From Halorubrum sp. CBA1125 (GTDB lineage Archaea > Halobacteriota > Halobacteria > Halobacteriales > Haloferacaceae): a stretch of 64,000 bases of DNA. The DNA lies in NCBI RefSeq assembly GCF_009742825.1, contig NZ_WPCE01000001.1, positions 38,778-102,777 on the forward strand, in the 5' to 3' direction. Made by a program: the position numbers and the translations under genes. Of the stretch, positions 1 to 64,000 are shown in pieces (the first letter of the stretch is position 1; every line of letters begins with the position of its first letter). The notes under the pieces were generated by a model that was given only the letters and a program-made list of their open reading frames with translations, was not told the origin of the DNA and did not search any database.

Positions 1-128
1 TTGTATCGCATGAGGCGCTGGTAATTCGTCTCGTTCCAGAGAGCGGCAGAAGCGTCCAGCAAGTCCCGTAGCAGTTGTTCTCCATTGTTAGAGAGCGGTC
101 GCACGGCAAACGTGTTGGTGCGCTTCAT
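1..128 (-). CDS. tnpB: TnpB (IS1341-type) N-terminus, cut by window edge
   Basis: Reading the minus strand from ATG 128 gives MKRTNTFAVRPLS followed by a stretch ending near NETNYQRLMRY, which resembles the N-terminus of haloarchaeal IS1341-type TnpB (OrfB), an RNA-guided nuclease encoded by IS200/IS605-family elements. Only about 42 codons are inside the window. An in-frame ATG at 173 would add 15 residues, but MKRTNTF is the usual start in this family. The transposon left end should lie in 129-405, upstream of the gene; I could not place its exact border. No TnpA is visible. Family call is from recognition of the N-terminal motif only. Confidence 0.72.
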   Translation of the reverse strand, partial: MKRTNTFAVRPLSNNGEQLLRDLLDASAALWNETNYQRLMRY

Positions 129-405
129 CAGCCGTATCAGTATACGTTTGCATAGGGCTTGAACCTCAGCCATTCACGGTGGAAGTGAAACCCGGGCGGC
201 CGCGTTGGAGACTCAAGACCAACAGTGACACGGCAGTTTCCCACTAGAGTTTACGCGATTCACGCCCGCCCTGTTCGGCGCTCGGTTCCGACAACAAAGT
301 GTCGGAACACTCCCGCCTCACGGGAAGGGCGGGACTCTCTCGCTGTCACAGGTAGTGTCTCGTCTCGGAGTGCCGAGTTCGAAGAGAGGACGACGACGAC
401 GGCCG

Positions 406-2208
406 CTACTCGACGGTGACGCTTTTCGCGAGGTTCCGCGGCTTGTCGATCGGCCGCCCCTTCTCGTTGGCGACGTGATACGCGAACAGCTGGAGCGCCA
501 CGTTGGCGGCGACGGGCTCCATGAGTCCGCACTCGGGGATCTCGAACGACATGTCGAGGTCGCCCCCCACGTCGGGGGACCCGGTCAGCCCGATCGTGGG
601 CGCGCCGCGCGAGGCGACCTCCTTGATGTTGTTCTGGGTCTTCTCGGCGTTCGTCCCCGCGGTCAGCAGCGCGATGACGGGCGTGTCCGGCGTGACGAGC
701 GCGAGCGGGCCGTGCTTGAGCTCGCCCGCGGGGAACCCTTCCGCGTGGTCGTACGCGATCTCTTTGAGCTTGAGCGCGCTCTCGATCGCCACCGGATAGC
801 CGGCCCGGCGTCCGATGTAGAAGAACGCGTCGCTGTCGGCGTATTGCTGGGCCGCGCGTTTGATCGTGGGCTCCTGGTCGAGAATTTGCTGTACGGCGCC
901 GGGCAGATCCCGCACGCTCTCGAGCAACGCGTCCGCGGTCTGTCTGGCGATACTGTTCCGGATGGTGCCGAGATGCACTGCCAGGAGCGTCGCCGTGGCC
1001 ACCTGCGAGACGAACGTCTTCGTCGCGGCGACACCGATCTCGGGTCCGGCCCGAATGAAGATGGTGTCGTCGACCTCGCGGGTGACCGTCGACCCGAGCG
1101 TGTTGGTGAGCGCGAGGCTGCGGGCGCCAGCGCGCTTCGCCTCGCGCAACGCCGAGAGCGTGTCGGCCGTCTCGCCGCTCTGGGTGATCGCCACCACGAG
1201 CGTGCGCCACGGGTCCCGATCCCCCGTGAACTCGTACTCGCTCGCGACGTGGACCGTGACGCGGATGTCAGCGTGTCTCTCGAGCAGCTCTTTGGCGTAC
1301 AGGCCGGCGTGATACGACGTCCCGCACGCGATGATCTGGATCTCCTCGAGCGAGTGGAGATACTCTTCCGGCAGCGCCACGTCGAGATCGACACCCGTCC
1401 CGAGGTCATCGATGCGTCCGGAGATGGCCTGGCGGAGCGCGCGCGGCTGCTCGTGGATCTCTTTGAGCATGTAGTGGTCGTAGCCGCTTTTGCCGGCCGC
1501 CTCGGCGTCCCAGTCGAGCGTCTCGGTCTCGCGGGTGACGCGCTCGCCGTCGTTGTAGATCGTCACCGAATCCGCGGTCAGGTGCGCAATGTCGCCCGAC
1601 TCGAGATACGTGACGCGGTCGGTGTGCTCGATGAAGGCCGTCGCGTCGCTCCCGACGAACGTGGTGTCGTCGCTGTGGCCGATCAGCAGCGGGCTGTCCT
1701 CGCGCGCGACGACGATGCCGTCGTGGCCGGCCGCCGTGACCGCGATCGCGTAGCTGCCCTCGAGCTGTGCCGTGGCGCGTTGCACGGCGGCCACGAGCGA
1801 CGTGTCGTCTTCGAGGTGCTGTTCGATGAGATGGGGGATGACCTCGGTGTCGGTCTCACTCTCGAAGACGTGCCGGGGCTGGAGTTCGGATTTGAGCGCG
1901 TCGTAGTTTTCGATGATCCCGTTGTGGACGACGGCCACGTCGCCGGTACAGTCTGTGTGGGGATGGGCGTTCGTTTCCGTGGGCTCGCCGTGGGTGCTCC
2001 ACCGGGTATGGCCGATGCCGACCGTGGCATCCGACGCGTGAGGGGCCGTCAGATCGTCCACCTCCCCCTCCGTCTTCTCGATGGTGAGGTCGTCCCCGGC
2101 GAGCGCGATGCCGGCCGAATCATATCCCCGATACTCGAGGTTTTTGAGTCCTTGATGGACGATTCGGCCGATGTCGTCCGATCCGATGTACCCCGTGATC
2201 CCACACAT
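406..2208 (-). CDS. glmS: glutamine--fructose-6-phosphate aminotransferase (isomerizing)
   Basis: GlmS makes glucosamine-6-phosphate from fructose-6-phosphate and glutamine, the first step to UDP-GlcNAc for surface glycans. The 600-aa protein starts MCGITGYIG, with Cys2 as the N-terminal nucleophile of the class II glutaminase domain. Arg, His and Asn motifs typical of that domain follow (GIGHTRWSTHG, HNGIIEN). The C-terminal two thirds hold two SIS domains (IACGTSYHAG, TQSGETADT, and later FIGRRAGYPVAIESALKLKEI, split across the second domain). Length matches the family. It lies 105 bp downstream of the arsenic operon on the same strand, but the two have no evident functional link. Confidence 0.97.
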   Translation of the reverse strand: MCGITGYIGSDDIGRIVHQGLKNLEYRGYDSAGIALAGDDLTIEKTEGEVDDLTAPHASDATVGIGHTRWSTHGEPTETNAHPHTDCTGDVAVVHNGIIENYDALKSELQPRHVFESETDTEVIPHLIEQHLEDDTSLVAAVQRATAQLEGSYAIAVTAAGHDGIVVAREDSPLLIGHSDDTTFVGSDATAFIEHTDRVTYLESGDIAHLTADSVTIYNDGERVTRETETLDWDAEAAGKSGYDHYMLKEIHEQPRALRQAISGRIDDLGTGVDLDVALPEEYLHSLEEIQIIACGTSYHAGLYAKELLERHADIRVTVHVASEYEFTGDRDPWRTLVVAITQSGETADTLSALREAKRAGARSLALTNTLGSTVTREVDDTIFIRAGPEIGVAATKTFVSQVATATLLAVHLGTIRNSIARQTADALLESVRDLPGAVQQILDQEPTIKRAAQQYADSDAFFYIGRRAGYPVAIESALKLKEIAYDHAEGFPAGELKHGPLALVTPDTPVIALLTAGTNAEKTQNNIKEVASRGAPTIGLTGSPDVGGDLDMSFEIPECGLMEPVAANVALQLFAYHVANEKGRPIDKPRNLAKSVTVE

Positions 2209-2313
2209 AGTTAGCTGAAAGACATATCGTCACTCATGAACTTGAATCATTGGGTTGGGCTCAGGATCCGTTTCCGGCTGCTCGTGAGGAGTCGGTATTC
2301 CGAACCTGATGGG

Positions 2314-3486
2314 TTAGTCGTCGTCCGTCGGTCGGTCGCTTGCATCGGTCGTCGAATCCGCAAGTTGACCGGTGGTGTGGCCGCGCCAGTCGAACCGGTC
2401 CTGGAAGTACAGCGCGACGTTGACGAGCGCGAGCAGCACTGGCACCTCGATGAGCGGGCCGACGACGGTCGCGAAGGCGACGCCGGAGCCGACACCGAAC
2501 ACCGCGACGGCGACGGCGATAGCGAGCTCGAAGTTGTTGCTCGCGGCGGTGAAGCCGATGGCGGTCGTCGTCGAGTAGTCCGCGCCGATCTCCCGACCCA
2601 TCCCGAAGCTCACGAAGAACATCACCACGAAGTAGATCGTCAGCGGGACGGCGATCAGGAGGACGTCGCTGGGCTGGCCGACGATCCGTTCGCCCTGCAT
2701 CGCGAACATCACGATCACCGTGAACAGCAACGCGATCAGCGTCAGCGGGCTGATCCGTGGCACGAACTCCGCTTCGTACCACTCGACGCCCTTCGTGCGC
2801 GTGCCGACGTACCGCGAGAGGATGCCGGCGGCAAAGGGGATCCCCAGGTAGATCGCGATCGCCTCGAAGACCTGCATCGGCGTGATACCGAATTGATCGA
2901 TCTGAGATGCGACCGTCTCAAGCCCGACCAGATCCGGGACGATCAGCGCGAAGAACCAGACGTACACGCCGTACGTGACGATCTGGAAGACGCTGTTGAA
3001 CGCGACCAGCCCCGCAGCGTACTCGTTGGAGCCCTCCGCGAGCTCGTTCCACACGAGGACCATCGCGATACAGCGGGCCATCCCGATGAACACCAGCCCC
3101 AGGAAGAACTCCGGGCGGGCCGGCAGCCCCGGCGTGATGCCGCTGAAGAAGACGACCGCGAGCCCGAACATCAGCGTCGGACCGATCAGCCAGTTCTGCA
3201 CGAGACTCAGTCCCAGGACGTTCACATTCTTGAATACAGTCGGGAGCTGGCCGTAGTTGACCTTCGCGAGCGGCGGGTACATCATCAGGATGAGCCCGAT
3301 CTCCACGAGGTGGAAGTCTTGGATGGGTCGGGTCACCGACGGGGCGACGTAGCCGAGGCCGACGCCGATCGCCATCGCGCCGAAGATCCAGACGGTGAGG
3401 TACTTGTCGAGGAAGTCCATCGATCGGGGGTCACCACAGTCCGGACAGTCGCAGTCCGGGCCGTGGTCGTGGTCGACGTTACTCAT
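2314..3486 (-). CDS. acr3: Acr3-family arsenite efflux permease
   Basis: Acr3 carriers export arsenite across the cytoplasmic membrane. The 390-aa product has about ten hydrophobic segments from residue 25 onward and Acr3 landmarks such as PPLAKVNYGQLP, GMARCIAMVLVWNELA (the conserved Cys of the family) and TAASNNFELAIAVA. The N-terminus carries a short His/Cys-rich tail (HDHGPDCDCPDCG) that could bind metalloid; that role is inference. It is the last gene of a four-gene operon and overlaps arsM by 8 nt. Confidence 0.95.
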   Translation of the reverse strand: MSNVDHDHGPDCDCPDCGDPRSMDFLDKYLTVWIFGAMAIGVGLGYVAPSVTRPIQDFHLVEIGLILMMYPPLAKVNYGQLPTVFKNVNVLGLSLVQNWLIGPTLMFGLAVVFFSGITPGLPARPEFFLGLVFIGMARCIAMVLVWNELAEGSNEYAAGLVAFNSVFQIVTYGVYVWFFALIVPDLVGLETVASQIDQFGITPMQVFEAIAIYLGIPFAAGILSRYVGTRTKGVEWYEAEFVPRISPLTLIALLFTVIVMFAMQGERIVGQPSDVLLIAVPLTIYFVVMFFVSFGMGREIGADYSTTTAIGFTAASNNFELAIAVAVAVFGVGSGVAFATVVGPLIEVPVLLALVNVALYFQDRFDWRGHTTGQLADSTTDASDRPTDDD

Positions 3487-4333
3487 CGGCGACTTCCGGC
3501 TTTCGAGCGGTAATGGTTGCGGAGACGAGGAACTCGCTCACGTCGTACTCGTCGTCCCAGTCGCGGATGAACTCGTCACTGTCGTCTTTCGGTGAGATCG
3601 TCACCGATTCGAAGCCCGCGTCGGTGAGTATCGTCTCGAGTCGGTCGATGGTCGACGCGCCGGCGACACAGGACGCCACGGAGTCCGGGTCGGCGCGGAC
3701 GTCGTGTGGCACCTCCGCGGTCAGTACGACGTCCGAAATCGCGAGTCGCCCGCCCGGACGGAGAACGCGAAACGCCTCGTCGAACACCCGGGGCTTGTCG
3801 GGCGAGAGGTTCACGACGCAGTTCGAGATGATCACGTCGATACGCTCGTCTGCAACCGGGAGGTGTTCGATCTCACCGAGGCGGAACTCGACATTTCCGG
3901 CGTCATTCTGAGTGGCGTTTGCACGCGCTTTCTCGACCATCTCGGGTGTCATATCCACGCCGATCACACGGCCCGTGTCGCCGACTTCCTGGGCCGCGAG
4001 GAAGCAGTCGAAGCCCGCACCAGATCCGAGATCAAGTACCGATTCACCTGCATCGAGTGACGCAATTGCCTGCGGATTCCCACACCCGAGCCCCAGGTTT
4101 GCGTCGCCGTCGACGCGCTCCAGTTCGGCCTCAGAGTAACCGAGTTGGCGGGCCGTCTCGTCAGTGGGAGCCGTCGTCGCTGCGGGACTGCAACAGGAAC
4201 CGTCGCCCGAACAGCAGCTTCCGTCGTCCTCGCTCTCCTCCGCGGCGATGCTGGCGTACCGTTCTCGGACGACCGTCCGTTGTGTCTCTGCGTCGAGACC
4301 AGACTCCGTCGAGGTGTCGCTCGTTTCAGGCAT
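3479..4333 (-). CDS. arsM: arsenite S-adenosylmethionine methyltransferase
   Basis: ArsM methylates trivalent arsenic using SAM. The 284-aa protein has the SAM-binding motif VLDLGSGAGFDCFLAA and the conserved cysteines expected for arsenic binding (NLGLGCGNP, ISNCVVNLSPDK, VASCVAGA). The N-terminus carries two CC pairs (GSCCSGDGSCC), possibly an extra metalloid-binding tail. It overlaps arsC upstream (8 nt) and acr3 downstream, so it is probably translationally coupled with both. Confidence 0.94.
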   Translation of the reverse strand: MPETSDTSTESGLDAETQRTVVRERYASIAAEESEDDGSCCSGDGSCCSPAATTAPTDETARQLGYSEAELERVDGDANLGLGCGNPQAIASLDAGESVLDLGSGAGFDCFLAAQEVGDTGRVIGVDMTPEMVEKARANATQNDAGNVEFRLGEIEHLPVADERIDVIISNCVVNLSPDKPRVFDEAFRVLRPGGRLAISDVVLTAEVPHDVRADPDSVASCVAGASTIDRLETILTDAGFESVTISPKDDSDEFIRDWDDEYDVSEFLVSATITARKPEVADE

Positions 4334-4769
4334 GCGTGGTCACCTCCCGCTCGATTTCGTCGAAAAGCGCACGCACACGGTCACGGATCTCATCACGGAT
4401 TTCTCGGACTCGGTCGAGGTCTGTCCCATCGGGATCGTCCAGTGCCCAGTCACGGATGTCGACAGCAGAGTCGTCAGCACCGAGTTCGAGCGTCGAACAG
4501 CCCATCGTGACCACATAGTCACACGACTCGAGCTCGTCCGTCGAAATCTCCCGTGGCGTGCGATTCGATAAATCGAACCCCTCCTCGCGCATCACCTCGA
4601 CGACGACGTCGTGAACGTGCTCGGCGGGACGGGTTCCGCCGGTGAGAATCTCGACGACGTCGTCGAGATCCCGACTCTCCCGCTCGTGTTCAGCGAACGC
4701 AGTCGACATCTGTGACCGGCCGGCGTTCTGGACGCACATGAACGCCACGCGAACTGGTGTGTCGCTCAT
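4326..4769 (-). CDS. arsC: low-molecular-weight phosphatase-type arsenate reductase
   Basis: This 147-aa protein of the LMW protein-tyrosine phosphatase family likely reduces arsenate to arsenite, feeding ArsM and Acr3. The P-loop CX5R motif is CVQNAGRS near residue 11, and the acidic TDELESCDYVVTMGCS stretch follows. I chose ATG 4769 (MSDTPVRVAF) because the upstream in-frame codons translate to low-complexity Arg/Gln-rich sequence lying inside arsR. Its start overlaps the arsR stop by 4 nt. A general LMW-PTP role cannot be excluded, but the operon points to arsenic. Confidence 0.9.
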   Translation of the reverse strand: MSDTPVRVAFMCVQNAGRSQMSTAFAEHERESRDLDDVVEILTGGTRPAEHVHDVVVEVMREEGFDLSNRTPREISTDELESCDYVVTMGCSTLELGADDSAVDIRDWALDDPDGTDLDRVREIRDEIRDRVRALFDEIEREVTTHA

Positions 4770-5164
4770 CGATCGGCCTCTCCCGTCTTGTCGAGGGCTG
4801 TCAGCAGCGCCTCGGCCCGATCGGTCGTCTCGTAGTACCGCCACGTCCCGTCCTTTCGCCGCGTGACGAGCCCGGCGTCGTAAAGGTCCGAAAGGGCGTG
4901 ACTGATCGCGCTGTCGCTGACGTTGACGATCGGATTGATTTCGCAGACACACAGCTCCCGATCCGCGGCCGTCAACAACCGGACGATGTGATAGCGCGTA
5001 TCGTTCCCCAGCGTCTTGAGCGCGGTTAGATCGGCGTCAGGATTGGTCGGCGTCTCCGATTGATACGAACGGAGTGAATCGAGCCGTTCCTCGATATCGG
5101 CCTCACAGCACCCACCACGTTCCTCGGTGATGAGGCGTTCGAGTCGTTCCGTTTGCGAGCTCAT
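4766..5164 (-). CDS. arsR: ArsR-family metalloid-responsive repressor
   Basis: Winged-helix repressor of the operon, 132 aa. The metalloid site is the ELCVCE motif at the start of the recognition region, followed by the helix-turn-helix VNVSDSAISHALSDLYDAGLV and the wing RRKDGTWRYYE. A CC pair near residue 19 could be a further thiol site. ATG 5164 was preferred over an upstream GTG at 5182 because a TATA-like element sits about 27 bp upstream of 5164. ArsR is expected to leave the DNA when it binds As(III), switching on arsR-arsC-arsM-acr3. Confidence 0.93.
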   Translation of the reverse strand: MSSQTERLERLITEERGGCCEADIEERLDSLRSYQSETPTNPDADLTALKTLGNDTRYHIVRLLTAADRELCVCEINPIVNVSDSAISHALSDLYDAGLVTRRKDGTWRYYETTDRAEALLTALDKTGEADR

Positions 5165-5196
5165 AGATGATTGATTGAACACTTTCTCATATAACT
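5165..5196 (-). promoter_or_regulatory. arsR promoter, TATA-like box
   Basis: On the minus strand AGTTATATG (5188-5196) centres about 27 bp before ATG 5164, the spacing expected for an archaeal TATA box with a leaderless transcript. The stretch between the box and the start is where an ArsR operator would be expected, but I see no strong palindrome there. Confidence 0.55.
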
Positions 5197-5236
5197 GTGT
5201 CGACCGTTCTCTGCATCAAGGCCAGTAGAGACACAC

Positions 5237-5352
5237 CGGTATGTCCACGAAGACGCGCTCGGCGACCTCGCAGTCGACGCGGTGACCGCGACCCTCGACA
5301 CTGCGCTCGACGGCGACCGCCTCTCAGCGCGCCGTCGACGGCGACTGGTGAG
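5237..5352 (+). pseudogene. degenerate small-gene copy 1
   Basis: In one frame this reads RYVHEDALGDLAVDAVTATL then DTALDG, similar to LYVEPTVDALTTMLDAALGG of the copy at 6251. After a frame change it ends TASQRAVDGDW and stop, exactly as the second copy does. There is no start codon in a sensible place and the frame is broken, so I read it as a decayed duplicate of an unknown haloarchaeal small gene. The family was not recognised. Confidence 0.4.
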
Positions 5353-5365
5353 TTGTCGTCCGGAG
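5311..5365 (+). repeat. 55-bp direct repeat, copy 1
   Basis: These 55 bases (beginning cggcgaccgcctctcag) recur exactly at 6408-6462; similarity continues with single mismatches for about 10 more bases. The two copies are 1,097 bp apart and flank the HVO_A0114-like/DUF6516-like gene pair. Confidence 0.9.
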
Positions 5366-5418
5366 TTGCCACCGCTTGCGTGTGCGGAAGAACGAAGAGT
5401 CGTCGCTGAGTTCTCCCG

Positions 5419-5835
5419 CTACACACTCGCGGATGCGCTATCGGCATCGCCGCGATCGACGAGCGGGTAGTCGATGTGAACCTCGATCCGATCGAACGGG
5501 ACGACGGGTTGGATCGCGCCGCTGGGGCCGCCCGGTTCGAGGGTGAGGATACCCAGCACTTCGAGCTGCTTCAGGTCCGAGTGGACATCGGACACGTCGC
5601 GGTCGACGAGGCGAGCCGCCTCGCGCATGCTCTCGGGGGTCTCCTCCGCGATCGCCCGGATGAGCTCGAGGCGGAGTGGGGTGAGACTATCGACGAAGTC
5701 GTCGTAGGTTCCGAACTGGAGCGTCGCTGTTCCATCCCAGCTGTCGAGATCGTCAGCGTCGACGTCCTGGACGAACTGGAGCGCATCCTGGCGGAGCTGT
5801 TCTCGGTCGCCGACGGTGATGTAGAGTGTGGTCAT
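5419..5835 (-). CDS. HVO_A0114-like winged-helix DNA-binding protein (putative antitoxin)
   Basis: The 138-aa acidic protein has a C-terminal winged-helix region (LTPLRLELIRAIAEETPESM, then ARLVDRDVSDVHSDLKQLEVLGIL) and a short beta tail. This layout matches the haloarchaeal HVO_A0114-type regulators that pair with DUF6516 proteins in proposed toxin-antitoxin modules. It follows a DUF6516-like frame on the same strand, 33 bp away. It probably represses its own operon; the doubled palindrome at 6192-6240 is the obvious candidate site (inference). Confidence 0.75.
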   Translation of the reverse strand: MTTLYITVGDREQLRQDALQFVQDVDADDLDSWDGTATLQFGTYDDFVDSLTPLRLELIRAIAEETPESMREAARLVDRDVSDVHSDLKQLEVLGILTLEPGGPSGAIQPVVPFDRIEVHIDYPLVDRGDADSASASV

Positions 5836-5868
5836 GGTCGGGGTATCGGTGGGTCGGGTGGTGGTCGA

Positions 5869-6184
5869 TCAGTGTGGTCGAGGCGGGTTGCCGCCGACGG
5901 CCTCCCAGTACTCGTCCGCGCTCGCCCAGAACTCGACGAGTCGGTCTTCCATTCCAGGGAACTCGACGTCGTCTCTGTCGCCGGCTGCGGTGTGGTGCTC
6001 GTGACCCTTCGTGTCCTCGTGCGAGTTGTCGTAGCGGACGAGCGTGAGGTCATCGAGGGTACCCAGGTGGAGCGTGTACTTCCAGCCTGAGGGGAATGTC
6101 TCGGTGTCATCAGTCGGCCGCAGCACGACGTTCTCGACGAGGCCGGCCTCGACGTGTGTACTGGAAGAACGGCTCCTGTGGCAT
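5869..6184 (-). pseudogene. DUF6516-like putative toxin, frameshifted
   Basis: From ATG 6184 the frame gives MPQEPFFQYT. A one-base frame change then continues HVEAGLVENVVLRPT and SGWKYTLHLGT, VRYDNSHED and HEHH, ending VGGNPPRPH. The Tyr-Ser/Thr-Leu core followed by RYDN and a His-rich motif is typical of DUF6516 proteins, proposed toxins paired with HVO_A0114-like regulators. The span is 316 nt, not a multiple of three, which fits a single indel near 6153. Either the toxin is inactivated or the read has an error; the partner regulator is intact. Confidence 0.6.
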
Positions 6185-6191
6185 CCCCTAC

Positions 6192-6240
6192 GTGTTGGGA
6201 TAGAGGCCAACACCATAAGTGTTGGGCGAGACTCCAACAC
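6192..6240. promoter_or_regulatory. tandem palindromic operator GTGTTGG-N8-CCAACAC x2
   Basis: Two perfect 22-bp inverted repeats, 6192-6213 and 6219-6240, each read GTGTTGG, eight spacer bases, CCAACAC. Their centres are 27 bp apart. They lie 8 bp upstream of the minus-strand DUF6516-like start (6184) and 10 bp upstream of a plus-strand ATG (6251). An AT-rich cataag between them could be the TATA element. The layout is that of an autoregulatory operator covering a divergent promoter; the binding protein is inferred to be the HVO_A0114-like protein. Confidence 0.7.
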
Positions 6241-6250
6241 GACGACTACG

Positions 6251-6451
6251 ATGCTCGGACAGGCGCGCGGCCGACGCGAGCTGTACGTCGAGCCGACGGT
6301 CGACGCGCTCACAACGATGCTCGACGCCGCGCTCGGCGGGGGCCGTTCCCCAACGAACCCCGTCGACCGCGCGTGGATGTTCGACTAGAATGCGATCGCC
6401 GAGCAGGCGGCGACCGCCTCTCAGCGCGCCGTCGACGGCGACTGGTGAGTT
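6251..6451 (+). pseudogene. degenerate small-gene copy 2
   Basis: ATG 6251 opens MLGQARGRRELYVEPTVDA and continues to a TAG at 6386-6388 after 45 codons. Past this stop the same frame reads NAIAEQAATASQRAVDGDW and a natural-looking stop, and this tail lies in the 55-bp repeat shared with copy 1. The TAG may therefore be a CAG-to-TAG change in a gene of about 66 codons. It diverges from the DUF6516-like gene across the doubled palindrome. Family not recognised. Confidence 0.4.
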
Positions 6452-6462
6452 GTCGTCCGGAG
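6408..6462 (+). repeat. 55-bp direct repeat, copy 2
   Basis: Exact copy of 5311-5365; see that entry. It contains the last codons of the degenerate small gene. Confidence 0.9.
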
Positions 6463-6527
6463 GTGCCACCGCCTGACCGATGTAATTCGAGAGATGCGGG
6501 AGAGCCCCAGATAGACAATTTCAAATT

Positions 6528-6547
6528 AGCCTATTCTGAAATAGGCT
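6528..6547. promoter_or_regulatory. inverted repeat upstream of ATPase pseudogene
   Basis: AGCCTATT-ctga-AATAGGCT is a perfect 8-bp-arm inverted repeat in an AT-rich pocket, 39 bp upstream of the ATPase-like start at 6587. It could be an operator or promoter element for that former gene. Confidence 0.5.
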
Positions 6548-6586
6548 ATTCGGAAGTATCATTCCCCGTCACGACGGAGTGGGTAT

Positions 6587-7255
6587 ATGGACCACTTCGT
6601 GGATCGGGACGATGAACTCTCACGACTACGCGGATGCTACGAATCCGACGACGCAGAGCTGGTCGTGGTTTTCGGGCGGTGACGCCTTGGGAAGACACAA
6701 CTCGTCCAGCACTCGCTTTCCGACCGTGACGACGCAGTCGTCTATCAGGCGACGGAGACCACCTCCCAGATACAACTCGACGAGTTCGTCGATGTCGCCG
6801 CCGAGAACTTCCCCGGGATCACACAGATCAAACAGAACTGGGAAGCGTTGCTCGGGTATCTGGGGGATCAGGACGGAATCGTGGTTCTGGACGAGTTTCC
6901 CTACCTCATCGACGCCGACGAGAGTCTCCCGTCGGTCATTCAGCGACTGTGGGACCAACGGCCCCAGAACGCCTCGGAACGCTCGTTCTGGTCGGGTCGT
7001 CGATCAGTATGATGGAAGAAGCAACGCTTCTCGGGAACAGCCCCCTGTATGGCCGATTCACGGAGCGGCTTGATCTCCGGCCCCTCAACTTCGCTGCTGC
7101 ACAGGAGTTCGTTCCGGACGAGTGTTCGCCCGAAGAGCGGATTTTCACGTGGGGAATCTTCGGTGGCGTTCCGTACTACCTCGATGGCGTCGATCTCGGA
7201 CAGGACCTCGGGAGGGTTCTCACCCAAGAAGTCCTTTCCCAGAAAGGATATCTCC
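6587..7255 (+). pseudogene. archaeal ATPase (COG1672-like), broken and truncated
   Basis: The reading starts MDHFVDRDDELSRLRGCYES, the usual opening of archaeal AAA-type ATPases of the DUF234/COG1672 group. The Walker A region VVFGR-stop-RLGKTQL has a TGA at 6680 where an Arg codon is expected. Walker B reads IVVLDEFPYLID. Near 6950 the frame moves by one base and continues TLVLVGSSISMMEEATLLG, then FVPDECSPEERIFTWGIFGG, to LSQKGYLLD, where the TnpB element begins. Three lesions (stop, frameshift, insertion) make this a clear pseudogene, and I find no continuation beyond the element. Confidence 0.85.
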
Positions 7256-8760
7256 TTGACATCCTCCACGGCCTTCAGGCCGTGGAATCCCGAACGTTGG
7301 GATATTACGGTTTGGAGTCTACCACCTCTGCCTGCGGTTGGAATCCGCAGGTGAGGTCGTACAGGTAGACGCCGGGCTGTGCCAACCAGCCGGTACTCCT
7401 ATCCCCAGACGGAGACTCGGAGTTACTTGTGCTGTCGGTGATATCTAGACGAATATTCTCTGCCCCGTTCACGTCGGCGTTACACGCCGCGTCACAGGAC
7501 TCGCAGACGTACAAGCCGCGTTCAACACGCTGTCTCTCGTCTTTTTTTCCGCACACAGAACACGTCTTCGACGTGTCTTTCTCGTCCACTTCTTCCACGT
7601 CAATCCCTTCGACCTTCGCCTTATATTCGAGAATGCTGGTGAAGCGGTCGAAGCCCCACCCGTGCAGGTCAAGGTTGCCGTGCCGACCCCAGTTTTTCGA
7701 CTCACCGTCATCGGCCTCTCGAACACCGTCGAGGTCACCGACGTTAATCTGGCCAACACCCTTCTCGACGCACCGCTGGACGATGTGTTTGGCAAGGGCG
7801 TGAAAGAAGTGGGTGCGGCGCTCCGACCACTTGTGGTGCAGGCGGGTCGCCCGCTCACCACCACTGTCGTCGCATTTGGAAATCTCCTTCGGGAAGTAGT
7901 ACCCGTCTTGTTTCAGGCGATTGGCGGGGTAGAGATCGGCCTCTTCCGTGCTGTAGGCAACGGCGGCGAAGTTGCTGATGCCGAGGTCGATGCCCGCCGT
8001 CTCATCGCCGGGCGGGGCTGGCGTCTCCACGTCTTTCGTGCAGACGAGGTGGAGTTCCCACCGCTCTTTCGCGTTGTTGTAGACGGCGCGGACTTGCTGG
8101 ATGTTCTCCACCTCAACGTCTGGGCGCGTCTCGTATTCGACGAGGATGTACTCCCGAGCGCGGGGGTGGTCCTTGTGGTTCGCGCCTTTGGAGAGGCGGA
8201 CGCGATTGTGTTTGGAGTCGTGACGGAAGCCGTTCTGCTTCCACGTGACCGTTGAACGGGGGTGTTCTTCGTGGACGCGGCGGCCGTGATCGTCGTAGTA
8301 ATTTTCTTTGCGGTAGCCGGGCGGATTATCCCGGTCGTCGTCCGAGGAGTACCATGAGTTGAAGGCTTCAGCGAGTTCCTCCAGAACCCGCTGACTGGAC
8401 TGGCTGTGCAGTCCTCGGTACTTGTCGTGATCCTTCAACTCGCGTTTGAGTTCTTCGTGGTCGGGAATCTCGCCTATCTTCTCCCATTGTTGGCGGGCGT
8501 AGTAGTTGGCGACGTTCCACAGCTTGCTGGCTGACCACCCGTGGCGATCAAGCGACTCCGCGACCTGTGTGTGGTTGCGGATTTTCGTTCGGTGGGTGCG
8601 GTGGACTTCCAGCATCTGTCGAACGTCTTGTATAACAGGTTATACTCGTCTCGCTTGTGAAATTTGATGTCTGGCGATGGAATATCCGAGCCTGCAATTG
8701 GAATGGTGGGTTGCTGCCCACCATGTCGGCTTCATCACCCGCCTGAAGGCGGGTGTATTC
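7256..8760 (-). mobile_element. IS1341-type (IS200/IS605 family) TnpB element, no TnpA
   Basis: The element contains one gene, tnpB. Its right end on the minus strand finishes with a hairpin (ccacggcc-ttca-ggccgtgg, 7266-7285) and GGAGGATGTCAA (7256-7267), as I recall for haloarchaeal members. The left end has two hairpins: cacccgcc-tgaa-ggcgggtg (8735-8754) and tggtggg/cccacca (8703-8722). Such subterminal hairpins are typical of this family, and the right-end region is also expected to encode the omega RNA scaffold. The exact left border near 8760-8775 is uncertain. It sits inside the ATPase pseudogene. Confidence 0.75.
7305..8615 (-). CDS. tnpB: TnpB RNA-guided nuclease
   Basis: TnpB proteins are RuvC-type nucleases guided by an RNA made from the element's right end. 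This 436-aa protein has an N-terminal helical region (LWNVANYYARQQWEKIG), the RuvC-I Asp in TAGIDLGISNFAAVAY, the region INVGDLDGVREADD where RuvC-II lies, a zinc ribbon (CSVCGKKD ... CESC) and the RuvC-III Asp in CNADVNGAENI. The usual RuvC-II Glu is replaced by Gly-Asp and the nearest Glu is in VRE. The coding frame is intact, so the protein could be active in cis or on related copies elsewhere in the genome. Confidence 0.93.
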   Translation of the reverse strand: MLEVHRTHRTKIRNHTQVAESLDRHGWSASKLWNVANYYARQQWEKIGEIPDHEELKRELKDHDKYRGLHSQSSQRVLEELAEAFNSWYSSDDDRDNPPGYRKENYYDDHGRRVHEEHPRSTVTWKQNGFRHDSKHNRVRLSKGANHKDHPRAREYILVEYETRPDVEVENIQQVRAVYNNAKERWELHLVCTKDVETPAPPGDETAGIDLGISNFAAVAYSTEEADLYPANRLKQDGYYFPKEISKCDDSGGERATRLHHKWSERRTHFFHALAKHIVQRCVEKGVGQINVGDLDGVREADDGESKNWGRHGNLDLHGWGFDRFTSILEYKAKVEGIDVEEVDEKDTSKTCSVCGKKDERQRVERGLYVCESCDAACNADVNGAENIRLDITDSTSNSESPSGDRSTGWLAQPGVYLYDLTCGFQPQAEVVDSKP

Positions 8761-8998
8761 GCCTTGCAGTCTCTATAAAACAGCGTAAGAACGTTTAGAA
8801 CGCCCGGTTGCGTTCTGGAATCGTTTCATACTCAAACACCTGGCGCAGCGCCAAGATCTAGTAGTCACAGTGGTTCCACACGATTCCCTCCTCCATCCAA
8901 GGTAGCGTCTGAACGGTACCGAAATATCTCCACCCAGTTGTAATGACAAGTAAGTACACGTCATAACATATATGCCATTCCGTGCCGAACTACAGAGT
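8616..8998. other. element left end plus unidentified coding remnant
   Basis: Positions 8616-8760 are the TnpB left end. Beyond it, minus-strand 8795-8885 reads NHCDY-stop-ILALRQVFEYETIPERNRAF and a stop, which looks like the C-terminus of a decayed gene, perhaps a transposase. I do not recognise the family. The AT-rich stretch 8960-8975 (cataacatatatg) is about 27 bp upstream of ATG 8999 and is the likely promoter of the next gene pair. Confidence 0.4.
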
Positions 8999-9325
8999 AT
9001 GAGTGGGTCAAGCTACGATAAGACGATACAGTTCCGTGCTGGAGCCGAAAAGGAGGCAGCGGAGCTACTCGATGAGATCCACATCGGGGGCGTCAACGTG
9101 AGTGAACTCGCTCGCGTCGGGTTGGTCGAAATGCTGCGTCAGTCGTTAGACGAACAGGACGAGATCGCGGTCTACGAACGCTATAGTCGCGGAGAGATCG
9201 GTGAAGACGTAGCTCGTGTCCTTCTCGGTGAGAAAATTGAGAGAATGGAAGAGGAAAAAGCGTCGTTCGAGACGGCGATGGAACGGGACACGTCTGAATT
9301 TCTCGCCGGTATAGATGGCGAGTGA
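8999..9325 (+). CDS. putative antitoxin of a PIN-domain pair
   Basis: The 108-aa acidic, helical protein opens MSGSSYDKTIQFRAGAEKEA and continues with ELLDEIHIGG and VNVSELARVGLVEML, a ribbon-helix-helix-like start followed by a long charged helix (VLLGEKIERMEEEKASFETA). ATG 8999 was chosen over the in-frame ATG at 8972 because a TATA-like cataacatatatg lies 27 bp upstream. It overlaps the PIN gene by 11 nt, the usual layout for an antitoxin-toxin operon. Family assignment is by context. Confidence 0.65.
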   Translation: MSGSSYDKTIQFRAGAEKEAAELLDEIHIGGVNVSELARVGLVEMLRQSLDEQDEIAVYERYSRGEIGEDVARVLLGEKIERMEEEKASFETAMERDTSEFLAGIDGE

Positions 9326-9929
9326 CACTCGCCACCCGATACTGGTCGATACGAGTTCGTTGATTGCTGTTGGAAACACCGATCAGTGGAATGTACTGAA
9401 AGACGCGATCCGTCTCACAACGACAAACGTCTGTCAGCACGAGCTCCGAAACCACGTCAACTCGAATACGTACCCACCGGAAGGAAGCCGGGAGCACTAC
9501 TTGAAACGAGGAAGCCAGCGTGTTCTCGAACAGCTAAATGAGGAGTCGTCCCCGTGGTCGTGCGTGACTGTCGTTCCTCGCCCGCATGGACCAGACGCAG
9601 GCGAACAGTCGCTTAAGCAGGAACTTTCCGAACATGGTTCTTCGTGTCAGATCGTGTCGATTCTTGACTCAGCTGCGAGACGCTCAATTCGCCGTCTCAT
9701 TGACCATAACGGGTACGAGATAGACGTCGTCGGGCCACCATATCTTCTCTATATCCTGCTTGACAACGATCTTATCTCAAAGGCCGAGTTCTGCGAGGCT
9801 ACCGTAGAGATGATTCGCACAGAAGGCTGGACTGGGTACGAGGTGGTGAAGAACGCGTGGACCAGTATTCCCGTCGATTGTGCCGATATCCTTGACAACG
9901 AGTATGACGACGTCCTCCCGCCGGGCTGA
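9315..9929 (+). CDS. PIN-domain ribonuclease (VapC-like toxin)
   Basis: The 204-aa protein begins MASDTRHPILVDTSSLIAVG, with the first PIN-domain Asp in VDTSSLI, followed by CQHELRNHV (acidic residue two) and further acidic residues in GPDAGEQSL and IVSILDSAARRSIRRLI. PIN toxins cleave RNA, commonly tRNA, when freed from the antitoxin. It is coupled to the upstream gene by an 11-nt overlap. It is the last chromosomal gene before the island border at 10,092. Confidence 0.75.
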   Translation: MASDTRHPILVDTSSLIAVGNTDQWNVLKDAIRLTTTNVCQHELRNHVNSNTYPPEGSREHYLKRGSQRVLEQLNEESSPWSCVTVVPRPHGPDAGEQSLKQELSEHGSSCQIVSILDSAARRSIRRLIDHNGYEIDVVGPPYLLYILLDNDLISKAEFCEATVEMIRTEGWTGYEVVKNAWTSIPVDCADILDNEYDDVLPPG

Positions 9930-10082
9930 TCGAGTCGTCCGTATTCCGCTGCGAATGTCGGTCGATCCATCATTCTCGGGTGAGCCGGCTGTGGCCACCG
10001 CTGGGAGGTCGTCAAATAATGAAGCGGTGAATCGGTCCAAAAAGACCGTGTTAGGGAACGAGCGCCGTTCTACAAATGGGCT

Positions 10083-10113
10083 TACTCATTCCCAAACATC
10101 TGGCGCATCATCG
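10083..10113 (-). other. attL: displaced secY 3' tail
   Basis: The 22 bases 10092-10113 (ccaaacatctggcgcatcat then cg) are identical to the 3' coding end of secY at 52165-52186. Read on the minus strand they encode MMRQMFG and run on into asn-glu-stop (GNE*), whereas the present secY ends GD*. This is what remains of the original secY tail after integration; the left flank (below 10,092) was once directly downstream of secY. Confidence 0.85.
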
Positions 10114-10120
10114 AGATTAT

Positions 10121-10128
10121 GGGGACAC
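10121..10128 (+). repeat. GGGGACAC motif beside attL
   Basis: GGGGACAC lies 7 bp inside attL. The same octamer is at 52140-52147 and, inverted, at 52151-52158, just inside attR. In the excised circle these would flank the crossover core, so they are candidate integrase arm sites; the right-hand pair also forms the secY terminator stem. Confidence 0.45.
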
Positions 10129-10150
10129 AATAGGCACCCACCAAGCTTCG

Positions 10151-10173
10151 AATAGGGGGTTGTCGCAATAGTA
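10151..10173 (+). repeat. 23-bp direct repeat, left copy
   Basis: AATAGGGGGTTGTCGCAATA plus gta is found again, base for base, at 50359-50381, 40.2 kb away and just downstream of the integrase stop codon. It lies 38 bp inside attL. The pair encloses the Dpd cargo and the rep gene but excludes the integrase. The left copy is followed by a short near-palindrome (tagta ctga tacta). Confidence 0.9.
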
Positions 10174-10292
10174 CTGATACTACTGTCGCATCTCACTGAA
10201 CTGACGGAGGCATTAATCCTTATCCTGCAACCCGGCGCGACGTGGAGATGGGCCCCACAGCTGTCAAGGATATCGACGTCTGGGAGTGACTG

Positions 10293-11825
10293 CTATGACA
10301 CTTTTTCAGCCAATTCAAGTACGGGGATTGTCCTCGGGTTCTCACCTCCATATCGGATCACATTTTCCTGGAAATCGAAGCGGATTGGCTTCCCCATATA
10401 CGGTGAGCGTTCGACCTGGGATAGGGAATCAAGGTCGCCCAGTTTCCAACAGACGAATCGGTCGATGTGATTCAGCGGAGTTTCGTCCTCAAAGAAGTCG
10501 CTGAGTTTGACCTGTAACGAAGCGTTCTCTAACTCGCCTTCCGTATCGAGAATAGCATTCACTTCATCGTCCATCTGAAAGTCGGCTATCTTGATAGTCT
10601 CCGGTGCTCCATTAGCGCTGTACCGCTCTAACATAGCAATAACCTCTGCAGAGTTCGACGGAGAGAGACCGCCCTGTTCTTCTGTGCGCTGTCGGCGTTC
10701 TTCGAGAGTGCTCTCTTGAGATCGGATACTCCGTTTCTTATCCTCCAACTTGCGCCGCTCAATGTACTTCTGGTACCAAGAGTCCTGGCACACCTTGGTC
10801 ATAAACCGATCCAGCTCATCCGTAATCGCTTGATAAACGTCGCCGGATTTGTTGCGGATCTTCTCACGGTTAGCAGAGAGTTCGAGTTCCTGGCAGTTGG
10901 CAACGAAGAAGAAATGGAAGAACTCGTTGTCGGCACCGATTGCATCGTTGTACCGTTCGACCTTGATGTGGTCTTTCGCTAGCCAGATGCCGAATTGAGC
11001 GGAGTGCTTGCCGTACGTCGGTAGCTCGTTCCTGGCTTCCTTTCCGCCTACCATCCCCACAACTTCAATCGTCAACTCACGCCCGTCATCAAGAGCTACG
11101 GTCAATTCTCTGGGGGGGTAGTGTTTGCACATCATCTCAGCGACGAGTTCACCATCCGGATCCCGGTTTTCAGGAGAAAACTCCAGACGATTATCGGTCT
11201 GGATTTGATCCCGTGTATCGTCGATTGTAGAAGAGAGCTCGACGGTGATATCCATGCGGTGGAAATCGTCGGTGAAGTGCCAGGCGGTCGATCCACCGAT
11301 GGTTTTCCATTTGATATAGTGCTCAATTTTGTTGTAGGTGAGCTTCTGGGGATCGAACCCTTGCCCTGCCCGGAATCCATGTACTTCAATCCGAGTTCGT
11401 GATGGTTCGTCAGTATCTGTCTTCTCGATTGAATAGGTGGGTAGTTCCCGGTTGTTAAGCTTCGCCCACGGCTGATTCATTACTGATTCGATCCGTGTAC
11501 CGTCCTTGACCGTCTCCACACGGATCTCATCACTCTTGTAGTAGATTTTAGTACCGTGTCCCTTGTATCCGATTGCGTCGTCCTTGTTGGAGTTACCAAG
11601 GTCGAAGAACGACGATAGATCGTCTTCGTCCATCCCGTGACCGTCGTCCTCGATAACGAGGGTGTTTCGACCCTCCTCATCCTGTTCGATGTTGATATCG
11701 ACTTGCGTAGCGTCGGCGTCGTACGAGTTCGATAGCGCTTCTCTGATGACCTCCAAGGGGTCTTCAAAGTCGCTAGCTATCTCGATGAACTCGTTGACCT
11801 CGTTGACTTGTGGTGTCTTATGCAT
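10293..11825 (-). CDS. GHKL (HSP90-like) ATPase of the modification operon
   Basis: The 510-aa protein has a GHKL ATPase domain in its first 130 residues: N box EVIREALSNSYDADA, G1 box IEDDGHGMDEDDL and G2 box IGYKGHGTKIYY. The remainder is a charged helical region (ERRKLEDKKRSIRSQESTLE) with no fold I recognise. It overlaps the dpdA-like gene upstream by 8 nt, so it is translated from the same message as the DNA transglycosylase. Its role may be an ATP-driven clamp or switch, as in MORC or MutL-type proteins; that is inference. I do not know it as a standard part of bacterial Dpd clusters. Confidence 0.85.
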   Translation of the reverse strand: MHKTPQVNEVNEFIEIASDFEDPLEVIREALSNSYDADATQVDINIEQDEEGRNTLVIEDDGHGMDEDDLSSFFDLGNSNKDDAIGYKGHGTKIYYKSDEIRVETVKDGTRIESVMNQPWAKLNNRELPTYSIEKTDTDEPSRTRIEVHGFRAGQGFDPQKLTYNKIEHYIKWKTIGGSTAWHFTDDFHRMDITVELSSTIDDTRDQIQTDNRLEFSPENRDPDGELVAEMMCKHYPPRELTVALDDGRELTIEVVGMVGGKEARNELPTYGKHSAQFGIWLAKDHIKVERYNDAIGADNEFFHFFFVANCQELELSANREKIRNKSGDVYQAITDELDRFMTKVCQDSWYQKYIERRKLEDKKRSIRSQESTLEERRQRTEEQGGLSPSNSAEVIAMLERYSANGAPETIKIADFQMDDEVNAILDTEGELENASLQVKLSDFFEDETPLNHIDRFVCWKLGDLDSLSQVERSPYMGKPIRFDFQENVIRYGGENPRTIPVLELAEKVS

Positions 11826-13065
11826 AGGTTGTGTCTGTTTCCTCGAAGTATGGGTTAATTCGTTCGTTGATTAGCTGGTAGGCGAACTTCCGGAAGCCTT
11901 TCTGATCCTTCACGGCCTCCTCCAGATACTCAGCCACCCGTTCTTTGTCTCCCTCAGCGATCAATTGGCGGAACTTGCGAAGCTCCCGTTGCTGAACCGC
12001 GAGATTATGCGCTGCCACCGAGCCGAGGATATCCTTCTGATACAGGTCCTCCATCTCGTTCCGCATGCGTGCTCGGTGGAAGTCATCGTTACAGACGCGG
12101 CACTCACAGGAATCGAAGTTAGCTTCATCAATCGGAACAGTCTCGAACAGGTTGACGCAATACTTCCCGTTGATCGCTTGGTGTAGGTAGGAGGCAGAAT
12201 CGAAGGTATCGGCCCCGACAGCAACGAGTAGCGGCATTGCGTTACCCGAGATCCCTAATACGTGTAGAGGGAGCTCGTCATACCCTCGCTGTTGCATCTC
12301 CCGCTTACAGTCGGATACTGCTTCGACGAGAACCTCAACGTTGTCTTTTCGCGGAACGAGGCTACCCAACGCAATCCCGTCGAACGCTTCGGGGATTGGT
12401 TCTGCGAGTTCGTCTTCAATGAGGTCGAAGGAGCGTTCGAGCATCGCTTCATAATAGCCATGCACCGTGAGGTAGCAGGCCCCGTCAACCTCGTCACGAC
12501 GCTCTGCGAAGCGGGCAGCGTTGGCGGCTGTCTGCTCCATCTTTTCGATCCGCTCCTCGAACTCGTCATCCGGATGGATCGGGTGATCCAGGTTGACCAC
12601 GATGTCTGGTCCTAGAGCCAGCTGTATATCCAGCGCCTTGTCCTGATCGATGTCCTTCTCGAAGTCCTTACCTTCTAGACCACCCTGCTTCAGGATTTTG
12701 TAGCCGCCGGAGTCTGCGAAGATCATCCCGTCATAGTCGCTGAAACAGTCCCACTCGCGGATTTCATTGTTGAGATACCATTCCAGCTTCTTCTCCCGAA
12801 TGCCGTAGTCGGCCAGGGAGGAAATCGAAGTCATCACCCCGTGGAAAAGGTCACTGTAGTCTTCACCACCGGTGACTTCGTTATCGTGAGCGAGGAACTC
12901 CTTTACCGTACGGTGGACACCGCCACCAAATAGCGCGCCCTCGTTGCCACCGCCGTAGAAGTTGATCACCGGGAACAGGTGCGGGGTTTCCAGGGTACGG
13001 TCGTTAATCTGGAGCTGGCCACGTCGTGCCTCGCCTGCCTCCGCAACAACATCGAATGAGACCAT
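11818..13065 (-). CDS. dpdA: DpdA-like DNA guanine transglycosylase (TGT superfamily), copy 1
   Basis: DpdA exchanges guanine in DNA for preQ0 (7-cyano-7-deazaguanine), as its TGT relatives do in tRNA. Numbering from ATG 13065, the 415-aa protein has the general-base region FADSGGYKIL (Asp near 118), the nucleophile region VGADTFDSASY (Asp near 289), a Gly-rich base pocket IALGSLVP, and the TGT zinc site CECRVC plus His in AAHNLAVQ (near 320-353). A GTG at 13077 would add four residues. No PUA domain is present, which separates it from archaeal tRNA-guanine transglycosylase. It lies between the GHKL ATPase gene and a DUF6884-like gene in one operon. Confidence 0.85.
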   Translation of the reverse strand: MVSFDVVAEAGEARRGQLQINDRTLETPHLFPVINFYGGGNEGALFGGGVHRTVKEFLAHDNEVTGGEDYSDLFHGVMTSISSLADYGIREKKLEWYLNNEIREWDCFSDYDGMIFADSGGYKILKQGGLEGKDFEKDIDQDKALDIQLALGPDIVVNLDHPIHPDDEFEERIEKMEQTAANAARFAERRDEVDGACYLTVHGYYEAMLERSFDLIEDELAEPIPEAFDGIALGSLVPRKDNVEVLVEAVSDCKREMQQRGYDELPLHVLGISGNAMPLLVAVGADTFDSASYLHQAINGKYCVNLFETVPIDEANFDSCECRVCNDDFHRARMRNEMEDLYQKDILGSVAAHNLAVQQRELRKFRQLIAEGDKERVAEYLEEAVKDQKGFRKFAYQLINERINPYFEETDTTYA

Positions 13066-13069
13066 ACTG

Positions 13070-13549
13070 TCAGTCACCGTGCACTGGAATGGAACGGCCG
13101 CTGGAAACCAAGTGCTTCAGCCGCTTTCCTTTCATCCCGATACCGGTACCTTCGATGTAGTCAACGGGTACATCAACGGCAGATTCAACCCCATCGATAG
13201 CGGGAAGATAGTCCTTTCCAAGATTGATCCATACCTTGTCATACCCGTTAGTAGTGACTTTGCTGGCAATAGCGCTGACGACTTGGTCGTTCAGTTCGTC
13301 AGCGCGTTCTGTGTCCATCCGACGGTCATAGTATCCGATTTCCTGATCAGGTTCTACAACCCCGTGCTCCGCAGATATAATCATAATGTCAATTTCAGAC
13401 TGAAATCGACCCGTCCGCAATGCCTTTTTTATGATCCTGAAGAAGTATCCATCGTACAAATCGAGAGCAGGAACCGGTGTATCCACCTGTTCCTTCGTTG
13501 CAGAACACGATTGGACTAATAACGACGTCATATACTCTGCTGATCGCAT
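13070..13549 (-). CDS. DUF6884-like protein, ArcS-domain relative
   Basis: This 159-aa protein reads TSLLVQSCSATKEQ near the start, then IMIISAEHGVVEPDQEIGYY in the middle and INLGKDYLPAIDG. The same order of motifs occurs in the C-terminal domain of dpdA copy 2: PCSQEKPYS, LYGPVPEDFE, then AYTTNKAYRQAID. I infer that both belong to the DUF5591/DUF6884 group that includes the lysine-transfer domain of archaeosine synthase ArcS. It would then process the preQ0 placed in DNA, working with dpdA copy 1. A second ATG at 13531 (MTSLLVQ) is an equally good start. Confidence 0.65.
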   Translation of the reverse strand: MRSAEYMTSLLVQSCSATKEQVDTPVPALDLYDGYFFRIIKKALRTGRFQSEIDIMIISAEHGVVEPDQEIGYYDRRMDTERADELNDQVVSAIASKVTTNGYDKVWINLGKDYLPAIDGVESAVDVPVDYIEGTGIGMKGKRLKHLVSSGRSIPVHGD

Positions 13550-13608
13550 GAGGAGACCTTAGTTCTTGGGGAAAACCACTAGACATCTGCAGGATAGTCG
13601 ATTACGTA

Positions 13609-15510
13609 TTACCGTGAACTGGTAAATCGGCCAACGAGCTCGTCGATATTTTCACTGCGGAAGTGCTCGGTCAACTGGAGCGCTCGCGGGTCGGACGGAT
13701 ATATCTCGCCGCGACCGTACTGGGTAAACGCTTTGTCAATCGCCTGGCGGTAGGCTTTGTTGGTCGTATAGGCCAAGATATGGTCGAATTTCTCACCGTA
13801 TTGGTTCAGGTACTGTACGAGCCGATTCGCAACGAGTTCAACCTGGTCGTTATCGGCAGTCGTCAATACGTACTCGTAGCTCATCACCGGGTCAGCCTCC
13901 TCGAAGTCCTCAGGTACTGGCCCATATAACCCTGAGATGGACACCTTATGATATCGCTCACGGTAGTCCTCAAGACGGGAGAGGACAGCCTGGTGTGTCC
14001 GTGACTCCGAATACGGCTTCTCCTGGCTACAGGGTAGAATCAGTAGTACATTTGCCTCGCTCGGCGGCTGATAATCGTCGTGCTGGAGGATGTCGAAGTC
14101 GTTTGGCCCATGCTTCAACGAAATGGTCCGTTTCTTCCGTGTCGTGTCCTCAACTCCTTCGAGGAAGCTAGATAGCTTGGTCTGGAACGTCTCGTCATCC
14201 GGCCCTGCAACTAACCCCTCGTAACCGATGTCTGCAAGTTGCTCGCGGAGTTCTGGGTTGTGTAGCTGAGCCCGCTTCAGCGCTTTCTCTACGATATTCT
14301 TCCCCTGAGCGAAGTTAGCAACACGTTCGAGTAAACGCCCCTCGTCAATAGCGTCACGAACTTGTTGCATCTGGCGGCTGTACAGCTCGAAGTTATGATG
14401 AGCTATCTGTGCGTAGTATTCGCTCTTGAAATGCGTCCCGTGCTCACCCTCAATGGGCTTGTTACTGACCTCAGATTCTAGCAGGGCGTGTCGCATATCG
14501 TCTAAGTGGATGTTCTGACAGGCCTGACAGTCACAGGGCCAGTCATCCCAGTCATCAATCTGATCAAGACTAATCCGTTGCCAGGTGTCGGGGTGGATGA
14601 ACTTCTTGTTCCGAGCTGCGTACTGATAGCTCCTCGAATCGAACGTATCTACCCCGAGGAGAGATAGGAGAGGACAGAGCCTCCCGCTTATTCCGAACAC
14701 GTGGAATGCGATTTCGTCGTAACGGTCCTCAGGTATCGCGTCTCTTGCCCCTTGAACGATATCGACCAAGGTATCTGGAGAGCTGCTGAGAGGGACAAGT
14801 GAACCGAGAGCGAACCCTTCGAAGGCCTCATCAAGTTCATCGGCACGGTCCAAGAATTGGCTGACATACCAGTTGACATCCTCGTAGTTGTGGCCATGTA
14901 TGGCCACATACATAGAGGGCGTCTCCTCCAGCTCGCGTTCGTCAAGCAACTGGAGAGTCTCAACCGCGTTATCGATACTCTTCTCCATCCGTTCAGTGGT
15001 TTCTTCCTTATTCAGGTTCTGTGGAATCGGAAAGTCCAACGTGGCAATGATATCCGCGCCGTAGTCCAGCTGCAAGTCCAAGATGCTCTCTGGATTCGTG
15101 TAGATATCCCAGTCGTTCTCACTACCGCCTTCGCCAGGCGTCTGTCCGAACTTCGTCGAGTTCATCAGCTTAAATCCGCCCGAGTCGATGAATAGCGGTT
15201 GATCAAACCCGGGTTCAACGTCACTCTCCTCGAAATGCTGTTTGAGCGGTTTCTCACGCCACTCCTCCAAATTGTCAGGGGTGAGATTGTAGTCGAGAAA
15301 CGACATCGCTTGAAACATAATCCCCTGGACATTGTCGCTCTCGAAGAGGTGCCGACGGGTATACCGCCAGATACCACCGGATTCTGTTGTTGTCCCTCCG
15401 ATTAGATTTACCACAGGCAGAAGCTCGGGCGTCTGAATACGGCCGGCAGGCGTGTCTATTTCGCCTCGACGGCCGTATGCAGCCTTTCCAAGAGTCCTGA
15501 ATGCCGACAT
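13609..15510 (-). CDS. DpdA-like transglycosylase fused to an ArcS-like DUF5591 domain
   Basis: The 633-aa protein has an N-terminal TGT-like domain (about residues 1-460): LFIDSGGFKLMN, FALGSLVPLS, LLGVDTFDSRSYQYA and the zinc site CDCQAC with a later His in AHHNFEL. The C-terminal domain (about 487-633) carries PCSQEKPYSESRTH, YGPVPEDFEEADP and AYRQAIDKAF, matching the hallmark Cys-Ser-x-x-Lys-Pro-Tyr motif of ArcS, which adds lysine to preQ0 during archaeosine synthesis. No PUA domain follows. The fusion suggests insertion and further conversion of preQ0 by one polypeptide. ATG 15510 was preferred to the TTG just before it. It shares a 144-bp intergenic region with divergent queD. Confidence 0.85.
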   Translation of the reverse strand: MSAFRTLGKAAYGRRGEIDTPAGRIQTPELLPVVNLIGGTTTESGGIWRYTRRHLFESDNVQGIMFQAMSFLDYNLTPDNLEEWREKPLKQHFEESDVEPGFDQPLFIDSGGFKLMNSTKFGQTPGEGGSENDWDIYTNPESILDLQLDYGADIIATLDFPIPQNLNKEETTERMEKSIDNAVETLQLLDERELEETPSMYVAIHGHNYEDVNWYVSQFLDRADELDEAFEGFALGSLVPLSSSPDTLVDIVQGARDAIPEDRYDEIAFHVFGISGRLCPLLSLLGVDTFDSRSYQYAARNKKFIHPDTWQRISLDQIDDWDDWPCDCQACQNIHLDDMRHALLESEVSNKPIEGEHGTHFKSEYYAQIAHHNFELYSRQMQQVRDAIDEGRLLERVANFAQGKNIVEKALKRAQLHNPELREQLADIGYEGLVAGPDDETFQTKLSSFLEGVEDTTRKKRTISLKHGPNDFDILQHDDYQPPSEANVLLILPCSQEKPYSESRTHQAVLSRLEDYRERYHKVSISGLYGPVPEDFEEADPVMSYEYVLTTADNDQVELVANRLVQYLNQYGEKFDHILAYTTNKAYRQAIDKAFTQYGRGEIYPSDPRALQLTEHFRSENIDELVGRFTSSR

Positions 15511-15654
15511 CAAATAACCTGTGTAGTAACTCTATCGTTGCCCTCAATTAACTTCTCGTTCTCAAAACCGTCAGATACCCAATCTATTTTCGGGACTCTC
15601 CATAACTTTCGACGAGTGGTTCAAAGTTAAGTATGCCACAGATAATACCTCAGT
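15511..15654. promoter_or_regulatory. divergent promoter between modification and preQ0 operons
   Basis: The 144-bp spacer separates minus-strand dpdA copy 2 from plus-strand queD. On the plus strand aaagttaagtatgcc (about 15624-15638) centres 25 bp before ATG 15655, a good TATA position for a leaderless queD message. AT-rich sequence near 15540-15560 could serve the minus strand. Shared control of both operons is likely but not shown. Confidence 0.5.
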
Positions 15655-16122
15655 ATGGCTCAAGACCTATCTAGAGAGTACCCCCTCACATCAGAGGATC
15701 TCTCCGAGGGTGAACGAACCTTACACGTCGGACGTGACCAGCCGATTCGCCTGAGTACAGGACACCGGATTCTACACCATGACGGCAAGTGCAGCCGTCC
15801 TCATGGGCATAACTACAAAATCAGCGTCTCGATAACTGGCACCCTGACCAGCGAAGGATGGGTCATCGACAAGGGAGACGTCACTTCTGTATTATCTGAG
15901 TGGGATCACCGATTTCTCGTGGAGAAAGGCGATCCACTGATCGAGGCTTTTGAGGCCAGCGGCGACGACGATGCCCTAATCGTGCTCGACCAGCCCCCGA
16001 CAGCCGAAGTGATGGGGATCGTTCTTGAACGACGGCTGGAGGAAACATTGCCGGAGACGGTCAGTAATGTCGCAGTTGAGGTTCGAGAGACCGGTGAGCT
16101 CGCTGCCGGAGAGGCCCTATAG
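15655..16122 (+). CDS. queD: 6-carboxy-5,6,7,8-tetrahydropterin synthase
   Basis: QueD converts dihydroneopterin triphosphate to 6-carboxytetrahydropterin, an early step to preQ0. The 155-aa protein has the zinc ligands His37 (STGHRI), His50 and His52 (CSRPHGHNY), the catalytic Cys46, an EWDHRFLV segment and PTAEVMG near residue 122. It is the first gene of queD-queE-queC. FolE, which supplies the substrate, is not in the window and is presumably chromosomal. A second, island-borne set of preQ0 genes makes sense if DNA rather than tRNA is being modified. Confidence 0.93.
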   Translation: MAQDLSREYPLTSEDLSEGERTLHVGRDQPIRLSTGHRILHHDGKCSRPHGHNYKISVSITGTLTSEGWVIDKGDVTSVLSEWDHRFLVEKGDPLIEAFEASGDDDALIVLDQPPTAEVMGIVLERRLEETLPETVSNVAVEVRETGELAAGEAL

Positions 16123-16126
16123 AGCA

Positions 16127-16909
16127 ATGCCGGTGAATTCGGATGTTCCAACGGTTGAGGAGGGTTCTACTGGCACAGAAACGAAGGACGGGCTGCCAGT
16201 GAATGAATTGTTCTACTCGTTACAAGGCGAAGGGAAGATCGCCGGGATGCCGAGCGTGTTCGTTCGGACGAGTGGTTGCAATCTCCGGTGCTGGTTCTGT
16301 GACTCGTTCCATACCAGCTGGGAGCCGACCCACGCCTGGCTCGATATCGATGCCGTCATCGACCGTGTCACCGATTATGAGAAAGCAAACCATGTCGTCG
16401 TGACCGGCGGTGAACCATTACTCCACGATGAGACCACCGAGCTGTTAGACCGCCTCAGCGACACCGGCTACCATACTACTGTCGAAACCAACGGTACGAT
16501 CTATCACGATACTTCCATCGACCTTGTGAGCATCAGTCCAAAACTGGCGAGCAGCACTCCGACCGCGGCAAAGGACCCGCAGGGCGATGGAGAATGGGCT
16601 GACCGGCACGATGATCGAAGGATCGATATAGACGCCCTCTGCAAGCTGGTGGAGACCTATACTTTCCAGCTGAAATTTGTAGTCACAGATAGAGATGATA
16701 TGCCCGAGATCAACCGGTTAGTTGATCAGCTCCGGGACGCCGCAGATACGGTGATTCAAGATTCAGACATTTTGTTGATGCCGGAGGGTTCGACCCGTGA
16801 ACGATTGTCAGAAACCCGCGAACTGACCGCTGAGATAGCGATGGAGCACGGATATCAATATACGCCCCGGCTTCACGTTGATCTCTGGAATGACGCTCCG
16901 GAAACGTAA
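16127..16909 (+). CDS. queE: 7-carboxy-7-deazaguanine synthase (radical SAM)
   Basis: QueE converts 6-carboxytetrahydropterin to 7-carboxy-7-deazaguanine. The 260-aa protein has FYSLQGEGKIAGMPS, the radical-SAM cluster motif CNLRCWFC (Cys51, 55, 58) and the SAM-binding VVTGGEPLLH, followed by VETNGTIYHD and VSISPKLASS. ATG 16127 follows the queD stop by 4 nt; longer in-frame starts would lie inside queD. It is the second gene of the preQ0 operon. Confidence 0.94.
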   Translation: MPVNSDVPTVEEGSTGTETKDGLPVNELFYSLQGEGKIAGMPSVFVRTSGCNLRCWFCDSFHTSWEPTHAWLDIDAVIDRVTDYEKANHVVVTGGEPLLHDETTELLDRLSDTGYHTTVETNGTIYHDTSIDLVSISPKLASSTPTAAKDPQGDGEWADRHDDRRIDIDALCKLVETYTFQLKFVVTDRDDMPEINRLVDQLRDAADTVIQDSDILLMPEGSTRERLSETRELTAEIAMEHGYQYTPRLHVDLWNDAPET

Positions 16910-16926
16910 AATCAAATCATACAACC

Positions 16927-17637
16927 ATGACGACTAATCAAGCAGGTAGCACGGAAAGTGCGGTTATCCTTGTATCGGGCGGAATGGATAGTGCGACTGC
17001 AGCTTTTGAGGCGAAGCACAGGGGGTATGACTTGTACTTCCTCCACACGACCTACGGCCAACAAACAGCGGACAAAGAGTCAGAGTGCGCCCGAGCATTG
17101 GCCGACTATATGGATGTCGCGGACTTCCTTCACATCGAAACAGACCACTTAGCCCGGATCGGTGCTTCCAGCCTCACTGACGAGAACATCGATGTCGAAG
17201 AAGTCGATCTTGATAGCGATGAGATACCGTCAAGCTACGTTCCGTTCCGGAATTCGAACCTGCTATCGATGGCTACGTCGTACGCTGAAGCAAACGACTG
17301 TGGGGCCGTCTTTATTGGTGCACACAGCGAGGACTACTCCGGTTACCCGGATTGTCGCCCGGAATTCTTTGATGAGTTCCAACAGGTCATAGATATCGGG
17401 ACGAAACCAGAGACGTCAATCGAATTGGTGGCACCGTTCGTGGATTGGACGAAAACAGAGATCGCGGAGCGTGGGCTAGACCTCGATGTTCCGTACGAGC
17501 TTACGTGGAGCTGTTACCGCGATGAAGAACCAGCCTGTGGTACTTGCGATGCATGTGCCTACCGACTCAAAGCATTCCAAGACGTAGGAATGAAGGATCC
17601 GATTAGATATCGAGAGCGCCCTAGCTACAGTGATTGA
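16927..17637 (+). CDS. queC: 7-cyano-7-deazaguanine (preQ0) synthase
   Basis: QueC turns 7-carboxy-7-deazaguanine into preQ0 with ATP and ammonia. The 236-aa protein has the PP-loop SGGMDSATAAF (residues 17-27), YGQQTADKE, FIGAHSEDYSGYPDCRPEF and the C-terminal zinc motif CYRDEEPACGTCDACAYR. It starts 17 bp after queE. Unlike some phage systems there is no glutamine amidotransferase fused to it. Its product is the expected substrate of both DpdA-like proteins. Confidence 0.95.
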   Translation: MTTNQAGSTESAVILVSGGMDSATAAFEAKHRGYDLYFLHTTYGQQTADKESECARALADYMDVADFLHIETDHLARIGASSLTDENIDVEEVDLDSDEIPSSYVPFRNSNLLSMATSYAEANDCGAVFIGAHSEDYSGYPDCRPEFFDEFQQVIDIGTKPETSIELVAPFVDWTKTEIAERGLDLDVPYELTWSCYRDEEPACGTCDACAYRLKAFQDVGMKDPIRYRERPSYSD

Positions 17638-17697
17638 TAAGACATAGGGACAATAGAGGACAAACGATTCTTGTTGGTGTGTCCTAATGCTCACACT

Positions 17698-18171
17698 ATG
17701 GGCAAGTTTGCGGACGAAGTTGTTCATCGGTTGAAAGACCACTTAGAACAGTTCTGCTCATCTTATGCGTGGGAAACAGAGTACCCTATTGCACAAACAC
17801 CGATTGACATAGCAGGAAACGATGGTGATCGATACGTTTTAATCGAACTCGAATGGCGTCGAGCTGACCCGGCCGACAATGCTGCGAAGATTTTTCGCCA
17901 CCTCAGTACGAGAGAGATCCCAGCTGACCAAGTTAGAATTTTACAGTTATTCACCAATCATTACAATCTCAGCTCTGGCGGTGTCTCGTCCAAGCGAAAG
18001 AACGCGGAGTTCGTAGGAGAAACCGCAGCGGAGTTACTGGAGCATCTCACCTACCACCCAATTGATTTTGAAATAGATCCGCCTAAATCAGGAGAAGACC
18101 GACCCCCACAATGGAAAGACACCACAGATTCGACAGCTGAGAAACTCGCGTCAATAATTGACAAACCTTGA
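17698..18171 (+). CDS. uncharacterised protein, possible PD-(D/E)XK fold
   Basis: The 157-aa protein starts MGKFADEVVHRLKDHLEQF. Its middle reads TPIDIAGNDGDRYVLIELEW followed by RRADPADNAAKIFRHLS, and an Asp followed by Glu-x-Glu in beta-strand-like context resembles a PD-(D/E)XK nuclease core. I used ATG 17698 rather than the in-frame ATG at 17671, which adds nine atypical residues. It lies 60 bp after queC on the same strand, so it may be co-transcribed with preQ0 synthesis. Function unknown; the nuclease idea is inference. Confidence 0.55.
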   Translation: MGKFADEVVHRLKDHLEQFCSSYAWETEYPIAQTPIDIAGNDGDRYVLIELEWRRADPADNAAKIFRHLSTREIPADQVRILQLFTNHYNLSSGGVSSKRKNAEFVGETAAELLEHLTYHPIDFEIDPPKSGEDRPPQWKDTTDSTAEKLASIIDKP

Positions 18172-18214
18172 TACGCGGATGTTCTCTTCGCCGTTGCCGC
18201 TGTTTTCCGAGGTA

Positions 18215-18655
18215 TCAAAGTCCTAGCTCTGTATCTAAGTAGGTGCTAACGCTTCCGTACTCATTCTCCATAATTTCACAGAGCTCACGGTTGACCGTCA
18301 GACCACTGTGAGTGATATTTGCAGATCCTACGTACACCAGTTCGGGGCCCACGACGGCTTTCGCATGTAGATCATCTACGGTAGTCATCGAGGTATTTCC
18401 CATACGGGAGACGAGGGAGCGCATGTAGTCGTTGTGTTGTTCGCCAGTACGAACGTAGAAATCGACATCCGTGCTCAGCTCTCTAATCGCCGCGGACAGG
18501 GAAAGTCGTCGGCTTGACAATTTATCGGTGAGTGGAAAGCGCAGTTCCACATCGCTAAGCCAGGGCGAACAGATCGCCACACGTTGGGCGTGAACGAGAG
18601 AGTACCCAATAAAGTACGAGAGTCCACTAGAGGGTAAAGAAAACGCTCGTACCAT
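18215..18655 (-). CDS. dpdK: phospholipase D-like protein DpdK
   Basis: The 146-aa protein has one HKD-type motif, LHAKAVVGPELVYVGSANIT (His-Lys ending in the Asn/Ser of the family), after an N-terminal strand VAICSPWLSDVELRFPL. PLD-fold proteins of this kind are nucleases or nuclease-like subunits in Dpd (DpdK) and DISARM (DrmC) systems. Its ATG 18655 lies inside the end of dpdJ, so the two are coupled, as in bacterial dpdJ-dpdK. It is the last gene of the restriction arm. Confidence 0.82.
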   Translation of the reverse strand: MVRAFSLPSSGLSYFIGYSLVHAQRVAICSPWLSDVELRFPLTDKLSSRRLSLSAAIRELSTDVDFYVRTGEQHNDYMRSLVSRMGNTSMTTVDDLHAKAVVGPELVYVGSANITHSGLTVNRELCEIMENEYGSVSTYLDTELGL

Positions 18656-21600
18656 CGATCTCACCTCCTGGAAGCATCTCTCGCTCGATCATTTGCGACG
18701 CGGAATCTTCGGAGGGAACTCTTTCGATCAGCATCTCTCGGAGACGTTCAAGCAAGACGTAGCTCAAGCTTTCCGACTGGTCGTGTGCCGATATGCACTC
18801 CGCTAAGTGTAGGTTCTCGACACAACCGTCGATATCCGGAGAGAAAAACAGGGATTTCACCCGATCAAGGTCTCCAATGTCGTGTGGCATTTTTCTGACC
18901 GCATCAGCAGGGAATTCATTGTTGCCCGCTACCTGCTCTTTTGAGACGGTCTGTTTGATTCGGTATGCCGTTTCGGTTGAGATGCCTTCCTCACTCGAAA
19001 GCTGCCTAGCTCGATCAATCGAGGAAAGTACTTCATCCACGATCAGATCGACGATATCGGGGAAGATGGGAGTTTCATCCATATCGCGGACAACTTCTCG
19101 AACGGTGTGTTCGTCTGGGTCTTCCGGTATTTGTTCCACGAAGTCCTCCGATGCCCAAAGCCTCTCGTTGATGACCTGGGGATTATAGCAGATATGGGTC
19201 AGCGCATTTAGTGCCGTACCCGGATCGGTCTGGAGGTCTTCGTAAACCAGATCAACGATGCCTTGGCCACCCTGTGACCGCTCAAACACATATACCTCGT
19301 CGGCTTCGTGATCAATCCCGTAGAAGAGCATACTTGGATTGACTCCGCCAATATCGGCGACCAACTGGGTGAAACAGTGCGCCGCTGTATGCCGAGCCAC
19401 CTCGTTGAGAGATAACTCATTCAGCGACTTGTAGCGACGTACCCGTTTCTTAGTCTCTTCGTCAATATCCGACGCGTAGTCGCCTAGGTCGAAAATCAAC
19501 CCTCGGGTATCGAGCGAGAAACCCAAGGACCGATCCCCGGCCGTGATCTCCTGAGAAATCCGATCCTCGCCGGTGAATATGAACTCATTTTCTTCACCAA
19601 CAGGTCGTGCCGGTGTGATTTCGAGAGATACTCCCGTGAGAGTCACTTTCCCGGTAATGTCAGCGAGGGTTGCTCTCCCCCGTGTCGCTTCCTCTTGACG
19701 CCCTTCAAGTCTAGTCTCTACTTCCGGGTTAGAATGGATTTTTCCGAACGCCCTATCGTTATGACGTAAGCACCGATCCTCTTTAAGAATCTGGAAACAC
19801 TCGGGACAGTACCTGACGATATTCAGAGCGCGACCGCCGCTGAGATCTTCTATATCGTCAAGAGTGATAGAGTCCGGAGTAATCATGCCGTCGCGCCGGT
19901 CACCGGGGACGTCCTCAAAGGAGAATCTGACCCCGTCATCATCAGCAATGGTTTCGGGTAGGTAGGCTTGCAAATGACCTGCCTCTTGTTGATACTCGCT
20001 ACGGTACGGAGCATAGGTCTGAACGAGTTTGTCTATAGACTGTTCGTCGCCATTCTCATCGTCCTCCCCATAGAACACCGTGAAGTACTTTCCAGCATCT
20101 TGGAAGTAGTTCGGGGGAACGTACCAGACAGTGCCTTCAAGCGAACGGTCGTCAACTTTCAGGAACCGGTCATAATAATACGCCCCTCGAAGGAGATGCT
20201 TGACGTAGTACAGGCTCTTATCGTTCTGTTCAATAGAGTTGTATTCGTCGAGCTGAGTCAGCGCCTGTCGGAGATAGTAGATCTGTTTACGCTTCGTTGC
20301 CGTCTTATCGAGCTCCTCGCTTTTAATGGCGCGGCTGGCTGTATCAACGCGGTCAACCACCTGATCAACGGATGTCGGTAGTTCTGGAAGGTTAACAGAC
20401 TCGTATTCTCGGTCAACGACACGCCGGAGTCTCTCGACGTCACTCGTTATCCCGTAGAGATCAGGGATCAGATCGTCTAATGCTTCGATCTGTTCAGTAG
20501 GCGGAGTTTCAGCGAGGTTTGTGACGGAGGTTCGAAGCTCTTCTAAAGTTGATTCCAAGGCATCGAGCTGTGATTTGACCTTCTCTTCGGTACTGACATC
20601 GGAATCTTCGATCTCGTCGATTAGCGCTTGTCGCTGGCTACAGAATTCCAAGAAATCAGTTCTAATCTCTGAGACTAGAGACCGGGCCAAGTCTTCTCTT
20701 TGCATGGACTGCCCAACATGATCCTCGATGAGATCCGCGATCTCGGGCTGTGTCACGTCCTCCCGGAGCTCGGACAGAACCTGATCTACAGTCTCAACCG
20801 GCTCCTCTCCATGTAATGCAGGGAGCTGACTCTCACCCACGTCAATTCCGAACTCTCGGCGCAATACAGCTGCAGGTTCCGTGATGAACTCGTAGTACTG
20901 TGTGTAGCCCAGTTCTGAACAGAGGAACCGTTCGAGGAACTCTTCCTTCCGGTCAATCGACCCAGAGAACCACTCTTTCGAGACAGCTGTTGATGTTTCG
21001 TAGAACTTCTCGAACTGGTCGTGGATCCAGGCAATCACGTGATTATCGGTCTTCAATGGCGTTCGAATCTCAGACCCGAGGAAACGGTCGGCACGATAGA
21101 ACATATTCGCGTCCTGAGTGAGATCCGAGAGAAATACGACAATGTGTGAGTCGGTGTCTTCCTTCCTCGCTGCTCGTCCCGCACGCTGAATGAATGACGA
21201 CAGATCCCATGGCGTCCGATACTGCGTGACGATAGTAATCTCACCGACGTCGATCCCGACCTCAAGGAAGCTCGTCGAGAGCAGGAGGTCGCTCTCGGCT
21301 GTAGCAGCAGCGTCGAACCCAGCGTCTGAGTAGACAGATTCGAAGCGGAGTGAAGATTCGATGAACTCGCAGTCCATCTCCTTAGCTACCCGATCCCAGT
21401 TAGAGAAATCGGTTCCAGTTCTGTGATACCGCCAGAGTTCGTTTGCTCGATCAGCGTCCTCCAGTTGCGCCCTCTTTTGGTTCACTTGGCTTATACTGTC
21501 GATGAATGAGAGGATTTTCCCGCGCTCACCGGTCTCGCTGTTCAAGAGGCTATGTCCAAGCAACATCAATTGCTGGATGGCCATCGATGAGACCCCAGGA

Positions 21601-22739
21601 CCTTCCTCCGACGTTTTGAGGAAGTAGTAGTGCTCCTTGTCCTCGTGGTCCGTTCGGAAATCTGAGTCGGGCGGCGCGACTGATTCAACTCGTCCACTTG
21701 GAACGGGAAAGAGATCAGTAGCAAATCGCTGTGGATCATCGACCGTCGCGCTTGAGCCTAGCCAGAGCAGCGAATGGTCCGTTATCGCCTCGATATTTTG
21801 TGCTATATTTGCAGTATGTGCTCCTCTGAGCCCGGTGTACAGGTGTACTTCGTCGAATACAATCGTATCGGCCCGGTCAATGATGTTGTAGTTCGGTTTG
21901 AGTGAGAATAGCTCCAGAGATTCTAACGTCGTCAGAAGAATGTCCGGCCCAGGCTGATTTTTGATATCAGTCCGATTAAGCACGATCTCCCGGTCAGAGA
22001 AGGAGTGTGCATCATTGTTCTCGCAAACAAGTCGGTAAGTCGAACTTCCTCCTTGGTAGGTGAATGAGTGAGTTTCGTCGTCTCCACACCAGCAATCGGC
22101 GAGCTTGAATCGACGCGTACCATGCTGATTAGCGAAAAATGCGTCTTTCCTTTCAACCTCTGATGACGTATACGGAGTGTTGCTGGTCCATACCCCAACA
22201 GAAAGGCTGGTGTCGTGCTCTGTTCTAAGGTTGTACAGGTGTTCTAGAATCCGTCCAAGTTGGTCCTGTAGGAGAGCCCGACTCGGATAGACGACGATTG
22301 CCAAGTCCTGTTGATCTTCTGCTAACAGCTGATAGAGTGGGCCGAGGAACGCTTCTGTCTTTCCGAAGCCAGTGGGTGCCGAGAAGATCGCACCACGTGA
22401 GTTGTTGGATGACCGTCGATCCGCATCAAGGTCGCGGATCAACTGCCAGCTTTCGACCTGAAAGTCGAGTGGCTTGAAATCGAAGAGGTCGATGATATCA
22501 GCAACGAACTGGTCGTCACCAGTGTATTTACTCGTGGCTCGTCGATCCTGTGGCCTCTGTGTGTACTTAACAGCATCCGTGATATAGGGGGGATTGGCTT
22601 GGTCAGCATCAAATATCTGGGTATTTGAGAGAAACCCGCGAATCAGCGGTTGGATATCATCAGGGATTCGTGAGGCATTCGAGTTCCGATCAAAGTACTT
22701 CATGTAGTCGAGTTGTTGGAGATGGTCACGATGCCGCAA
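18627..22739 (-). CDS. dpdJ: DpdJ-like DEAD/DEAH helicase
   Basis: The 1,370-aa protein is a superfamily 2 helicase: Walker A SAPTGFGKTEAFLGP (near 121), VVYPSRALLQDQLGR, DEVH box IVFDEVHLYTGLRG, and motif VI FIQRAGRAARKEDTD. A Cys-containing region (YCPECFQILKEDRC) and a C-terminal segment FERSQGGQGIVDLVYEDL resemble DUF1998-type tails. Size, domains and position next to the PLD gene match DpdJ. The first codon is TTG at 22739; ATG 22703 (MKYFDRNSNA) is an alternative. It probably moves along or unwinds unmodified DNA for cleavage. Confidence 0.82.
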   Translation of the reverse strand: MRHRDHLQQLDYMKYFDRNSNASRIPDDIQPLIRGFLSNTQIFDADQANPPYITDAVKYTQRPQDRRATSKYTGDDQFVADIIDLFDFKPLDFQVESWQLIRDLDADRRSSNNSRGAIFSAPTGFGKTEAFLGPLYQLLAEDQQDLAIVVYPSRALLQDQLGRILEHLYNLRTEHDTSLSVGVWTSNTPYTSSEVERKDAFFANQHGTRRFKLADCWCGDDETHSFTYQGGSSTYRLVCENNDAHSFSDREIVLNRTDIKNQPGPDILLTTLESLELFSLKPNYNIIDRADTIVFDEVHLYTGLRGAHTANIAQNIEAITDHSLLWLGSSATVDDPQRFATDLFPVPSGRVESVAPPDSDFRTDHEDKEHYYFLKTSEEGPGVSSMAIQQLMLLGHSLLNSETGERGKILSFIDSISQVNQKRAQLEDADRANELWRYHRTGTDFSNWDRVAKEMDCEFIESSLRFESVYSDAGFDAAATAESDLLLSTSFLEVGIDVGEITIVTQYRTPWDLSSFIQRAGRAARKEDTDSHIVVFLSDLTQDANMFYRADRFLGSEIRTPLKTDNHVIAWIHDQFEKFYETSTAVSKEWFSGSIDRKEEFLERFLCSELGYTQYYEFITEPAAVLRREFGIDVGESQLPALHGEEPVETVDQVLSELREDVTQPEIADLIEDHVGQSMQREDLARSLVSEIRTDFLEFCSQRQALIDEIEDSDVSTEEKVKSQLDALESTLEELRTSVTNLAETPPTEQIEALDDLIPDLYGITSDVERLRRVVDREYESVNLPELPTSVDQVVDRVDTASRAIKSEELDKTATKRKQIYYLRQALTQLDEYNSIEQNDKSLYYVKHLLRGAYYYDRFLKVDDRSLEGTVWYVPPNYFQDAGKYFTVFYGEDDENGDEQSIDKLVQTYAPYRSEYQQEAGHLQAYLPETIADDDGVRFSFEDVPGDRRDGMITPDSITLDDIEDLSGGRALNIVRYCPECFQILKEDRCLRHNDRAFGKIHSNPEVETRLEGRQEEATRGRATLADITGKVTLTGVSLEITPARPVGEENEFIFTGEDRISQEITAGDRSLGFSLDTRGLIFDLGDYASDIDEETKKRVRRYKSLNELSLNEVARHTAAHCFTQLVADIGGVNPSMLFYGIDHEADEVYVFERSQGGQGIVDLVYEDLQTDPGTALNALTHICYNPQVINERLWASEDFVEQIPEDPDEHTVREVVRDMDETPIFPDIVDLIVDEVLSSIDRARQLSSEEGISTETAYRIKQTVSKEQVAGNNEFPADAVRKMPHDIGDLDRVKSLFFSPDIDGCVENLHLAECISAHDQSESLSYVLLERLREMLIERVPSEDSASQMIEREMLPGGEIDGTSVFFTL

Positions 22740-22761
22740 TCAATCTTTCCACGAGAGGCGA

Positions 22762-23436
22762 TTACGAGAGAGTCACTTCGAGATAGTCTGCGAGATCGGA
22801 CTCATAGAGGCGATTGAGTTCCTCTTCCGAGAGCGCTGCCAATGTTAGCCGTTCGTCGTCCAGTAACCTGTCAACGAGGTCATTGAGCGGGGTATCCCGG
22901 TATGGGCCAAACAGAGCGTCCTTTGCCTCCTCTAGTGATTGACGCATAAAGTGACCGTACTCTCTGGCCTCCTCTTTCCGCTGGTCGATTTGATCCCCTT
23001 CAATCTGTGCCTCCCAGTTCCAGTTATCGAGGAGGGTATCGAGCGCATCTAACTTGTCTGGGTCTACCCGCTCAACCCGCTGGTTCAACCGAATCATGCC
23101 TCGGACAGTGTTGTGGACGTCGATTCTCGCTTGGTGAACGAAGTTGTTGACCTCCCTCCGTTGAGCTTCGACAGCTTCGCGGGTTTCGGGAAGTCGTTTT
23201 GCGAGAGCATCGTAATCGTCCTGCTCTAACAGAGATCTAGCCTCTTCGACCGCGTGTTTCGCCTCAGAGTCTATCTCAACTTTAGTCTGGAAGAAGGCTT
23301 CAGCAAGAACTCGTTCGAGAATCGTTTCCTCCATCGTTTCTGCGAGCTCGTCTAGTTCTGATTCTAGACCTTGCCGCCGGTGCTGTTCGTAAATCGTTTC
23401 AAGCTGATCCTGAAACGTACTGGAATTAGCTGACAT
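22762..23436 (-). CDS. DpdI-like coiled-coil protein
   Basis: The 224-aa, strongly charged and mostly helical protein (QLETIYEQHRRQGLESELDE, later KRLPETREAVEAQRREVNNF) has no enzymatic motif that I can see. It lies between dpdH and dpdJ, the place of dpdI in bacterial clusters, and overlaps dpdH by 11 nt. It may bridge the ATPase and helicase subunits. The name rests on position only. Confidence 0.5.
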   Translation of the reverse strand: MSANSSTFQDQLETIYEQHRRQGLESELDELAETMEETILERVLAEAFFQTKVEIDSEAKHAVEEARSLLEQDDYDALAKRLPETREAVEAQRREVNNFVHQARIDVHNTVRGMIRLNQRVERVDPDKLDALDTLLDNWNWEAQIEGDQIDQRKEEAREYGHFMRQSLEEAKDALFGPYRDTPLNDLVDRLLDDERLTLAALSEEELNRLYESDLADYLEVTLS

Positions 23437-26331
23437 AGTGATCGCTCACCTCCTTGAACCGCTCACCGAGACCTCCCCTGTTTTCACCGTTACTGCTCGC
23501 ACCATCGATTGGGACAGATCGGAACCGCTTCACGACTGGTGTAGCTGCCAGCTTCAGTGAAATCAGTGCTGCCTGAATCTGGTCTCGGGTGTTTCCCATA
23601 CGGAGGTTATCGGCAGTATCAGCCGCCTCAACAGCCATATCGACATCTGCTTGAGAGTAGTCAATGAACTTCGCCAGTTCCTGTTGGAGATCAGGATTCA
23701 CGTTATCATAGGTTCTGAGATTAGACACAAGTTCGGAAACTCGGTCCATATCGAGCGTGGAGAATTCCGAGTTAATCTTCTCTATCAGTTCACGGTCGTA
23801 GCCGTGGTCCGCTACTTCTTCGAGAGCTTGGCGTACATCGTACATCGTGTCCGCAATCGACCGGACATAAGCATCCTGTCCAAATCGAACGCGGCTATCT
23901 ATCTCTGCGATGTATTGCCGACCGAGCATGTTGAGAACCTCGTACGGTGGATTCCGGTTCAGCCGTGTCCTGATCTTCGGGACGTCCAAGCTCCCCCCGG
24001 AGACGCCCAATAGCTTCCCCACCATAGCTTCGATGTGATCGGCAGAGTCCATCGCTGTCTTGATGTGGTCGTACTCTTCCTGCGAGAGGATCTCAGTAAT
24101 CTGTTCTTCAAGATGTGGATCAACCGAGAAAGCGTTGTCCTCACTGAAGCGTTCATTAATCGCGGTCGCATCGATGTTGCGCCACGGAGAGTCAAGCATC
24201 ACCAGATGAACGTATGTAGCTAAGACGAAATCCGTGAAGTCATAATCTGCACTCCCTTTGTAGAACACCTTCTCCCCGTTAAGATATTCTTCGATCAGCA
24301 TTTGACGCCACTGTAGGGCGTAGTACATCAACTGAGTCCCGCACTCTGTGAGAAGCGAATCAACGTCAGCACTCCGCGGTTCCTCTACCCGGCGGATTCC
24401 GTATTTGAGTATCTTCCGGAGGTCAGATCTTCTGAAATCACGTCTGTCAAGCAGAATCTGATCTATTTCCGGTGAGTCATCACTCTCAACGTAGACGAAC
24501 GGATCCTTCTGACTGCTAAGCCGATATTCGAGTTTGGTTCCTTCGTAAAGTTTGAACCCGTCCGTGAGATGTTCGATAGCATCCCTGAGCCCCTGCCGGA
24601 TGAAGCGGTTTGTCTTAGCGTACTCTTCTGGATTTTCAAGCCAAGAATCCACTAAGCCGTTGTGTTTCTCGATTAGCTTCTCGACACGACTCTTCTCCGG
24701 TGTCGTTGTTTGGTCGGTACTAGACGACTCCTCGTCTTCTTCCGTCTGTTCGCTCTGTATTTCCGGCTCAGAGGGGGAAACCCCCGCACTGGGAATGATG
24801 ATACCGTCATCGGTTACATCGACAACGGCAGGGGCCCCGTCTTCTAGAAGGTGGAACGCTTCCGCAAAGCGCCGATCAACCGTGATTTGATTATCTTCAA
24901 CGCTACCGTACCATTTCGCTAAGTCCGCAAACTCTTCGGCCTCTTCGTACACTTCGTCTGCCGCGGATACGGTATTCCGAAGCCGTCGGAGGGAGCTTGC
25001 GCTTGAGGGTGCTTTGGCATGACCTTCATACCACTCTTCCAGAACTTCAAAGATCTCCATTATATACTCTCGCGGTGACTGCTGACTTTCGTCTAAGCCC
25101 GTGTAGATTCGGCGAAGGAAGGCCTGGTTAAACGGGAACAGGTCACGGAACGCTTCGTCGCAGAAGCCACACTCTGCACAGAGAGATCCGTCCGGTGCGG
25201 GCAGCAGTTCGAAGTCGCCATTCTCTCTATCGTATCGAACGCTATCGTCGTGGGCTTTGATGTAGCCGAGATATGGACGGGCGAAGTCAACAGCAGACGG
25301 CTCGTCGAGGAATAGAACGTTCTTCGAGTGGCGCTTGTTCGTTTGGAAGAATTCGAATCGATCCTCGGCCGTCCGCGTATGGAGCACTTCCGTGGAGTCT
25401 CGCGTTCCCGCGACGATGAAATCCCAGTTGTCATCCGGTTTATCTCGCTCCATGTAGTTACGGAGCCGCTCGGCCTCCATCGAGGCTATTGCGAAGTCCT
25501 CGAAAACGATGACTGGCCGGGTGTCCTCGAACTGACTGCGACGTATTCGAGCACGTCGTCTAACGACGCGGTGTCGTACCTGTCGCGGATCTCGCGCCAC
25601 AACTCCTTATTAAAGGATTCGACCGCCTCATCAGCAGAGACGTGATCGGGGAAGACGCGGAGTTCCTCTTGTTGTTTGTACTCGCCCTCAGTGATGAATT
25701 TGATTTCACGAGCGTACTCCCCGCGTTCAACGAGGAGCTGTAGCTTTTCCTGGATGAAATCCCGAATGGCTTCCTCGTCTTCTCTTGTATGGGTAGTCTC
25801 GTATCCCTGTCTACCCAGGTTCAGTAGTGCACCTGAAGTAGCGTTGTTAGCGACAGTCTGGGGGTTGTTCGTGATATCGTCCCTGAGCTGTTTGAATTCA
25901 GACGCTCCTGGGAGAGGTTCCTCAAAGTGCTCCTGATAGAACTCCGGAATACGTTCCGAGAGAATAGACATGAGATCGTCGTCTTTGTCGATGTGGAGGA
26001 TGGGACGACCGTCGTCGTTCAATTGGTGGGAGAGATACGCACACAGTTCGGATTTACCTGTCCCTACTTCACCTTCGATGACAACAACGAAGTTTCCGAG
26101 TTCGTCCTCGGAAAAGAGTTGATAGACCCTCTCTTCACCCCACTTTTCAGTGTCTTCTGTGCTCGTCCCACGGAAGACTTCGATTCTACGGTGAGTGAAA
26201 TCGAAGAGTTCTCGGTTTTCGGATCGTACTGCTGCGACCTTACTGAAGAGTTGTCTCAGGGTTCGTTCATCGATCTTTTGGAAATGTGGACACCACAGCG
26301 GCCCTCCCGGTATCTCTTCAGAAGAACTCAT
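23426..26331 (-). CDS. dpdH: DpdH-like ATPase, apparent single-base frameshift
   Basis: Two frames make one protein of about 968 aa. The first (from ATG 26331) has the P-loop VIEGEVGTGKSELCAYLS and runs to LDDVLEYVAV. Near 25531-25537 the frame must move by one base to continue QFEDTRPVIVFEDFAIAS, then FDEPSAVDFARPYL-like sequence and a zinc motif CAECGFC, through to the stop at 23426. The span is 2,906 nt, one short of a multiple of three, so one missing base explains it. The match to DpdH is by size, P-loop and position between dpdG and dpdI. Starts of both neighbours overlap it. Either an inactivating mutation or a sequencing error. Confidence 0.7.
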
Positions 26332-27148
26332 ACTATCACCTCGATTGAGTTCGCGTCTTTCTCCATGCCGGACCGACGTGGGGAGCGATCTAACCGTACT
26401 ACGCCAGCATCACCATATTCGACCAGCTTGATTTTCTCCTCCCGGATCAAGTTGTAGAGTGTACGGGCGAAGGGTGCGGGGACATCCCGCTCACCAGTAA
26501 GATCGATCAGTAGAAGGTTCTCCTGAAGCCAGTCTATGTACTCTTGGATGGCGATCCGTCTCTCATCACCAGTGGCGATTCGAAGGGATTCTAAGATCAT
26601 CTCTGGGTCGGGATATACGACGTATTCGCGGCCGGTGGCTTTCTCGATTAATCCGAGGAAATCAGCTAGTCGGGTCCAGTTGACGAATTTGGGCTCGTTG
26701 AGTGTGATGGGGCCTTGTTGGGACCGAGGTCGGTATTCGCGCTGTTCGTGTTCCCATTTGTCTATAGCCTCATACAGAACTTGGTCACTTGCATGGAGGT
26801 GTTGAATGTCCTCCTGTAAGAGGTACTGGTAGTTGAGCAGAACGACCGATTGCTTCCCCCACTCACCTGGTGTCGCTTCTATCGCCAAGTTGTGGAGTGC
26901 AGTCATTCGGAAGTCAAGATCTCGATTACCTGTTTCCCAGGCAAATCCAGCGGTATAATAGTCGGGTTCCCGCCTCCCAATCATACCCAACTCCTGAAGC
27001 CCCCGAACTCCCTGGCTGCGCAGGTCCTCTGGAAGATCAGTGTCGTCAGCGATCTCTTCTTCAGTCGTATTACCCCGGTCTATTGAGTCATAGACGTCCG
27101 TAGTGGACCTGGGGTCTGAACCGTGTTGAGAATGTATCCTTCTGTCAT
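26328..27148 (-). CDS. dpdG: DpdG-like protein, apparent single-base frameshift
   Basis: The start is ATG 27148, overlapping the upstream stop as ATGA and reading MTEGYILNTVQTPGPLR. That frame ends after a few codons, but a one-base shift near 27095-27110 leads into TDVYDSIDRGNTTEEEIAD, then DLRSQGVRGLQELGMIGRR, to the stop at 26328. The 821-nt span is again one base short. The N-terminal part looks like a winged helix; the rest (NEPKFVNWTRLADFLGLIEK) has no motif that I know. Position before dpdH fits DpdG. Without the shift there is no in-frame start codon in the gap between the genes. Confidence 0.6.
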
Positions 27149-28059
27149 AGTGCCTCCGTCGTGAGAAACTCCTGGTATCTGGCGTCGATAGGATTGTCTT
27201 GGGGGTCAAGTTTGCTCGTGCTATCTCTCGCCTTCTGCATCTCAGGGCTCCTCCGGGCATAGGATGGGTCGAACACACTACCGTCCCGTGAGACGGCCCG
27301 GTTCAACTCACGAGCGATTGAGGTACTCGTCTGCCGATCCCACTCGATACGCCGCCGAAGCCATCGTCCCAATCCAGGAACCTCGTCTTCCGTATTTAGT
27401 GGTACGCTTCCGTATTCATCCGGCCGTGCAAAGATGTCGCTGAAAACACTATATAGAGGCAAGTAAGGAGCATCGGGAAGGACGTCAAATAACTGTTCTG
27501 CGCGGCTAAGAGGGTCTCCTGCCACAAGCTCGTAGAGATTTGCGTTGTCCTGAATGAACACGTTCTTAGTATCTATCAGAGGCATGTCCCAATCATACCT
27601 CCGATACTGTTGTTTGAATGCCTCGTAGAACGATTCGACGTTACCAATTCGTTCCGTAAACTGCTCCTGGTACAGTGGACGCTGTCCGCCGATGGGCGTG
27701 AATTGTGGAGAATCTGCGATCACTACGAGTGTGCCCTCTCTTGAGGTGAACCTATTGACTAAATGTTCGATGGAATACGATGTCTCAGTTTCGTAGTGTT
27801 CGTTTGTGATGACACAGAGGTCTGCGCCATCCGGCAATTCCATGTTACCGGTGACGTGGTATTCGTAATCGAGGTAGTCGTACTGTGACCCTCCCTGTGC
27901 GAGCTGACGCCACGATGTGGGGAATGTGAAGTGGTCAATCCCGAGATACTGTAATGCAGGGAGAGTTCGGAGCATCCACCAGCGAGAGTTGCTGACGGGT
28001 TCGTGAGCGAACGCGACCTGATTACGAGTCAATTTGTCCAAGAGCGCTTCCGGTTTCAT
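27145..28059 (-). CDS. uncharacterised protein of the restriction operon
   Basis: The 304-aa protein starts MKPEALLDKLTRNQVAFAHE with ATG 28059 overlapping the upstream helicase stop as ATGA. It has alternating strands and helices (DGADLCVITNEHYET, GTLVVIADSPQFTPIG) suggestive of a Rossmann-like or PLD/HKD-like core, but no HKD motif. It is coupled on both sides (ATGA at each end), so it very probably acts with the helicase and DpdG. I do not recognise the family. Confidence 0.75.
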   Translation of the reverse strand: MKPEALLDKLTRNQVAFAHEPVSNSRWWMLRTLPALQYLGIDHFTFPTSWRQLAQGGSQYDYLDYEYHVTGNMELPDGADLCVITNEHYETETSYSIEHLVNRFTSREGTLVVIADSPQFTPIGGQRPLYQEQFTERIGNVESFYEAFKQQYRRYDWDMPLIDTKNVFIQDNANLYELVAGDPLSRAEQLFDVLPDAPYLPLYSVFSDIFARPDEYGSVPLNTEDEVPGLGRWLRRRIEWDRQTSTSIARELNRAVSRDGSVFDPSYARRSPEMQKARDSTSKLDPQDNPIDARYQEFLTTEAL

Positions 28060-31000
28060 ATGCTCTCCACCTCTGATTCGTCTTTCCCGACGGTCGCTGC
28101 GAGCATCCGGCGATCCAAGAGATCTTTTTCGAGGTAGTACGCAGGAGTGCGAGCCAGTAGGAGACACTCATCGCAGTAATCCACGCAACGGTCACAATCG
28201 GCGACCTCAACGACCCTGGCTTCCAAATCAGACAGGCTCTGTAGAACCTGCCACGTGACCCCGTTTCCTCCTTGGCGGCTATCCACGATATGGACGTCAA
28301 CCGTGTCCGCCGTGCGCATCGCCTTGACCCGGAAGTCCGAGCGGTCACACTCGGCGACTATTGCAATCGCTTTTTCCAATGCTTGTTGAAGACTGACGAG
28401 CGCCTGTGGCCAAGATTTCGTTTCGTGGGTCGTCCGTTCGTAGCGCTCTTCGAATGCGTCCCGCTCAAATTGGACCGTTACACCCTGAGTGTGATACTGC
28501 TGACCGACGGGTCGATAGACTTCCTCTTCTACGTCTTCCAGCATCTCCTCCCAGCTCTGGTCCTCCGTAGAAGAACTCGATTCGCGTTCGATTAGAGCCT
28601 CAGAGCGAAGGATAGTTTTGTCAGGACTGTTCGTGTGGCGGCGCTCGAAGGCATATACGAAGTCCGTGACCTCCTGCTGACCATAGTTAACTTCTGCTGG
28701 CAGTCTGAATAGTTCGACGTCCTCAGTCTTCTGAGAAGCGTCGGTCTCCGAGACGTATGTTGACATAAGAGCACGGGTGCTATAGCCTCGCTGCCCGCCC
28801 ATCGCCGTTTTGCACTCTACACTACTGATCCCGTGAACCTTCGTTTCCTCAAGTTCGGTTCCGCAGTGGGGGCATTCAGTCTCGCCCGGTGGATAACTCT
28901 GGAAGGGGCGGTCACATTCCTCGTTGTTGCATACCGAGATCTCGGTGAGGGGCGTCGAAGATCCGCGAACGTCGTTGACGAGATATTTCGTTCCATGGAG
29001 TGTGGTCACTGCACCGTGATCGTTCTCCTCACCCGGGAACAGATCGTATAACCTCCCAGATGCCTCGAACTCGATACTCTCACGTCGGCCAGTGAATTTG
29101 ACGGGGAAGTCTTGACCGAAGTTCCGGTAGTTCGCTAGATAGCCCAATCGATCCAGCCAGCGATCAAGCCGTCCGTTCTGTTCCGTGATATTCTTGTTCG
29201 TATCTGACGATCCCGACGCAGCGGTAAGCCGCGAGAACGTTTGTTCCGTCCGACGATCCATCGAGAGCGGGCCATCGGAATTAAAGACCTCATCGAGAAT
29301 TTCGACGCCTCGTTGTCCGAAGACATCTCGAATATAGGGGTTCAGCGTATCCCACATCTCATCACGGATGAATCTCTGAAGAATGTCGAGGTTCTTTTCG
29401 ACAGCACTAACGAAACTCCCCATATTCTCGTGTTTCGGCTCCGAGAGTGCGTACATCCGCTCGAAGACACCGGACTCGTGCGGATTTCTGGCTAAATAGG
29501 CAAAGACCTCAGTCACGACATGCCCGGCAAGTAGTTCGTCGAAGTCCTCCGGATCAGGTACCCGTACGGGTTCGAAATCGTTGAGGAAGCTATCGATATT
29601 TGCGTAGTAGTGGCCATCAACGGGATGATTCCCCCGGATAACGGTCATAACGAGTGAAGAGCTACCTCGGGATCGTCCCGTCCTCCCACTTCGCTGCACG
29701 TAGTTCGTCAAAGTCGGCGGAACTCCGACCTGTGCAACCGTATCGAGTGTACCAATATCGACTCCCAGCTCCATCGTGGGCGTCGCACTCACGATGTTGA
29801 CATCCGGATCGTCTTTGCGGAACCCTTCCTCGATAGCGCCGCGGAGGGTGTGGGGGATGTTACTTTTATGAATCCCGACAGTGATGAACTCCGGTTCGCC
29901 CCCGTTCGTAAGCGGGCGTGTCACGTCGTGGGCCCAGTGGTCAATAGCGTACTCCCAGCCAGACTCAACCTGTGCGTAGCCGGGATCGGCAGTTAGTTCG
30001 CCGTCGGAACCCCGGGTGAACCGTCTATAGGTTTCCAGGCTCGCACCGCAGTTGTGACATATCTCGACGCCTCTCCCATCACTCGTGGCTGGATACGCAC
30101 TATAGCAGTCAGCACAGAACGCTGCCGTCTCGACAAGTTCCAGCGTAGAACTGTCTATACGCGGGATGCGGGTGAACACGCCGCTTTCTGGCGGTTCAGA
30201 CATAATACCCGCTGATTCGATTTGCTCACGCGCGTTTTCAATGTACTCCTGTACCTGTTTGCGCGAACCGTCATCGAGGTTCGCGTTTCTGACCGCGGTT
30301 TTCACTTCATCAAGTGGCTGCTCGGTTATGATACCTTCTTCCAAGAAGCTGCTTAGTAGACGATTCAACCGTTCGTCGATCCAGTCCTCAGTGAATCGGG
30401 TCCGAGATTCCAGCCTGTCGATTAGCTTCTCTCGTGTCAGGCCATCGATTGACACCTTCTTGTAGGTGAAGCTGGCTCCTTGGCCGAGTGTAAATAGCTT
30501 GTATATCTCGTGTGCGAGAACTAACTCCTCCGGATCGTCGAGGTCAGCGACGACATCGGCTGTGACCAGAGCCCCATCCAACAAGCTCTCGCAGTTGTGC
30601 AACATCGCGTGGGACTCGATGTCGTCGAGCAACGAGCGGAGGAAGTTATACGCCGTTCCGTCCTCATCGATCTCGTTCTGAATGAGGGGTTCCCAGTATT
30701 CCTCTCGAAGCCGAGTTGAGACAGTATTGAAGAGCTCGTAATTGTCCTTCTTCCCACCGGCTTCGATTAACTCCTGCAAATACAGCGTTTCAGCCATCAA
30801 TCCGTACTCCGTATCAATTATCCGATCACCGACGCTCTCAGCCGAGCTATGTGAGTCGGAGAACACGAGAGTCTTTTCTGATGGGGTGTGCCGGCAGACC
30901 TCCGTTAGCATATATGAGAGCAGAGATGATGTCGGAACTCCCGCATCTGTGAGATTCACCCATTTTTCGCAGCCAGGACAAGAATCAACAGGGGATCCTA

Positions 31001-32792
31001 CACTAATGGGCGCGAACTCCTCGTCACCGTTTCCAGGATCAATCTCAACATATGGTTCATGACAACGACGGCAAAACCGCACTTCAGGGAGACGGCGGTT
31101 ACATTCGGGGCAACGGCTGTCGCGGAACACTTTCTCGCATTCTCGGCACCAGTACACCTTGTAAGGAGGTTTTAGGAAGACGTGATATTTCTCGGTCACG
31201 ACGCCCGCGAGACGCCCGAATGCCATAACCGTCTCAATGACCCCTTCAGGGTCTTCGACGCCTTGGTCCCGAGCGCGAGTTAGTAATTGGTCGTAGGATT
31301 TGAAGCCAACGACACCAGTAGTGTCCGTCTCGAACCACGTAGCAAACGTAGCGACTTCAGGGACGTTTGTCAGTACATATTCGTACCAGCCACTGTTGGT
31401 TCCGCTCTCGTTGATAACGGCCTCGACGAGTTCGTTCCGTCCCTTGACGGAGTTGAGTACTGACTCGACGTCATCAAACTCCGTTCTAGCCAGTGATAGG
31501 AGTCTCGTTTCGATAGCGTCAGTTGCCCACTCTCCGATATTGGCCTCGATTTCAATTTTCTCGTCTGCTACAAGGCCGACTTCACGCGCCGTTGAGAGCG
31601 CATCTTCGAGGTCGTATTCTCTAAGATGGCTCGTCGGATCATCAATGTCCCCGACTGCGAGTGCCAGTACGTGAACAAGATCGGCGATGTCACAGGGAGA
31701 AAACCGTCCGAAATCAGGTTCGCCAAGAGTTGGAAAGTCTCTTCCAGTGAACCCAATTGTGTTAATTTCGTCTTCGTCCGTCCCAGTCAACGAACTCGCC
31801 AGCTCTCGCGGGTTATCCACCGTGGCAGAGACCATCGATATCTGGGGATCCCGGTCGTCGTAGAAGTGCTTTAGACGCCGGGAGAGAAGGGAAACTGCCG
31901 CACCTTGGATCCCGCTCCAAACGTGGGCCTCGTCGAAGACGATGTGCTCAACGGGATGTTCACCGGGCGTATTTCCGAGTACATCCCGGGTTTCATCGTT
32001 GTCACTGATGAACATATAGTCGAGTGCCTCCGGGACGGTCAGCAGAATATCAACACCGCGCCGGATGCTATCGCGGGTAACCCGTATCCAGGGGTACTGG
32101 TTATCGTCCGTCCCCACGTTCGTTTCGCCCAGCACTCGGAGTTTGTCATCCGGGTTCCGTGGATCCTCAAGCCCACGGATATAGGATCCCGGTTCGACTT
32201 CGTGGTCTCGTGTACCGACGCGGGTAGGCGTGTCGCCGTCCCAGATACCGATTGTGATCCGTTCGTCGGAGTTTCGATAGCGATTGATTTGGTCGAGATA
32301 GGCGATGAATCGATTTAACTGATCCACGCCCAGGGTCTTCATCGGATAGAGAATGATCGACTTCAGCCCATCCTCCTGGGTCGAGAGACAGTGATTTAGA
32401 ATAGGGAAGAAGAAGGCTTCCGTTTTCCCGGTAGCCGTCGGTACGGCGAGGACGTTGTCGCGGTCCGTCGTCTCGATCTGCTCGATCATTTCGGCCTGAT
32501 GCTGATACAGTGACCCCTCTTTGCCACCGAAGAGTTCCTCGTTGACAGCATCGATTATCTCGTCACGGTAGCCGAGGCCGTTAAGAAACTCCGACGCCGG
32601 CTGATCGTGGAACTCTGGAGCATCGACGAACTCGACGTATGGACCCTTCTGTTCGATCAGGTCGTTCTCGACGAACGACTGGGCATTCGTGATTCCGTTC
32701 ACCTGGTTTAATTTCGTCATCCGGCGGTTCCACCAGGTAATTTCTGCGGCTCGGTCTTTCGCGCTCGCAAGCGTATCTTGAGGTGTTTGCAT
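28056..32792 (-). CDS. DEAD/DEAH helicase with DUF1998/MZB-type C-terminus
   Basis: The 1,578-aa superfamily 2 helicase has Walker A AVPTATGKTEAFFFP (near 117), ILYPMKTLGVDQLNRF, the DEAH box HIVFDEAHVWSGIQG, SATPTMELGVDIGTLD and motif VI YVQRSGRTGRSRGS. Several zinc-ribbon-like Cys clusters occur in the middle (CRECEKVFRDSRCPEC, CPGCEKW, CHNCGASLE). The C-terminus IVDSRQGGNGVTWQVLQ and CDRCVDYCDECLLLAR is the DUF1998/MZB type found in YprA/MrfA, Druantia DruE and DISARM DrmB. In a Dpd context it takes the place of DpdF or DpdE, but I cannot say which, if either, is its ortholog. Confidence 0.88.
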   Translation of the reverse strand: MQTPQDTLASAKDRAAEITWWNRRMTKLNQVNGITNAQSFVENDLIEQKGPYVEFVDAPEFHDQPASEFLNGLGYRDEIIDAVNEELFGGKEGSLYQHQAEMIEQIETTDRDNVLAVPTATGKTEAFFFPILNHCLSTQEDGLKSIILYPMKTLGVDQLNRFIAYLDQINRYRNSDERITIGIWDGDTPTRVGTRDHEVEPGSYIRGLEDPRNPDDKLRVLGETNVGTDDNQYPWIRVTRDSIRRGVDILLTVPEALDYMFISDNDETRDVLGNTPGEHPVEHIVFDEAHVWSGIQGAAVSLLSRRLKHFYDDRDPQISMVSATVDNPRELASSLTGTDEDEINTIGFTGRDFPTLGEPDFGRFSPCDIADLVHVLALAVGDIDDPTSHLREYDLEDALSTAREVGLVADEKIEIEANIGEWATDAIETRLLSLARTEFDDVESVLNSVKGRNELVEAVINESGTNSGWYEYVLTNVPEVATFATWFETDTTGVVGFKSYDQLLTRARDQGVEDPEGVIETVMAFGRLAGVVTEKYHVFLKPPYKVYWCRECEKVFRDSRCPECNRRLPEVRFCRRCHEPYVEIDPGNGDEEFAPISVGSPVDSCPGCEKWVNLTDAGVPTSSLLSYMLTEVCRHTPSEKTLVFSDSHSSAESVGDRIIDTEYGLMAETLYLQELIEAGGKKDNYELFNTVSTRLREEYWEPLIQNEIDEDGTAYNFLRSLLDDIESHAMLHNCESLLDGALVTADVVADLDDPEELVLAHEIYKLFTLGQGASFTYKKVSIDGLTREKLIDRLESRTRFTEDWIDERLNRLLSSFLEEGIITEQPLDEVKTAVRNANLDDGSRKQVQEYIENAREQIESAGIMSEPPESGVFTRIPRIDSSTLELVETAAFCADCYSAYPATSDGRGVEICHNCGASLETYRRFTRGSDGELTADPGYAQVESGWEYAIDHWAHDVTRPLTNGGEPEFITVGIHKSNIPHTLRGAIEEGFRKDDPDVNIVSATPTMELGVDIGTLDTVAQVGVPPTLTNYVQRSGRTGRSRGSSSLVMTVIRGNHPVDGHYYANIDSFLNDFEPVRVPDPEDFDELLAGHVVTEVFAYLARNPHESGVFERMYALSEPKHENMGSFVSAVEKNLDILQRFIRDEMWDTLNPYIRDVFGQRGVEILDEVFNSDGPLSMDRRTEQTFSRLTAASGSSDTNKNITEQNGRLDRWLDRLGYLANYRNFGQDFPVKFTGRRESIEFEASGRLYDLFPGEENDHGAVTTLHGTKYLVNDVRGSSTPLTEISVCNNEECDRPFQSYPPGETECPHCGTELEETKVHGISSVECKTAMGGQRGYSTRALMSTYVSETDASQKTEDVELFRLPAEVNYGQQEVTDFVYAFERRHTNSPDKTILRSEALIERESSSSTEDQSWEEMLEDVEEEVYRPVGQQYHTQGVTVQFERDAFEERYERTTHETKSWPQALVSLQQALEKAIAIVAECDRSDFRVKAMRTADTVDVHIVDSRQGGNGVTWQVLQSLSDLEARVVEVADCDRCVDYCDECLLLARTPAYYLEKDLLDRRMLAATVGKDESEVESI

Positions 32793-32873
32793 TTGTGAGG
32801 CGTTGGTTGGTTGTCTGGTTGGTTTATGGGCGGGACATAAAACTGCTATCCGATGACGGACGCAGTCGATTCT

Positions 32874-35800
32874 TTAGTCACTGAAGCCCGTGTACACCTC
32901 CAGATTCACCTTACGTCCGGCGGCCAGTTCCGGCACCTCGGACTGCGTGAGCGTGGCCTTGCCGTCCGGCTGACGGTCAGCCACACCCAGAAGTTGATAC
33001 AGTTTCTTCCAGGCCTTCTGACGCTCGTAGTCCTTGACGTCGGGACTGATTGCGCGGAATATTGACTTCGAGGCGATGATGAACACTTTTCGCTTCATCC
33101 GCGAGATACCGACGTTGAATCGGTTCTCGTCGAGCAGGAAATCGGCGCGGGAGTTAACGTAGCCCTGGTTACCTGCCGTCATTGATAGCACCATCACGTC
33201 CTTCTCGTCTCCCTGGAAGCGCTCGACCGTGTCTGCCGTAACCCCCTGAGGGATACTGTCCTGCATCCTCCGGCGCTGAAGTCGGAAGGGGACGACAACT
33301 CCAGCGGTCACATCATCTGATCCGGCGCTCTGGTCCGAGGCGATGGGAAGTGCTTCTAATAGCGTGTTCGTTATCGCTTCTTCGACAGGGCTGTCTTTGG
33401 TGAACTGGTCGTCGTCGTGGAGGAGCAGTGTTACCCGCGGTTCGGGATTAAGTGCAGCCTGGGCCCAGTTGGGGAGGCCTGAAGCACGGGTCACATCCGG
33501 AATCAAGGGCCTATTGACCCCAGACGAGAGCGACAGGTTGTCCTTTTGATAGAACAATTCTGTCTCCAGATCCGCCATCGGGGTCGTGAATCGATACGTC
33601 GTGTCGAACTGCACGAGAGGGAGGACGTTACCGGGGTTCGACCACTGAGGGGGCTCACGCTCTAAGTACTCCAGCGTCTCGTCGTCGTCAGTCTGTCCCC
33701 GGAGGAAACGCATCAAGTTCAGCACTGAGAGCGACGGCGTGTGTTCCTCTATCGTCTTGCGATCTTCTGACTCCCAGTCGTGGCTCTGAATGGGGCGCAT
33801 CTGCCGATGATCGCCGATCAACATCAGCTGACGACTCTCTCGCAGGAATGCACCGAGCAGGAACAGCAGCGGCAAATCCATCATACTCGCCTCGTCGATC
33901 AGCGCATAGTCGAACACCCGGGCATCGCCGGATCGAATTAGCGCGTCAACGTTGTCCTCGTTGTCGAGAGTGATGTCGTCCACGTCCTCATCAATGATCG
34001 AGGCAACTGCATTAGTCAGATTTCGGAGCGTCACGGGTGTCGTGAAAAATATGACCTGTTCAGCCTCGTCACTGGCCATCGTCTCCTCCCAGAGTTCCCG
34101 CAGCCTTGACCGGTCTTCGTAGTACTGCAGATCCTCGAAGTTAGGGTTCGAGTGACTGAGCCGCTCACCGGCTGAACGGACGCGAACTAACCGGAGATCG
34201 GTCAGCATACCCTTTCGATCCATAAGCCGTTCGTGGGCATCAGCGACCGCCTCAGCGGCTTCATCGACAGCCGTGTTCGAGTGCGCCGAGACTACGCCTC
34301 CGAACGACTCCTCCTTCTGTTCGAACGCGTAGGCCCGACCGAGGGCCGCCGGCGCCTGGCCGTACGATGTCTTACCAGTCCCAGGAGGCCCCTGTGCCAC
34401 GACCACAGAGTGATTCACCTGGTTCACGAACTTCTTCTGCTTCTTATTCGTTGACTCGTCCATGACGTCGTCGAACTCGGTCAAGAACGACTGCAGGGCC
34501 GACTGAGAACAGAACGGCGTCGAGTACTGTAGCGCCGTCTGTTGGTTGTGGTCATAGAGGTCGAGGAGGCGGTTATGAATATCGTTCTGCCGCGCGTACC
34601 GGATGGCCTGACGGGCGCGAGAGCCGGAGAAGTCATCGACGGCCGGGTCGAGCACCCATGCCGTACCGTCCTGAACGAGTTCGACATTGTCTTCTAATTC
34701 GTCGGGATCGTTCGTCCAGCCCTTGTGCCACACCATACAGGGTTCACCACGTCGCCGATACCGCCACGGGGCACTGATGCTGACTGTTCCCGCAGTGGTG
34801 TTTACGTGATTAACGAACCCGAGTACGGAGTTCGCATAGTTCGTAGGCTTCTCGACCGTTTCCTCGTAGGATCCATCAGATTGCTCTCGAAGCGGAGTCA
34901 TCACGACCATATCACCCGCTTCGATTGCGAGCGGTGTCTCCGCCTGTAGCCCGCTATCAGGCCCGTCACCGATATCTCGGATAATCCGGCCGTTGATCTG
35001 CCGGTCGTCGTCTTCCGGCGTTCGAGTACATTCGAAGGGAATAGCACGACCAGCAGCGACACGTTCCGCCAGGGATTTCCGGTAGTGGTTTTCCCGGTCT
35101 CGCTGTCGGGTCCCAAATTCGAGATTCTGGTACTCAACGACGGTGGACTGGAGAGTACTGTTACCCAGAGAGAGATTGGCGAGATTCCCGATGTCGATTG
35201 CCTCCTTGGGAGTGAACGCGTCTTTACCGTCGATAGACCGTTCGATGTGCTGGTATGCACCACAGACGGCTTCGACCATCTCCTCAATGTCGTCGAGAGA
35301 GATTCGCTTCGACTGCCCGTCAGTGTGGTGGCGGAATCGGATGATCCGGTCGCGGGTCTCCTGGTCGTCCGCCCAGTCGGGCTTCATCCGGTCCAATTCG
35401 TCGCAACCCCATATGTACTCCAGCGGAAGCCCGTCTTGATGGCGGCCTAGTATCGGATAATGGTTTTTGAAGTAATCCTTGCCGTTCGCGTCCGGAACCT
35501 GATACCCTTGGTCGAATCGCGGGACGATGCGGTCTCCTTGCTTCTTGAAAGGAACCCCGACTTCGAAGAACCCCTCAGCGAAGGTAGTCTTCAGAGGAGT
35601 TCCGCTACTACGCGTGTCCTCCCACGAGAAGTCGTTCCCGCCGAAGAACTGAGTCGCCGTCTGGACGACCCCGAGGCCAGGATAACGTAGCGCGTGGCGC
35701 TGGCGGAAGTCATCCTGAAGGATGCTAACGGCCTCCTGATCGATGTCCGCGCGAAATCCGAGCATCGTCTGGATGGCCTCGGAGCCGTACAGCTTGTCGT

Positions 35801-37343
35801 GCCGTTTGACCGCATCCATCAGCGCGTCACGCTGGCTGTTAGAATACGGGTAAAGGTGGATGTAGCCATCATCAGAGCCGTGGCCCGTATTACCACTGAG
35901 ATCAGGGGCTACCTGATCTACAGCGTTGGCCAGCTTCTCGAAGAAGTCTTCGAGGAGACGCTTTTCTTCGTCAGCGGCGTCGTCGTGATCGTCAGGGAGG
36001 CCGGACGGACGAGCGATGACGAACACGCCGTCGTCTCCTGTTTCTTCCTCGTACCGAGTGGATGTTACCTTGGCTGCGAGGAGAACAACCCTGTCACGAA
36101 CGTGGTCTACCTGGACATAGGGGTAGATCCGAATCAGCGACTTCCGGGGATACTCGTCCCAGCCCTTCATACTCGGGTCGTCATCGGGAAGGTTGCTTCC
36201 GGTACCGATCAGGTACTCGCTCCAGGGACCTACGCCCCCCGCTGTTCGCTCCCATTGTGAGTTGAACTCGGGATCGATCTCGCGGAGGAACCGATGGGCG
36301 ACTTGCGCCAGATCTGCAAGGTTTGAGATTTCCGTCTCTCGCTGGATGTCACGAACCTTATCAGGGTCTCTCGGTTCGATGTGGTCGTACCGATACGGCT
36401 TTCGCGCCCATCCGTCAGTAGGGAGTTCGTAGAGATCGACGATGTCGTCGATCTCCGTAATTCCGAATTCACGGAGCGACTCCTGGACACCCTCGGAAAG
36501 ACCAAATGTACCCAGAAGTTCCAGTCCGTGGTTCGTTACGCCCCGAGCGAAACACTTCGCCTGCTTCGAACAACCCTCACACCGCGCGTCGATACGGTTG
36601 TTCGGGGGGTCGTTGGGGTCCGCATCGTATAGCAGCTCGTCTAAGGTTCCATTCTCTTCGAGTAGTAGACCGATGTCGTTTTTCCGTGTTTCCAGTTCGA
36701 ACGTCCCTAAGCGGTCGAGTCGTAGGCCGGACGGAGTCACGACTGCTGAGAGTGGAGAGTCCTGTGCGACGATACTCGCAGCTATCTCTACCTCGATGTC
36801 CAACAGGTTCTCGAACTGCAGAACGTACACCGCGGCCTGCATTTGATGATGCGTCTTGGCAGTCGTCGCGGATTTGACCTCGATGACGCGGATACCTACC
36901 CCTGATTCAGTCGGATAGAGGATGACGACATCGACTTCGCTCCGGACAGGCCAAACACCGACGTCCACCTCTAGGGGAGTCTGATAGAGAACGACCGGTC
37001 GATTGACCGTCCCGTCTTCGACGTGCTCTACCAGCTCTTGGATCCGCTGCATATCCCTTTTCGTGTTCCCCTGCCATGTTTCGTCGAAGTTCAGCGAACT
37101 AGATGATTGGTCTGTCCCTACACTATAGACGTCTTTTTCGAGCAGCGCCTCTAATTGCGACTGCTCGAACTGCATTCCAGTCTCCGCGTACAGCGGACTG
37201 AGAGGCACATCGTCAACGTCGGCGTTGTCGAAGAACCCGTCCACATACTCGTGAAACAGGTACATCGAACACTGCCCTAATTTGCAGAACTGAGCGATAC
37301 GCGACGGATGAAGTGTCTGGCGTTTCGAGCGTGTCTTACTCAT
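32874..37343 (-). CDS. Dna2-like Fe-S nuclease / SF1 helicase fusion
   Basis: The 1,489-aa protein starts MSKTRSKRQTLHPSRIAQFC at ATG 37343; the upstream in-frame extension is low-complexity and lies in the neighbouring gene. An N-terminal Cas4/RecB-like nuclease has SEVDVVILYP and RVIEVKSATTAKTHHQMQ (Asp, then Glu-x-Lys), with Cys20 and Cys25 (FCKLGQC) plus CEGCSKQAKC as likely Fe-S ligands. The C-terminal half is a superfamily 1B helicase: QGPPGTGKTSYG, ALIDEASMMDLPLL, DHRQMRPIQ and ENRFNVGISRMKRK. The order matches Dna2. It sits 81 bp upstream of the DUF1998 helicase in the restriction arm. Confidence 0.85.
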   Translation of the reverse strand: MSKTRSKRQTLHPSRIAQFCKLGQCSMYLFHEYVDGFFDNADVDDVPLSPLYAETGMQFEQSQLEALLEKDVYSVGTDQSSSSLNFDETWQGNTKRDMQRIQELVEHVEDGTVNRPVVLYQTPLEVDVGVWPVRSEVDVVILYPTESGVGIRVIEVKSATTAKTHHQMQAAVYVLQFENLLDIEVEIAASIVAQDSPLSAVVTPSGLRLDRLGTFELETRKNDIGLLLEENGTLDELLYDADPNDPPNNRIDARCEGCSKQAKCFARGVTNHGLELLGTFGLSEGVQESLREFGITEIDDIVDLYELPTDGWARKPYRYDHIEPRDPDKVRDIQRETEISNLADLAQVAHRFLREIDPEFNSQWERTAGGVGPWSEYLIGTGSNLPDDDPSMKGWDEYPRKSLIRIYPYVQVDHVRDRVVLLAAKVTSTRYEEETGDDGVFVIARPSGLPDDHDDAADEEKRLLEDFFEKLANAVDQVAPDLSGNTGHGSDDGYIHLYPYSNSQRDALMDAVKRHDKLYGSEAIQTMLGFRADIDQEAVSILQDDFRQRHALRYPGLGVVQTATQFFGGNDFSWEDTRSSGTPLKTTFAEGFFEVGVPFKKQGDRIVPRFDQGYQVPDANGKDYFKNHYPILGRHQDGLPLEYIWGCDELDRMKPDWADDQETRDRIIRFRHHTDGQSKRISLDDIEEMVEAVCGAYQHIERSIDGKDAFTPKEAIDIGNLANLSLGNSTLQSTVVEYQNLEFGTRQRDRENHYRKSLAERVAAGRAIPFECTRTPEDDDRQINGRIIRDIGDGPDSGLQAETPLAIEAGDMVVMTPLREQSDGSYEETVEKPTNYANSVLGFVNHVNTTAGTVSISAPWRYRRRGEPCMVWHKGWTNDPDELEDNVELVQDGTAWVLDPAVDDFSGSRARQAIRYARQNDIHNRLLDLYDHNQQTALQYSTPFCSQSALQSFLTEFDDVMDESTNKKQKKFVNQVNHSVVVAQGPPGTGKTSYGQAPAALGRAYAFEQKEESFGGVVSAHSNTAVDEAAEAVADAHERLMDRKGMLTDLRLVRVRSAGERLSHSNPNFEDLQYYEDRSRLRELWEETMASDEAEQVIFFTTPVTLRNLTNAVASIIDEDVDDITLDNEDNVDALIRSGDARVFDYALIDEASMMDLPLLFLLGAFLRESRQLMLIGDHRQMRPIQSHDWESEDRKTIEEHTPSLSVLNLMRFLRGQTDDDETLEYLEREPPQWSNPGNVLPLVQFDTTYRFTTPMADLETELFYQKDNLSLSSGVNRPLIPDVTRASGLPNWAQAALNPEPRVTLLLHDDDQFTKDSPVEEAITNTLLEALPIASDQSAGSDDVTAGVVVPFRLQRRRMQDSIPQGVTADTVERFQGDEKDVMVLSMTAGNQGYVNSRADFLLDENRFNVGISRMKRKVFIIASKSIFRAISPDVKDYERQKAWKKLYQLLGVADRQPDGKATLTQSEVPELAAGRKVNLEVYTGFSD

Positions 37344-37743
37344 CGAAAACCACCTCCAGAGCGGCGCTCCACGACGCGCGGTTATCCCGGCACCACTGGC
37401 ACTCCCTGTCGTCCGGTAGCCGGTCGTAACGGTAGCCACACCGGTCACACACGCAGAGGTGGTCGTCGTTGAGCCGTTCATCGCCCGTATAGACGACAGT
37501 AACGATAACCCCATCACGGGCGATGAGAACGGTTCCGCTCGGCTCATGTAGGCGTCCCTTGGTTCCTACGTAATCCGGAACGCCGACACTCGGTGATCGA
37601 TACCATGCCTCTCGGATATCGAACTCCGTCACGCCTGCACGTTGGAACCACCGCATACGTGCATGGTTAGACGGGTGCGGGACGTTTTCCGGGGAGTCGC
37701 TTGTTACTCGTTCCCCGACTTGGGACTGAGCCTCGGCACTCAT
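37336..37743 (-). CDS. zinc-ribbon protein with DUF4258-like N-terminus
   Basis: The 135-aa protein has SNHARMRWFQRAGVTEFDIR then VLIARDGVIVTVVYTGDE, a pattern seen in small RelE/DUF4258-like proteins, followed by a zinc ribbon CDRCGYRYD and CQWC. It overlaps the Dna2-like gene by 8 nt and is preceded by a short ORF with ATGA overlap. It could be a nucleic-acid-binding or regulatory subunit. Function is not known. Confidence 0.7.
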   Translation of the reverse strand: MSAEAQSQVGERVTSDSPENVPHPSNHARMRWFQRAGVTEFDIREAWYRSPSVGVPDYVGTKGRLHEPSGTVLIARDGVIVTVVYTGDERLNDDHLCVCDRCGYRYDRLPDDRECQWCRDNRASWSAALEVVFDE

Positions 37744-37880
37744 TCCGTACGCACCCCCTTAGTGCGTGTGCGCCCACGCGTGTGAGCTAGTCCGCGAAGT
37801 GCGACCACACGAACCCCGGTCGCAAACTGCTGATCAGTCGTCTGTACGTCCGTCGTGTTGTTGAATTTCCCAATGGTCAT
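37740..37880 (-). CDS. 46-aa small ORF heading the restriction operon
   Basis: ATG 37880 opens MTIGKFNNTTDVQTTDQQFA and ends in a basic tail (RGLAHTRGRTRTKGVRTE). The stop overlaps the next ATG as ATGA, the same coupling used throughout this operon, which is the main reason to call it. No clear TATA box lies 27 bp upstream. It may be a leader peptide or a small regulator; no family recognised. Confidence 0.4.
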   Translation of the reverse strand: MTIGKFNNTTDVQTTDQQFATGVRVVALRGLAHTRGRTRTKGVRTE

Positions 37881-38518
37881 AGTATTGAGGTGACGTCAGC
37901 ATTGCTCACGGCCTGCAGCCGAGTCGAAGTGCTGACAGCCTTCGACTAATTGGAAGACGATACTCTGGCGAGTGGCCAAACTCGCCGTCCCAGACGGATT
38001 ACCACGAGGAAGGGGGTCCACCGGCTGGGGCCCGGCCAGCAACTTTGTGCGGCCGTCCTAACGGTCAGTACCAAAACGGGGCTTGTTCACCCCGCGGACG
38101 TGACAGACCACGATTTTGTGGCTGCTGCGGGTCGCCATCAAGCACTAGTAGGTCTCTAGAAGTTCCCTACCAGAACTGATGGCGGTTCGTGACGGTGAAT
38201 CTCGCCGAGCTAATGGACTCGCAGAGGTACCCCTGTTCGATTGCGCAGAGGTGTCCCTCACGATCCCGGGCCTACCGAGCAGATGTCAGCTGCTCGCAGC
38301 GAGCTATCGCCACGGGAAGGGGCGTACCAGAGTCCTGTGGGCTGGGACGAGCGAGCGTGTTCATTCACGCGGCACACGGTTCGAGCGGGAACCGATTCAA
38401 CACGCGATGCGGTGCGAACGCAGGCCCCCTAACACAGGACCGAAATTTTTGGTCATGCCACCGCAGTCACATTTATTCCAAGAAGCAGCGGATGGCGAAG
38501 GCTATTTACCAGTAGAAC

Positions 38519-38733
38519 GCCTTGCTTAAACCACAGCAAGGCACTACGGTGGTGCCATCGTGCTGTCTTGTCAGCCCGTCCATCCTTCCTGCCAGGGCCG
38601 GTATGGACGGGCAGGTCACAACTTTTCGAGTAGTGTCAACCTCCTTCGTATGTCCTACAACAGACCGAGGGATTATAAAACTTCGCCCGAATTCTGCCTT
38701 CTTAGGGCCCGAAGGGCCTGAAAACGGCAGAAT
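38519..38733. repeat. cluster of hairpins, possible structured RNA
   Basis: Successive inverted repeats: gccttgct/agcaaggc (38519-38526 with 38535-38542), ggcac/gtgcc (38540-38544 with 38552-38556), cccgtccat/atggacggg (38575-38583 with 38603-38611), and a nested one, attctgcc/ggcagaat (38691-38698 with 38726-38733) enclosing ggccc/gggcc. No ORF explains them. They could be a noncoding RNA, an origin, or transposon debris. Confidence 0.5.
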
Positions 38734-39800
38734 CAATATCTGTGCAGGTATATATACTACCCGGTGGTTTTGTCAGGTTCCTAGACTGCAGATGACAGAC
38801 TTAGATCATATACTAGAGTATGACAATAGGCGCGAAGTCGATGTATAGGAAACTTCAGAAATGTCACGGAAACATCTCTTCTAAAAATTCTCAGACATTA
38901 TTTCTCTGTTTCCGCACCGGAATTATCGAAGTCACTTCGACTATTAGAGGAACCAGGTTAATCACCGCTACGAACTGAGTTTTATCTGAACAGGGAAATT
39001 CCGGTGATAGGCGGACTTGTGCCCGAAATTCGGTGTTGCTGGATAGAGCATCCCATTAGAAACTTCCTGAGGGAAAATTTCTCGCTTTCCCCAAGCCGCA
39101 TCAGATGGGGAAACCCCATTGAGAACAACCTAGAACCTTACACTTCCCTTGAGATATCAATACGATCTGCTCAAGTTAGCTGGATAACAACAGGTATTAC
39201 CTCGTTGTACTGTCCATTCCAGAACATCAGTAGCGGGAGAGGAATCAGCCCCCATCTCGTCTCTGTCTTGCGATTATTGGATTGGGCTGAAGAGAATCCA
39301 CTCCAGCGGTCTACCTACAGAGGTCATGGCCACTACTAACGAACAAAGCAAGATCTTCACAATGATGGTCACTACCAGCCTGAATTGGGGACTTCAGGGT
39401 TCTTGACCACTTACCTGGTTGTGTACATAGGCACGTACCTGCGTACATACACCAAAACGAAGATGCGAATGTGCACAGACCGATATTTAATTGACACCAT
39501 CAGCCATCGCTATTTCCGTCTCCAGTCTATTAATCACGTGTAGCTACCAGCGCCTGATTACGATCTAACGATCCAACAGAGTCGGTGGTCTCAAACGATC
39601 CTGATCGCTCTAATCTTTACCTTGATCGAGACTGTATCGGGATAAGGTACACCAAGCGAAGTCAGAGACAGCGGGTATCCACCCCCGCTTCGAGATAGTT
39701 ACACACCAGGTGTCGAGTGTAAGTGCGTATTTTTCGCCATGTCAAGGGATGAAGCGGTTGAATCCAGTCTAGCAGTAGAAGCGCCCGTAATTGTTGATTG

Positions 39801-39832
39801 TATGTACGTACTCACGTACATACTCACGTACA
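39801..39832. repeat. tandem 12-bp repeat with GTAC core
   Basis: tactcacgtaca occurs twice in tandem (39809-39820, 39821-39832), preceded by the partly complementary tatgtacg. A related set, gtacatag-gcacgtac-ctgcgtacat, lies near 39428-39450. Iteron-like; function unknown. Confidence 0.55.
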
Positions 39833-40101
39833 TCGTTAGGTGCTTGGATCAGCTTGCACGCAGACGCGTACAGTAGAGCGTGCGTGATCGTGTCGACACA
39901 GCAGTGCGGAGCCCCATACCAATAGTACCTGATACCTTCATCGGTAAGTAGATATACAACCCTCACTGCAGGTTGCTCGGTTTGGGTTGAGACGGGGGGT
40001 GTCCAGAACTATTGTCGTTTTCTAAACCCAAGTGAATAACGGGACTGAAGGTAGAACAGACTGGGTAGTCCTTAACACTCAGCTGAAATTATTCATCACA
40101 G

Positions 40102-40126
40102 TGCCCACCCCAGGACTCGAACCTGG
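40102..40126 (-). other. tRNA 3'-end fragment (T arm plus acceptor strand)
   Basis: On the minus strand the sequence CCAGG-TTCGAGT-CCTGG forms a perfect T arm, followed by a seven-base acceptor strand GGTGGGC and discriminator A. I find no matching 5' acceptor (GCCCACC) at a workable distance; ACCCACC near 40182 mispairs and gives no D arm. This looks like the 3' part of a tRNA gene, as is left behind by tRNA-targeting integrases, about 0.7 kb from a serine recombinase gene. Confidence 0.35.
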
Positions 40127-40245
40127 GCCCGTGTTTTCTCCCCCGGCTATTGACGGCCTGAGCCGTACCGACCGCCGCCGGTGGTGGGTAGGGATACTCA
40201 ACGCGCGCACCGTACAGTGGGCTCAATGAGTATGCCGAGGCAGGA

Positions 40246-40527
40246 TCAGCGGCGGCAGGAGCCGTCTCGATTCAACCACCTTTCGACCTCCGCACGGGCC
40301 TCATCAACGGCATCATCCAGATCATCTCTCAGCGCACGCGCATCAGCAGGCGAGAGTGTGACCGAGATCATGCTGTCCTGATCACCAATTCGCACGCAGA
40401 CTTTCGCCTGATAGTATCCCTCGGAGAGGAGAGATTCTCCGTCTACCTGGATGGGAGTAGTAGTTGTGGGCTGTCCGAAATTCACGCTGACGTGCTCGGC
40501 TGCGGGTCGTTCATCGTCATCACTCAT
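40246..40527 (-). CDS. small uncharacterised haloarchaeal protein
   Basis: From ATG 40527 the 93-aa product MSDDDERPAAEHVSVNFGQP contains ISVTLSPADARALRDDLDDA near the C-terminus. Acidic composition and predicted strand-strand-helix layout look like a genuine haloarchaeal protein. An upstream in-frame start (40593) would add 22 less typical residues. It is divergent from the serine recombinase, 305 bp away. Function unknown. Confidence 0.55.
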   Translation of the reverse strand: MSDDDERPAAEHVSVNFGQPTTTTPIQVDGESLLSEGYYQAKVCVRIGDQDSMISVTLSPADARALRDDLDDAVDEARAEVERWLNRDGSCRR

Positions 40528-40832
40528 ATTGCTACCTCGTACCCAAGCAATGTGAGAGTGCGTCGGAGGAACTGCATTCTCCGTTCGATTCACTTTCTGT
40601 ACCGTTGCCTTCTTGCCCGTCCCTGGGAGATCTGTCGTTGCTGGTCATGGTTCGGCCAGCACCGCGGTCGAGGCCCTAACCTCGGCCGCCCTTCCTACGG
40701 AGGAAGAACGGCGAGCGGTGCGTATCTTGAATTGTGGGTGCTCACAACATAAATGTGTGCAAAAGGAAGTCCATCTGCACATTATGTGCGATAGACCCCT
40801 ATTTTATATATTCGGGTGTAGTGCGCAATAGT

Positions 40833-41636
40833 ATGGAACGCGGGGCAATCTACGCGCGCGTCAGTACGTCGGAGGAGGAGGGCCTCCAGGATCCATCACG
40901 GCAGCTTCACGCATGCCAAGAGCGACTGGAGGAAGCAGGCGTCGAGGAGATCAACATCTACAGCGAGCGCGGCTCTGGGGCCGACAGTAGCCGTGAGAAC
41001 CTCCAAGCTCTACTGGAGGCCGTGAAAGACGGTGAGTACGACTGTGTCTGTATGAGTGAAGTTTCTCGCCTCGCCCGGCGGACGTCGGTTGCTGCTGAGT
41101 TCATCGATGTTTGTGTGGAAGACCGGAAGATCCCCATCTTCCTCACCGACGACATGATAGAGGCCATCGAACCCGAGAATCCAATGTCGTCGTTCTTCGC
41201 TAAGCAGCTGGCGCTATGGTACGAGGAGGAGCGGAAGCAGACGATTCGACGGGTGAAGGACGGGATGAAGCAGGCTCAGCGAAAGGGTAAGTGGACGACG
41301 AAACCGCCGAAAGGATTCACGACCGACGACGACGGTTATCTCATCCCTGATTTGGAGGAGTTCCTCCGGGTTCAGGCCGCTGTAGAGCGCGTCTTGGATG
41401 GCGAGACGAAGTATCGAGTAGAGAAAGACACCGGCGTCAGCCGCCGCACGTTAAAGCGCATCCTTGACGACCCCGACCGCCTCCGGCTGTACATTGACGT
41501 TGAGACCGACGACGACCAGCTGGCCGACGCACTGGCCGAAACCGACGTTGAATCCGCCGATCTCCCTGATGGGTTCGAAAAGCGCATCCGTGAGGTCGTC
41601 CGTGAGGAACTCCAGGAAGCGAGCGACCATGAGTGA
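40833..41636 (+). CDS. serine recombinase (resolvase/invertase family)
   Basis: The 267-aa protein starts MERGAIYARVSTSEEEGLQD, with the catalytic Ser in RVST. It continues VCMSEVSRLARRTS and FFAKQLALWYEEERKQTIRR (the long E helix), and has a C-terminal helix-turn-helix (TKYRVEKDTGVSRRTLKRIL). ATG 40833 is supported by a TATA-like tttatata about 27 bp upstream; upstream codons in this frame look noncoding. It may resolve or invert DNA within the island. The size fits a small resolvase rather than a large serine integrase. Confidence 0.85.
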   Translation: MERGAIYARVSTSEEEGLQDPSRQLHACQERLEEAGVEEINIYSERGSGADSSRENLQALLEAVKDGEYDCVCMSEVSRLARRTSVAAEFIDVCVEDRKIPIFLTDDMIEAIEPENPMSSFFAKQLALWYEEERKQTIRRVKDGMKQAQRKGKWTTKPPKGFTTDDDGYLIPDLEEFLRVQAAVERVLDGETKYRVEKDTGVSRRTLKRILDDPDRLRLYIDVETDDDQLADALAETDVESADLPDGFEKRIREVVREELQEASDHE

Positions 41637-41646
41637 AGACGACCGT

Positions 41647-42189
41647 TTACTCGGTGTGGGAATCAGATGTTCTGTTTATCCACCACTCCGCCAGTCGTGG
41701 TACACTGAATGAAAACACGTATGCTGCGAAACCGATCAAGAAGAGACCGCTTCCTAGTACCCCGGTGAGGCCGGCCGTTATCGCGCTCTGTGCGCTCGAC
41801 ATTGGCAATCCGATATCAGCGACTGCTGAAAAAACGTGGTTCGAGGTAATGATCCCCACAGCGGCCAAGATAGCGATTCCAAATAGGGTCGTCCAATTCC
41901 CAACGAACTTTGCTTTATTCCCCCATCGCTTCGCTTTCCCCAATCGTGGGTCGTACACGGGCTCTGCCGGCTCTGTTTTTGCAAGCCGCCAGTGATTCGG
42001 CTTTCCCTCATGCTCCAATACAAGTCGATTCTCACCTTCAAGATCCTGCACGTATCCCTGAACAGTTCGTTGCTGGACGGGAAGCTCCTCTGTTAGTTCA
42101 TCGGTGGTGAGAGTATCTTCGTGCGGTTCATCCAACTCTCGGAAGACGTTCAGAACGTCCTCGTCTGTTGGGCTTTGGGACATAGTCAT
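41647..42189 (-). CDS. winged-helix protein with two membrane segments
   Basis: The first 70 residues form a winged helix (TTDELTEELPVQQRTVQGYV, then NHWRLAKTE). Two hydrophobic segments follow (TLFGIAILAAVGIITS near 105; AGLTGVLGSGLFLIGFAAYV near 145). This layout is common in haloarchaeal viruses and integrated elements and may be a membrane-tethered regulator. It overlaps the small membrane protein upstream by 4 nt. Function unknown. Confidence 0.65.
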   Translation of the reverse strand: MTMSQSPTDEDVLNVFRELDEPHEDTLTTDELTEELPVQQRTVQGYVQDLEGENRLVLEHEGKPNHWRLAKTEPAEPVYDPRLGKAKRWGNKAKFVGNWTTLFGIAILAAVGIITSNHVFSAVADIGLPMSSAQSAITAGLTGVLGSGLFLIGFAAYVFSFSVPRLAEWWINRTSDSHTE

Positions 42190-42392
42190 GAAAAGATGCT
42201 CACGAGGGCAGCGTATACCGTTCCTGCTGCTAACAGGATTGCTACGAGGAGATAAATAATTCCCCAGAAGCGGAGATCAATCATCGGTTCCAGAGCAGAG
42301 GAGGACGCGAATATCCCGCCAACGACGATGAACAGGAAGCCGCCAAACGCCAAAGCGCCGGCGGCACGGAATGCATCCGCGAACCCACTCAT
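42186..42392 (-). CDS. small two-helix membrane protein
   Basis: The 68-aa product has two hydrophobic segments (ALAFGGFLFIVVGGIFASSS and IIYLLVAILLAAGTVYAALV). It is translationally coupled (ATGA) to the winged-helix membrane protein. A TATA-like agtatatta lies near 42455-42463. No family recognised; small paired membrane proteins of this kind are frequent in haloarchaeal mobile elements. Confidence 0.6.
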   Translation of the reverse strand: MSGFADAFRAAGALAFGGFLFIVVGGIFASSSALEPMIDLRFWGIIYLLVAILLAAGTVYAALVSIFS

Positions 42393-42769
42393 TATTGACC
42401 GCCCCCCTTGCAGGTGCCATCACACGGTCGGTGAAGGTCGTACATCACACCAGAATAGTATATTACGGAGTACCTTAACTCATATCGACTTTTTCACCGA
42501 TTTCAGGCGATAGAGCCATTCTCTTTAGCGAATTCGCTTTAACGAACGGAGTGATTACCCTGTTGAACTCGCAATTGAGATAGAGTTCTCACGCTGTGTT
42601 GAAATTATTGCGCGAGTGCAGTTCGGTACGCAAACAAGATCGGGACGTGATGGATCCGGCCTTCCGGTCACGCTCGGTGATCTAGACTAAGAGGACAACG
42701 TCCCCGTCACGAAGCATATGTTCTACAGCAGGCAGGTTCAACAGGAGAACTGGTCAGATAGCAGTCTGA
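42393..42769. other. intergenic, no gene seen
   Basis: 377 bp between a small membrane protein gene and the C-terminus of the 538-aa gene. Apart from the TATA-like element at 42455-42463, I see no repeat or ORF worth calling. Confidence 0.5.
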
Positions 42770-44386
42770 CTACGTCCAGCTTTCCGTGCGCTGCTCTAGT
42801 TCCGCCAACCGCTGCACCAAGAGCTGGACGAGTTCGTCGTATACCTCACGGTAGTCGTCCGGCTCCCCGTGGAACCCCAGTTCATTCAATGCCCGCTCTT
42901 TCTTGTCCTCCGCTCCCCTGTGCCCCTCGTATGTCCGGAAATCGTAGATGGCGTTGAAGGGTTCGAGAATCGTGCCAGCCACTCCCTCGTCCTCGAAGCA
43001 CCGAATCAACTCGTAGAGCGCCTGTTTCGAACCCTGGATGCCGCCCTTCCCTTCGATCTCGGTCCACTCCCCCTGATCGAGCCGCGTCCGTAGCAACGAC
43101 TCCACCTCGCCCGCGGAGATTGTCTCGATGAAGGCCTTGTGGTACTCGTTGACGACGTCGAGGAAGGCATCCTCTCCGGGGATCGCCGGCCGCTGGAGGT
43201 CCTCCAGGGAGACCGACGCATCCTCGACGATGTACTCGCCGTCGAACACCTCGTTCAACTGGTCACGAATCTCTCCGAAGCCCTCGACCACCGCCCTGTG
43301 AGGTGCCTCTGAATCGACCCACTCCGCTTCGAAGTAGTTCTTCCACGCCTCCTCCGGCATCCCGCCCTCGGGAACGATGTTGTGGTCCGCCCAGGTCCCG
43401 AGCTCCGACGGAGGGATCTTCCGGAGATCCTTCGCAGCGATATACAGCTCGTTGTGGTCGTTTCGGTAGAACCTGACCCCGTGGTAGTGCTTCCACCGTA
43501 TATACCCGCCCTGAGCTGACCACTGCTCGACGGTGATGTCGTTCCGTCGCCGGTACCGGTCCAGAAGCACCTCGTCGAAGAAGATGCTTTTGAGCGCATT
43601 CTCGTCACGGCCCGCATCATCAACGGTGAACTGTGAGCCGTCGATGTCCGCGACCGTTGTGGACGAGCGGATTCGTTCCTCTTCCTGCTCCTTTCCCAGA
43701 TCATAGTCGTCAGGATCAAGGACGCCCACCCACCAGTAGTGCCCATCCCAGAACTGGTGCTTGCCACCCTCATCACGACAGAACCACGAGAGCCTGAATG
43801 TACCATCCCGCTCGGTACCTTCGCGTTCAGCATCCGCCAGCGACATGTGTGGCGGGTTCTTGATCTGTCGTCCCTGGAAATATCCGACAAGGAGGCAGAA
43901 GCCGCGATCACGCAAGAAATCGAACAGGTACCGGCCATCGATGTAGACGGTCTCGCCACTATCATCGACTGTCTTCTTCACCACAGGATCACCGGTGACG
44001 TCATCGACTAGGTTATCACCGTCATCGCTGAGCCAGAAATGGTTGATGAACTCCGAGATCACGCGCGGTGGGATCTGATCGTGGGCCGTCACCAGTGGCT
44101 TCCGTTCCGGTAATGACCACCCACTGGCCCACCCCTCGCTCCCAACACCCTGCTCCCACTGCCTGCTCGGCTGGTCGATATCGATCTGATCCACATCATC
44201 CCGCCGGACTAGCGCAGAGAGCACGCGGATCGTCTGCCGCACCGATGTATTGCCATCCTCGGTCTCGAAGGACGTCGAACGATAGATCGGGAAATCACGC
44301 CGCCGTCGTAGCGTCCAATCCCTCCGGTCTTCGAACCGTATGAATGGTTCCTTCGCCTCCGGAACCGGCTCGAAGTGATCGTGCAT
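42770..44386 (-). CDS. uncharacterised 538-aa protein
   Basis: The product starts MHDHFEPVPEAKEPFIRFED. It is acidic, Trp-rich (YFQGRQIKNPPHMS, WDGHYWWVGVLDPDDYD, GGYIRWKHYHGVRFYRNDHN) and ends in a coiled-coil-like segment (ELVQLLVQRLAELEQRTESW). ATG 44386 is supported by a TATA-like gtttaatga about 27 bp upstream; a GTG at 44407 precedes it. I recognise no domain. Gene size, isolation and its place among nucleases suggest a cargo function, perhaps defence, but this is inference. Confidence 0.75.
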   Translation of the reverse strand: MHDHFEPVPEAKEPFIRFEDRRDWTLRRRRDFPIYRSTSFETEDGNTSVRQTIRVLSALVRRDDVDQIDIDQPSRQWEQGVGSEGWASGWSLPERKPLVTAHDQIPPRVISEFINHFWLSDDGDNLVDDVTGDPVVKKTVDDSGETVYIDGRYLFDFLRDRGFCLLVGYFQGRQIKNPPHMSLADAEREGTERDGTFRLSWFCRDEGGKHQFWDGHYWWVGVLDPDDYDLGKEQEEERIRSSTTVADIDGSQFTVDDAGRDENALKSIFFDEVLLDRYRRRNDITVEQWSAQGGYIRWKHYHGVRFYRNDHNELYIAAKDLRKIPPSELGTWADHNIVPEGGMPEEAWKNYFEAEWVDSEAPHRAVVEGFGEIRDQLNEVFDGEYIVEDASVSLEDLQRPAIPGEDAFLDVVNEYHKAFIETISAGEVESLLRTRLDQGEWTEIEGKGGIQGSKQALYELIRCFEDEGVAGTILEPFNAIYDFRTYEGHRGAEDKKERALNELGFHGEPDDYREVYDELVQLLVQRLAELEQRTESWT

Positions 44387-44687
44387 GTGTAGTGTCTGGC
44401 GAGACACCGTTTAATGAATTCCCCCTGAAGGCTGGCATGGCAGGTCCGAACGTTCAAATCACAAGGTCGCCCCCGACAGTCAGCTTCGGCTCCGCTGACG
44501 ATTTCAACCGGTGGGGGGGTTTCGGAGGACGTGCTGAATACAGGTCGCGTATCTTGCCAATGTGTCTCTACTGATTCCGATCTTCGACTAGCATAGTAAT
44601 CCCAAACCAGTCTACGAGAGGCTAGCCCGAATTAGTCAGAAGCGTCTGTGGCATCACCTTTTTGCTAATACCCTTATACCAAGATGT

Positions 44688-45950
44688 ATGCAACAGGATA
44701 GTGGTCGGGACTTATCCGAGATGTTTTCGCTACTACAGGAAGTCCAGGGGACAGGGACAAATATTTTCGAGATTCTTGACATCGAAGACCACGAAAAGCG
44801 ACTGACGTGCTTCCTTGCCTGGTTACTGAACACAAACGGTTCGCATAATGCAGGTCCGGCTTTTCTTGATGCTTTCTTGGATTGTTTCGATCTCCAAGCC
44901 AGTGCCCCAGTCGATGTGAGGTACCTCGAAGTGTTGAATAGTACGGAACACGGGCAGGTTGAGATCGATCTCGTCATCGAAACCGACAGTCGGGTAATTG
45001 GAGTCGAAATCAAGACCACCCATACTGAATCACAGACGAAATTCAAGAAGGAAGCGGCGGTACTTAGAGAGTACGCGCAAGAACACCAGCAAAAAGCGGC
45101 TGAGATGCTGTATCTCCCCCACCTCGGTTCTGAGGTAGAGAGTGCCCATTATGCCGAGCACATAGCCACTTGGCACCAAGTAGTTGAGGCCCTCCAGACA
45201 TGCCGTGGTGAGTTGGAATCGGGACACGATATTGCGCTTTTTGATGATTTCATCACAGACATCGATAAGCACGTTATTCGGCAAGAAGTGTCGTTCTCGA
45301 AAGAATCGGAGCTTTACCTCAAGTACCGAGATTACCTCGAAGACTTCGAGATCGACATCAATGCGGACAGCTACCAGAATGACCGAAAAGACATATACAA
45401 TCATCTCTGGCAGTGGTTTGAGGAGAACTACGAAACCGACCGATGGAATGGGCAGTTTGACCGATCTAGAAAGTTCGGCAAGAATACCAGGTACATTCGT
45501 CTCTATAAAAATGGTTGGCATCTAACCGAGGGGAGTAGTGGCCGACCAGCATTCACATTGGAAATTCAAGGGACGGAGAAGCGTTTGAGTTGGTACAGTG
45601 ATAATGAGGGCGCTGACGCATACCGCTTACCCGAACCACATTTCGAAATGACGGTAGCGCTCAATGACAATACAGAATCGCAAAAGCGGCGAGAGGCATA
45701 CAGGGAGTATCTTGGCGAGGCCGAGCGGGAGGCCCTCTGCGATGGTGGGTTCCAGTCCGTACGTGAACGTCTGAATGAAGTAGATTCCGCGGCACCGTAC
45801 AATAAGTACCACATGTACTCGAAAATCATCCCTATCGACTTTACCGACCCAGATAACGTGGTGGAAGAGTTGAAGACTGGCCTGCAAACGTTTGTTGCTT
45901 TGGAAGAATCAATTGATGAATTCACCAGAGACTTGCCGAGTTCTCACTAG
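44688..45950 (+). CDS. PD-(D/E)XK nuclease family protein (PDDEXK_4-like)
   Basis: The 420-aa protein carries VEIDLVIETDSRVIGVEIKT near residue 88 (Asp, then Glu-x-Lys), the hallmark of the PD-(D/E)XK fold as arranged in the PDDEXK_4 group. It is preceded by the FLAWLLNTNGSHNAGPAFLD segment typical of that group. The C-terminal half is an uncharacterised alpha/beta region (NDRKDIYNHLWQWFEENYE). Proteins of this group are commonly found as accessory or defence nucleases. It stands alone, without a coupled gene. Confidence 0.8.
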   Translation: MQQDSGRDLSEMFSLLQEVQGTGTNIFEILDIEDHEKRLTCFLAWLLNTNGSHNAGPAFLDAFLDCFDLQASAPVDVRYLEVLNSTEHGQVEIDLVIETDSRVIGVEIKTTHTESQTKFKKEAAVLREYAQEHQQKAAEMLYLPHLGSEVESAHYAEHIATWHQVVEALQTCRGELESGHDIALFDDFITDIDKHVIRQEVSFSKESELYLKYRDYLEDFEIDINADSYQNDRKDIYNHLWQWFEENYETDRWNGQFDRSRKFGKNTRYIRLYKNGWHLTEGSSGRPAFTLEIQGTEKRLSWYSDNEGADAYRLPEPHFEMTVALNDNTESQKRREAYREYLGEAEREALCDGGFQSVRERLNEVDSAAPYNKYHMYSKIIPIDFTDPDNVVEELKTGLQTFVALEESIDEFTRDLPSSH

Positions 45951-46113
45951 CCAGCTAGCTCCACTCTCCCTCTCTTTTCGGAAACCGTTCTCGTCACCGG
46001 GATACGCTGTCCACCGACATTGCCCTATTTGATCGTACAGAATTGAGGGTCTCAAACGTTCGGGGCCGTCCACCTTTTGCGTAGATTTAAAAGATCAATG
46101 CAGAAACATCCGT

Positions 46114-47019
46114 ATGGCGAAACGAGACCCGTTTGACAAAGCACAGACGTACAACCTCAGCCGGGCCGAGGTAATCATCCTCTTCAAGGTCGCCGCCTGG
46201 TTCAACGGGATGACGTTCGAGGTCCACGACCATCAGTGCTCGATCTCCACCGATTACGAACCCACGCTCCGCCAGCTTTGCGGCGAGCACTGGGAGCCCG
46301 GTTTCGACGAGGCGCACGACCGACTCATTCAACGCGAGCTCTTCAAATCCGAGAATCGGGGAGAGAATGTTTATATCGCCGGACGCCGCTGCCGCTGGGC
46401 CCCAACCGAGAACTGCATGCAGATCATCGAGCACATCTTCAGCGACCAAGAGAAAATCTACCCTGACTGGGTACTCGACGAACACACTCGGCCGCCGACG
46501 TTCAGGGATGGGAGCGAGTTGCTCCAGCATCGAAAAGGCGTTCTCGCGTCGAAACACCTCTTCGGCGGTCTCGAACGCGTGAGCGGGGTCGATGTCTACC
46601 CGCGGATCAATCTCCCCCAGCGCCCCGATCTCCGACTCTTCGGCCACGGTGAGCAGCTGGCGCGCGTCGAGGTCCTTAGCAACCACCGGAACACCGACAC
46701 GTGGGAGAACAAGTTCACCAAGTGGCGCAGCGAAAAGGCGGGGCCGACGGTTTGGATCTTCGAAAATCGGGAAAATATGGTCCGGTTCTGGAACCACCTC
46801 ATCAGTTGCGGACTGATCGACCTTGACGGCGGCCGCTTCGGCGGGCGCGTGAAGAACTGGTCTCCCCGACGGGTGAACGACCGACTCCGCCGGAGCCGAG
46901 AAGGTACACCAAACTACGACTCACACGATGTCGTCTGGACCATCCCGGGGGTCGTCGGCGGCGGCCGCATTGACGCATTTGAACTCTTCAAAGACAATCG
47001 TATCACTTTCCGATCATAA
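46114..47019 (+). CDS. winged-helix plus possible PD-(D/E)XK protein
   Basis: The 301-aa protein opens MAKRDPFDKAQTYNLSRAEV and has an N-terminal winged-helix-like region (DEAHDRLIQRELFKSENRGE). Near residue 175, RPDLRLFGHGEQLARVEVLS gives an Asp followed by Glu in strand context, as in replication-relaxation or PD-(D/E)XK proteins, though the Lys is absent. A TATA-like atttaaaaga lies 26 bp upstream of ATG 46114. Family not certain. Confidence 0.65.
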   Translation: MAKRDPFDKAQTYNLSRAEVIILFKVAAWFNGMTFEVHDHQCSISTDYEPTLRQLCGEHWEPGFDEAHDRLIQRELFKSENRGENVYIAGRRCRWAPTENCMQIIEHIFSDQEKIYPDWVLDEHTRPPTFRDGSELLQHRKGVLASKHLFGGLERVSGVDVYPRINLPQRPDLRLFGHGEQLARVEVLSNHRNTDTWENKFTKWRSEKAGPTVWIFENRENMVRFWNHLISCGLIDLDGGRFGGRVKNWSPRRVNDRLRRSREGTPNYDSHDVVWTIPGVVGGGRIDAFELFKDNRITFRS

Positions 47020-47529
47020 ATGGATGGCAGCCCCTGAATGGGGTGCCGTCACCCACTCTACCCCCATATAATCTGGAGCGTACACACCCCTGAGATAGTC
47101 AGCGCACTACTCATGTTGACGAAGGTGTACGGGTGTGTGTACGGGTGTACGATGGATTCTTGACCCCCGTGTACAGAACGGCAGAACTTCAATATGACTC
47201 GTACACCCTTTTCTATAAGATTTCACTCAAATCCGATATCGCAATATGTTCGTGCTGTCAGGCTAAATCACCTATTCTCAGCATGGCCATTCTCGGTCAT
47301 CGGGTTTCTTTGTTGGATCGATGACCGCCGGTCCATACACCATGTTCGTGATCGAACCGTTCGGAGGTGTCGGTGAAAGACTATTCCTTTTTCCCTAAAT
47401 GAATCAAGTACGACAATAGAGCATAACCGATACAGAGGATGCATCTATCGACCAAAGGAGAATAACACACTGCTGGCTACTGAGGGGATGGTGTCTCTCA
47501 TTTCACGGTACAACTGTCGTCGCCCATCT
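47020..47529. other. intergenic with GTGTACGGG repeats
   Basis: No gene is seen in these 510 bp. At 47125-47153 gtgtacggg occurs at 47125 and 47137 and gtgtacga at 47145. Further GTGTAC/GTACAC words occur near 47079, 47169 and 47200. The sequence then becomes AT-rich. It could be an origin-like or protein-binding cluster. Confidence 0.5.
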
Positions 47530-48030
47530 TCACGCGAGGGAATCGTAGATGGAGATAGCTTCTTTAACGATGTCCAGACGATACCGCGTAAGTGCCCAGT
47601 CGTTCGCGTCCCGCCTAATCTCACAGGCGGATTCCGAGTCGGCTGAGCCGTTAATTCGTTCACGCAGTAATTCCGGGGATTCCACGTTGTACTCGGAGTG
47701 CCACGCCTCGATCTTGTCTTCAAGTTCAGCCCTCAGCTCACGGAGAGTGCCATGGTCGTTTTCATTCAGCAACTCACGAAGTGATTGCATACGAGTGTAG
47801 AGAGGGTCGGGTTCGTAGGTGGTTGGGTTCTCTCTGTCATGTTTCAGCAAGACACCAATCTTGACGAGGCAGTCAAGATGAGCACGGGTGGTATTTTCGG
47901 AGACGCCGGCTTCGGCAGAAATGTCGGCGGCACTGGTCGGCCGGGGAACCGTGGTAGCGACAGTGTAGATTCGGTCAAACGAATTCGTTTGTTCACTCCA
48001 AGCCCCACCTCCCGGTGCGTTGTCAGCCAT
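47530..48030 (-). CDS. winged-helix regulator (DUF7342-like)
   Basis: The 166-aa protein has an N-terminal winged helix (TSAADISAEAGVSENTTRAH then DCLVKIGVLLKHD) and an acidic helical tail (TLRELRAELEDKIEAWHSEY), a layout typical of the haloarchaeal DUF7342 regulators. It lies between the GTGTACGGG repeat region and an AbrB-like gene and may control element functions. Target unknown. Confidence 0.75.
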   Translation of the reverse strand: MADNAPGGGAWSEQTNSFDRIYTVATTVPRPTSAADISAEAGVSENTTRAHLDCLVKIGVLLKHDRENPTTYEPDPLYTRMQSLRELLNENDHGTLRELRAELEDKIEAWHSEYNVESPELLRERINGSADSESACEIRRDANDWALTRYRLDIVKEAISIYDSLA

Positions 48031-48269
48031 ACCAAAACCATGTCACGAAGATACAATAAAGTCAACTACGATACGCTATTTCATGCCGAATCACCTATAC
48101 TGCTTATAAAGGGTCCTCGCTATGAAAGTTTCGTAACCGCAAGATGTCGTACCATCTATCTGGACGTTTGAGGCCTGATTACGGTTTTAAAATGAAGTAC
48201 CCAAGAGAAAGACGGAGTAAGACTATACCTTACTAAATCTATTTAGGCCACCAGCCATTATGTCTAATT

Positions 48270-48443
48270 ATGAAACACGGCCCTTCAGAATCGACGAGCG
48301 TTACCATCGAGATCTCCCCACCAAAGTATCAAGTTACCATAGGTAAGCAGGCGAGGAAGGCACTCGGTGTCGAAGGGGAGAGATCTGTCCTCCAGGCGGA
48401 TCTCTCCGTTAAAAGAATCGTCAGTGAAGGGGGTGAAAAGTAG
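48270..48443 (+). CDS. AbrB/SpoVT-like DNA-binding protein, 57 aa
   Basis: ATG 48270 opens MKHGPSESTSVTIEISPPKY then QVTIGKQARKALGVEGERS, the swapped-hairpin AbrB pattern (strand, QVTIGKQARKALGV helix, strand). Such small proteins act as antitoxins or transition-state regulators and are usual beside haloarchaeal rep genes. No toxin partner is adjacent. It stands 169 bp upstream of rep on the same strand. Confidence 0.75.
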   Translation: MKHGPSESTSVTIEISPPKYQVTIGKQARKALGVEGERSVLQADLSVKRIVSEGGEK

Positions 48444-48612
48444 ACCTGCCACTGACTGCGACGAGGAACCGGGGGCGGGCCAACGCCCCCAGAACACGGA
48501 CTCACCTGCGCCACGGGGTGGTCCTCAACTGGTTCTTCGTCACCGAGCGCATTAGAATTTGCGTTCGAAGCGACTCGGAGGCCTGTAGCGGTGTTCAGAG
48601 AGGTGAAGAGCG

Positions 48613-50223
48613 GTGAGTGTCGATAATTTCGATGGCGACAGGACCGCAGACCAGCCGTCAATTATCTACGCCTTTGATGACGGCGATGAAATCCGCGAAC
48701 TCTGCCGTTCAGGACATGGAAAACCGGGGCCGTCGCCAGGAGATGTTATTGAACGAGATTCTACCCGCTCGAATCCAACCGAACGACTTCCCGAACTCGA
48801 ACTCCCAGGTGAGCGGGGACTCAAAGAGGATGATTGTGGTGAGGAAATCCCGGTGTTTGCCTGTAGTCAATGCGGGAAGCCGAAGTATCTGGGTCGATGC
48901 TGTGGTTCTCCGACCTGCGAGAGAGACTGGCCAGCAGCAGTCAAGCGGAAAAGCATCCGCTTAGCCGGCAAACTCGATTCCCTTAGGCGTAACATCTACG
49001 CCCAGTACGATGGGAAGAGGGACGTCGATTTTCAGCACGTAGTTGCCTCACTACCAGACTTCCAAGTTGATTCGAAAAACTCCGTTGATCGTGCACTCCT
49101 CGTCCTGAAGACTCTACTTGAAGAGAACTGGCAGATTGACGGCTTTGCGGCGATCTACCATCCCTTCCGAATCAAAAAAGAATACAGGAAGGATCAGTAT
49201 GAACACGACGGTAAGGAAGGAGAGGGGGATATGACTTGGTCCGATGTACTCGCCAGTGACGATCCCGAGGAGTATCTGAAGTACTCTCCTCATTTCCACC
49301 TATTCTTCCCTGCTGTGAGGAAGTCGTTTGATTACTTAGTCGCTGAAGCCGTCGCAGATCAATCTGGTTGGGTCTTTCATCGGATCACCAAAGAAGGCGA
49401 CAGCAACATCTCGGTACTCGATCTGGAAGATCTCGTTTACCAGGTTACTTATGCATTCTCACACGCTGGAGTCAACGAATGGTCCGCTGACAGAGCTGAG
49501 CTTACGAGCCGGATGAAAGGCGGATTACATAATATGTCCGTCTCCGATGAGATCAAAGCTGAGTGTACATCTTACTTCTGCCAGGCAGCACCCAAATTGC
49601 TCGGCACAGAGTTCGCTGATCTTAACGAAGCCTCCTGTGATGCTGAGGTGCCAAGCAGCACTGACGAACGTTCAACCTCAACAAAGAGTAGTGAGGAGTG
49701 TGATGAAGACAGTTCTGAGTCTGTGTCGACACGGCACAACGGAGACGATTGCCACTCTGAGCAATCGGAAACCGACAGTCAGCAGGTAAAAAACAACGAG
49801 TCGGAGACTTCACCAGAGGAGGAATCATCTGCGACTCCCGAGTCAACACAGACGGAAACGATGTCTCCAGCGGACAGTACCTCTAATAGTTCACCTGACG
49901 ATGGAGAATCACCCAGTTCGTTATCGAACACAACCAAAAGGACTCAATCTAACTCTGGCACTGAAGGTGATACGCCCAACGACGCTGACCCACTGGATCC
50001 ACCTGCTGTGGATCGGAGATCGCAGTGCGGAGGCGAACTCATCCCGATACACGAAGCCGAAGAGTTGCTCGAAGATCGGGAGTGGTGTGTGAGGGCCAGA
50101 CACGTCTCAGGTCTCCGGACGGCGATAAAGGAATGGCACCGTCGGAAGGATGGAGAAAAACGTCTAATTTGGCGGAGCGATGGGGTGGGTGGATATTCTC
50201 CTACAGTGGTTCAGCTCCACTGA
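48613..50223 (+). CDS. rep: HUH-type replication initiation protein (plasmid/pleolipovirus-like)
   Basis: The 536-aa protein has a Cys-rich zinc motif CSQCGKPKYLGRCCGSPTC near residue 83, a HUH motif in YSPHFHLFFPA near 222 and Tyr residues in LEDLVYQVTYAFSHAG that may include the nicking Tyr. A long Ser/Thr/Asp/Glu-rich low-complexity stretch (about 345-450) separates it from a conserved C-terminal segment CGGELIPIHEAEELLED. This is the plan of rolling-circle Rep proteins of haloarchaeal plasmids and betapleolipoviruses. The first codon is GTG. It implies that the island once replicated, or can replicate, as a circle. Confidence 0.8.
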   Translation: MSVDNFDGDRTADQPSIIYAFDDGDEIRELCRSGHGKPGPSPGDVIERDSTRSNPTERLPELELPGERGLKEDDCGEEIPVFACSQCGKPKYLGRCCGSPTCERDWPAAVKRKSIRLAGKLDSLRRNIYAQYDGKRDVDFQHVVASLPDFQVDSKNSVDRALLVLKTLLEENWQIDGFAAIYHPFRIKKEYRKDQYEHDGKEGEGDMTWSDVLASDDPEEYLKYSPHFHLFFPAVRKSFDYLVAEAVADQSGWVFHRITKEGDSNISVLDLEDLVYQVTYAFSHAGVNEWSADRAELTSRMKGGLHNMSVSDEIKAECTSYFCQAAPKLLGTEFADLNEASCDAEVPSSTDERSTSTKSSEECDEDSSESVSTRHNGDDCHSEQSETDSQQVKNNESETSPEEESSATPESTQTETMSPADSTSNSSPDDGESPSSLSNTTKRTQSNSGTEGDTPNDADPLDPPAVDRRSQCGGELIPIHEAEELLEDREWCVRARHVSGLRTAIKEWHRRKDGEKRLIWRSDGVGGYSPTVVQLH

Positions 50224-50358
50224 ATTGTCCCTGATGAGAGGCATCTCTATCCAGCGCCGCTGAGATACCCCGATTTTAGAACTGTTACCGACACTTGCCG
50301 GAACGAACCAAAAATTTCGACCTCGCTCAAACGACCAATGGTCCCTCAAAGCTGTGCA

Positions 50359-50381
50359 AATAGGGGGTTGTCGCAATAGTA
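50359..50381 (+). repeat. 23-bp direct repeat, right copy
   Basis: Identical to 10151-10173. It lies 7 bp beyond the integrase stop codon, where attachment sites of integrase modules are often found. Confidence 0.9.
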
Positions 50382-50387
50382 GTAATG

Positions 50388-51518
50388 CTATTTATTGCCC
50401 ATTGCCCGTTGATAATCCTCTGCGAGCTGGTCGTCATCGTCTTCGACGTACTCCATCGTCTGTTGAATTTTCGCATGCCCTGCCAATCGCCTCGCTTGGT
50501 GAAGGTCAATTTCCTCGCAGTCATTGACCCAGTGGCTAATGGCACTCCGCCTGATTCGATGAGTCGTCACGAACCATTCGTCCACGGTTTCATTAGGCCC
50601 AGGGTCAACCGGTCGAAGGGGTCGCTGTATCCCGGCATTTCGGGCCGACTCCTTTACGATATCATTGATGCGTTGCTTGTCCATCTGATCACTGTGCGTT
50701 GTGCAGAGGATCTTCCCTTCTTCTGGTTCTACAGATGAGGAGAACGAGTGTCTGACCCGAAAGCACCATCGTCTGAGTTGGAACTTGAACCGTTCCGGGA
50801 AATGGACGTTTCTCCGTATTAGATCGGGATGTTCCTCCGGCTTAAGCTTCGCCGACCGAACGTTGATTCGACACTGTTCCCAGTCGATGTTCTCGATCTC
50901 CATCCGCTCAATCTCGATACTTCTGCATCCGGTGTACCAATTCAGTCTAACCGCTATTTCATTTCGGAGTCTCGTTTCCTCTTCTTTTCCCGGAATGTGA
51001 TTAAACAGCTCTTGAACCTTTTCAGGCTTTAGTGCAAGAACCTTATCGGACCGTTCTCGCACACCGTCAATTTCGCTCGGAGAAAGGCTATGCTGCCGCT
51101 GATACTCTGAAGTGTTCGCGTGGACACCGTAGTCGTCTTTCAGATTAATACCGCTGTCACCATCACACGGATGGCCATTGGCCAACTCAAGTCGGTCACT
51201 AGCTTGGTCGTTGCGGACAATCGAGTAAAAGGACTGGACGGATCGGTAGTAGCTGTCAATAGTCGTATCAGCTAGATCAGTGATGGACTGTAGATATCCT
51301 CGTACATCTGGAGTTTCAGCGGCTAATGGATCGATGCTGTTTGCTTCACAGAACGATAGCCAATACCGGACTTCTCGCTGCCGCGTATCGATGGTCGAAT
51401 CTGACGTTCCTGACTTCTGTTCTCTCAATGAATGTAGATAGAGACCGAGTAGTTCTTCCATTTCACTCCCGATTTGCTTGTCCTCGGGACTGGTGTATTT
51501 CCCGTCTTCGTCCCTCAT
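50388..51518 (-). CDS. int: tyrosine recombinase / integrase
   Basis: The 376-aa protein has an N-terminal SAM-like core-binding domain (STIDTRQREVRYWLSFCEAN) and a catalytic domain with Arg in WYTGCRSIEIERM, HRIRR in FVTTHRIRRSAISHW, His in LAGHAKIQQTM and the nucleophile Tyr in MEYVEDDD. It overlaps the ribbon-helix-helix gene by 4 nt. It lies next to the secY attachment site, so it is the likely enzyme that integrated the island. The two-gene module resembles the operon of pleolipovirus SNJ2-type integrases (family knowledge, not tested). Confidence 0.93.
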   Translation of the reverse strand: MRDEDGKYTSPEDKQIGSEMEELLGLYLHSLREQKSGTSDSTIDTRQREVRYWLSFCEANSIDPLAAETPDVRGYLQSITDLADTTIDSYYRSVQSFYSIVRNDQASDRLELANGHPCDGDSGINLKDDYGVHANTSEYQRQHSLSPSEIDGVRERSDKVLALKPEKVQELFNHIPGKEEETRLRNEIAVRLNWYTGCRSIEIERMEIENIDWEQCRINVRSAKLKPEEHPDLIRRNVHFPERFKFQLRRWCFRVRHSFSSSVEPEEGKILCTTHSDQMDKQRINDIVKESARNAGIQRPLRPVDPGPNETVDEWFVTTHRIRRSAISHWVNDCEEIDLHQARRLAGHAKIQQTMEYVEDDDDQLAEDYQRAMGNK

Positions 51519-52105
51519 AGTCGGACCCAGTGCCTATCTCCGTCCTCAACTACGCTATGGACGGGCTCGGTAGTGTTCGTCTCTACATAGATGAGCGCCT
51601 GCCTGGTCAAGGCGGGGGGCTCATCAAGTTTGTCGGCGATAGTCTCAGCGCGTCCATCAATCTCACCCATTGCCGCGCGGCGACGTGCTAACTCCAATTT
51701 CTCGCTGATGCTAGGATTCCCACCATACTCCTCCTGCATCCGTTCAGGAATAGGTAGTGTTGGAATGTGTTCAACCGAGTTCATTGCTACCCTGCTCACC
51801 TCGCCCTCATCGAATGTCCCAGGGGCCTCGTCATCGTCGAGTCTTTCATGGATAGCACTAACAGCATCCTGTAAGGTGTCGAGCTGGGTTGTGATTTCAC
51901 CGAGGTCGATGTCTGCGGTAACGTCCCTGTTGAGCTCCTCAATACTGTCCCGGTGAATGTATTCGTCTCTAATTTCCCTATCGACAGCACGTCGTACTAG
52001 AGAAGTGAGGCTCTCTCCGTCATCAAGTGCGTCCCGCCACTCCTCCTTCTTTTGTGGAGGGACTCTGACGTTGAGCTTGACTTTACTGTGATTACCGTCG
52101 GCCAT
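51515..52105 (-). CDS. ribbon-helix-helix protein coupled to the integrase
   Basis: The 196-aa protein begins MADGNHSKVKLNVRVPPQKK followed by SLTSLVRRAVDREI, a ribbon-helix-helix DNA-binding region, then a helical middle (ITTQLDTLQDAVSAIHERLD) and an acidic C-terminus ending DRHWVRL. It precedes and overlaps int, and starts 60 bp from the attR core, so it probably binds att DNA as a recombination directionality or assembly factor, or represses int. Confidence 0.75.
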   Translation of the reverse strand: MADGNHSKVKLNVRVPPQKKEEWRDALDDGESLTSLVRRAVDREIRDEYIHRDSIEELNRDVTADIDLGEITTQLDTLQDAVSAIHERLDDDEAPGTFDEGEVSRVAMNSVEHIPTLPIPERMQEEYGGNPSISEKLELARRRAAMGEIDGRAETIADKLDEPPALTRQALIYVETNTTEPVHSVVEDGDRHWVRL

Positions 52106-52119
52106 ACCGACGGCTACGC

Positions 52120-52158
52120 AGAACTAAAAAATAAACACTGGGGACACAGCGTGTCCCC
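52120..52158 (-). terminator. secY operon terminator supplied by the island
   Basis: On the minus strand the secY stop TAG is followed at once by GGGGACAC-gct-GTGTCCCC (52140-52158, 8-bp stem) and then AGTGTTTATTTTTT, a hairpin plus U-run. Because it lies inside attR, this terminator belongs to the integrated element. Confidence 0.75.
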
Positions 52159-53633
52159 TAATCGCCAAACATCTGGCGCATCATCGGGTGCATCTCCATG
52201 AGCTGCTCTTCGGCGATCTCCTCGTACAGCTTGTACGTGATAGAGACCGCGAGCAGCAGCCCGGTGCCGGAGACCTGACCGATGGTACCGAGGAGGTTCG
52301 CCATCACGGCGAGCAGCCCGACGAGGGCGCCGCCGATGACGGTCACCTGCGGGATGTACCGCTCCATGACCTTCTCGACGACCTGCGGGTTCCGCCGGAA
52401 CCCGGGGATCTGCATCCCGGAGTTCTGGATCTGTTCGGCCGTCGCCTCCGGTCCCATCCCGGTCGTCTCGACCCAGAAGATCGCGAAGATCGCGCCGCCG
52501 ACGATCATGAACGTCAGGTCGACGGTGAGCCGGACGGCGATCATCCAGGGTTCGATGGACGCCGGGATCTCGCCGAGGAACCACATCCACTCCGTGCGCG
52601 CCTGGATGGGGTTCAGGTAGTAAAACAGCCCGGAGATGGGCTGTCCCTGCTCGCTGTACGTCCCGAGCCACGCCGGCATCCCCGCCCACTGCGAGGAGAG
52701 GATCTGTCCGAAGAACTGGATGTTCGCCTGCAGCGCGCGGACGAGGATCATCGGCAGGACGGACGCGTAGATGAGCTTCACCGGGAAGCGACCCCGAGCG
52801 CCCTTCACGCGCGCGTGTGACAGCGGGATCTCGACGCGGACCGACTCCGCGTACACGACGATCCCGAAGATGAAGAGCGTGGTGAACAGCGCGAGGATGT
52901 TCCCCGGGTCGAAGAGCAGGTTCTGGAGCCCCTCGGACGTGAACGGCGAGAGCGTGACGGGGATGTCGCCGACAATCAGCCCGTACCAGCTCGCAAAGAA
53001 GCCGGACGCGCCGAGCGCCGAGAAGCTGAAGAACCCGCCGACGATCTGCTGGCTCACCGACGCGATGATGAACAGTCCGACCCCGGAGCCGACCCCCCAC
53101 TTGCTCACGATCTCGTCCATGAACAGAATGAGGATACCGCCGATGAAGATCTGCACGAATATCAGCATCTGCACGCCGAACGTGCCGATCCCGAGCGCCT
53201 GACCGACCGCCGCGTCGGCCGGCAGGAACGACCCGGTGAACACCATCGGCGCGGCCGTGATCGCGGTGACGATGATCACCAGCAGCTTCTGGAGACCCTG
53301 GTACAGGATCTGATCGCGGGGGTCGTCCGTGTCGAGCCCGAGGAGGTTCGCACCGCCCAACAGCTGGAGGACGATGGACGCCGTGACGATCGGTCCGATA
53401 CCGACCTGTAGCAGCGAGCCGGACGAGCCGGCGAGTACCGACCGGAACTGCCCGAAGAAGTCGGATCCCTGACCGATGGCCAACCCGAACGGGTTGATGT
53501 TCGTCAGGAAGAAGTAGACGATCAGGATACCGGCGGTCCACGTGAGCTTCCGCTTGAACGGGACGTGACCCGCGGGCCGCTCGACGACGGGCATCCGCGA
53601 GAGCACCGGTTCGGCGACCTCCTTCCAGCTCAT
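52158..53633 (-). CDS. secY: preprotein translocase subunit SecY
   Basis: The 491-aa membrane channel of the Sec translocon has about ten transmembrane segments (for example LTWTAGILIVYFFLTNINPF, MISLVLIF-type segments around QMLIFVQIFIGGILILFMDE) and the archaeal plug region near GLAIGQGSDFFGQF. It is the last gene of the S10-spc operon. Its final 22 coding bases are the island's attachment core, and the last residue differs from the displaced tail at 10,083 (GD versus GNE). Confidence 0.96.
   Translation of the reverse strand: MSWKEVAEPVLSRMPVVERPAGHVPFKRKLTWTAGILIVYFFLTNINPFGLAIGQGSDFFGQFRSVLAGSSGSLLQVGIGPIVTASIVLQLLGGANLLGLDTDDPRDQILYQGLQKLLVIIVTAITAAPMVFTGSFLPADAAVGQALGIGTFGVQMLIFVQIFIGGILILFMDEIVSKWGVGSGVGLFIIASVSQQIVGGFFSFSALGASGFFASWYGLIVGDIPVTLSPFTSEGLQNLLFDPGNILALFTTLFIFGIVVYAESVRVEIPLSHARVKGARGRFPVKLIYASVLPMILVRALQANIQFFGQILSSQWAGMPAWLGTYSEQGQPISGLFYYLNPIQARTEWMWFLGEIPASIEPWMIAVRLTVDLTFMIVGGAIFAIFWVETTGMGPEATAEQIQNSGMQIPGFRRNPQVVEKVMERYIPQVTVIGGALVGLLAVMANLLGTIGQVSGTGLLLAVSITYKLYEEIAEEQLMEMHPMMRQMFGD
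52165..52186 (-). other. attR core within secY
   Basis: The right copy of the 22-bp direct repeat (left copy 10092-10113). It codes for the last residues of SecY (MMRQMFG), so the reading frame is kept after integration and only the final residues change. Confidence 0.85.
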
Positions 53634-53635
53634 AA

Positions 53636-54130
53636 TTACGCCTCGTCGGCCTCGTCGTCGGAAGTGTCTTCTGATTCGGCAGCGGTCTCGGCGCGCTCGG
53701 AGAGCGTCGCCTCGCCGCCGGCCTCCTCGATGAGTTCGACCGCGCCGGCGGTGAAGGCGTCGGCGGTGACGCGCAGCTCGTTACGGACCTGGCCGCCGCC
53801 GAGCACCTTCACGACGTCGGCGTCGTAGCCGTCGTCGACGACGTCGCGCGCGTCGATCACGTACGCGTCGCCGTCCGCCGCCGCGACGTCCTCGGCGGCG
53901 TACAGCGCCGCGTCCTCGTCGAGCTTCTGGACCTTCACCTCGAGGACCTCCGTCTGGGAGTCCTCGGGCCGCTTGAAGCCGTGCTTCCCGAGCGGACCGT
54001 AGTTGTGGTACTCGTGTTTGGAGCGACCGGCCGCGCCGCGGCCGCCGCGGTGACCGGCGCCGCGCCGGTTCTTGTGCGTACCGCCGCCGTGGGTCCGTGA
54101 CCCGCGCTGTCTGCGTTTCTTGTCGGTCAT
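53636..54130 (-). CDS. rpl15: 50S ribosomal protein uL15
   Basis: 164 aa from ATG 54130: [20 protein letters not shown], the Gly/Arg-rich N-terminus of uL15, then YHNYGPLGKHGFKRPED and LGGGQVRNELRVTADAF, with an acidic haloarchaeal tail. The upstream extension of the open frame is an Arg/Ala-rich out-of-frame reading of rpl30. Its start overlaps the rpl30 stop by 4 nt. Confidence 0.96.
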   Translation of the reverse strand: MTDKKRRQRGSRTHGGGTHKNRRGAGHRGGRGAAGRSKHEYHNYGPLGKHGFKRPEDSQTEVLEVKVQKLDEDAALYAAEDVAAADGDAYVIDARDVVDDGYDADVVKVLGGGQVRNELRVTADAFTAGAVELIEEAGGEATLSERAETAAESEDTSDDEADEA

Positions 54131-54594
54131 CGCATGGCCTCCAGGAGGCGGTCGATCTCCTCCGTGGTGTGTCGACCGAGCTCGCCCCCCTCGGTCACGG
54201 GGTGTTTGATGCCGTCGTGGCCGCCGCGCGGCGCGTGGAGCCGCAGCGTCGGGGAGACGCCCTGCTCGCGCAGCGTCGTCTCCTCGGCGACGAGCGCCTC
54301 GGCCAGCGCCTCGAGGTCGGCGTAATCGGTGTGTTCGTCGATCCACGCGTCGTCGAGGTCGGCCGAGCCCTCCAGGGGCTCGCCGCGTCGCGCGATCGTC
54401 CGCGCGACGGCGTCGACGCTCGGCTCGCCGAAGGCGACGACGTCGTTGACCTTCGTGATCATCCCGCGGTAGGAGTCCGTATCGGGGACGAACGTCGCGT
54501 GGTTGACGCGCCCGACGTTCAGCATGTCGAGCGTGTCCGCGACGCCGGACCCGACGTTGACGTCGCCGCGGATCTGCACGACCGCCTGCATCAC
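54127..54594 (-). CDS. rpl30: 50S ribosomal protein uL30
   Basis: 155 aa: [20 protein letters not shown] opens the uL30 fold (ATG 54591 or the preceding codon), followed by [20 protein letters not shown] and [16 protein letters not shown]; archaeal length. It overlaps rps5 upstream and rpl15 downstream by 4 nt each. Confidence 0.96.
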
Positions 54595-55238
54595 TCGCTC
54601 ACCTCGTCGTAGTGGACCTCACGCGCGTGTTGGGGCGTGCGGGACTGCGCCGCGTTCTCCAAGGCGTTGAACGTCGCCTTCGCGAGGTTCACCGTCGTGC
54701 GCGTGTTGCCGTCGGAGCTGGTCCAGGCGTCCTCGACGCCGGCGAGCTCCAAGATGTTCCGGACCGTCTCCGCCGCGGCCAAGCCGAGCCCCTGCGGGGC
54801 GGGCTTGATCTCGACGGTGACCGAGCCGGCCTTCCCCTCCGCCTTGCGGGTGAGGGAGTTGGTGCCGCCGGGCTGGTCCTCCCAGGACCCGGAGCCGCGG
54901 TCGACCTTGATCACGTTCAGCTTCGCGACGTCGATCGCCTTCTGGATCGCGCCGCCGACCTGGTCGTCGCGGGCCTGCGCGTAGCCCAGGTAGCCGTCGC
55001 GGTTGCCCACCGCCACGACACACCGAAACTTCACGCGGCGGCCGGAGTCGGTCATGCGCTGGACCATGTTGATGTCCAGCACCTCGTCTTCGAGCCCCGG
55101 GAGGAGCTGGTCGACGATCTCCGCCTCCTTCAGCGGGAGCCCGGAGTCGAGCGCCTGTTCCATCGACGTGATGTCGCCGTCCTGTACCTTGCGGCCGAGC
55201 CGCGTCCGCGGTTCCCAGCCGTCGTCGTGTCTACTCAT
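54591..55238 (-). CDS. rps5: 30S ribosomal protein uS5
   Basis: 215 aa from ATG 55238 ([20 protein letters not shown]). The S5 double-stranded RNA-binding region ([20 protein letters not shown]) and the C-terminal domain ([24 protein letters not shown] segment) are clear. The longer open frame upstream is noncoding overlap with rpl18. Confidence 0.96.
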
Positions 55239-55788
55239 GGTCCTCCTGGATTGTCGCGAGCACGGAATCGAAGTGCTCGGGTAAGTCGGCGGCGTCGAAC
55301 TCCCCGCTGTACAGCGGCTCGTCGAGCTGCTCGGCGTACGCGGCGATGTGCTCGCCACGCGTGCGCGACCAGTCGGCCAGCACGTCGTCGTTGTGGGGGA
55401 TCTCGAGGCCGGCGTCGATCGCTCCTTCCTGTACCGCGAACGTCTTGTTGCCGGGCGTCGCCGTGTTGAGCCCGATGTCGAGGACGGCCTCGGAGAGGCC
55501 GGCGTCGACGGCGCGGGCGCCCGCGAGGAACCCGGTGAGGTACGCGCTGGGGAGGTTGCCCGTGGGGGCGTCCCAGCCGTACGCCGCGAGTTCCTCGCTG
55601 GAGGCGGCCGCGTGGGTCTCGTCGCCGTCGGGTCCGGGAGTTACCAGCTGCGCCCTGACGTGAGCGTTGCTCACCCGGGCGACCAGGCGAGGCTTGCCCG
55701 ATTTCAGCAGGCGCAACCTCTGGTGGTAATCCGTCCGGACCTCGCGGCGGCGCCGCATCGGCACCTTGTATCGTGGTCCTGTCGCCAT
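55231..55788 (-). CDS. rpl18: 50S ribosomal protein uL18
   Basis: 185 aa: [20 protein letters not shown], then [20 protein letters not shown] and [20 protein letters not shown]. Archaeal/eukaryotic L5-like form. It binds 5S rRNA. Overlaps the start of rps5 by 8 nt. Confidence 0.96.
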
Positions 55789-56249
55789 TAGTCCGTCACC
55801 TCGTAACCGTACTGCGTCTCGATGTACGCCTCGAGCCGGGCGACGTCTTCGAAGTCGCCACCGCTCGCCTTGTTGTACAGCGTGCGGTACTCGGAGGCGT
55901 CTAAGACGTCCTCCTCGTCTCGAAGCTCCTTCAGGCGGGCCCGCTGTGCGCGGATCCGCGCCTTCCAGTCGTCTTTCGTGCTCTGTCGCGCGCCCGACTG
56001 CCCCTTGCGGGAGCCGGCGCCCGACTGGTGGCCGTACGAGCGCTTTTCGGCGCGCTCGCGGGCGCGACCGCGGGAGTTGGTCTTCGCGTCCTTCGCGCGG
56101 ATCGTGCCCTGGTCGATCAGCTCGCGGATGTCCTCGCGGGTGATCGCGTCGGCGATCTCCTCTTGGGCGTCGGGATCGAGCCAGACGCGGCCCTTGCCGA
56201 CGTCCAGCTCGTCCGCGGCGAGCCGCTTCTGTGCCTTCAGGTCACTCAT
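55788..56249 (-). CDS. rpl19e: 50S ribosomal protein eL19
   Basis: 153 aa: [40 protein letters not shown], and the basic [24 protein letters not shown] segment typical of eL19 (archaea and eukaryotes only). Its stop and the rpl18 start meet at 55788. Confidence 0.96.
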
Positions 56250-56946
56250 CGTCCACCTCCACCTCGACGTACGTCGGGTTCAGCACGCGAATGCCGCGCT
56301 CTTCGGCCTCGTCTTCGATCAGCTCGCGCTTGCGCGCGCCGACCTTGGAGGCGATCCGCACCGCCTGCGTGTCGCCGTCGACGCCCTCGAGGTCGTCCGT
56401 GTTGTGCACGCGGACCTCCTCGAAGCCGCTCGGGTGCAGGCCGCGGGCCGCCTCCGGCGAGCGGAAGCCCGCCTCGACGACGGGGCCCTTCGCTTTCATG
56501 CGGCGGCGCTGCTTGGAGAGCCCGCCGCGCGGCTTGCGCCACGACGTCGGGATCCGCTTTTTCTTGTGGTAGTCCTGCCGGTTGAACTGGGGTTTCCCCT
56601 CGCGGTGCTTCTGTGCGAGCGCGCGAGCGGTCTCGGCGTCCAGTGCCGGCGTCTTGTCGGCGTGGCCGCGGGGGCGAAGCTCCGTCTCGACGTCCTCGGC
56701 TTCGTCGGCCGCCTCCGACTCCGCGGGCGTCTCGTCTTCGATCTCCGCTTCGGCCTCCTCGTCGACCTCCAGGCCGCCGACGTCGGCTTTGATACGCGCG
56801 GCGAGCGCGTTGCCGACGCCGTCGACCTCGGCGAGCTCCGACTGGGAGGCGGCCTTCACGTCCTCGACCGTCTCGTAGCCGGCCTCGCGAAGCGCGTCCG
56901 CCTTCGAGGGACCGACACCGCTGATGTCTTCGAGTTCATCTGCCAT
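56242..56946 (-). CDS. rpl32e: 50S ribosomal protein eL32 with N-terminal helix-hairpin-helix
   Basis: 234 aa, longer than non-halophilic eL32 because an N-terminal helix-hairpin-helix region ([20 protein letters not shown]) and an acidic linker precede the eL32 core ([20 protein letters not shown]). This fused form is a haloarchaeal feature. Confidence 0.95.
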
Positions 56947-56949
56947 CGG

Positions 56950-57483
56950 TTAGGCACCTCCGGTGGGCTTCTCGACGATGTACACGCCGTCCTGAAAGAC
57001 GCGCGTGTCCTTGTCGGTCACCTTCGTCAGCTGTTCGATGTCGGCGGCGGTCTGCCCCACGGCCTCCTTGTCGGGGCCGGAGAGCGTGACCGTCTCGCCG
57101 TCGACCTGTACGTCCGTGTCCCCGCGGATGGGGGTGCGTCGCTCCGCCCGCTCGCCGAGGAAGTTCTCGATGACGACCTCGTCGCCCTCCACGGTCACCT
57201 GCATCGGGAAGTGGGCGTAGTACACTTCCATCGTGTACTCCCACCCGTCGGTGACGCCGTGGATCATGTTGGCGACGTGGCTCTCGAACGTGCCGACCGT
57301 GGCGTTGGTCTTCGCGTCCTCGTTCTCGGCGACGATAGCGACGACACCGTCCTCGACCGTGACCTCCACGTCGGGGTACCAGAGGCGTCGCGTGACGCTC
57401 CCGTTGGGCCCCTCGACGGTGAGATCGAGGTGGTCGATCTCGGCGGCGACGTCGTCCGGAATCTCGATTTCGACTCTGTTCAT
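56950..57483 (-). CDS. rpl6: 50S ribosomal protein uL6
   Basis: 177 aa from ATG 57483 (MNRVEIEIPDDVAAEIDHLD). Two repeated uL6 domains are seen: LTVEGPNGSVTRRLWYPD and, later, VTLSGPDKEAVGQTAADIEQ. Earlier in-frame starts lie in rps8 and were rejected. Confidence 0.96.
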   Translation of the reverse strand: MNRVEIEIPDDVAAEIDHLDLTVEGPNGSVTRRLWYPDVEVTVEDGVVAIVAENEDAKTNATVGTFESHVANMIHGVTDGWEYTMEVYYAHFPMQVTVEGDEVVIENFLGERAERRTPIRGDTDVQVDGETVTLSGPDKEAVGQTAADIEQLTKVTDKDTRVFQDGVYIVEKPTGGA

Positions 57484-57485
57484 AG

Positions 57486-57878
57486 TTAGTAGACGTATGC
57501 GATCACCTGGCCACCGATGCCCTGTTCGCGGGCCTCGTAGTGGCTCATGACGCCGTGGCTCGTCGTGACGATGAGCGTCCCGTAGTCGCGGGCGGGGAGG
57601 TACCGCTTCTCCCACTTCTCGAACTCGTCTGCGCCCGCGGAGTAGCGGGGCTTGACGGCGCCACACTCGTTGATCGCGCCTTTCAGTTCGACCTCGAACT
57701 TCCCGGCTTTCCCGTCGTCGACGTACTCGAAGCCGTCGACGTACCCGCGGTCGTAGAGGACCTCGAGGACGGAGCCGATGATGTTGGAGGCGGGCTCAAC
57801 CGTGTACGACAGGTGGCCAACGCTCTCGGCGTTGTCCATGCCGGCGAGCGCGTTGGTGAATGGATCGTTTCCTGTCAT
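57486..57878 (-). CDS. rps8: 30S ribosomal protein uS8
   Basis: 130 aa from ATG 57878 (MTGNDPFTNALAGMDNAESV). The C-terminal motif GTLIVTTSHGVMSHYEAREQ followed by GIGGQVIAYVY is diagnostic of uS8. Confidence 0.96.
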   Translation of the reverse strand: MTGNDPFTNALAGMDNAESVGHLSYTVEPASNIIGSVLEVLYDRGYVDGFEYVDDGKAGKFEVELKGAINECGAVKPRYSAGADEFEKWEKRYLPARDYGTLIVTTSHGVMSHYEAREQGIGGQVIAYVY

Positions 57879-57880
57879 GA

Positions 57881-58054
57881 TTAGCTGTACTTCTCGAATC
57901 CCATGTCTCGGGCGACCTCGCGGAAGCACTGCCGGCAGAGGTTGATGTCGTACTTGCCGACGAGCCCCTGCTCGCGGTCGCACCGCCGGCACGTGTGCCG
58001 GGAGTCGGTGCGCTTCGTGGCGTGTTCGCCCGTGTCGTTGTTCGCTTCGCTCAT
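57881..58054 (-). CDS. rps14: 30S ribosomal protein uS14 (zinc type)
   Basis: A 57-aa gene in the gap between rps8 and rpl5. From ATG 58054 it reads [20 protein letters not shown] then CRRCDREQG and [18 protein letters not shown]; the CxxC pair of knuckles is the zinc form of uS14. Its ATG overlaps the rpl5 stop as ATGA. Confidence 0.96.
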
Positions 58055-58584
58055 TCGGTTACCTCGACGTCGAAGTTCGTCTCGAGGAACGCGGCGGCGT
58101 CCTCGGCGGTCATCCGGTGGCTGGACGGGATCGACGCCGTCGCCTTGTCGCGTTTCGAGACCCGGTAGCCCGGCCGGACGATCGTCGTCGTCACGTCGAG
58201 CCCGTAGATGCCGATGTTCGGGTCGTACTCCTGGCTCGGGAAGTCGGTGTGGTCTTCGATCCCGAAGCTCAGGTTCCCCGTGTCGTCGAACTGGCTCGCC
58301 GAGAGGTCGACGAGGTCCAGCGCGGTCTCGAGGAACGCGTGAGCGTCCTCCCCGCGCAGCGTCACCTTGACGCCGATCGGGTCGCCCTTGCGGATGCCGA
58401 ACTCGGCGATCGTGCTCGTCGCGGTGGTCCGGACCGACTGCTGGCCCGTGATCGCCTCGATGATCGCCTCGGCGTCGGCGAGCGGCTCACCGCCCTGGCC
58501 GACGCCCATGTGGACGACGACCTTCTCCAAGGTCGGCTCGCGCATGTCGTGGAAGCCGGCGTCGGAGTCGGTGGATTCACTCAT
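58051..58584 (-). CDS. rpl5: 50S ribosomal protein uL5
   Basis: 177 aa from ATG 58584 ([20 protein letters not shown]). Contains [20 protein letters not shown] and the [20 protein letters not shown] segment of uL5, which binds 5S rRNA. Overlaps rps4e by 8 nt and rps14 by 4 nt. Confidence 0.96.
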
Positions 58585-59323
58585 CAGAATCACCCGCCTC
58601 GTCGGCGTCTGCCGCGTCCGCGTCGGCGCCGTCGTCGGTGAAGTTCTCGTCGATCACGACGACGTACTCCTCGACCGTCTCGTAGCCGTCGGCGCCGTCG
58701 TCGACGGCGACCGTGTTCGAGCCGGAGCCGAGCGTCACGTCGATCACGTCGACCTCGCCGATCTGGCCGGCGTGCTGGCCGGCGACGGCGGTGACGAGCG
58801 CGCCCTCCTCGTACTCGAAGTGGGCGACGATCTCCTTCGACTCGTTGTCGACGATGATCGAGTCTTTCGTGTCGTACTCGCTGTCCGCGTCGACGCGGAC
58901 GTTCGTCCCGTCGTGGAGCGTCAACTGGACGTCGCCGCCGGGGACGACGGTCTTGTTCGTGATCTTCCCGAGCCGGCTCCCCGCGGCCGCCTCGTCGATC
59001 GCGGTCAGCGCGAGCCGACCGCCCTCGTCGGGGAACACGCGGAAGAACTCGTCGCGGTCGGGGAACGCCAGGATGTCGAACATCCCGATCGGACGCTGCT
59101 CGTCCGAGATCGCGTCCCCGTTGACGAGGACCGCGTCGTTGTTCAGCGCGTAGCGCGCCTCCTTCGTCGAGTCGACGTAGCCGAGCACGTCCCGTAACAG
59201 GACGACGAGCGGCACGCCCGCCTCGCCGTGGGGGCCCGCGCCCGCCTTGACGGTGAACGTGTCGGTCTTGCGCTCGACCGGCCAGGAGTTCGGTACTGAC
59301 AGTCGCTTCTGGTGTCGCGTCAT
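58577..59323 (-). CDS. rps4e: 30S ribosomal protein eS4
   Basis: 248 aa: [20 protein letters not shown], an S4-like region [20 protein letters not shown] and a C-terminal KOW-like part ([20 protein letters not shown]). Archaeal/eukaryotic protein, with an acidic haloarchaeal tail. Confidence 0.96.
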
Positions 59324-59676
59324 TCGTTGTCCTCCCGGAGACGCGCCTCACGGCGGTCGTCTTCGAGGTCCAGTTCGGTCACCCGGACGTTGCTCGCCGG
59401 GAGCGGGCGAGGAACCTCCTCCCCGTCCGCCTTCTCGACGGTGACGTCCTCGACGGCGATCCGCTCTGCGGACAGGTCGACGGAGACGACCTCCGCCTCC
59501 GTGCCGGCCGCGTCGCCGCGAAGCACCTCGACGGTGTCGCCGGCGTTGACGCGGACGTTCCGCTGGCCGTACTCCTCGCGGAGCTCCGCCGTGAGGGTGG
59601 CCCGGACCTGGTTTTGCCGCTCGTGCAGCGGCGCGGTCTCCGACCGTTTTCGTTGTTTGCGTGGCTGTTTCGTCAT
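59320..59676 (-). CDS. rpl24: 50S ribosomal protein uL24
   Basis: 118 aa: [40 protein letters not shown] and the KOW motif [20 protein letters not shown]. It overlaps rps4e by 4 nt. Confidence 0.96.
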
Positions 59677-59678
59677 AG

Positions 59679-60077
59679 TTAGACGATCATCGTCGCGGTC
59701 GAGGCGATACTCCCGAATCGTTCGGCGACCTCGCGGGCGACGGGGCCTTTAATCTCCGTGCCCCGCGGCTCCTCGAGGTCGTCGATGATGACGGCCGCGT
59801 TGTCCTCGAACTTCACGCGGGTTCCGCTCGGACGGCGGATCGGCTTGCGCTGGCGGACGACGACCGCCTCCAGCACCTGCCGCCGCATCTCCGGGGTCCC
59901 CTTGGTGACCGAGACGGTCACCTTGTCGCCGATACCCGCCTTCGGGTGGCGGTTCTTCGTGCCGGAGTAGCCCGACACGGAGATCACCTTCAGCTCACGG
60001 GCGCCGGTGTTGTCGGCGCACGCGATGAGCGAGCCCTTCGAGAGGCCCTGGGTGACGTCGGCCTTGAGGGCCTCCAT
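59679..60077 (-). CDS. rpl14: 50S ribosomal protein uL14
   Basis: 132 aa from ATG 60077 ([20 protein letters not shown]). [20 protein letters not shown] and [20 protein letters not shown] identify uL14. A GTG one codon earlier is less likely. The start overlaps the rps17 stop by one base. Confidence 0.96.
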
Positions 60078-60421
60078 CACCGATCACCCGAGCGGTTCTC
60101 GACGACGACGTGGGACTTCGTCTTCGAGAGCGGTCGCGTCTCCGCGATCGTCACTTCGTCACCGACTTCGAGCGGCTCGAGCACGCCCGGCACGTGTGCC
60201 GGGATGCGCGAGCGACGCTTCATGTACCGGTCGTATTTCGGTACGAACACGTCGTACTCCCGCTCGACGATGACGGTCTTTTCCATATCCGTCGACACGA
60301 CCGTTCCCTCGCGGGTCTGGCCGCGGACGGAGAGCTGCCCGTAGAACGGGCACTTCTCGTAGTCGTAATCCTCCGGGTTGTCTGGCTCCGGAGGCGTGGG
60401 TACGTCGATTCCTATCGCCAT
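60077..60421 (-). CDS. rps17: 30S ribosomal protein uS17
   Basis: 114 aa from ATG 60421 ([20 protein letters not shown]). [40 protein letters not shown] and [15 protein letters not shown] are the uS17 landmarks. Earlier in-frame codons lie in rnp1. Confidence 0.96.
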
Positions 60422-60870
60422 TGTGTGACACCTCGTTCGGTGCGTTCGGCGGGTCGATGCCGCAGCCGATCGCCATCCACCGTTACGTAGACCACGTCTT
60501 TGCACTCGCCGCGTCGGCTCGCCGAGCCCGCGCCGTCACCGTCGACGGCGCTCGTGGACTCGGACGGGCCAGACTGACGGGGGCGGACCCCCGTAGTATC
60601 CGACCCGAGTTGGGACGTAGACCCCGACGACTGGCCGTCGTCGGCGGCTTCATCTGTGCGGGCTGTCGGTCGATCGACGACCGCGAACTCGAACGTCGTG
60701 CCCGCCTTGGGCACGCGTTTGTCCCCCGACCCCGTCCGGACCACGAGGGTCCCGAACGTCTCGGACAGCACGCGACCGGCGACGCCGGCGTGGGCGTCGC
60801 TGTCGGCGTCGGCCACCCGAACCGGGAGGCCGACGAGTTCGTGCCGGACGAGCGTCTCGGGGGAGATCAT
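60412..60870 (-). CDS. rnp1: RNase P protein component 1 (Rpp29/Pop4)
   Basis: 152 aa from ATG 60870: [40 protein letters not shown] and [14 protein letters not shown] are the Sm-like Rpp29 fold, which helps RNase P RNA mature tRNA 5' ends. A Ser/Gly/Asp-rich insert (about 75-120) makes it longer than non-halophilic forms, before the C-terminal [19 protein letters not shown]. Its place between rpl29 and rps17 is standard in archaea. It happens to share the frame of the N-terminal part of rps3. Confidence 0.93.
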
Positions 60871-60872
60871 CG

Positions 60873-61085
60873 TTACTCGTCCTCGAAGTCGCCTTCTTCC
60901 TGCTGGATCGTCTTGATCCGCGCGATCGTCTTTTTCAGCTCCTTGACGCGCCCCGGGCTCTCCGGCATGCCGCCGGCCGCCCGCTGCGCCTTCGAGTTGA
61001 GCAGTTCCGTCTCGAGCTCCTCGAGTTCGACCTGCCGCTCGGCGGCGGTCATGTCGCGGATCTCGTCGGTGTAGAGTATCGCCAT
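60873..61085 (-). CDS. rpl29: 50S ribosomal protein uL29
   Basis: 70 aa: [20 protein letters not shown] and [20 protein letters not shown], the two-helix uL29 plan. It starts 2 nt after the rps3 stop. Confidence 0.96.
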
Positions 61086-61087
61086 CG

Positions 61088-62025
61088 TTACTCGTCCTCC
61101 TCGGCGTCGTCGTCGGCCGCCTCCATCTCGGCGACGAGGTCGGCGGCCTCGGACTCGATCTCCTCGTCGAGCTCGTCGAGCTCGTCGGCGTCCGCGTCGC
61201 CGACCGGCTCCTCGGCGGCGACGTCGGTCGCCTCCGTGGCCGTGCCCTGCGTCTCCTCGACGACCTCCTCGACGACCTCCTCGTCGATGACGTCGGCGGG
61301 GTCCTCGTCGGGCACCGCGACGTCCTCGTCGCGCCGACGTCCGGCACCTCCTCGGGCTCCTCTTCGAGGAGCGCCTCGACGCCCTCGTCGTCGCCGGCGG
61401 CGGCCGCCTGCTCGACCTCCGGGACCTCGGCGTCCTCGCGGACGTCGAAGTCGTCCGGGAGCGTCGCGCCCGGCGGGATGATCTTCACGTTGACGCCGAT
61501 CGTCCCGAGCTTCATGACCGCGACGCCCTGGCCGTGGTCGACGACCTCCTCGGCGGGCTCGCCGTTGTGTTTGATGTAGCCGCGGTTGAACTTCTCGACG
61601 CGCGAGCGGGCGCCGGTGACCTTGCCGGAGAGGACGATCTCGGCGCCGAGCGCGCCCGCGTCCATGATCCGGTCGATCGTGGTGTGGCCCGCCTTCCGGA
61701 AGTACCAGCCCCGTTCGAGGGCGTTCGCGAGCCGGTCCGCGACGATCTGGGCGTTCAGGTCGGGTTCGTCGACCTCCTGTACGTCGATCTGCGGGTCGTC
61801 CATGTCGAACCGTTCCTCGAGCTCGGTGGTGATCTTGCGGATGTTCTTCCCGCCCTTCCCGATCACCATGCCGGGCTTTTCGGCCTTCAAGACGATCTGC
61901 GTGCCCATCGGCGTCTGGGCGACGTCCATGCCGCCGTAGCCGGCACGGCCGAGCTCGTCCGCGAAGAACTCGTCGATCTGCGACCGACGAAGGCCGTCTT
62001 CGATGAATTGGTGTTCGTCTGCCAT
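61088..62025 (-). CDS. rps3: 30S ribosomal protein uS3, apparent single-base deletion near the C-terminus
   Basis: From ATG 62025: [20 protein letters not shown], the KH motif [20 protein letters not shown] and [20 protein letters not shown] are standard uS3. After [10 protein letters not shown] near 61330 the frame runs into Arg/Thr/Pro-rich noncoding translation. One base gained in ggcgcgacgagg restores [20 protein letters not shown] and the acidic tail ending DDDAEEDE at 61088. The span is 938 nt, one short of a multiple of three. The conserved body is intact and only the acidic tail is affected. A sequencing error is the simplest explanation. Confidence 0.9.
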
Positions 62026-62489
62026 TAGTTTTCAGCCTCCGGCTCCTCGATGATGAGTTCGACGTCCGCGAGCGTGGTGTTCCACTGGGTCGCCCCCGCG
62101 GCCCGCGGGTTCCGCCCGGGGCGTTCGCCGACCTTGTGGGGGGCGACGTGTTTGATCACCATCTCGTCGCCGTCGAACCCCTGTTCGTCCGCGTTGTTCT
62201 TCACGTTCTCCAAGAGCTTGAGGAAGTCCTTCGCGGCCTTCTCGGGGTAGCGGCCGGCGTCCCAGCCGTCGATGTCCGAGCGGTGGCCCGCGCCGGCGCT
62301 GTGCTGGCGCATCGGCACCGACGTCTCCTCGTCGATGACCGCCTGGAGGTACTCCTCGGCGTCGGCGACCGTCTCGCCTTTGATCTCTCGGGATATCTCC
62401 TTGCTGTCCTTCACGCTGATGGGCCGGTCGCGGAGCATCCCCTTGGCGGTGGTCTCCGGGTCGGCCTCGACGCTGTAGCTGATTCCCAT
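62025..62489 (-). CDS. rpl22: 50S ribosomal protein uL22
   Basis: 154 aa: [40 protein letters not shown] and [20 protein letters not shown] are archaeal uL22. Its stop and the rps3 start meet at 62025. Confidence 0.96.
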
Positions 62490-62491
62490 GG

Positions 62492-62917
62492 TTACTTGAG
62501 GGGCACGAACTTCGAGGACCGGGTCGCGCCGATGCCGGCCTGACCGTGTTCGACGGTGCTTCGGGTGAGGTGGAACTCGCCGAGGTAGTGTCCGATCATC
62601 TCGGGGTCGACCTGCACGCGTTCGAAGCTGTGTCCGTTGTACACGGCGAACGTGACGCCGACGAACTCCGGCAGGATCGGCATGTCACGCAGGTGCGTCC
62701 GGATCGGGTCGTCGGCCGTCGTCTCCGGGTCACGGCTCCGGACCGTCTCCAGCAGCTTCTGCTGTTCGGTCCCCAGTCCGCGAACGATGGTTCGCCGCTG
62801 GCGTGCGGGGAGCAGTTCCGCGACTTCGTCTACGTCCATCTCCTGCAGCTCGTCGAGCGAGTGACCGCGGTAGGCGAACTCCTCGCCCTCGCGGCCGGTG
62901 CGGTAGTCTGAACTCAT
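62492..62917 (-). CDS. rps19: 30S ribosomal protein uS19
   Basis: 141 aa: [40 protein letters not shown] and [20 protein letters not shown] then GEFHLTR identify uS19. It overlaps rpl2 by 4 nt. Confidence 0.96.
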
Positions 62918-63636
62918 TTGTCGCCACCTCGTCCGGTGCGCTTGGATGCGATGTCACCGACCTTCCGTCCCGGCGGGGCGTCCCGCGAGACCGACTTCGG
63001 CTGGCCGGGGTGTTGGCGACCGCCCCCGCCGAAGGGGTGGTCGACGGCGTTCATCGCGACGCCGCGCACGCGCGGGTACTTGGTCCCGCGCGCTTTCATC
63101 TTGTGGTGCTTGTTGCCGGCCTTCACGAACGGCTTCTCCGTCCGACCGCCGCCGGCGACCACGCCGATCGTGGCGCGGCACTGCGGGTCGAGCCGCTTGA
63201 CCTGGCCGCTCGGCAGCTGGACGACCGCGACGTCGCGGTCGTGGGTGAGAAGCGTCGCCGACACGCCGGAGGCGCGCGCGAACTTCCCGCCGTCGCCGCG
63301 GTTGCTCTCGACGTTACACACGGGCACGCCCTCGGGGATCTCCGCCAGCGGGAGCGTGTTGCCGGGCTTGATCTCCGCCGAGACGCCGACCTGGATCGTC
63401 TCGCCCACGCGCACGCCCTCGGGGGCGAGCACGAGGCGCCGGTCGTCGTCCTCGAACGCGACCTCCGCGAGCGGCGCCGAGCGCGCCGGGTCGTGTTCGA
63501 TCCCGACGATCTCGCCGGTGACCGTGTCCGCGTCTTCGAGCGTCTTGTGCGACAGTTCCGCCTTGTAGCGGTGGGAGGGGGCCCGGAACGTCGGGCCGCC
63601 GCGTCCACGCCGCTGTCCCTGAATTCGTCGTCCCAT
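62914..63636 (-). CDS. rpl2: 50S ribosomal protein uL2
   Basis: 240 aa: [20 protein letters not shown], the SH3-like region and the conserved peptidyl-transferase-proximal segment [20 protein letters not shown]. It binds 23S rRNA at the subunit interface. Confidence 0.97.
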
Positions 63637-63637
63637 C

Positions 63638-63892
63638 TTAGAACACCCCGATACGCGAGGCGACGTCGGTCGCGTCGTCGTCCTCGGAGAGCGTGACCGT
63701 CGCCTTCTTTGTCCCCTTCGAGGTCACCTGCGTGTTCACGTCGACGACGCGCACGTCGTACCGCTCGGAGACCTCGTCGCGGATCTCCGGCTTGGTGGCG
63801 TCGACGTCGACGACGAACAGCAGCTTGTTCTTGAAGTCCATCTCGTTCATCGCCTGCTCGGTGACGAGCGGGTGCTCGATGATCGAGTTCAT
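63638..63892 (-). CDS. rpl23: 50S ribosomal protein uL23
   Basis: 84 aa from ATG 63892 ([20 protein letters not shown]). [20 protein letters not shown] is the uL23 core. The start overlaps the rpl4 stop as ATGA; the longer in-frame extension lies in rpl4 and was rejected. Confidence 0.96.
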
Positions 63893-64000
63893 CGGTCGGC
63901 CACCTCCGCGACGGCGCTTTCGGTCCACAGCGTGAGTCGGCCCGGGTGCGCGCCGGGCGCGAGGTCTTCCGCGTTGACCTCGGCGGCGGTCGCGACGTCG
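63889..64000 (-). CDS. rpl4: 50S ribosomal protein uL4, C-terminal part
   Basis: The last 36 codons read [20 protein letters not shown] then [16 protein letters not shown] and TGA, the C-terminus of archaeal uL4 (rpl1 in some nomenclatures). The rest lies beyond the window. It continues the operon in the expected gene order. Confidence 0.9.

Follow-up and report, generated by a model that had tools for sequence, protein, structure and literature searches.

A haloarchaeal island with two TGT-superfamily proteins, a probable relative of the bacterial Dpd islands

Organization of the locus

The window is the whole 64,000-nucleotide stretch of Halorubrum sp. CBA1125 DNA that was analysed. Positions 10293–37547 form an island encoding two TGT-superfamily proteins without PUA domains, preQ0 genes and a helicase/ATPase/PLD operon, with a G+C content of 51–58% against 63–70% in the flanks. 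The features of the island are as follows.

10293..11825, minus strand, GHKL ATPase, 510 aa (HATPase_c_3 60.4 bits)
11818..13077, minus strand, TGTa, 419 aa (Pfam TGT 108.9 bits; no PUA)
13070..13549, minus strand, DpdC-type DUF6884 protein (DUF6884 52.2 bits, cut-off 30)
13609..15513, minus strand, TGTb, 634 aa (TGT 107.7 bits and DUF5591 67.5 bits; no PUA)
15655..16122, plus strand, queD (PTPS 68.4 bits; phrog_2389 QueD-like)
16025..16909, plus strand, queE (phrog_2076 QueE-like 188.4 bits)
16927..17637, plus strand, queC (QueC 244.6 bits)
17671..18171, plus strand, orf17, optional accessory protein (in 7/29 DpdJ regions)
18215..18664, minus strand, DpdK-like PLD protein (NCBIfam DpdK 46.3 bits, cut-off 100; PADLOC DpdK 41.5)
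18627..22739, minus strand, DpdJ-like helicase, 1370 aa (NCBIfam DpdJ 172.6 bits, E 9.9e-51, cut-off 800)
22762..23436, minus strand, orf22, in the position of dpdI
23426..26331, minus strand, DpdH-like P-loop ATPase, frameshifted (ORFs 25486-26331 and 23426-25600)
26328..27278, minus strand, orfG, DpdG-like (hhalign to DpdG prob 93, E 3.3e-7)
27145..28059, minus strand, orfI, 304 aa (no Pfam domain; conserved core)
28056..32792, minus strand, MZB (DUF1998-type) DEAD helicase (DEAD 71.2, Helicase_C 44.3, MZB 31.9 bits)
32874..37547, minus strand, Dna2-like protein (AAA_11/AAA_12 helicase and a possible Cas4-like nuclease part)

The locus as a whole is confirmed, with corrections to the gene list of the original prediction, and the gene set is not a chance assembly because the same genes are found together repeatedly in relatives. 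The minus-strand run comprises orfG, the P-loop ATPase, orf22, the DpdJ-like helicase and the PLD protein.

Modification genes

As originally predicted, neither TGTa nor TGTb carries a PUA or TGT_C2 domain in the Pfam scan; the same library detects both domains in one canonical haloarchaeal ArcS. The conserved residues of TGTa include Asp122, Asp293, C324, C326, C329 and H357, and a DSGG motif with both Asp residues is present in all 15 aligned TGTa proteins, as are the zinc ligands. The motif and both Asp residues are likewise found in 13/13 aligned TGTb proteins, with the zinc ligands in all but one. The assignment of these proteins to DpdA was not supported, TGTa scoring 26.8 bits against an NCBIfam cut-off of 200 and TGTb giving no match to the NCBIfam model, and each forms its own clade in trees. 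A six-frame search of the host's own genome gave no DpdA match at E <= 0.001. Both proteins score far higher with the tRNA TgtA model TIGR00432 (126 bits for TGTa and 115.4 bits for TGTb, below the cut-off of 350) than with DpdA, and the nearest solved structure to each is 1iq8, an archaeosine TGT.

In TGTb the TGT domain is joined to a DUF5591 domain of the ArcS type, which bears out the ArcS-like domain of the original prediction. The motif PCxxxKPYxxSxxH, which we take to be the ArcS signature, is intact in TGTb and is found in 19/20 TGTb relatives and 7/7 canonical ArcS proteins; the score with NCBIfam ArcS is 124.1 bits, below the cut-off of 440. A grouping of the TGT proteins with tRNA enzymes had been named as evidence against a DNA-modifying role, and such a grouping was seen, not firmly, for TGTb (bootstrap 77, and 66 in a larger tree in which another haloarchaeal TGT joins the group). 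The host genome encodes its own TgtA, and a separate canonical ArcS was found in all seven other genomes tested. TIGR01210, presumably the RaSEA family, is above its cut-off in 8/8 genomes tested.

The DUF6884 protein at 13070-13549 was missed by the original prediction; its proposed target is the nitrile group of preQ0. PADLOC DpdC is matched at E <= 0.1 by all 19 aligned DUF6884 proteins (lowest E 4.9e-7), and within PADLOC they score best with the candidate family PDC-M57A. The hhalign comparison with three bacterial DpdC proteins is weaker (E 1.9e-4, prob 47). DUF6884 is listed as dpdC in the excerpted text of PMC11888242. TGTa adjoins the DUF6884 and GHKL ATPase genes in 33 of the 34 fetched TGTa-bearing regions, and the order DUF6884-TGTa-GHKL on one strand holds in all regions with all three genes (23/29 DpdJ regions and 10/10 further regions). 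The GHKL ATPase is proposed to be a stand-in for DpdB, the absence of which had been correctly noted: no DpdB was found among the proteins scanned at the locus, and PF14072 (DndB/DGQHR protein) was found in 0/30 DpdJ-bearing genomes, the DpdB of a control locus (L099) scoring 90.7 bits.

The queD-queE-queC operon (15655-17637, plus strand) was upheld by domain and phrog matches. The called queE ORF overlaps queD, and its real start is probably further downstream. The island QueC is the sole full-length QueC found in the host's own genome (84% complete). The optional orf17 product that follows has conserved residues among 8 aligned proteins.

Restriction genes

The DpdJ and DpdK scores are significant yet below the NCBIfam equivalog cut-offs, which are reached by no score at the locus. 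In the reverse test, the archaeal DpdJ profile matches DpdJ in 4/4 bacterial Dpd loci at 110-135 bits and DpdK is detected in 3/4, and the four bacterial Dpd loci gave no match at E <= 1e-3 to the profiles built for the archaeal ATPase, orfG, orf22 or orfI. H-A-K is invariant in 29/29 aligned DpdK-like proteins; an Asp follows HxK in 20/29, with P instead in the clade of the window. Among the proteins scanned there was no match to DpdD.

The predicted P-loop ATPase is present, and the two ORFs that represented it are one gene split by a frameshift; relatives are intact, and a 969-aa relative aligns in two frames (residues 1-265 and 266-969). The frameshift may be an assembly error. Because the gene is frameshifted, the restriction arm of the copy in the window may be off. 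NCBIfam DpdH is matched at E <= 0.1 by 12 of the 22 intact relatives (best 6.8e-10), the relative nearest to the window not being among them, and hhalign relates the ATPase to DpdH at E 2.4e-16.

By profile comparison alone, orfG is a putative relative of DpdG: mismatched controls of the hhalign comparison gave E 0.12 and 0.57, and the orfG family matches DpdG in 0/5 cases by NCBIfam and 0/20 by PADLOC. The real start of orfG is probably near 27149. For orf22, homology to DpdI was not supported (hhalign prob 1.2; NCBIfam DpdI unmatched in 5/5). In the originally predicted dpdG-H-I-J-K order, H, J and K are supported as homologues and G by profile comparison only, and I by position only.

The orfI family has 102 homologues and is present in 25/29 DpdJ regions; its structural model (pLDDT 90) has no clear fold match. 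The first description holds for the GHKL ATPase, the DUF1998-type helicase and the Dna2-like protein, except that the nuclease part of the last is weak, with Cas4 models at about 12 bits. The Dna2-like protein is optional, being found in 9/29 DpdJ regions.

Distribution among haloarchaea

Co-occurrence was counted over the same 391 haloarchaeal genomes. DpdJ is present in 30, of which 29 also have TGTa and 28 TGTb (Fisher 3.9e-32 and 1.5e-31, respectively, values that ignore shared ancestry). A second haloarchaeal type is represented by DpdA above cut-off in 55/391 genomes, and TGTa is co-present in one of these 55. The fetched haloarchaeal DpdA loci resemble the present one in having a second TGT (7/9) and DUF6884 (9/9), but differ in the presence of the DpdA family and in their helicases. 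The excerpt of PMC6884629 names Haloarcula vallismortis as having a DpdA homologue.

Comparison with known systems

Bacterial Dpd islands (for example Enterobacter cloacae pPOL9A, Nostoc p057, Paenibacillus pART37 and the Caulobacter S6 plasmid) share with this locus the G-H-(I)-J-K order, a DpdC-type DUF6884 protein and a PLD protein ending the run; queDEC, present here, lies nearby in 2/4 of those compared. In contrast to these islands, the present locus has no DpdA family member and no DpdB, has two other TGT families, a GHKL ATPase and an ArcS domain, and has the MZB helicase and orfI in the place of dpdE/dpdF. It therefore does not fit the dpdAB-defined Dpd family. The Paenibacillus pART37 variant (L101) has two TGTs, no dpdB annotation in an incomplete gene table, and a fusion of DUF6884 to a named DpdA, but one of its TGTs is DpdA (446.7 bits) and no ArcS or GHKL match was found there.

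The archaeal ArcS and TgtA proteins, which make archaeosine in tRNA, share the TGT fold and a DUF5591 domain with PCxxxKPYxxSxxH, whereas the proteins here lack PUA and TGT_C2 and have DSGG in place of DAGS (canonical ArcS) or DSGS (TgtA). According to the excerpt of PMC12839542, BRC systems with a TGT also lack DpdB but consist of BREX and HerA/FtsK components, and no such component is above its Pfam cut-off here. The dG+ pathway of phage 9g, in the excerpted text of PMC6884629, similarly combines preQ0 genes with a step towards archaeosine in DNA; it uses DpdA and Gat-QueC, whereas the genes here form a host island with a TGT-ArcS fusion.

Predicted function

The locus is probably a haloarchaeal relative of the bacterial Dpd islands, with a predicted restriction-modification function based on 7-deazaguanine in host DNA. 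The originally proposed archaeal Dpd variant is supported by the kinship of the restriction arm, the DpdC-type protein, the preQ0 genes and the co-occurrence, and not in respect of DpdA and DpdI. In the proposed mechanism, QueD, QueE and QueC would supply preQ0. TGTa would put it in the place of selected guanines in DNA, as TGTb would independently, and the GHKL protein, driven by ATP, would open the DNA or act as a clamp on it. The DUF6884 protein would hydrolyse the nitrile to give dADG, and/or the ArcS domain would add lysine, from which the host RaSEA may then give deoxyarchaeosine. Incoming DNA would be scanned, and cut where the mark is missing, by the DpdH-like ATPase together with the helicases and the DpdK PLD protein, joined by the Dna2-like protein where present. 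The mark in host DNA, the presumed substrate, is likely dADG, deoxyarchaeosine or a lysyl-preQ0 base. According to the excerpt of PMC11298593, isolated ArcS can work without tRNA, since it accepts preQ0 as the nucleoside or the nucleoside 5'-phosphate; its Km for the nucleotide, however, is high (433 uM). This counts against the main reading, as do the higher scores of both TGT proteins with tRNA TgtA, the weak placement of TGTb on the tRNA side, the negative reverse searches, the 14/43 TGTa genomes lacking DpdJ at threshold, the frameshifted ATPase gene and the P in the DpdK-like protein of this clade.

A more specific version, tentative and rather doubtful, is an archaeosine-type self-mark on haloarchaeal chromosomes, in which TGTb would insert preQ0 and add lysine to yield lysyl-7-deazaguanine or, via RaSEA, deoxyarchaeosine, TGTa and DUF6884 would write a second mark (dADG), the GHKL clamp would replace the ParB-like DpdB, and a DpdG-H-J-K-type machine would destroy unmarked DNA. 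The presence of a second DUF6884 protein in 4/4 examined loci of genomes without TGTb fits this version.

It is unlikely that TGTa and TGTb instead modify tRNA or other RNA beside helicases of a separate, neighbouring defence system. Archaeal TGT and ArcS act on tRNA (excerpt of PMC11298593), and the best scores of both proteins with tRNA TGT models, their similarity to 1iq8 and the position of TGTb on the tRNA side of the trees agree with such a role. The missing PUA and TGT_C2 domains, the occurrence of TGTa in 29/30 DpdJ genomes, the DpdC-type partner and the availability for tRNA of a host TgtA and, in the seven other genomes tested, of a separate canonical ArcS argue against it. Quite unlikely, too, is a portable protection module that camouflages island or plasmid DNA and travels with varied restriction arms, restriction not being keyed to the mark. 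The cassette does occur in 14/43 TGTa genomes lacking DpdJ at threshold, 10 of which were fetched and show varying neighbours, and sequence divergence between the window and genome G165 is greater in the modification arm (89.1% identity) than in the restriction one (95.9%); the near-constant pairing of DpdJ with TGTa and a gene order as in bacterial Dpd, in which marking and restriction are coupled, count against such a module. Haloviruses with 7-deazaguanine DNA exist (excerpts of PMC6884629 and PMC8651126), which would give a modification-dependent, type IV-like system a target, yet the enzymes that should produce the mark are encoded in this very locus, so that such a system would be self-destructive and is very improbable.

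If the probable Dpd-like reading is confirmed, it would mean 7-deazaguanine marking of DNA in archaeal cells. In the excerpt of a 2026 paper (PMC13329287), 7-deazaguanines in DNA are listed for bacteria, phages and archaeal viruses and not for archaeal cells, and a survey of dpd islands requiring dpdAB (PMC11888242) reports them for eight bacterial phyla, the word archaea being absent from its text. With its other TGTs and its wide spread among haloarchaea, the present system would bring archaea into the range of Dpd-like defence, connect the archaeosine chemistry of tRNA with the marking of DNA, and make cultured hosts available for a direct test.

The island also appears to have moved recently between hosts: the restriction arm is 95.9% identical in DNA to that of G165, while the housekeeping TgtA of G165 has 60% protein identity with that of the present host, which points to recent transfer.

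Gene content and genomic setting

As far as can be judged from its sequence, the island locus of Halorubrum sp. CBA1125 appears to work like a Dpd system. It does not fit the Dpd family as defined by dpdAB, and the variant yields a testable prediction about the DNA base. ORF calling of the window bore out the ORF positions of the original prediction, and the main features are as follows.

7305–8615: TnpB gene at the island edge
11818–13077, minus strand: TGTa, a 419-aa TGT protein
13609–15513, minus strand: TGTb, a 634-aa TGT protein
17671–18171, plus strand: orf17
18215–18664: DpdK-like protein
22762–23436, minus strand: orf22
23426–25600 and 25486–26331: DpdH-like P-loop ATPase
26328–27278, minus strand: orfG
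27145–28059, minus strand: orfI
40734–41636: resolvase, further along the window
50388–51518: phage integrase near secY, further along the window

Pfam searches identified the TGT domain in both TGTa and TGTb, DUF5591 at the C-terminal part of TGTb (the longer of the two), DUF6884 in a small protein lying between them and a GHKL domain in the last gene of this modification arm. The plus-strand QueD, QueE and QueC were also matched, as were a pair of DEAD helicases (MZB in one of them) and a Dna2-like protein with AAA_11/AAA_12, the nuclease part of which gave weak Cas4 matches of approximately 12 bits. The PLD match to the DpdK-like protein (25.8 bits) falls slightly below the 27-bit cut-off. 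The island has a G+C content of 51–58% versus 63–70% in its flanks. A PDDEXK_4 nuclease (44688–45950) lies on the island or at its edge, and at 40101–40189 ARAGORN reported an unusual tRNA-like structure whose anticodon has two bases and which is probably spurious. In orf17, D46 and E59-L-E61 are kept in 8/8 aligned sequences, a pattern with a tentative resemblance to the D...ExE site of BamHI-type enzymes.

The P-loop ATPase gene is split over two ORFs, one half each. An intact 969-aa relative aligns through residues 1–265 in one frame and 266–969 in another, and the ATPase is a single open frame of 956–1006 aa in the 25 relatives listed. Assembly errors are a fair suspicion because hits to the host TgtA (G000 contig C205:1804–2647) likewise fall in two overlapping frames; frameshift errors may thus occur elsewhere in this assembly (3.23 Mb, 379 contigs, 84% complete).

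Recurrence and modularity

Of 391 haloarchaeal genomes, 30 contain DpdJ (E <= 1e-20), 43 TGTa and 39 TGTb (both E <= 1e-60). TGTa is present in 29 of the 30 DpdJ genomes (exception G237; Fisher test 3.9e-32, kinship ignored) and TGTb in 28 (exceptions G143 and G296; 1.5e-31, kinship ignored). In line with the original prediction, in which no dpdB was seen, DndB/DpdB is absent from 30/30 DpdJ genomes. Twenty-nine DpdJ regions of 27–38 kb, some of them cut, were fetched. ATPase, orfG, orfI and orf22 each occur in 25, DpdK in 28, TGTa in 24, GHKL in 23, TGTb in 22, queC in 11 and the Dna2-like protein in 9, and the order DUF6884-TGTa-GHKL on one strand is seen in all 23 regions with all three genes.

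Fourteen TGTa genomes lack DpdJ at the threshold used. The ten regions fetched from these all encode DUF6884-TGTa-GHKL, eight with TGTb, and their neighbouring genes vary. Comparison with genome G165 points to recent transfer. DNA identity to the window is 95.9% in the restriction arm (19.5 kb) and 89.1% in the modification arm (7.8 kb), whereas at the protein level a TgtA fragment from the window's own genome is 60% identical to G165 TgtA. Extra queC fragments resembling decayed copies lie near the intact queC of genome G358 (L046). A plasmid of Haladaptatus sp. YSMS36 carries two TGTb genes (L102:33855–35819 and L102:36533–38554), a TGTa relative with 52% identity (P0046) is found in a Nanohalobium MAG, and a distant one (28%) in a Deltaproteobacteria MAG (L170).

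Restriction arm

The NCBIfam matches to DpdJ (172.6 bits, E 9.9e-51) and DpdK (46.3 bits) do not reach their equivalog cut-offs of 800 and 100 bits. The archaeal DpdJ profile in turn finds DpdJ in 4/4 bacterial Dpd loci at 110–135 bits, and that of DpdK finds its counterpart in 3/4; the ATPase, orfG, orf22 and orfI profiles gave no match in these four loci at E <= 1e-3. Of the 22 intact ATPase relatives, 12 have a DpdH hit at E <= 0.1 (best 6.8e-10); the one nearest to the window has none at that level. Profile-profile comparison of the ATPase with four bacterial DpdH gave E 2.4e-16. The same method matched orfG to DpdG (E 3.3e-7, prob 93; mismatched controls E 0.12 and 0.57), a match absent in both PADLOC and NCBIfam searches. 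The predicted dpdI was not supported: orf22 occupies the DpdI position, but no similarity to DpdI was found.

The bacterial gene order is E-F-G-H-I-J-K-D, whereas the window reads Dna2-MZB helicase-orfI-orfG-DpdH-orf22-DpdJ-DpdK. The Dna2 profile also hits the 2102-aa DpdJ of a Caulobacter S6 plasmid (L128:7289–13597) with 103.8 bits. This protein is a Dna2-DpdJ fusion, so at least one bacterial Dpd machine includes a Dna2-like part. The window DpdK reads HAKAVVGP; the last place of HxKxxxxD in 29 aligned DpdK is Asp in 20, Glu in five and Pro in four.

TGT proteins

DpdA membership was not supported for either TGT protein: TGTa scores 26.8 bits against DpdA (cut-off 200) and TGTb has no match. 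Against the tRNA TgtA model they score 126 and 115 bits respectively, both below the cut-off of 350, and the nearest solved structure to each is an archaeosine TGT. As predicted, PUA is missing from both, and TGT_C2 is likewise absent; in the controls, both domains are present in one canonical ArcS and neither in the one TgtA frame scanned. DSGG and both aspartates are kept in 15/15 TGTa and 13/13 TGTb aligned, while canonical ArcS has DAGS (7/7) and canonical TgtA has DSGS (5/5 sequences covering the site). The CCCH zinc ligands are kept in all aligned sequences but one TGTb, and PCxxxKPYxxSxxH is found in 19/20 TGTb relatives and also in 7/7 canonical ArcS.

In a first tree, TGTb and the tRNA enzymes form clades (support 98 each), and DpdA, phage 9g and the second Paenibacillus TGT group together (82), the remainder being TGTa; TGTb joins the tRNA enzymes (77). 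A second tree added haloarchaeal DpdA and hTGT2, a short haloarchaeal TGT. Here the tRNA enzymes group with hTGT2 (80), TGTb attaches to the two of them (66), and the DpdA side, including haloarchaeal DpdA, holds (95).

A DpdA-containing haloarchaeal type

DpdA exceeds its cut-off in 55/391 haloarchaeal genomes, and the window's own genome has none over the cut-off. Only one of the 55 (G291) also has TGTa, which is rarer than expected by chance (P 0.009). Nine fetched loci (L197–L214) encode DUF6884 in 9/9 and a short second TGT in 7/9. This type probably lies behind the DpdA homologue of Haloarcula vallismortis mentioned in an excerpt of PMC6884629. The DCGA/DSGG motif is missing in 5/6 haloarchaeal DpdA aligned, where the alignment is uncertain, and one of these five still has Asp in the motif column; the adjoining short TGT keeps every catalytic residue (7/7). 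The two could possibly form a pair of a non-catalytic and a catalytic TGT.

DUF6884 and proposed chemistry

The DUF6884 protein, which passes the Pfam cut-off, is the DpdC counterpart. Each of the 19 relatives in the alignment hits the DpdC models of PADLOC (best 4.9e-7), although PDC-M57A, a PADLOC candidate family whose role is not known, outscores them. A Paenibacillus protein joins DUF6884 to a named DpdA, and an excerpt of a published survey gives DUF6884 as dpdC (PMC11888242). When its profile is compared directly with three bacterial DpdC, the match is less strong (E 1.9e-4, prob 47). Loci from genomes without TGTb encode a further, distant DUF6884 protein in 4/4 cases (G143, G296, G028 and G291; a fifth such genome, G371, is outside this count), and no other region has more than one DUF6884 protein. 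The pattern hints that the base may be processed either by the ArcS domain or by the second DUF6884.

In the proposed scheme, locally made preQ0 would be inserted, presumably into DNA, by a TGT. The nitrile might then be hydrolysed on DNA by the DUF6884 protein, or alternatively be charged there with lysine by the ArcS domain. As described in an excerpt of PMC11298593, isolated Thermococcus kodakarensis ArcS adds lysine slowly to the preQ0 nucleoside and efficiently, with a high Km, to its 5'-phosphate, and archaeosine is completed by RaSEA. A separate canonical ArcS is present in 7/8 genomes tested, the exception being the window's own, incomplete genome. TIGR01210, which we take to be the RaSEA family, exceeds its cut-off once per genome in 8/8 genomes tested, outside the island.
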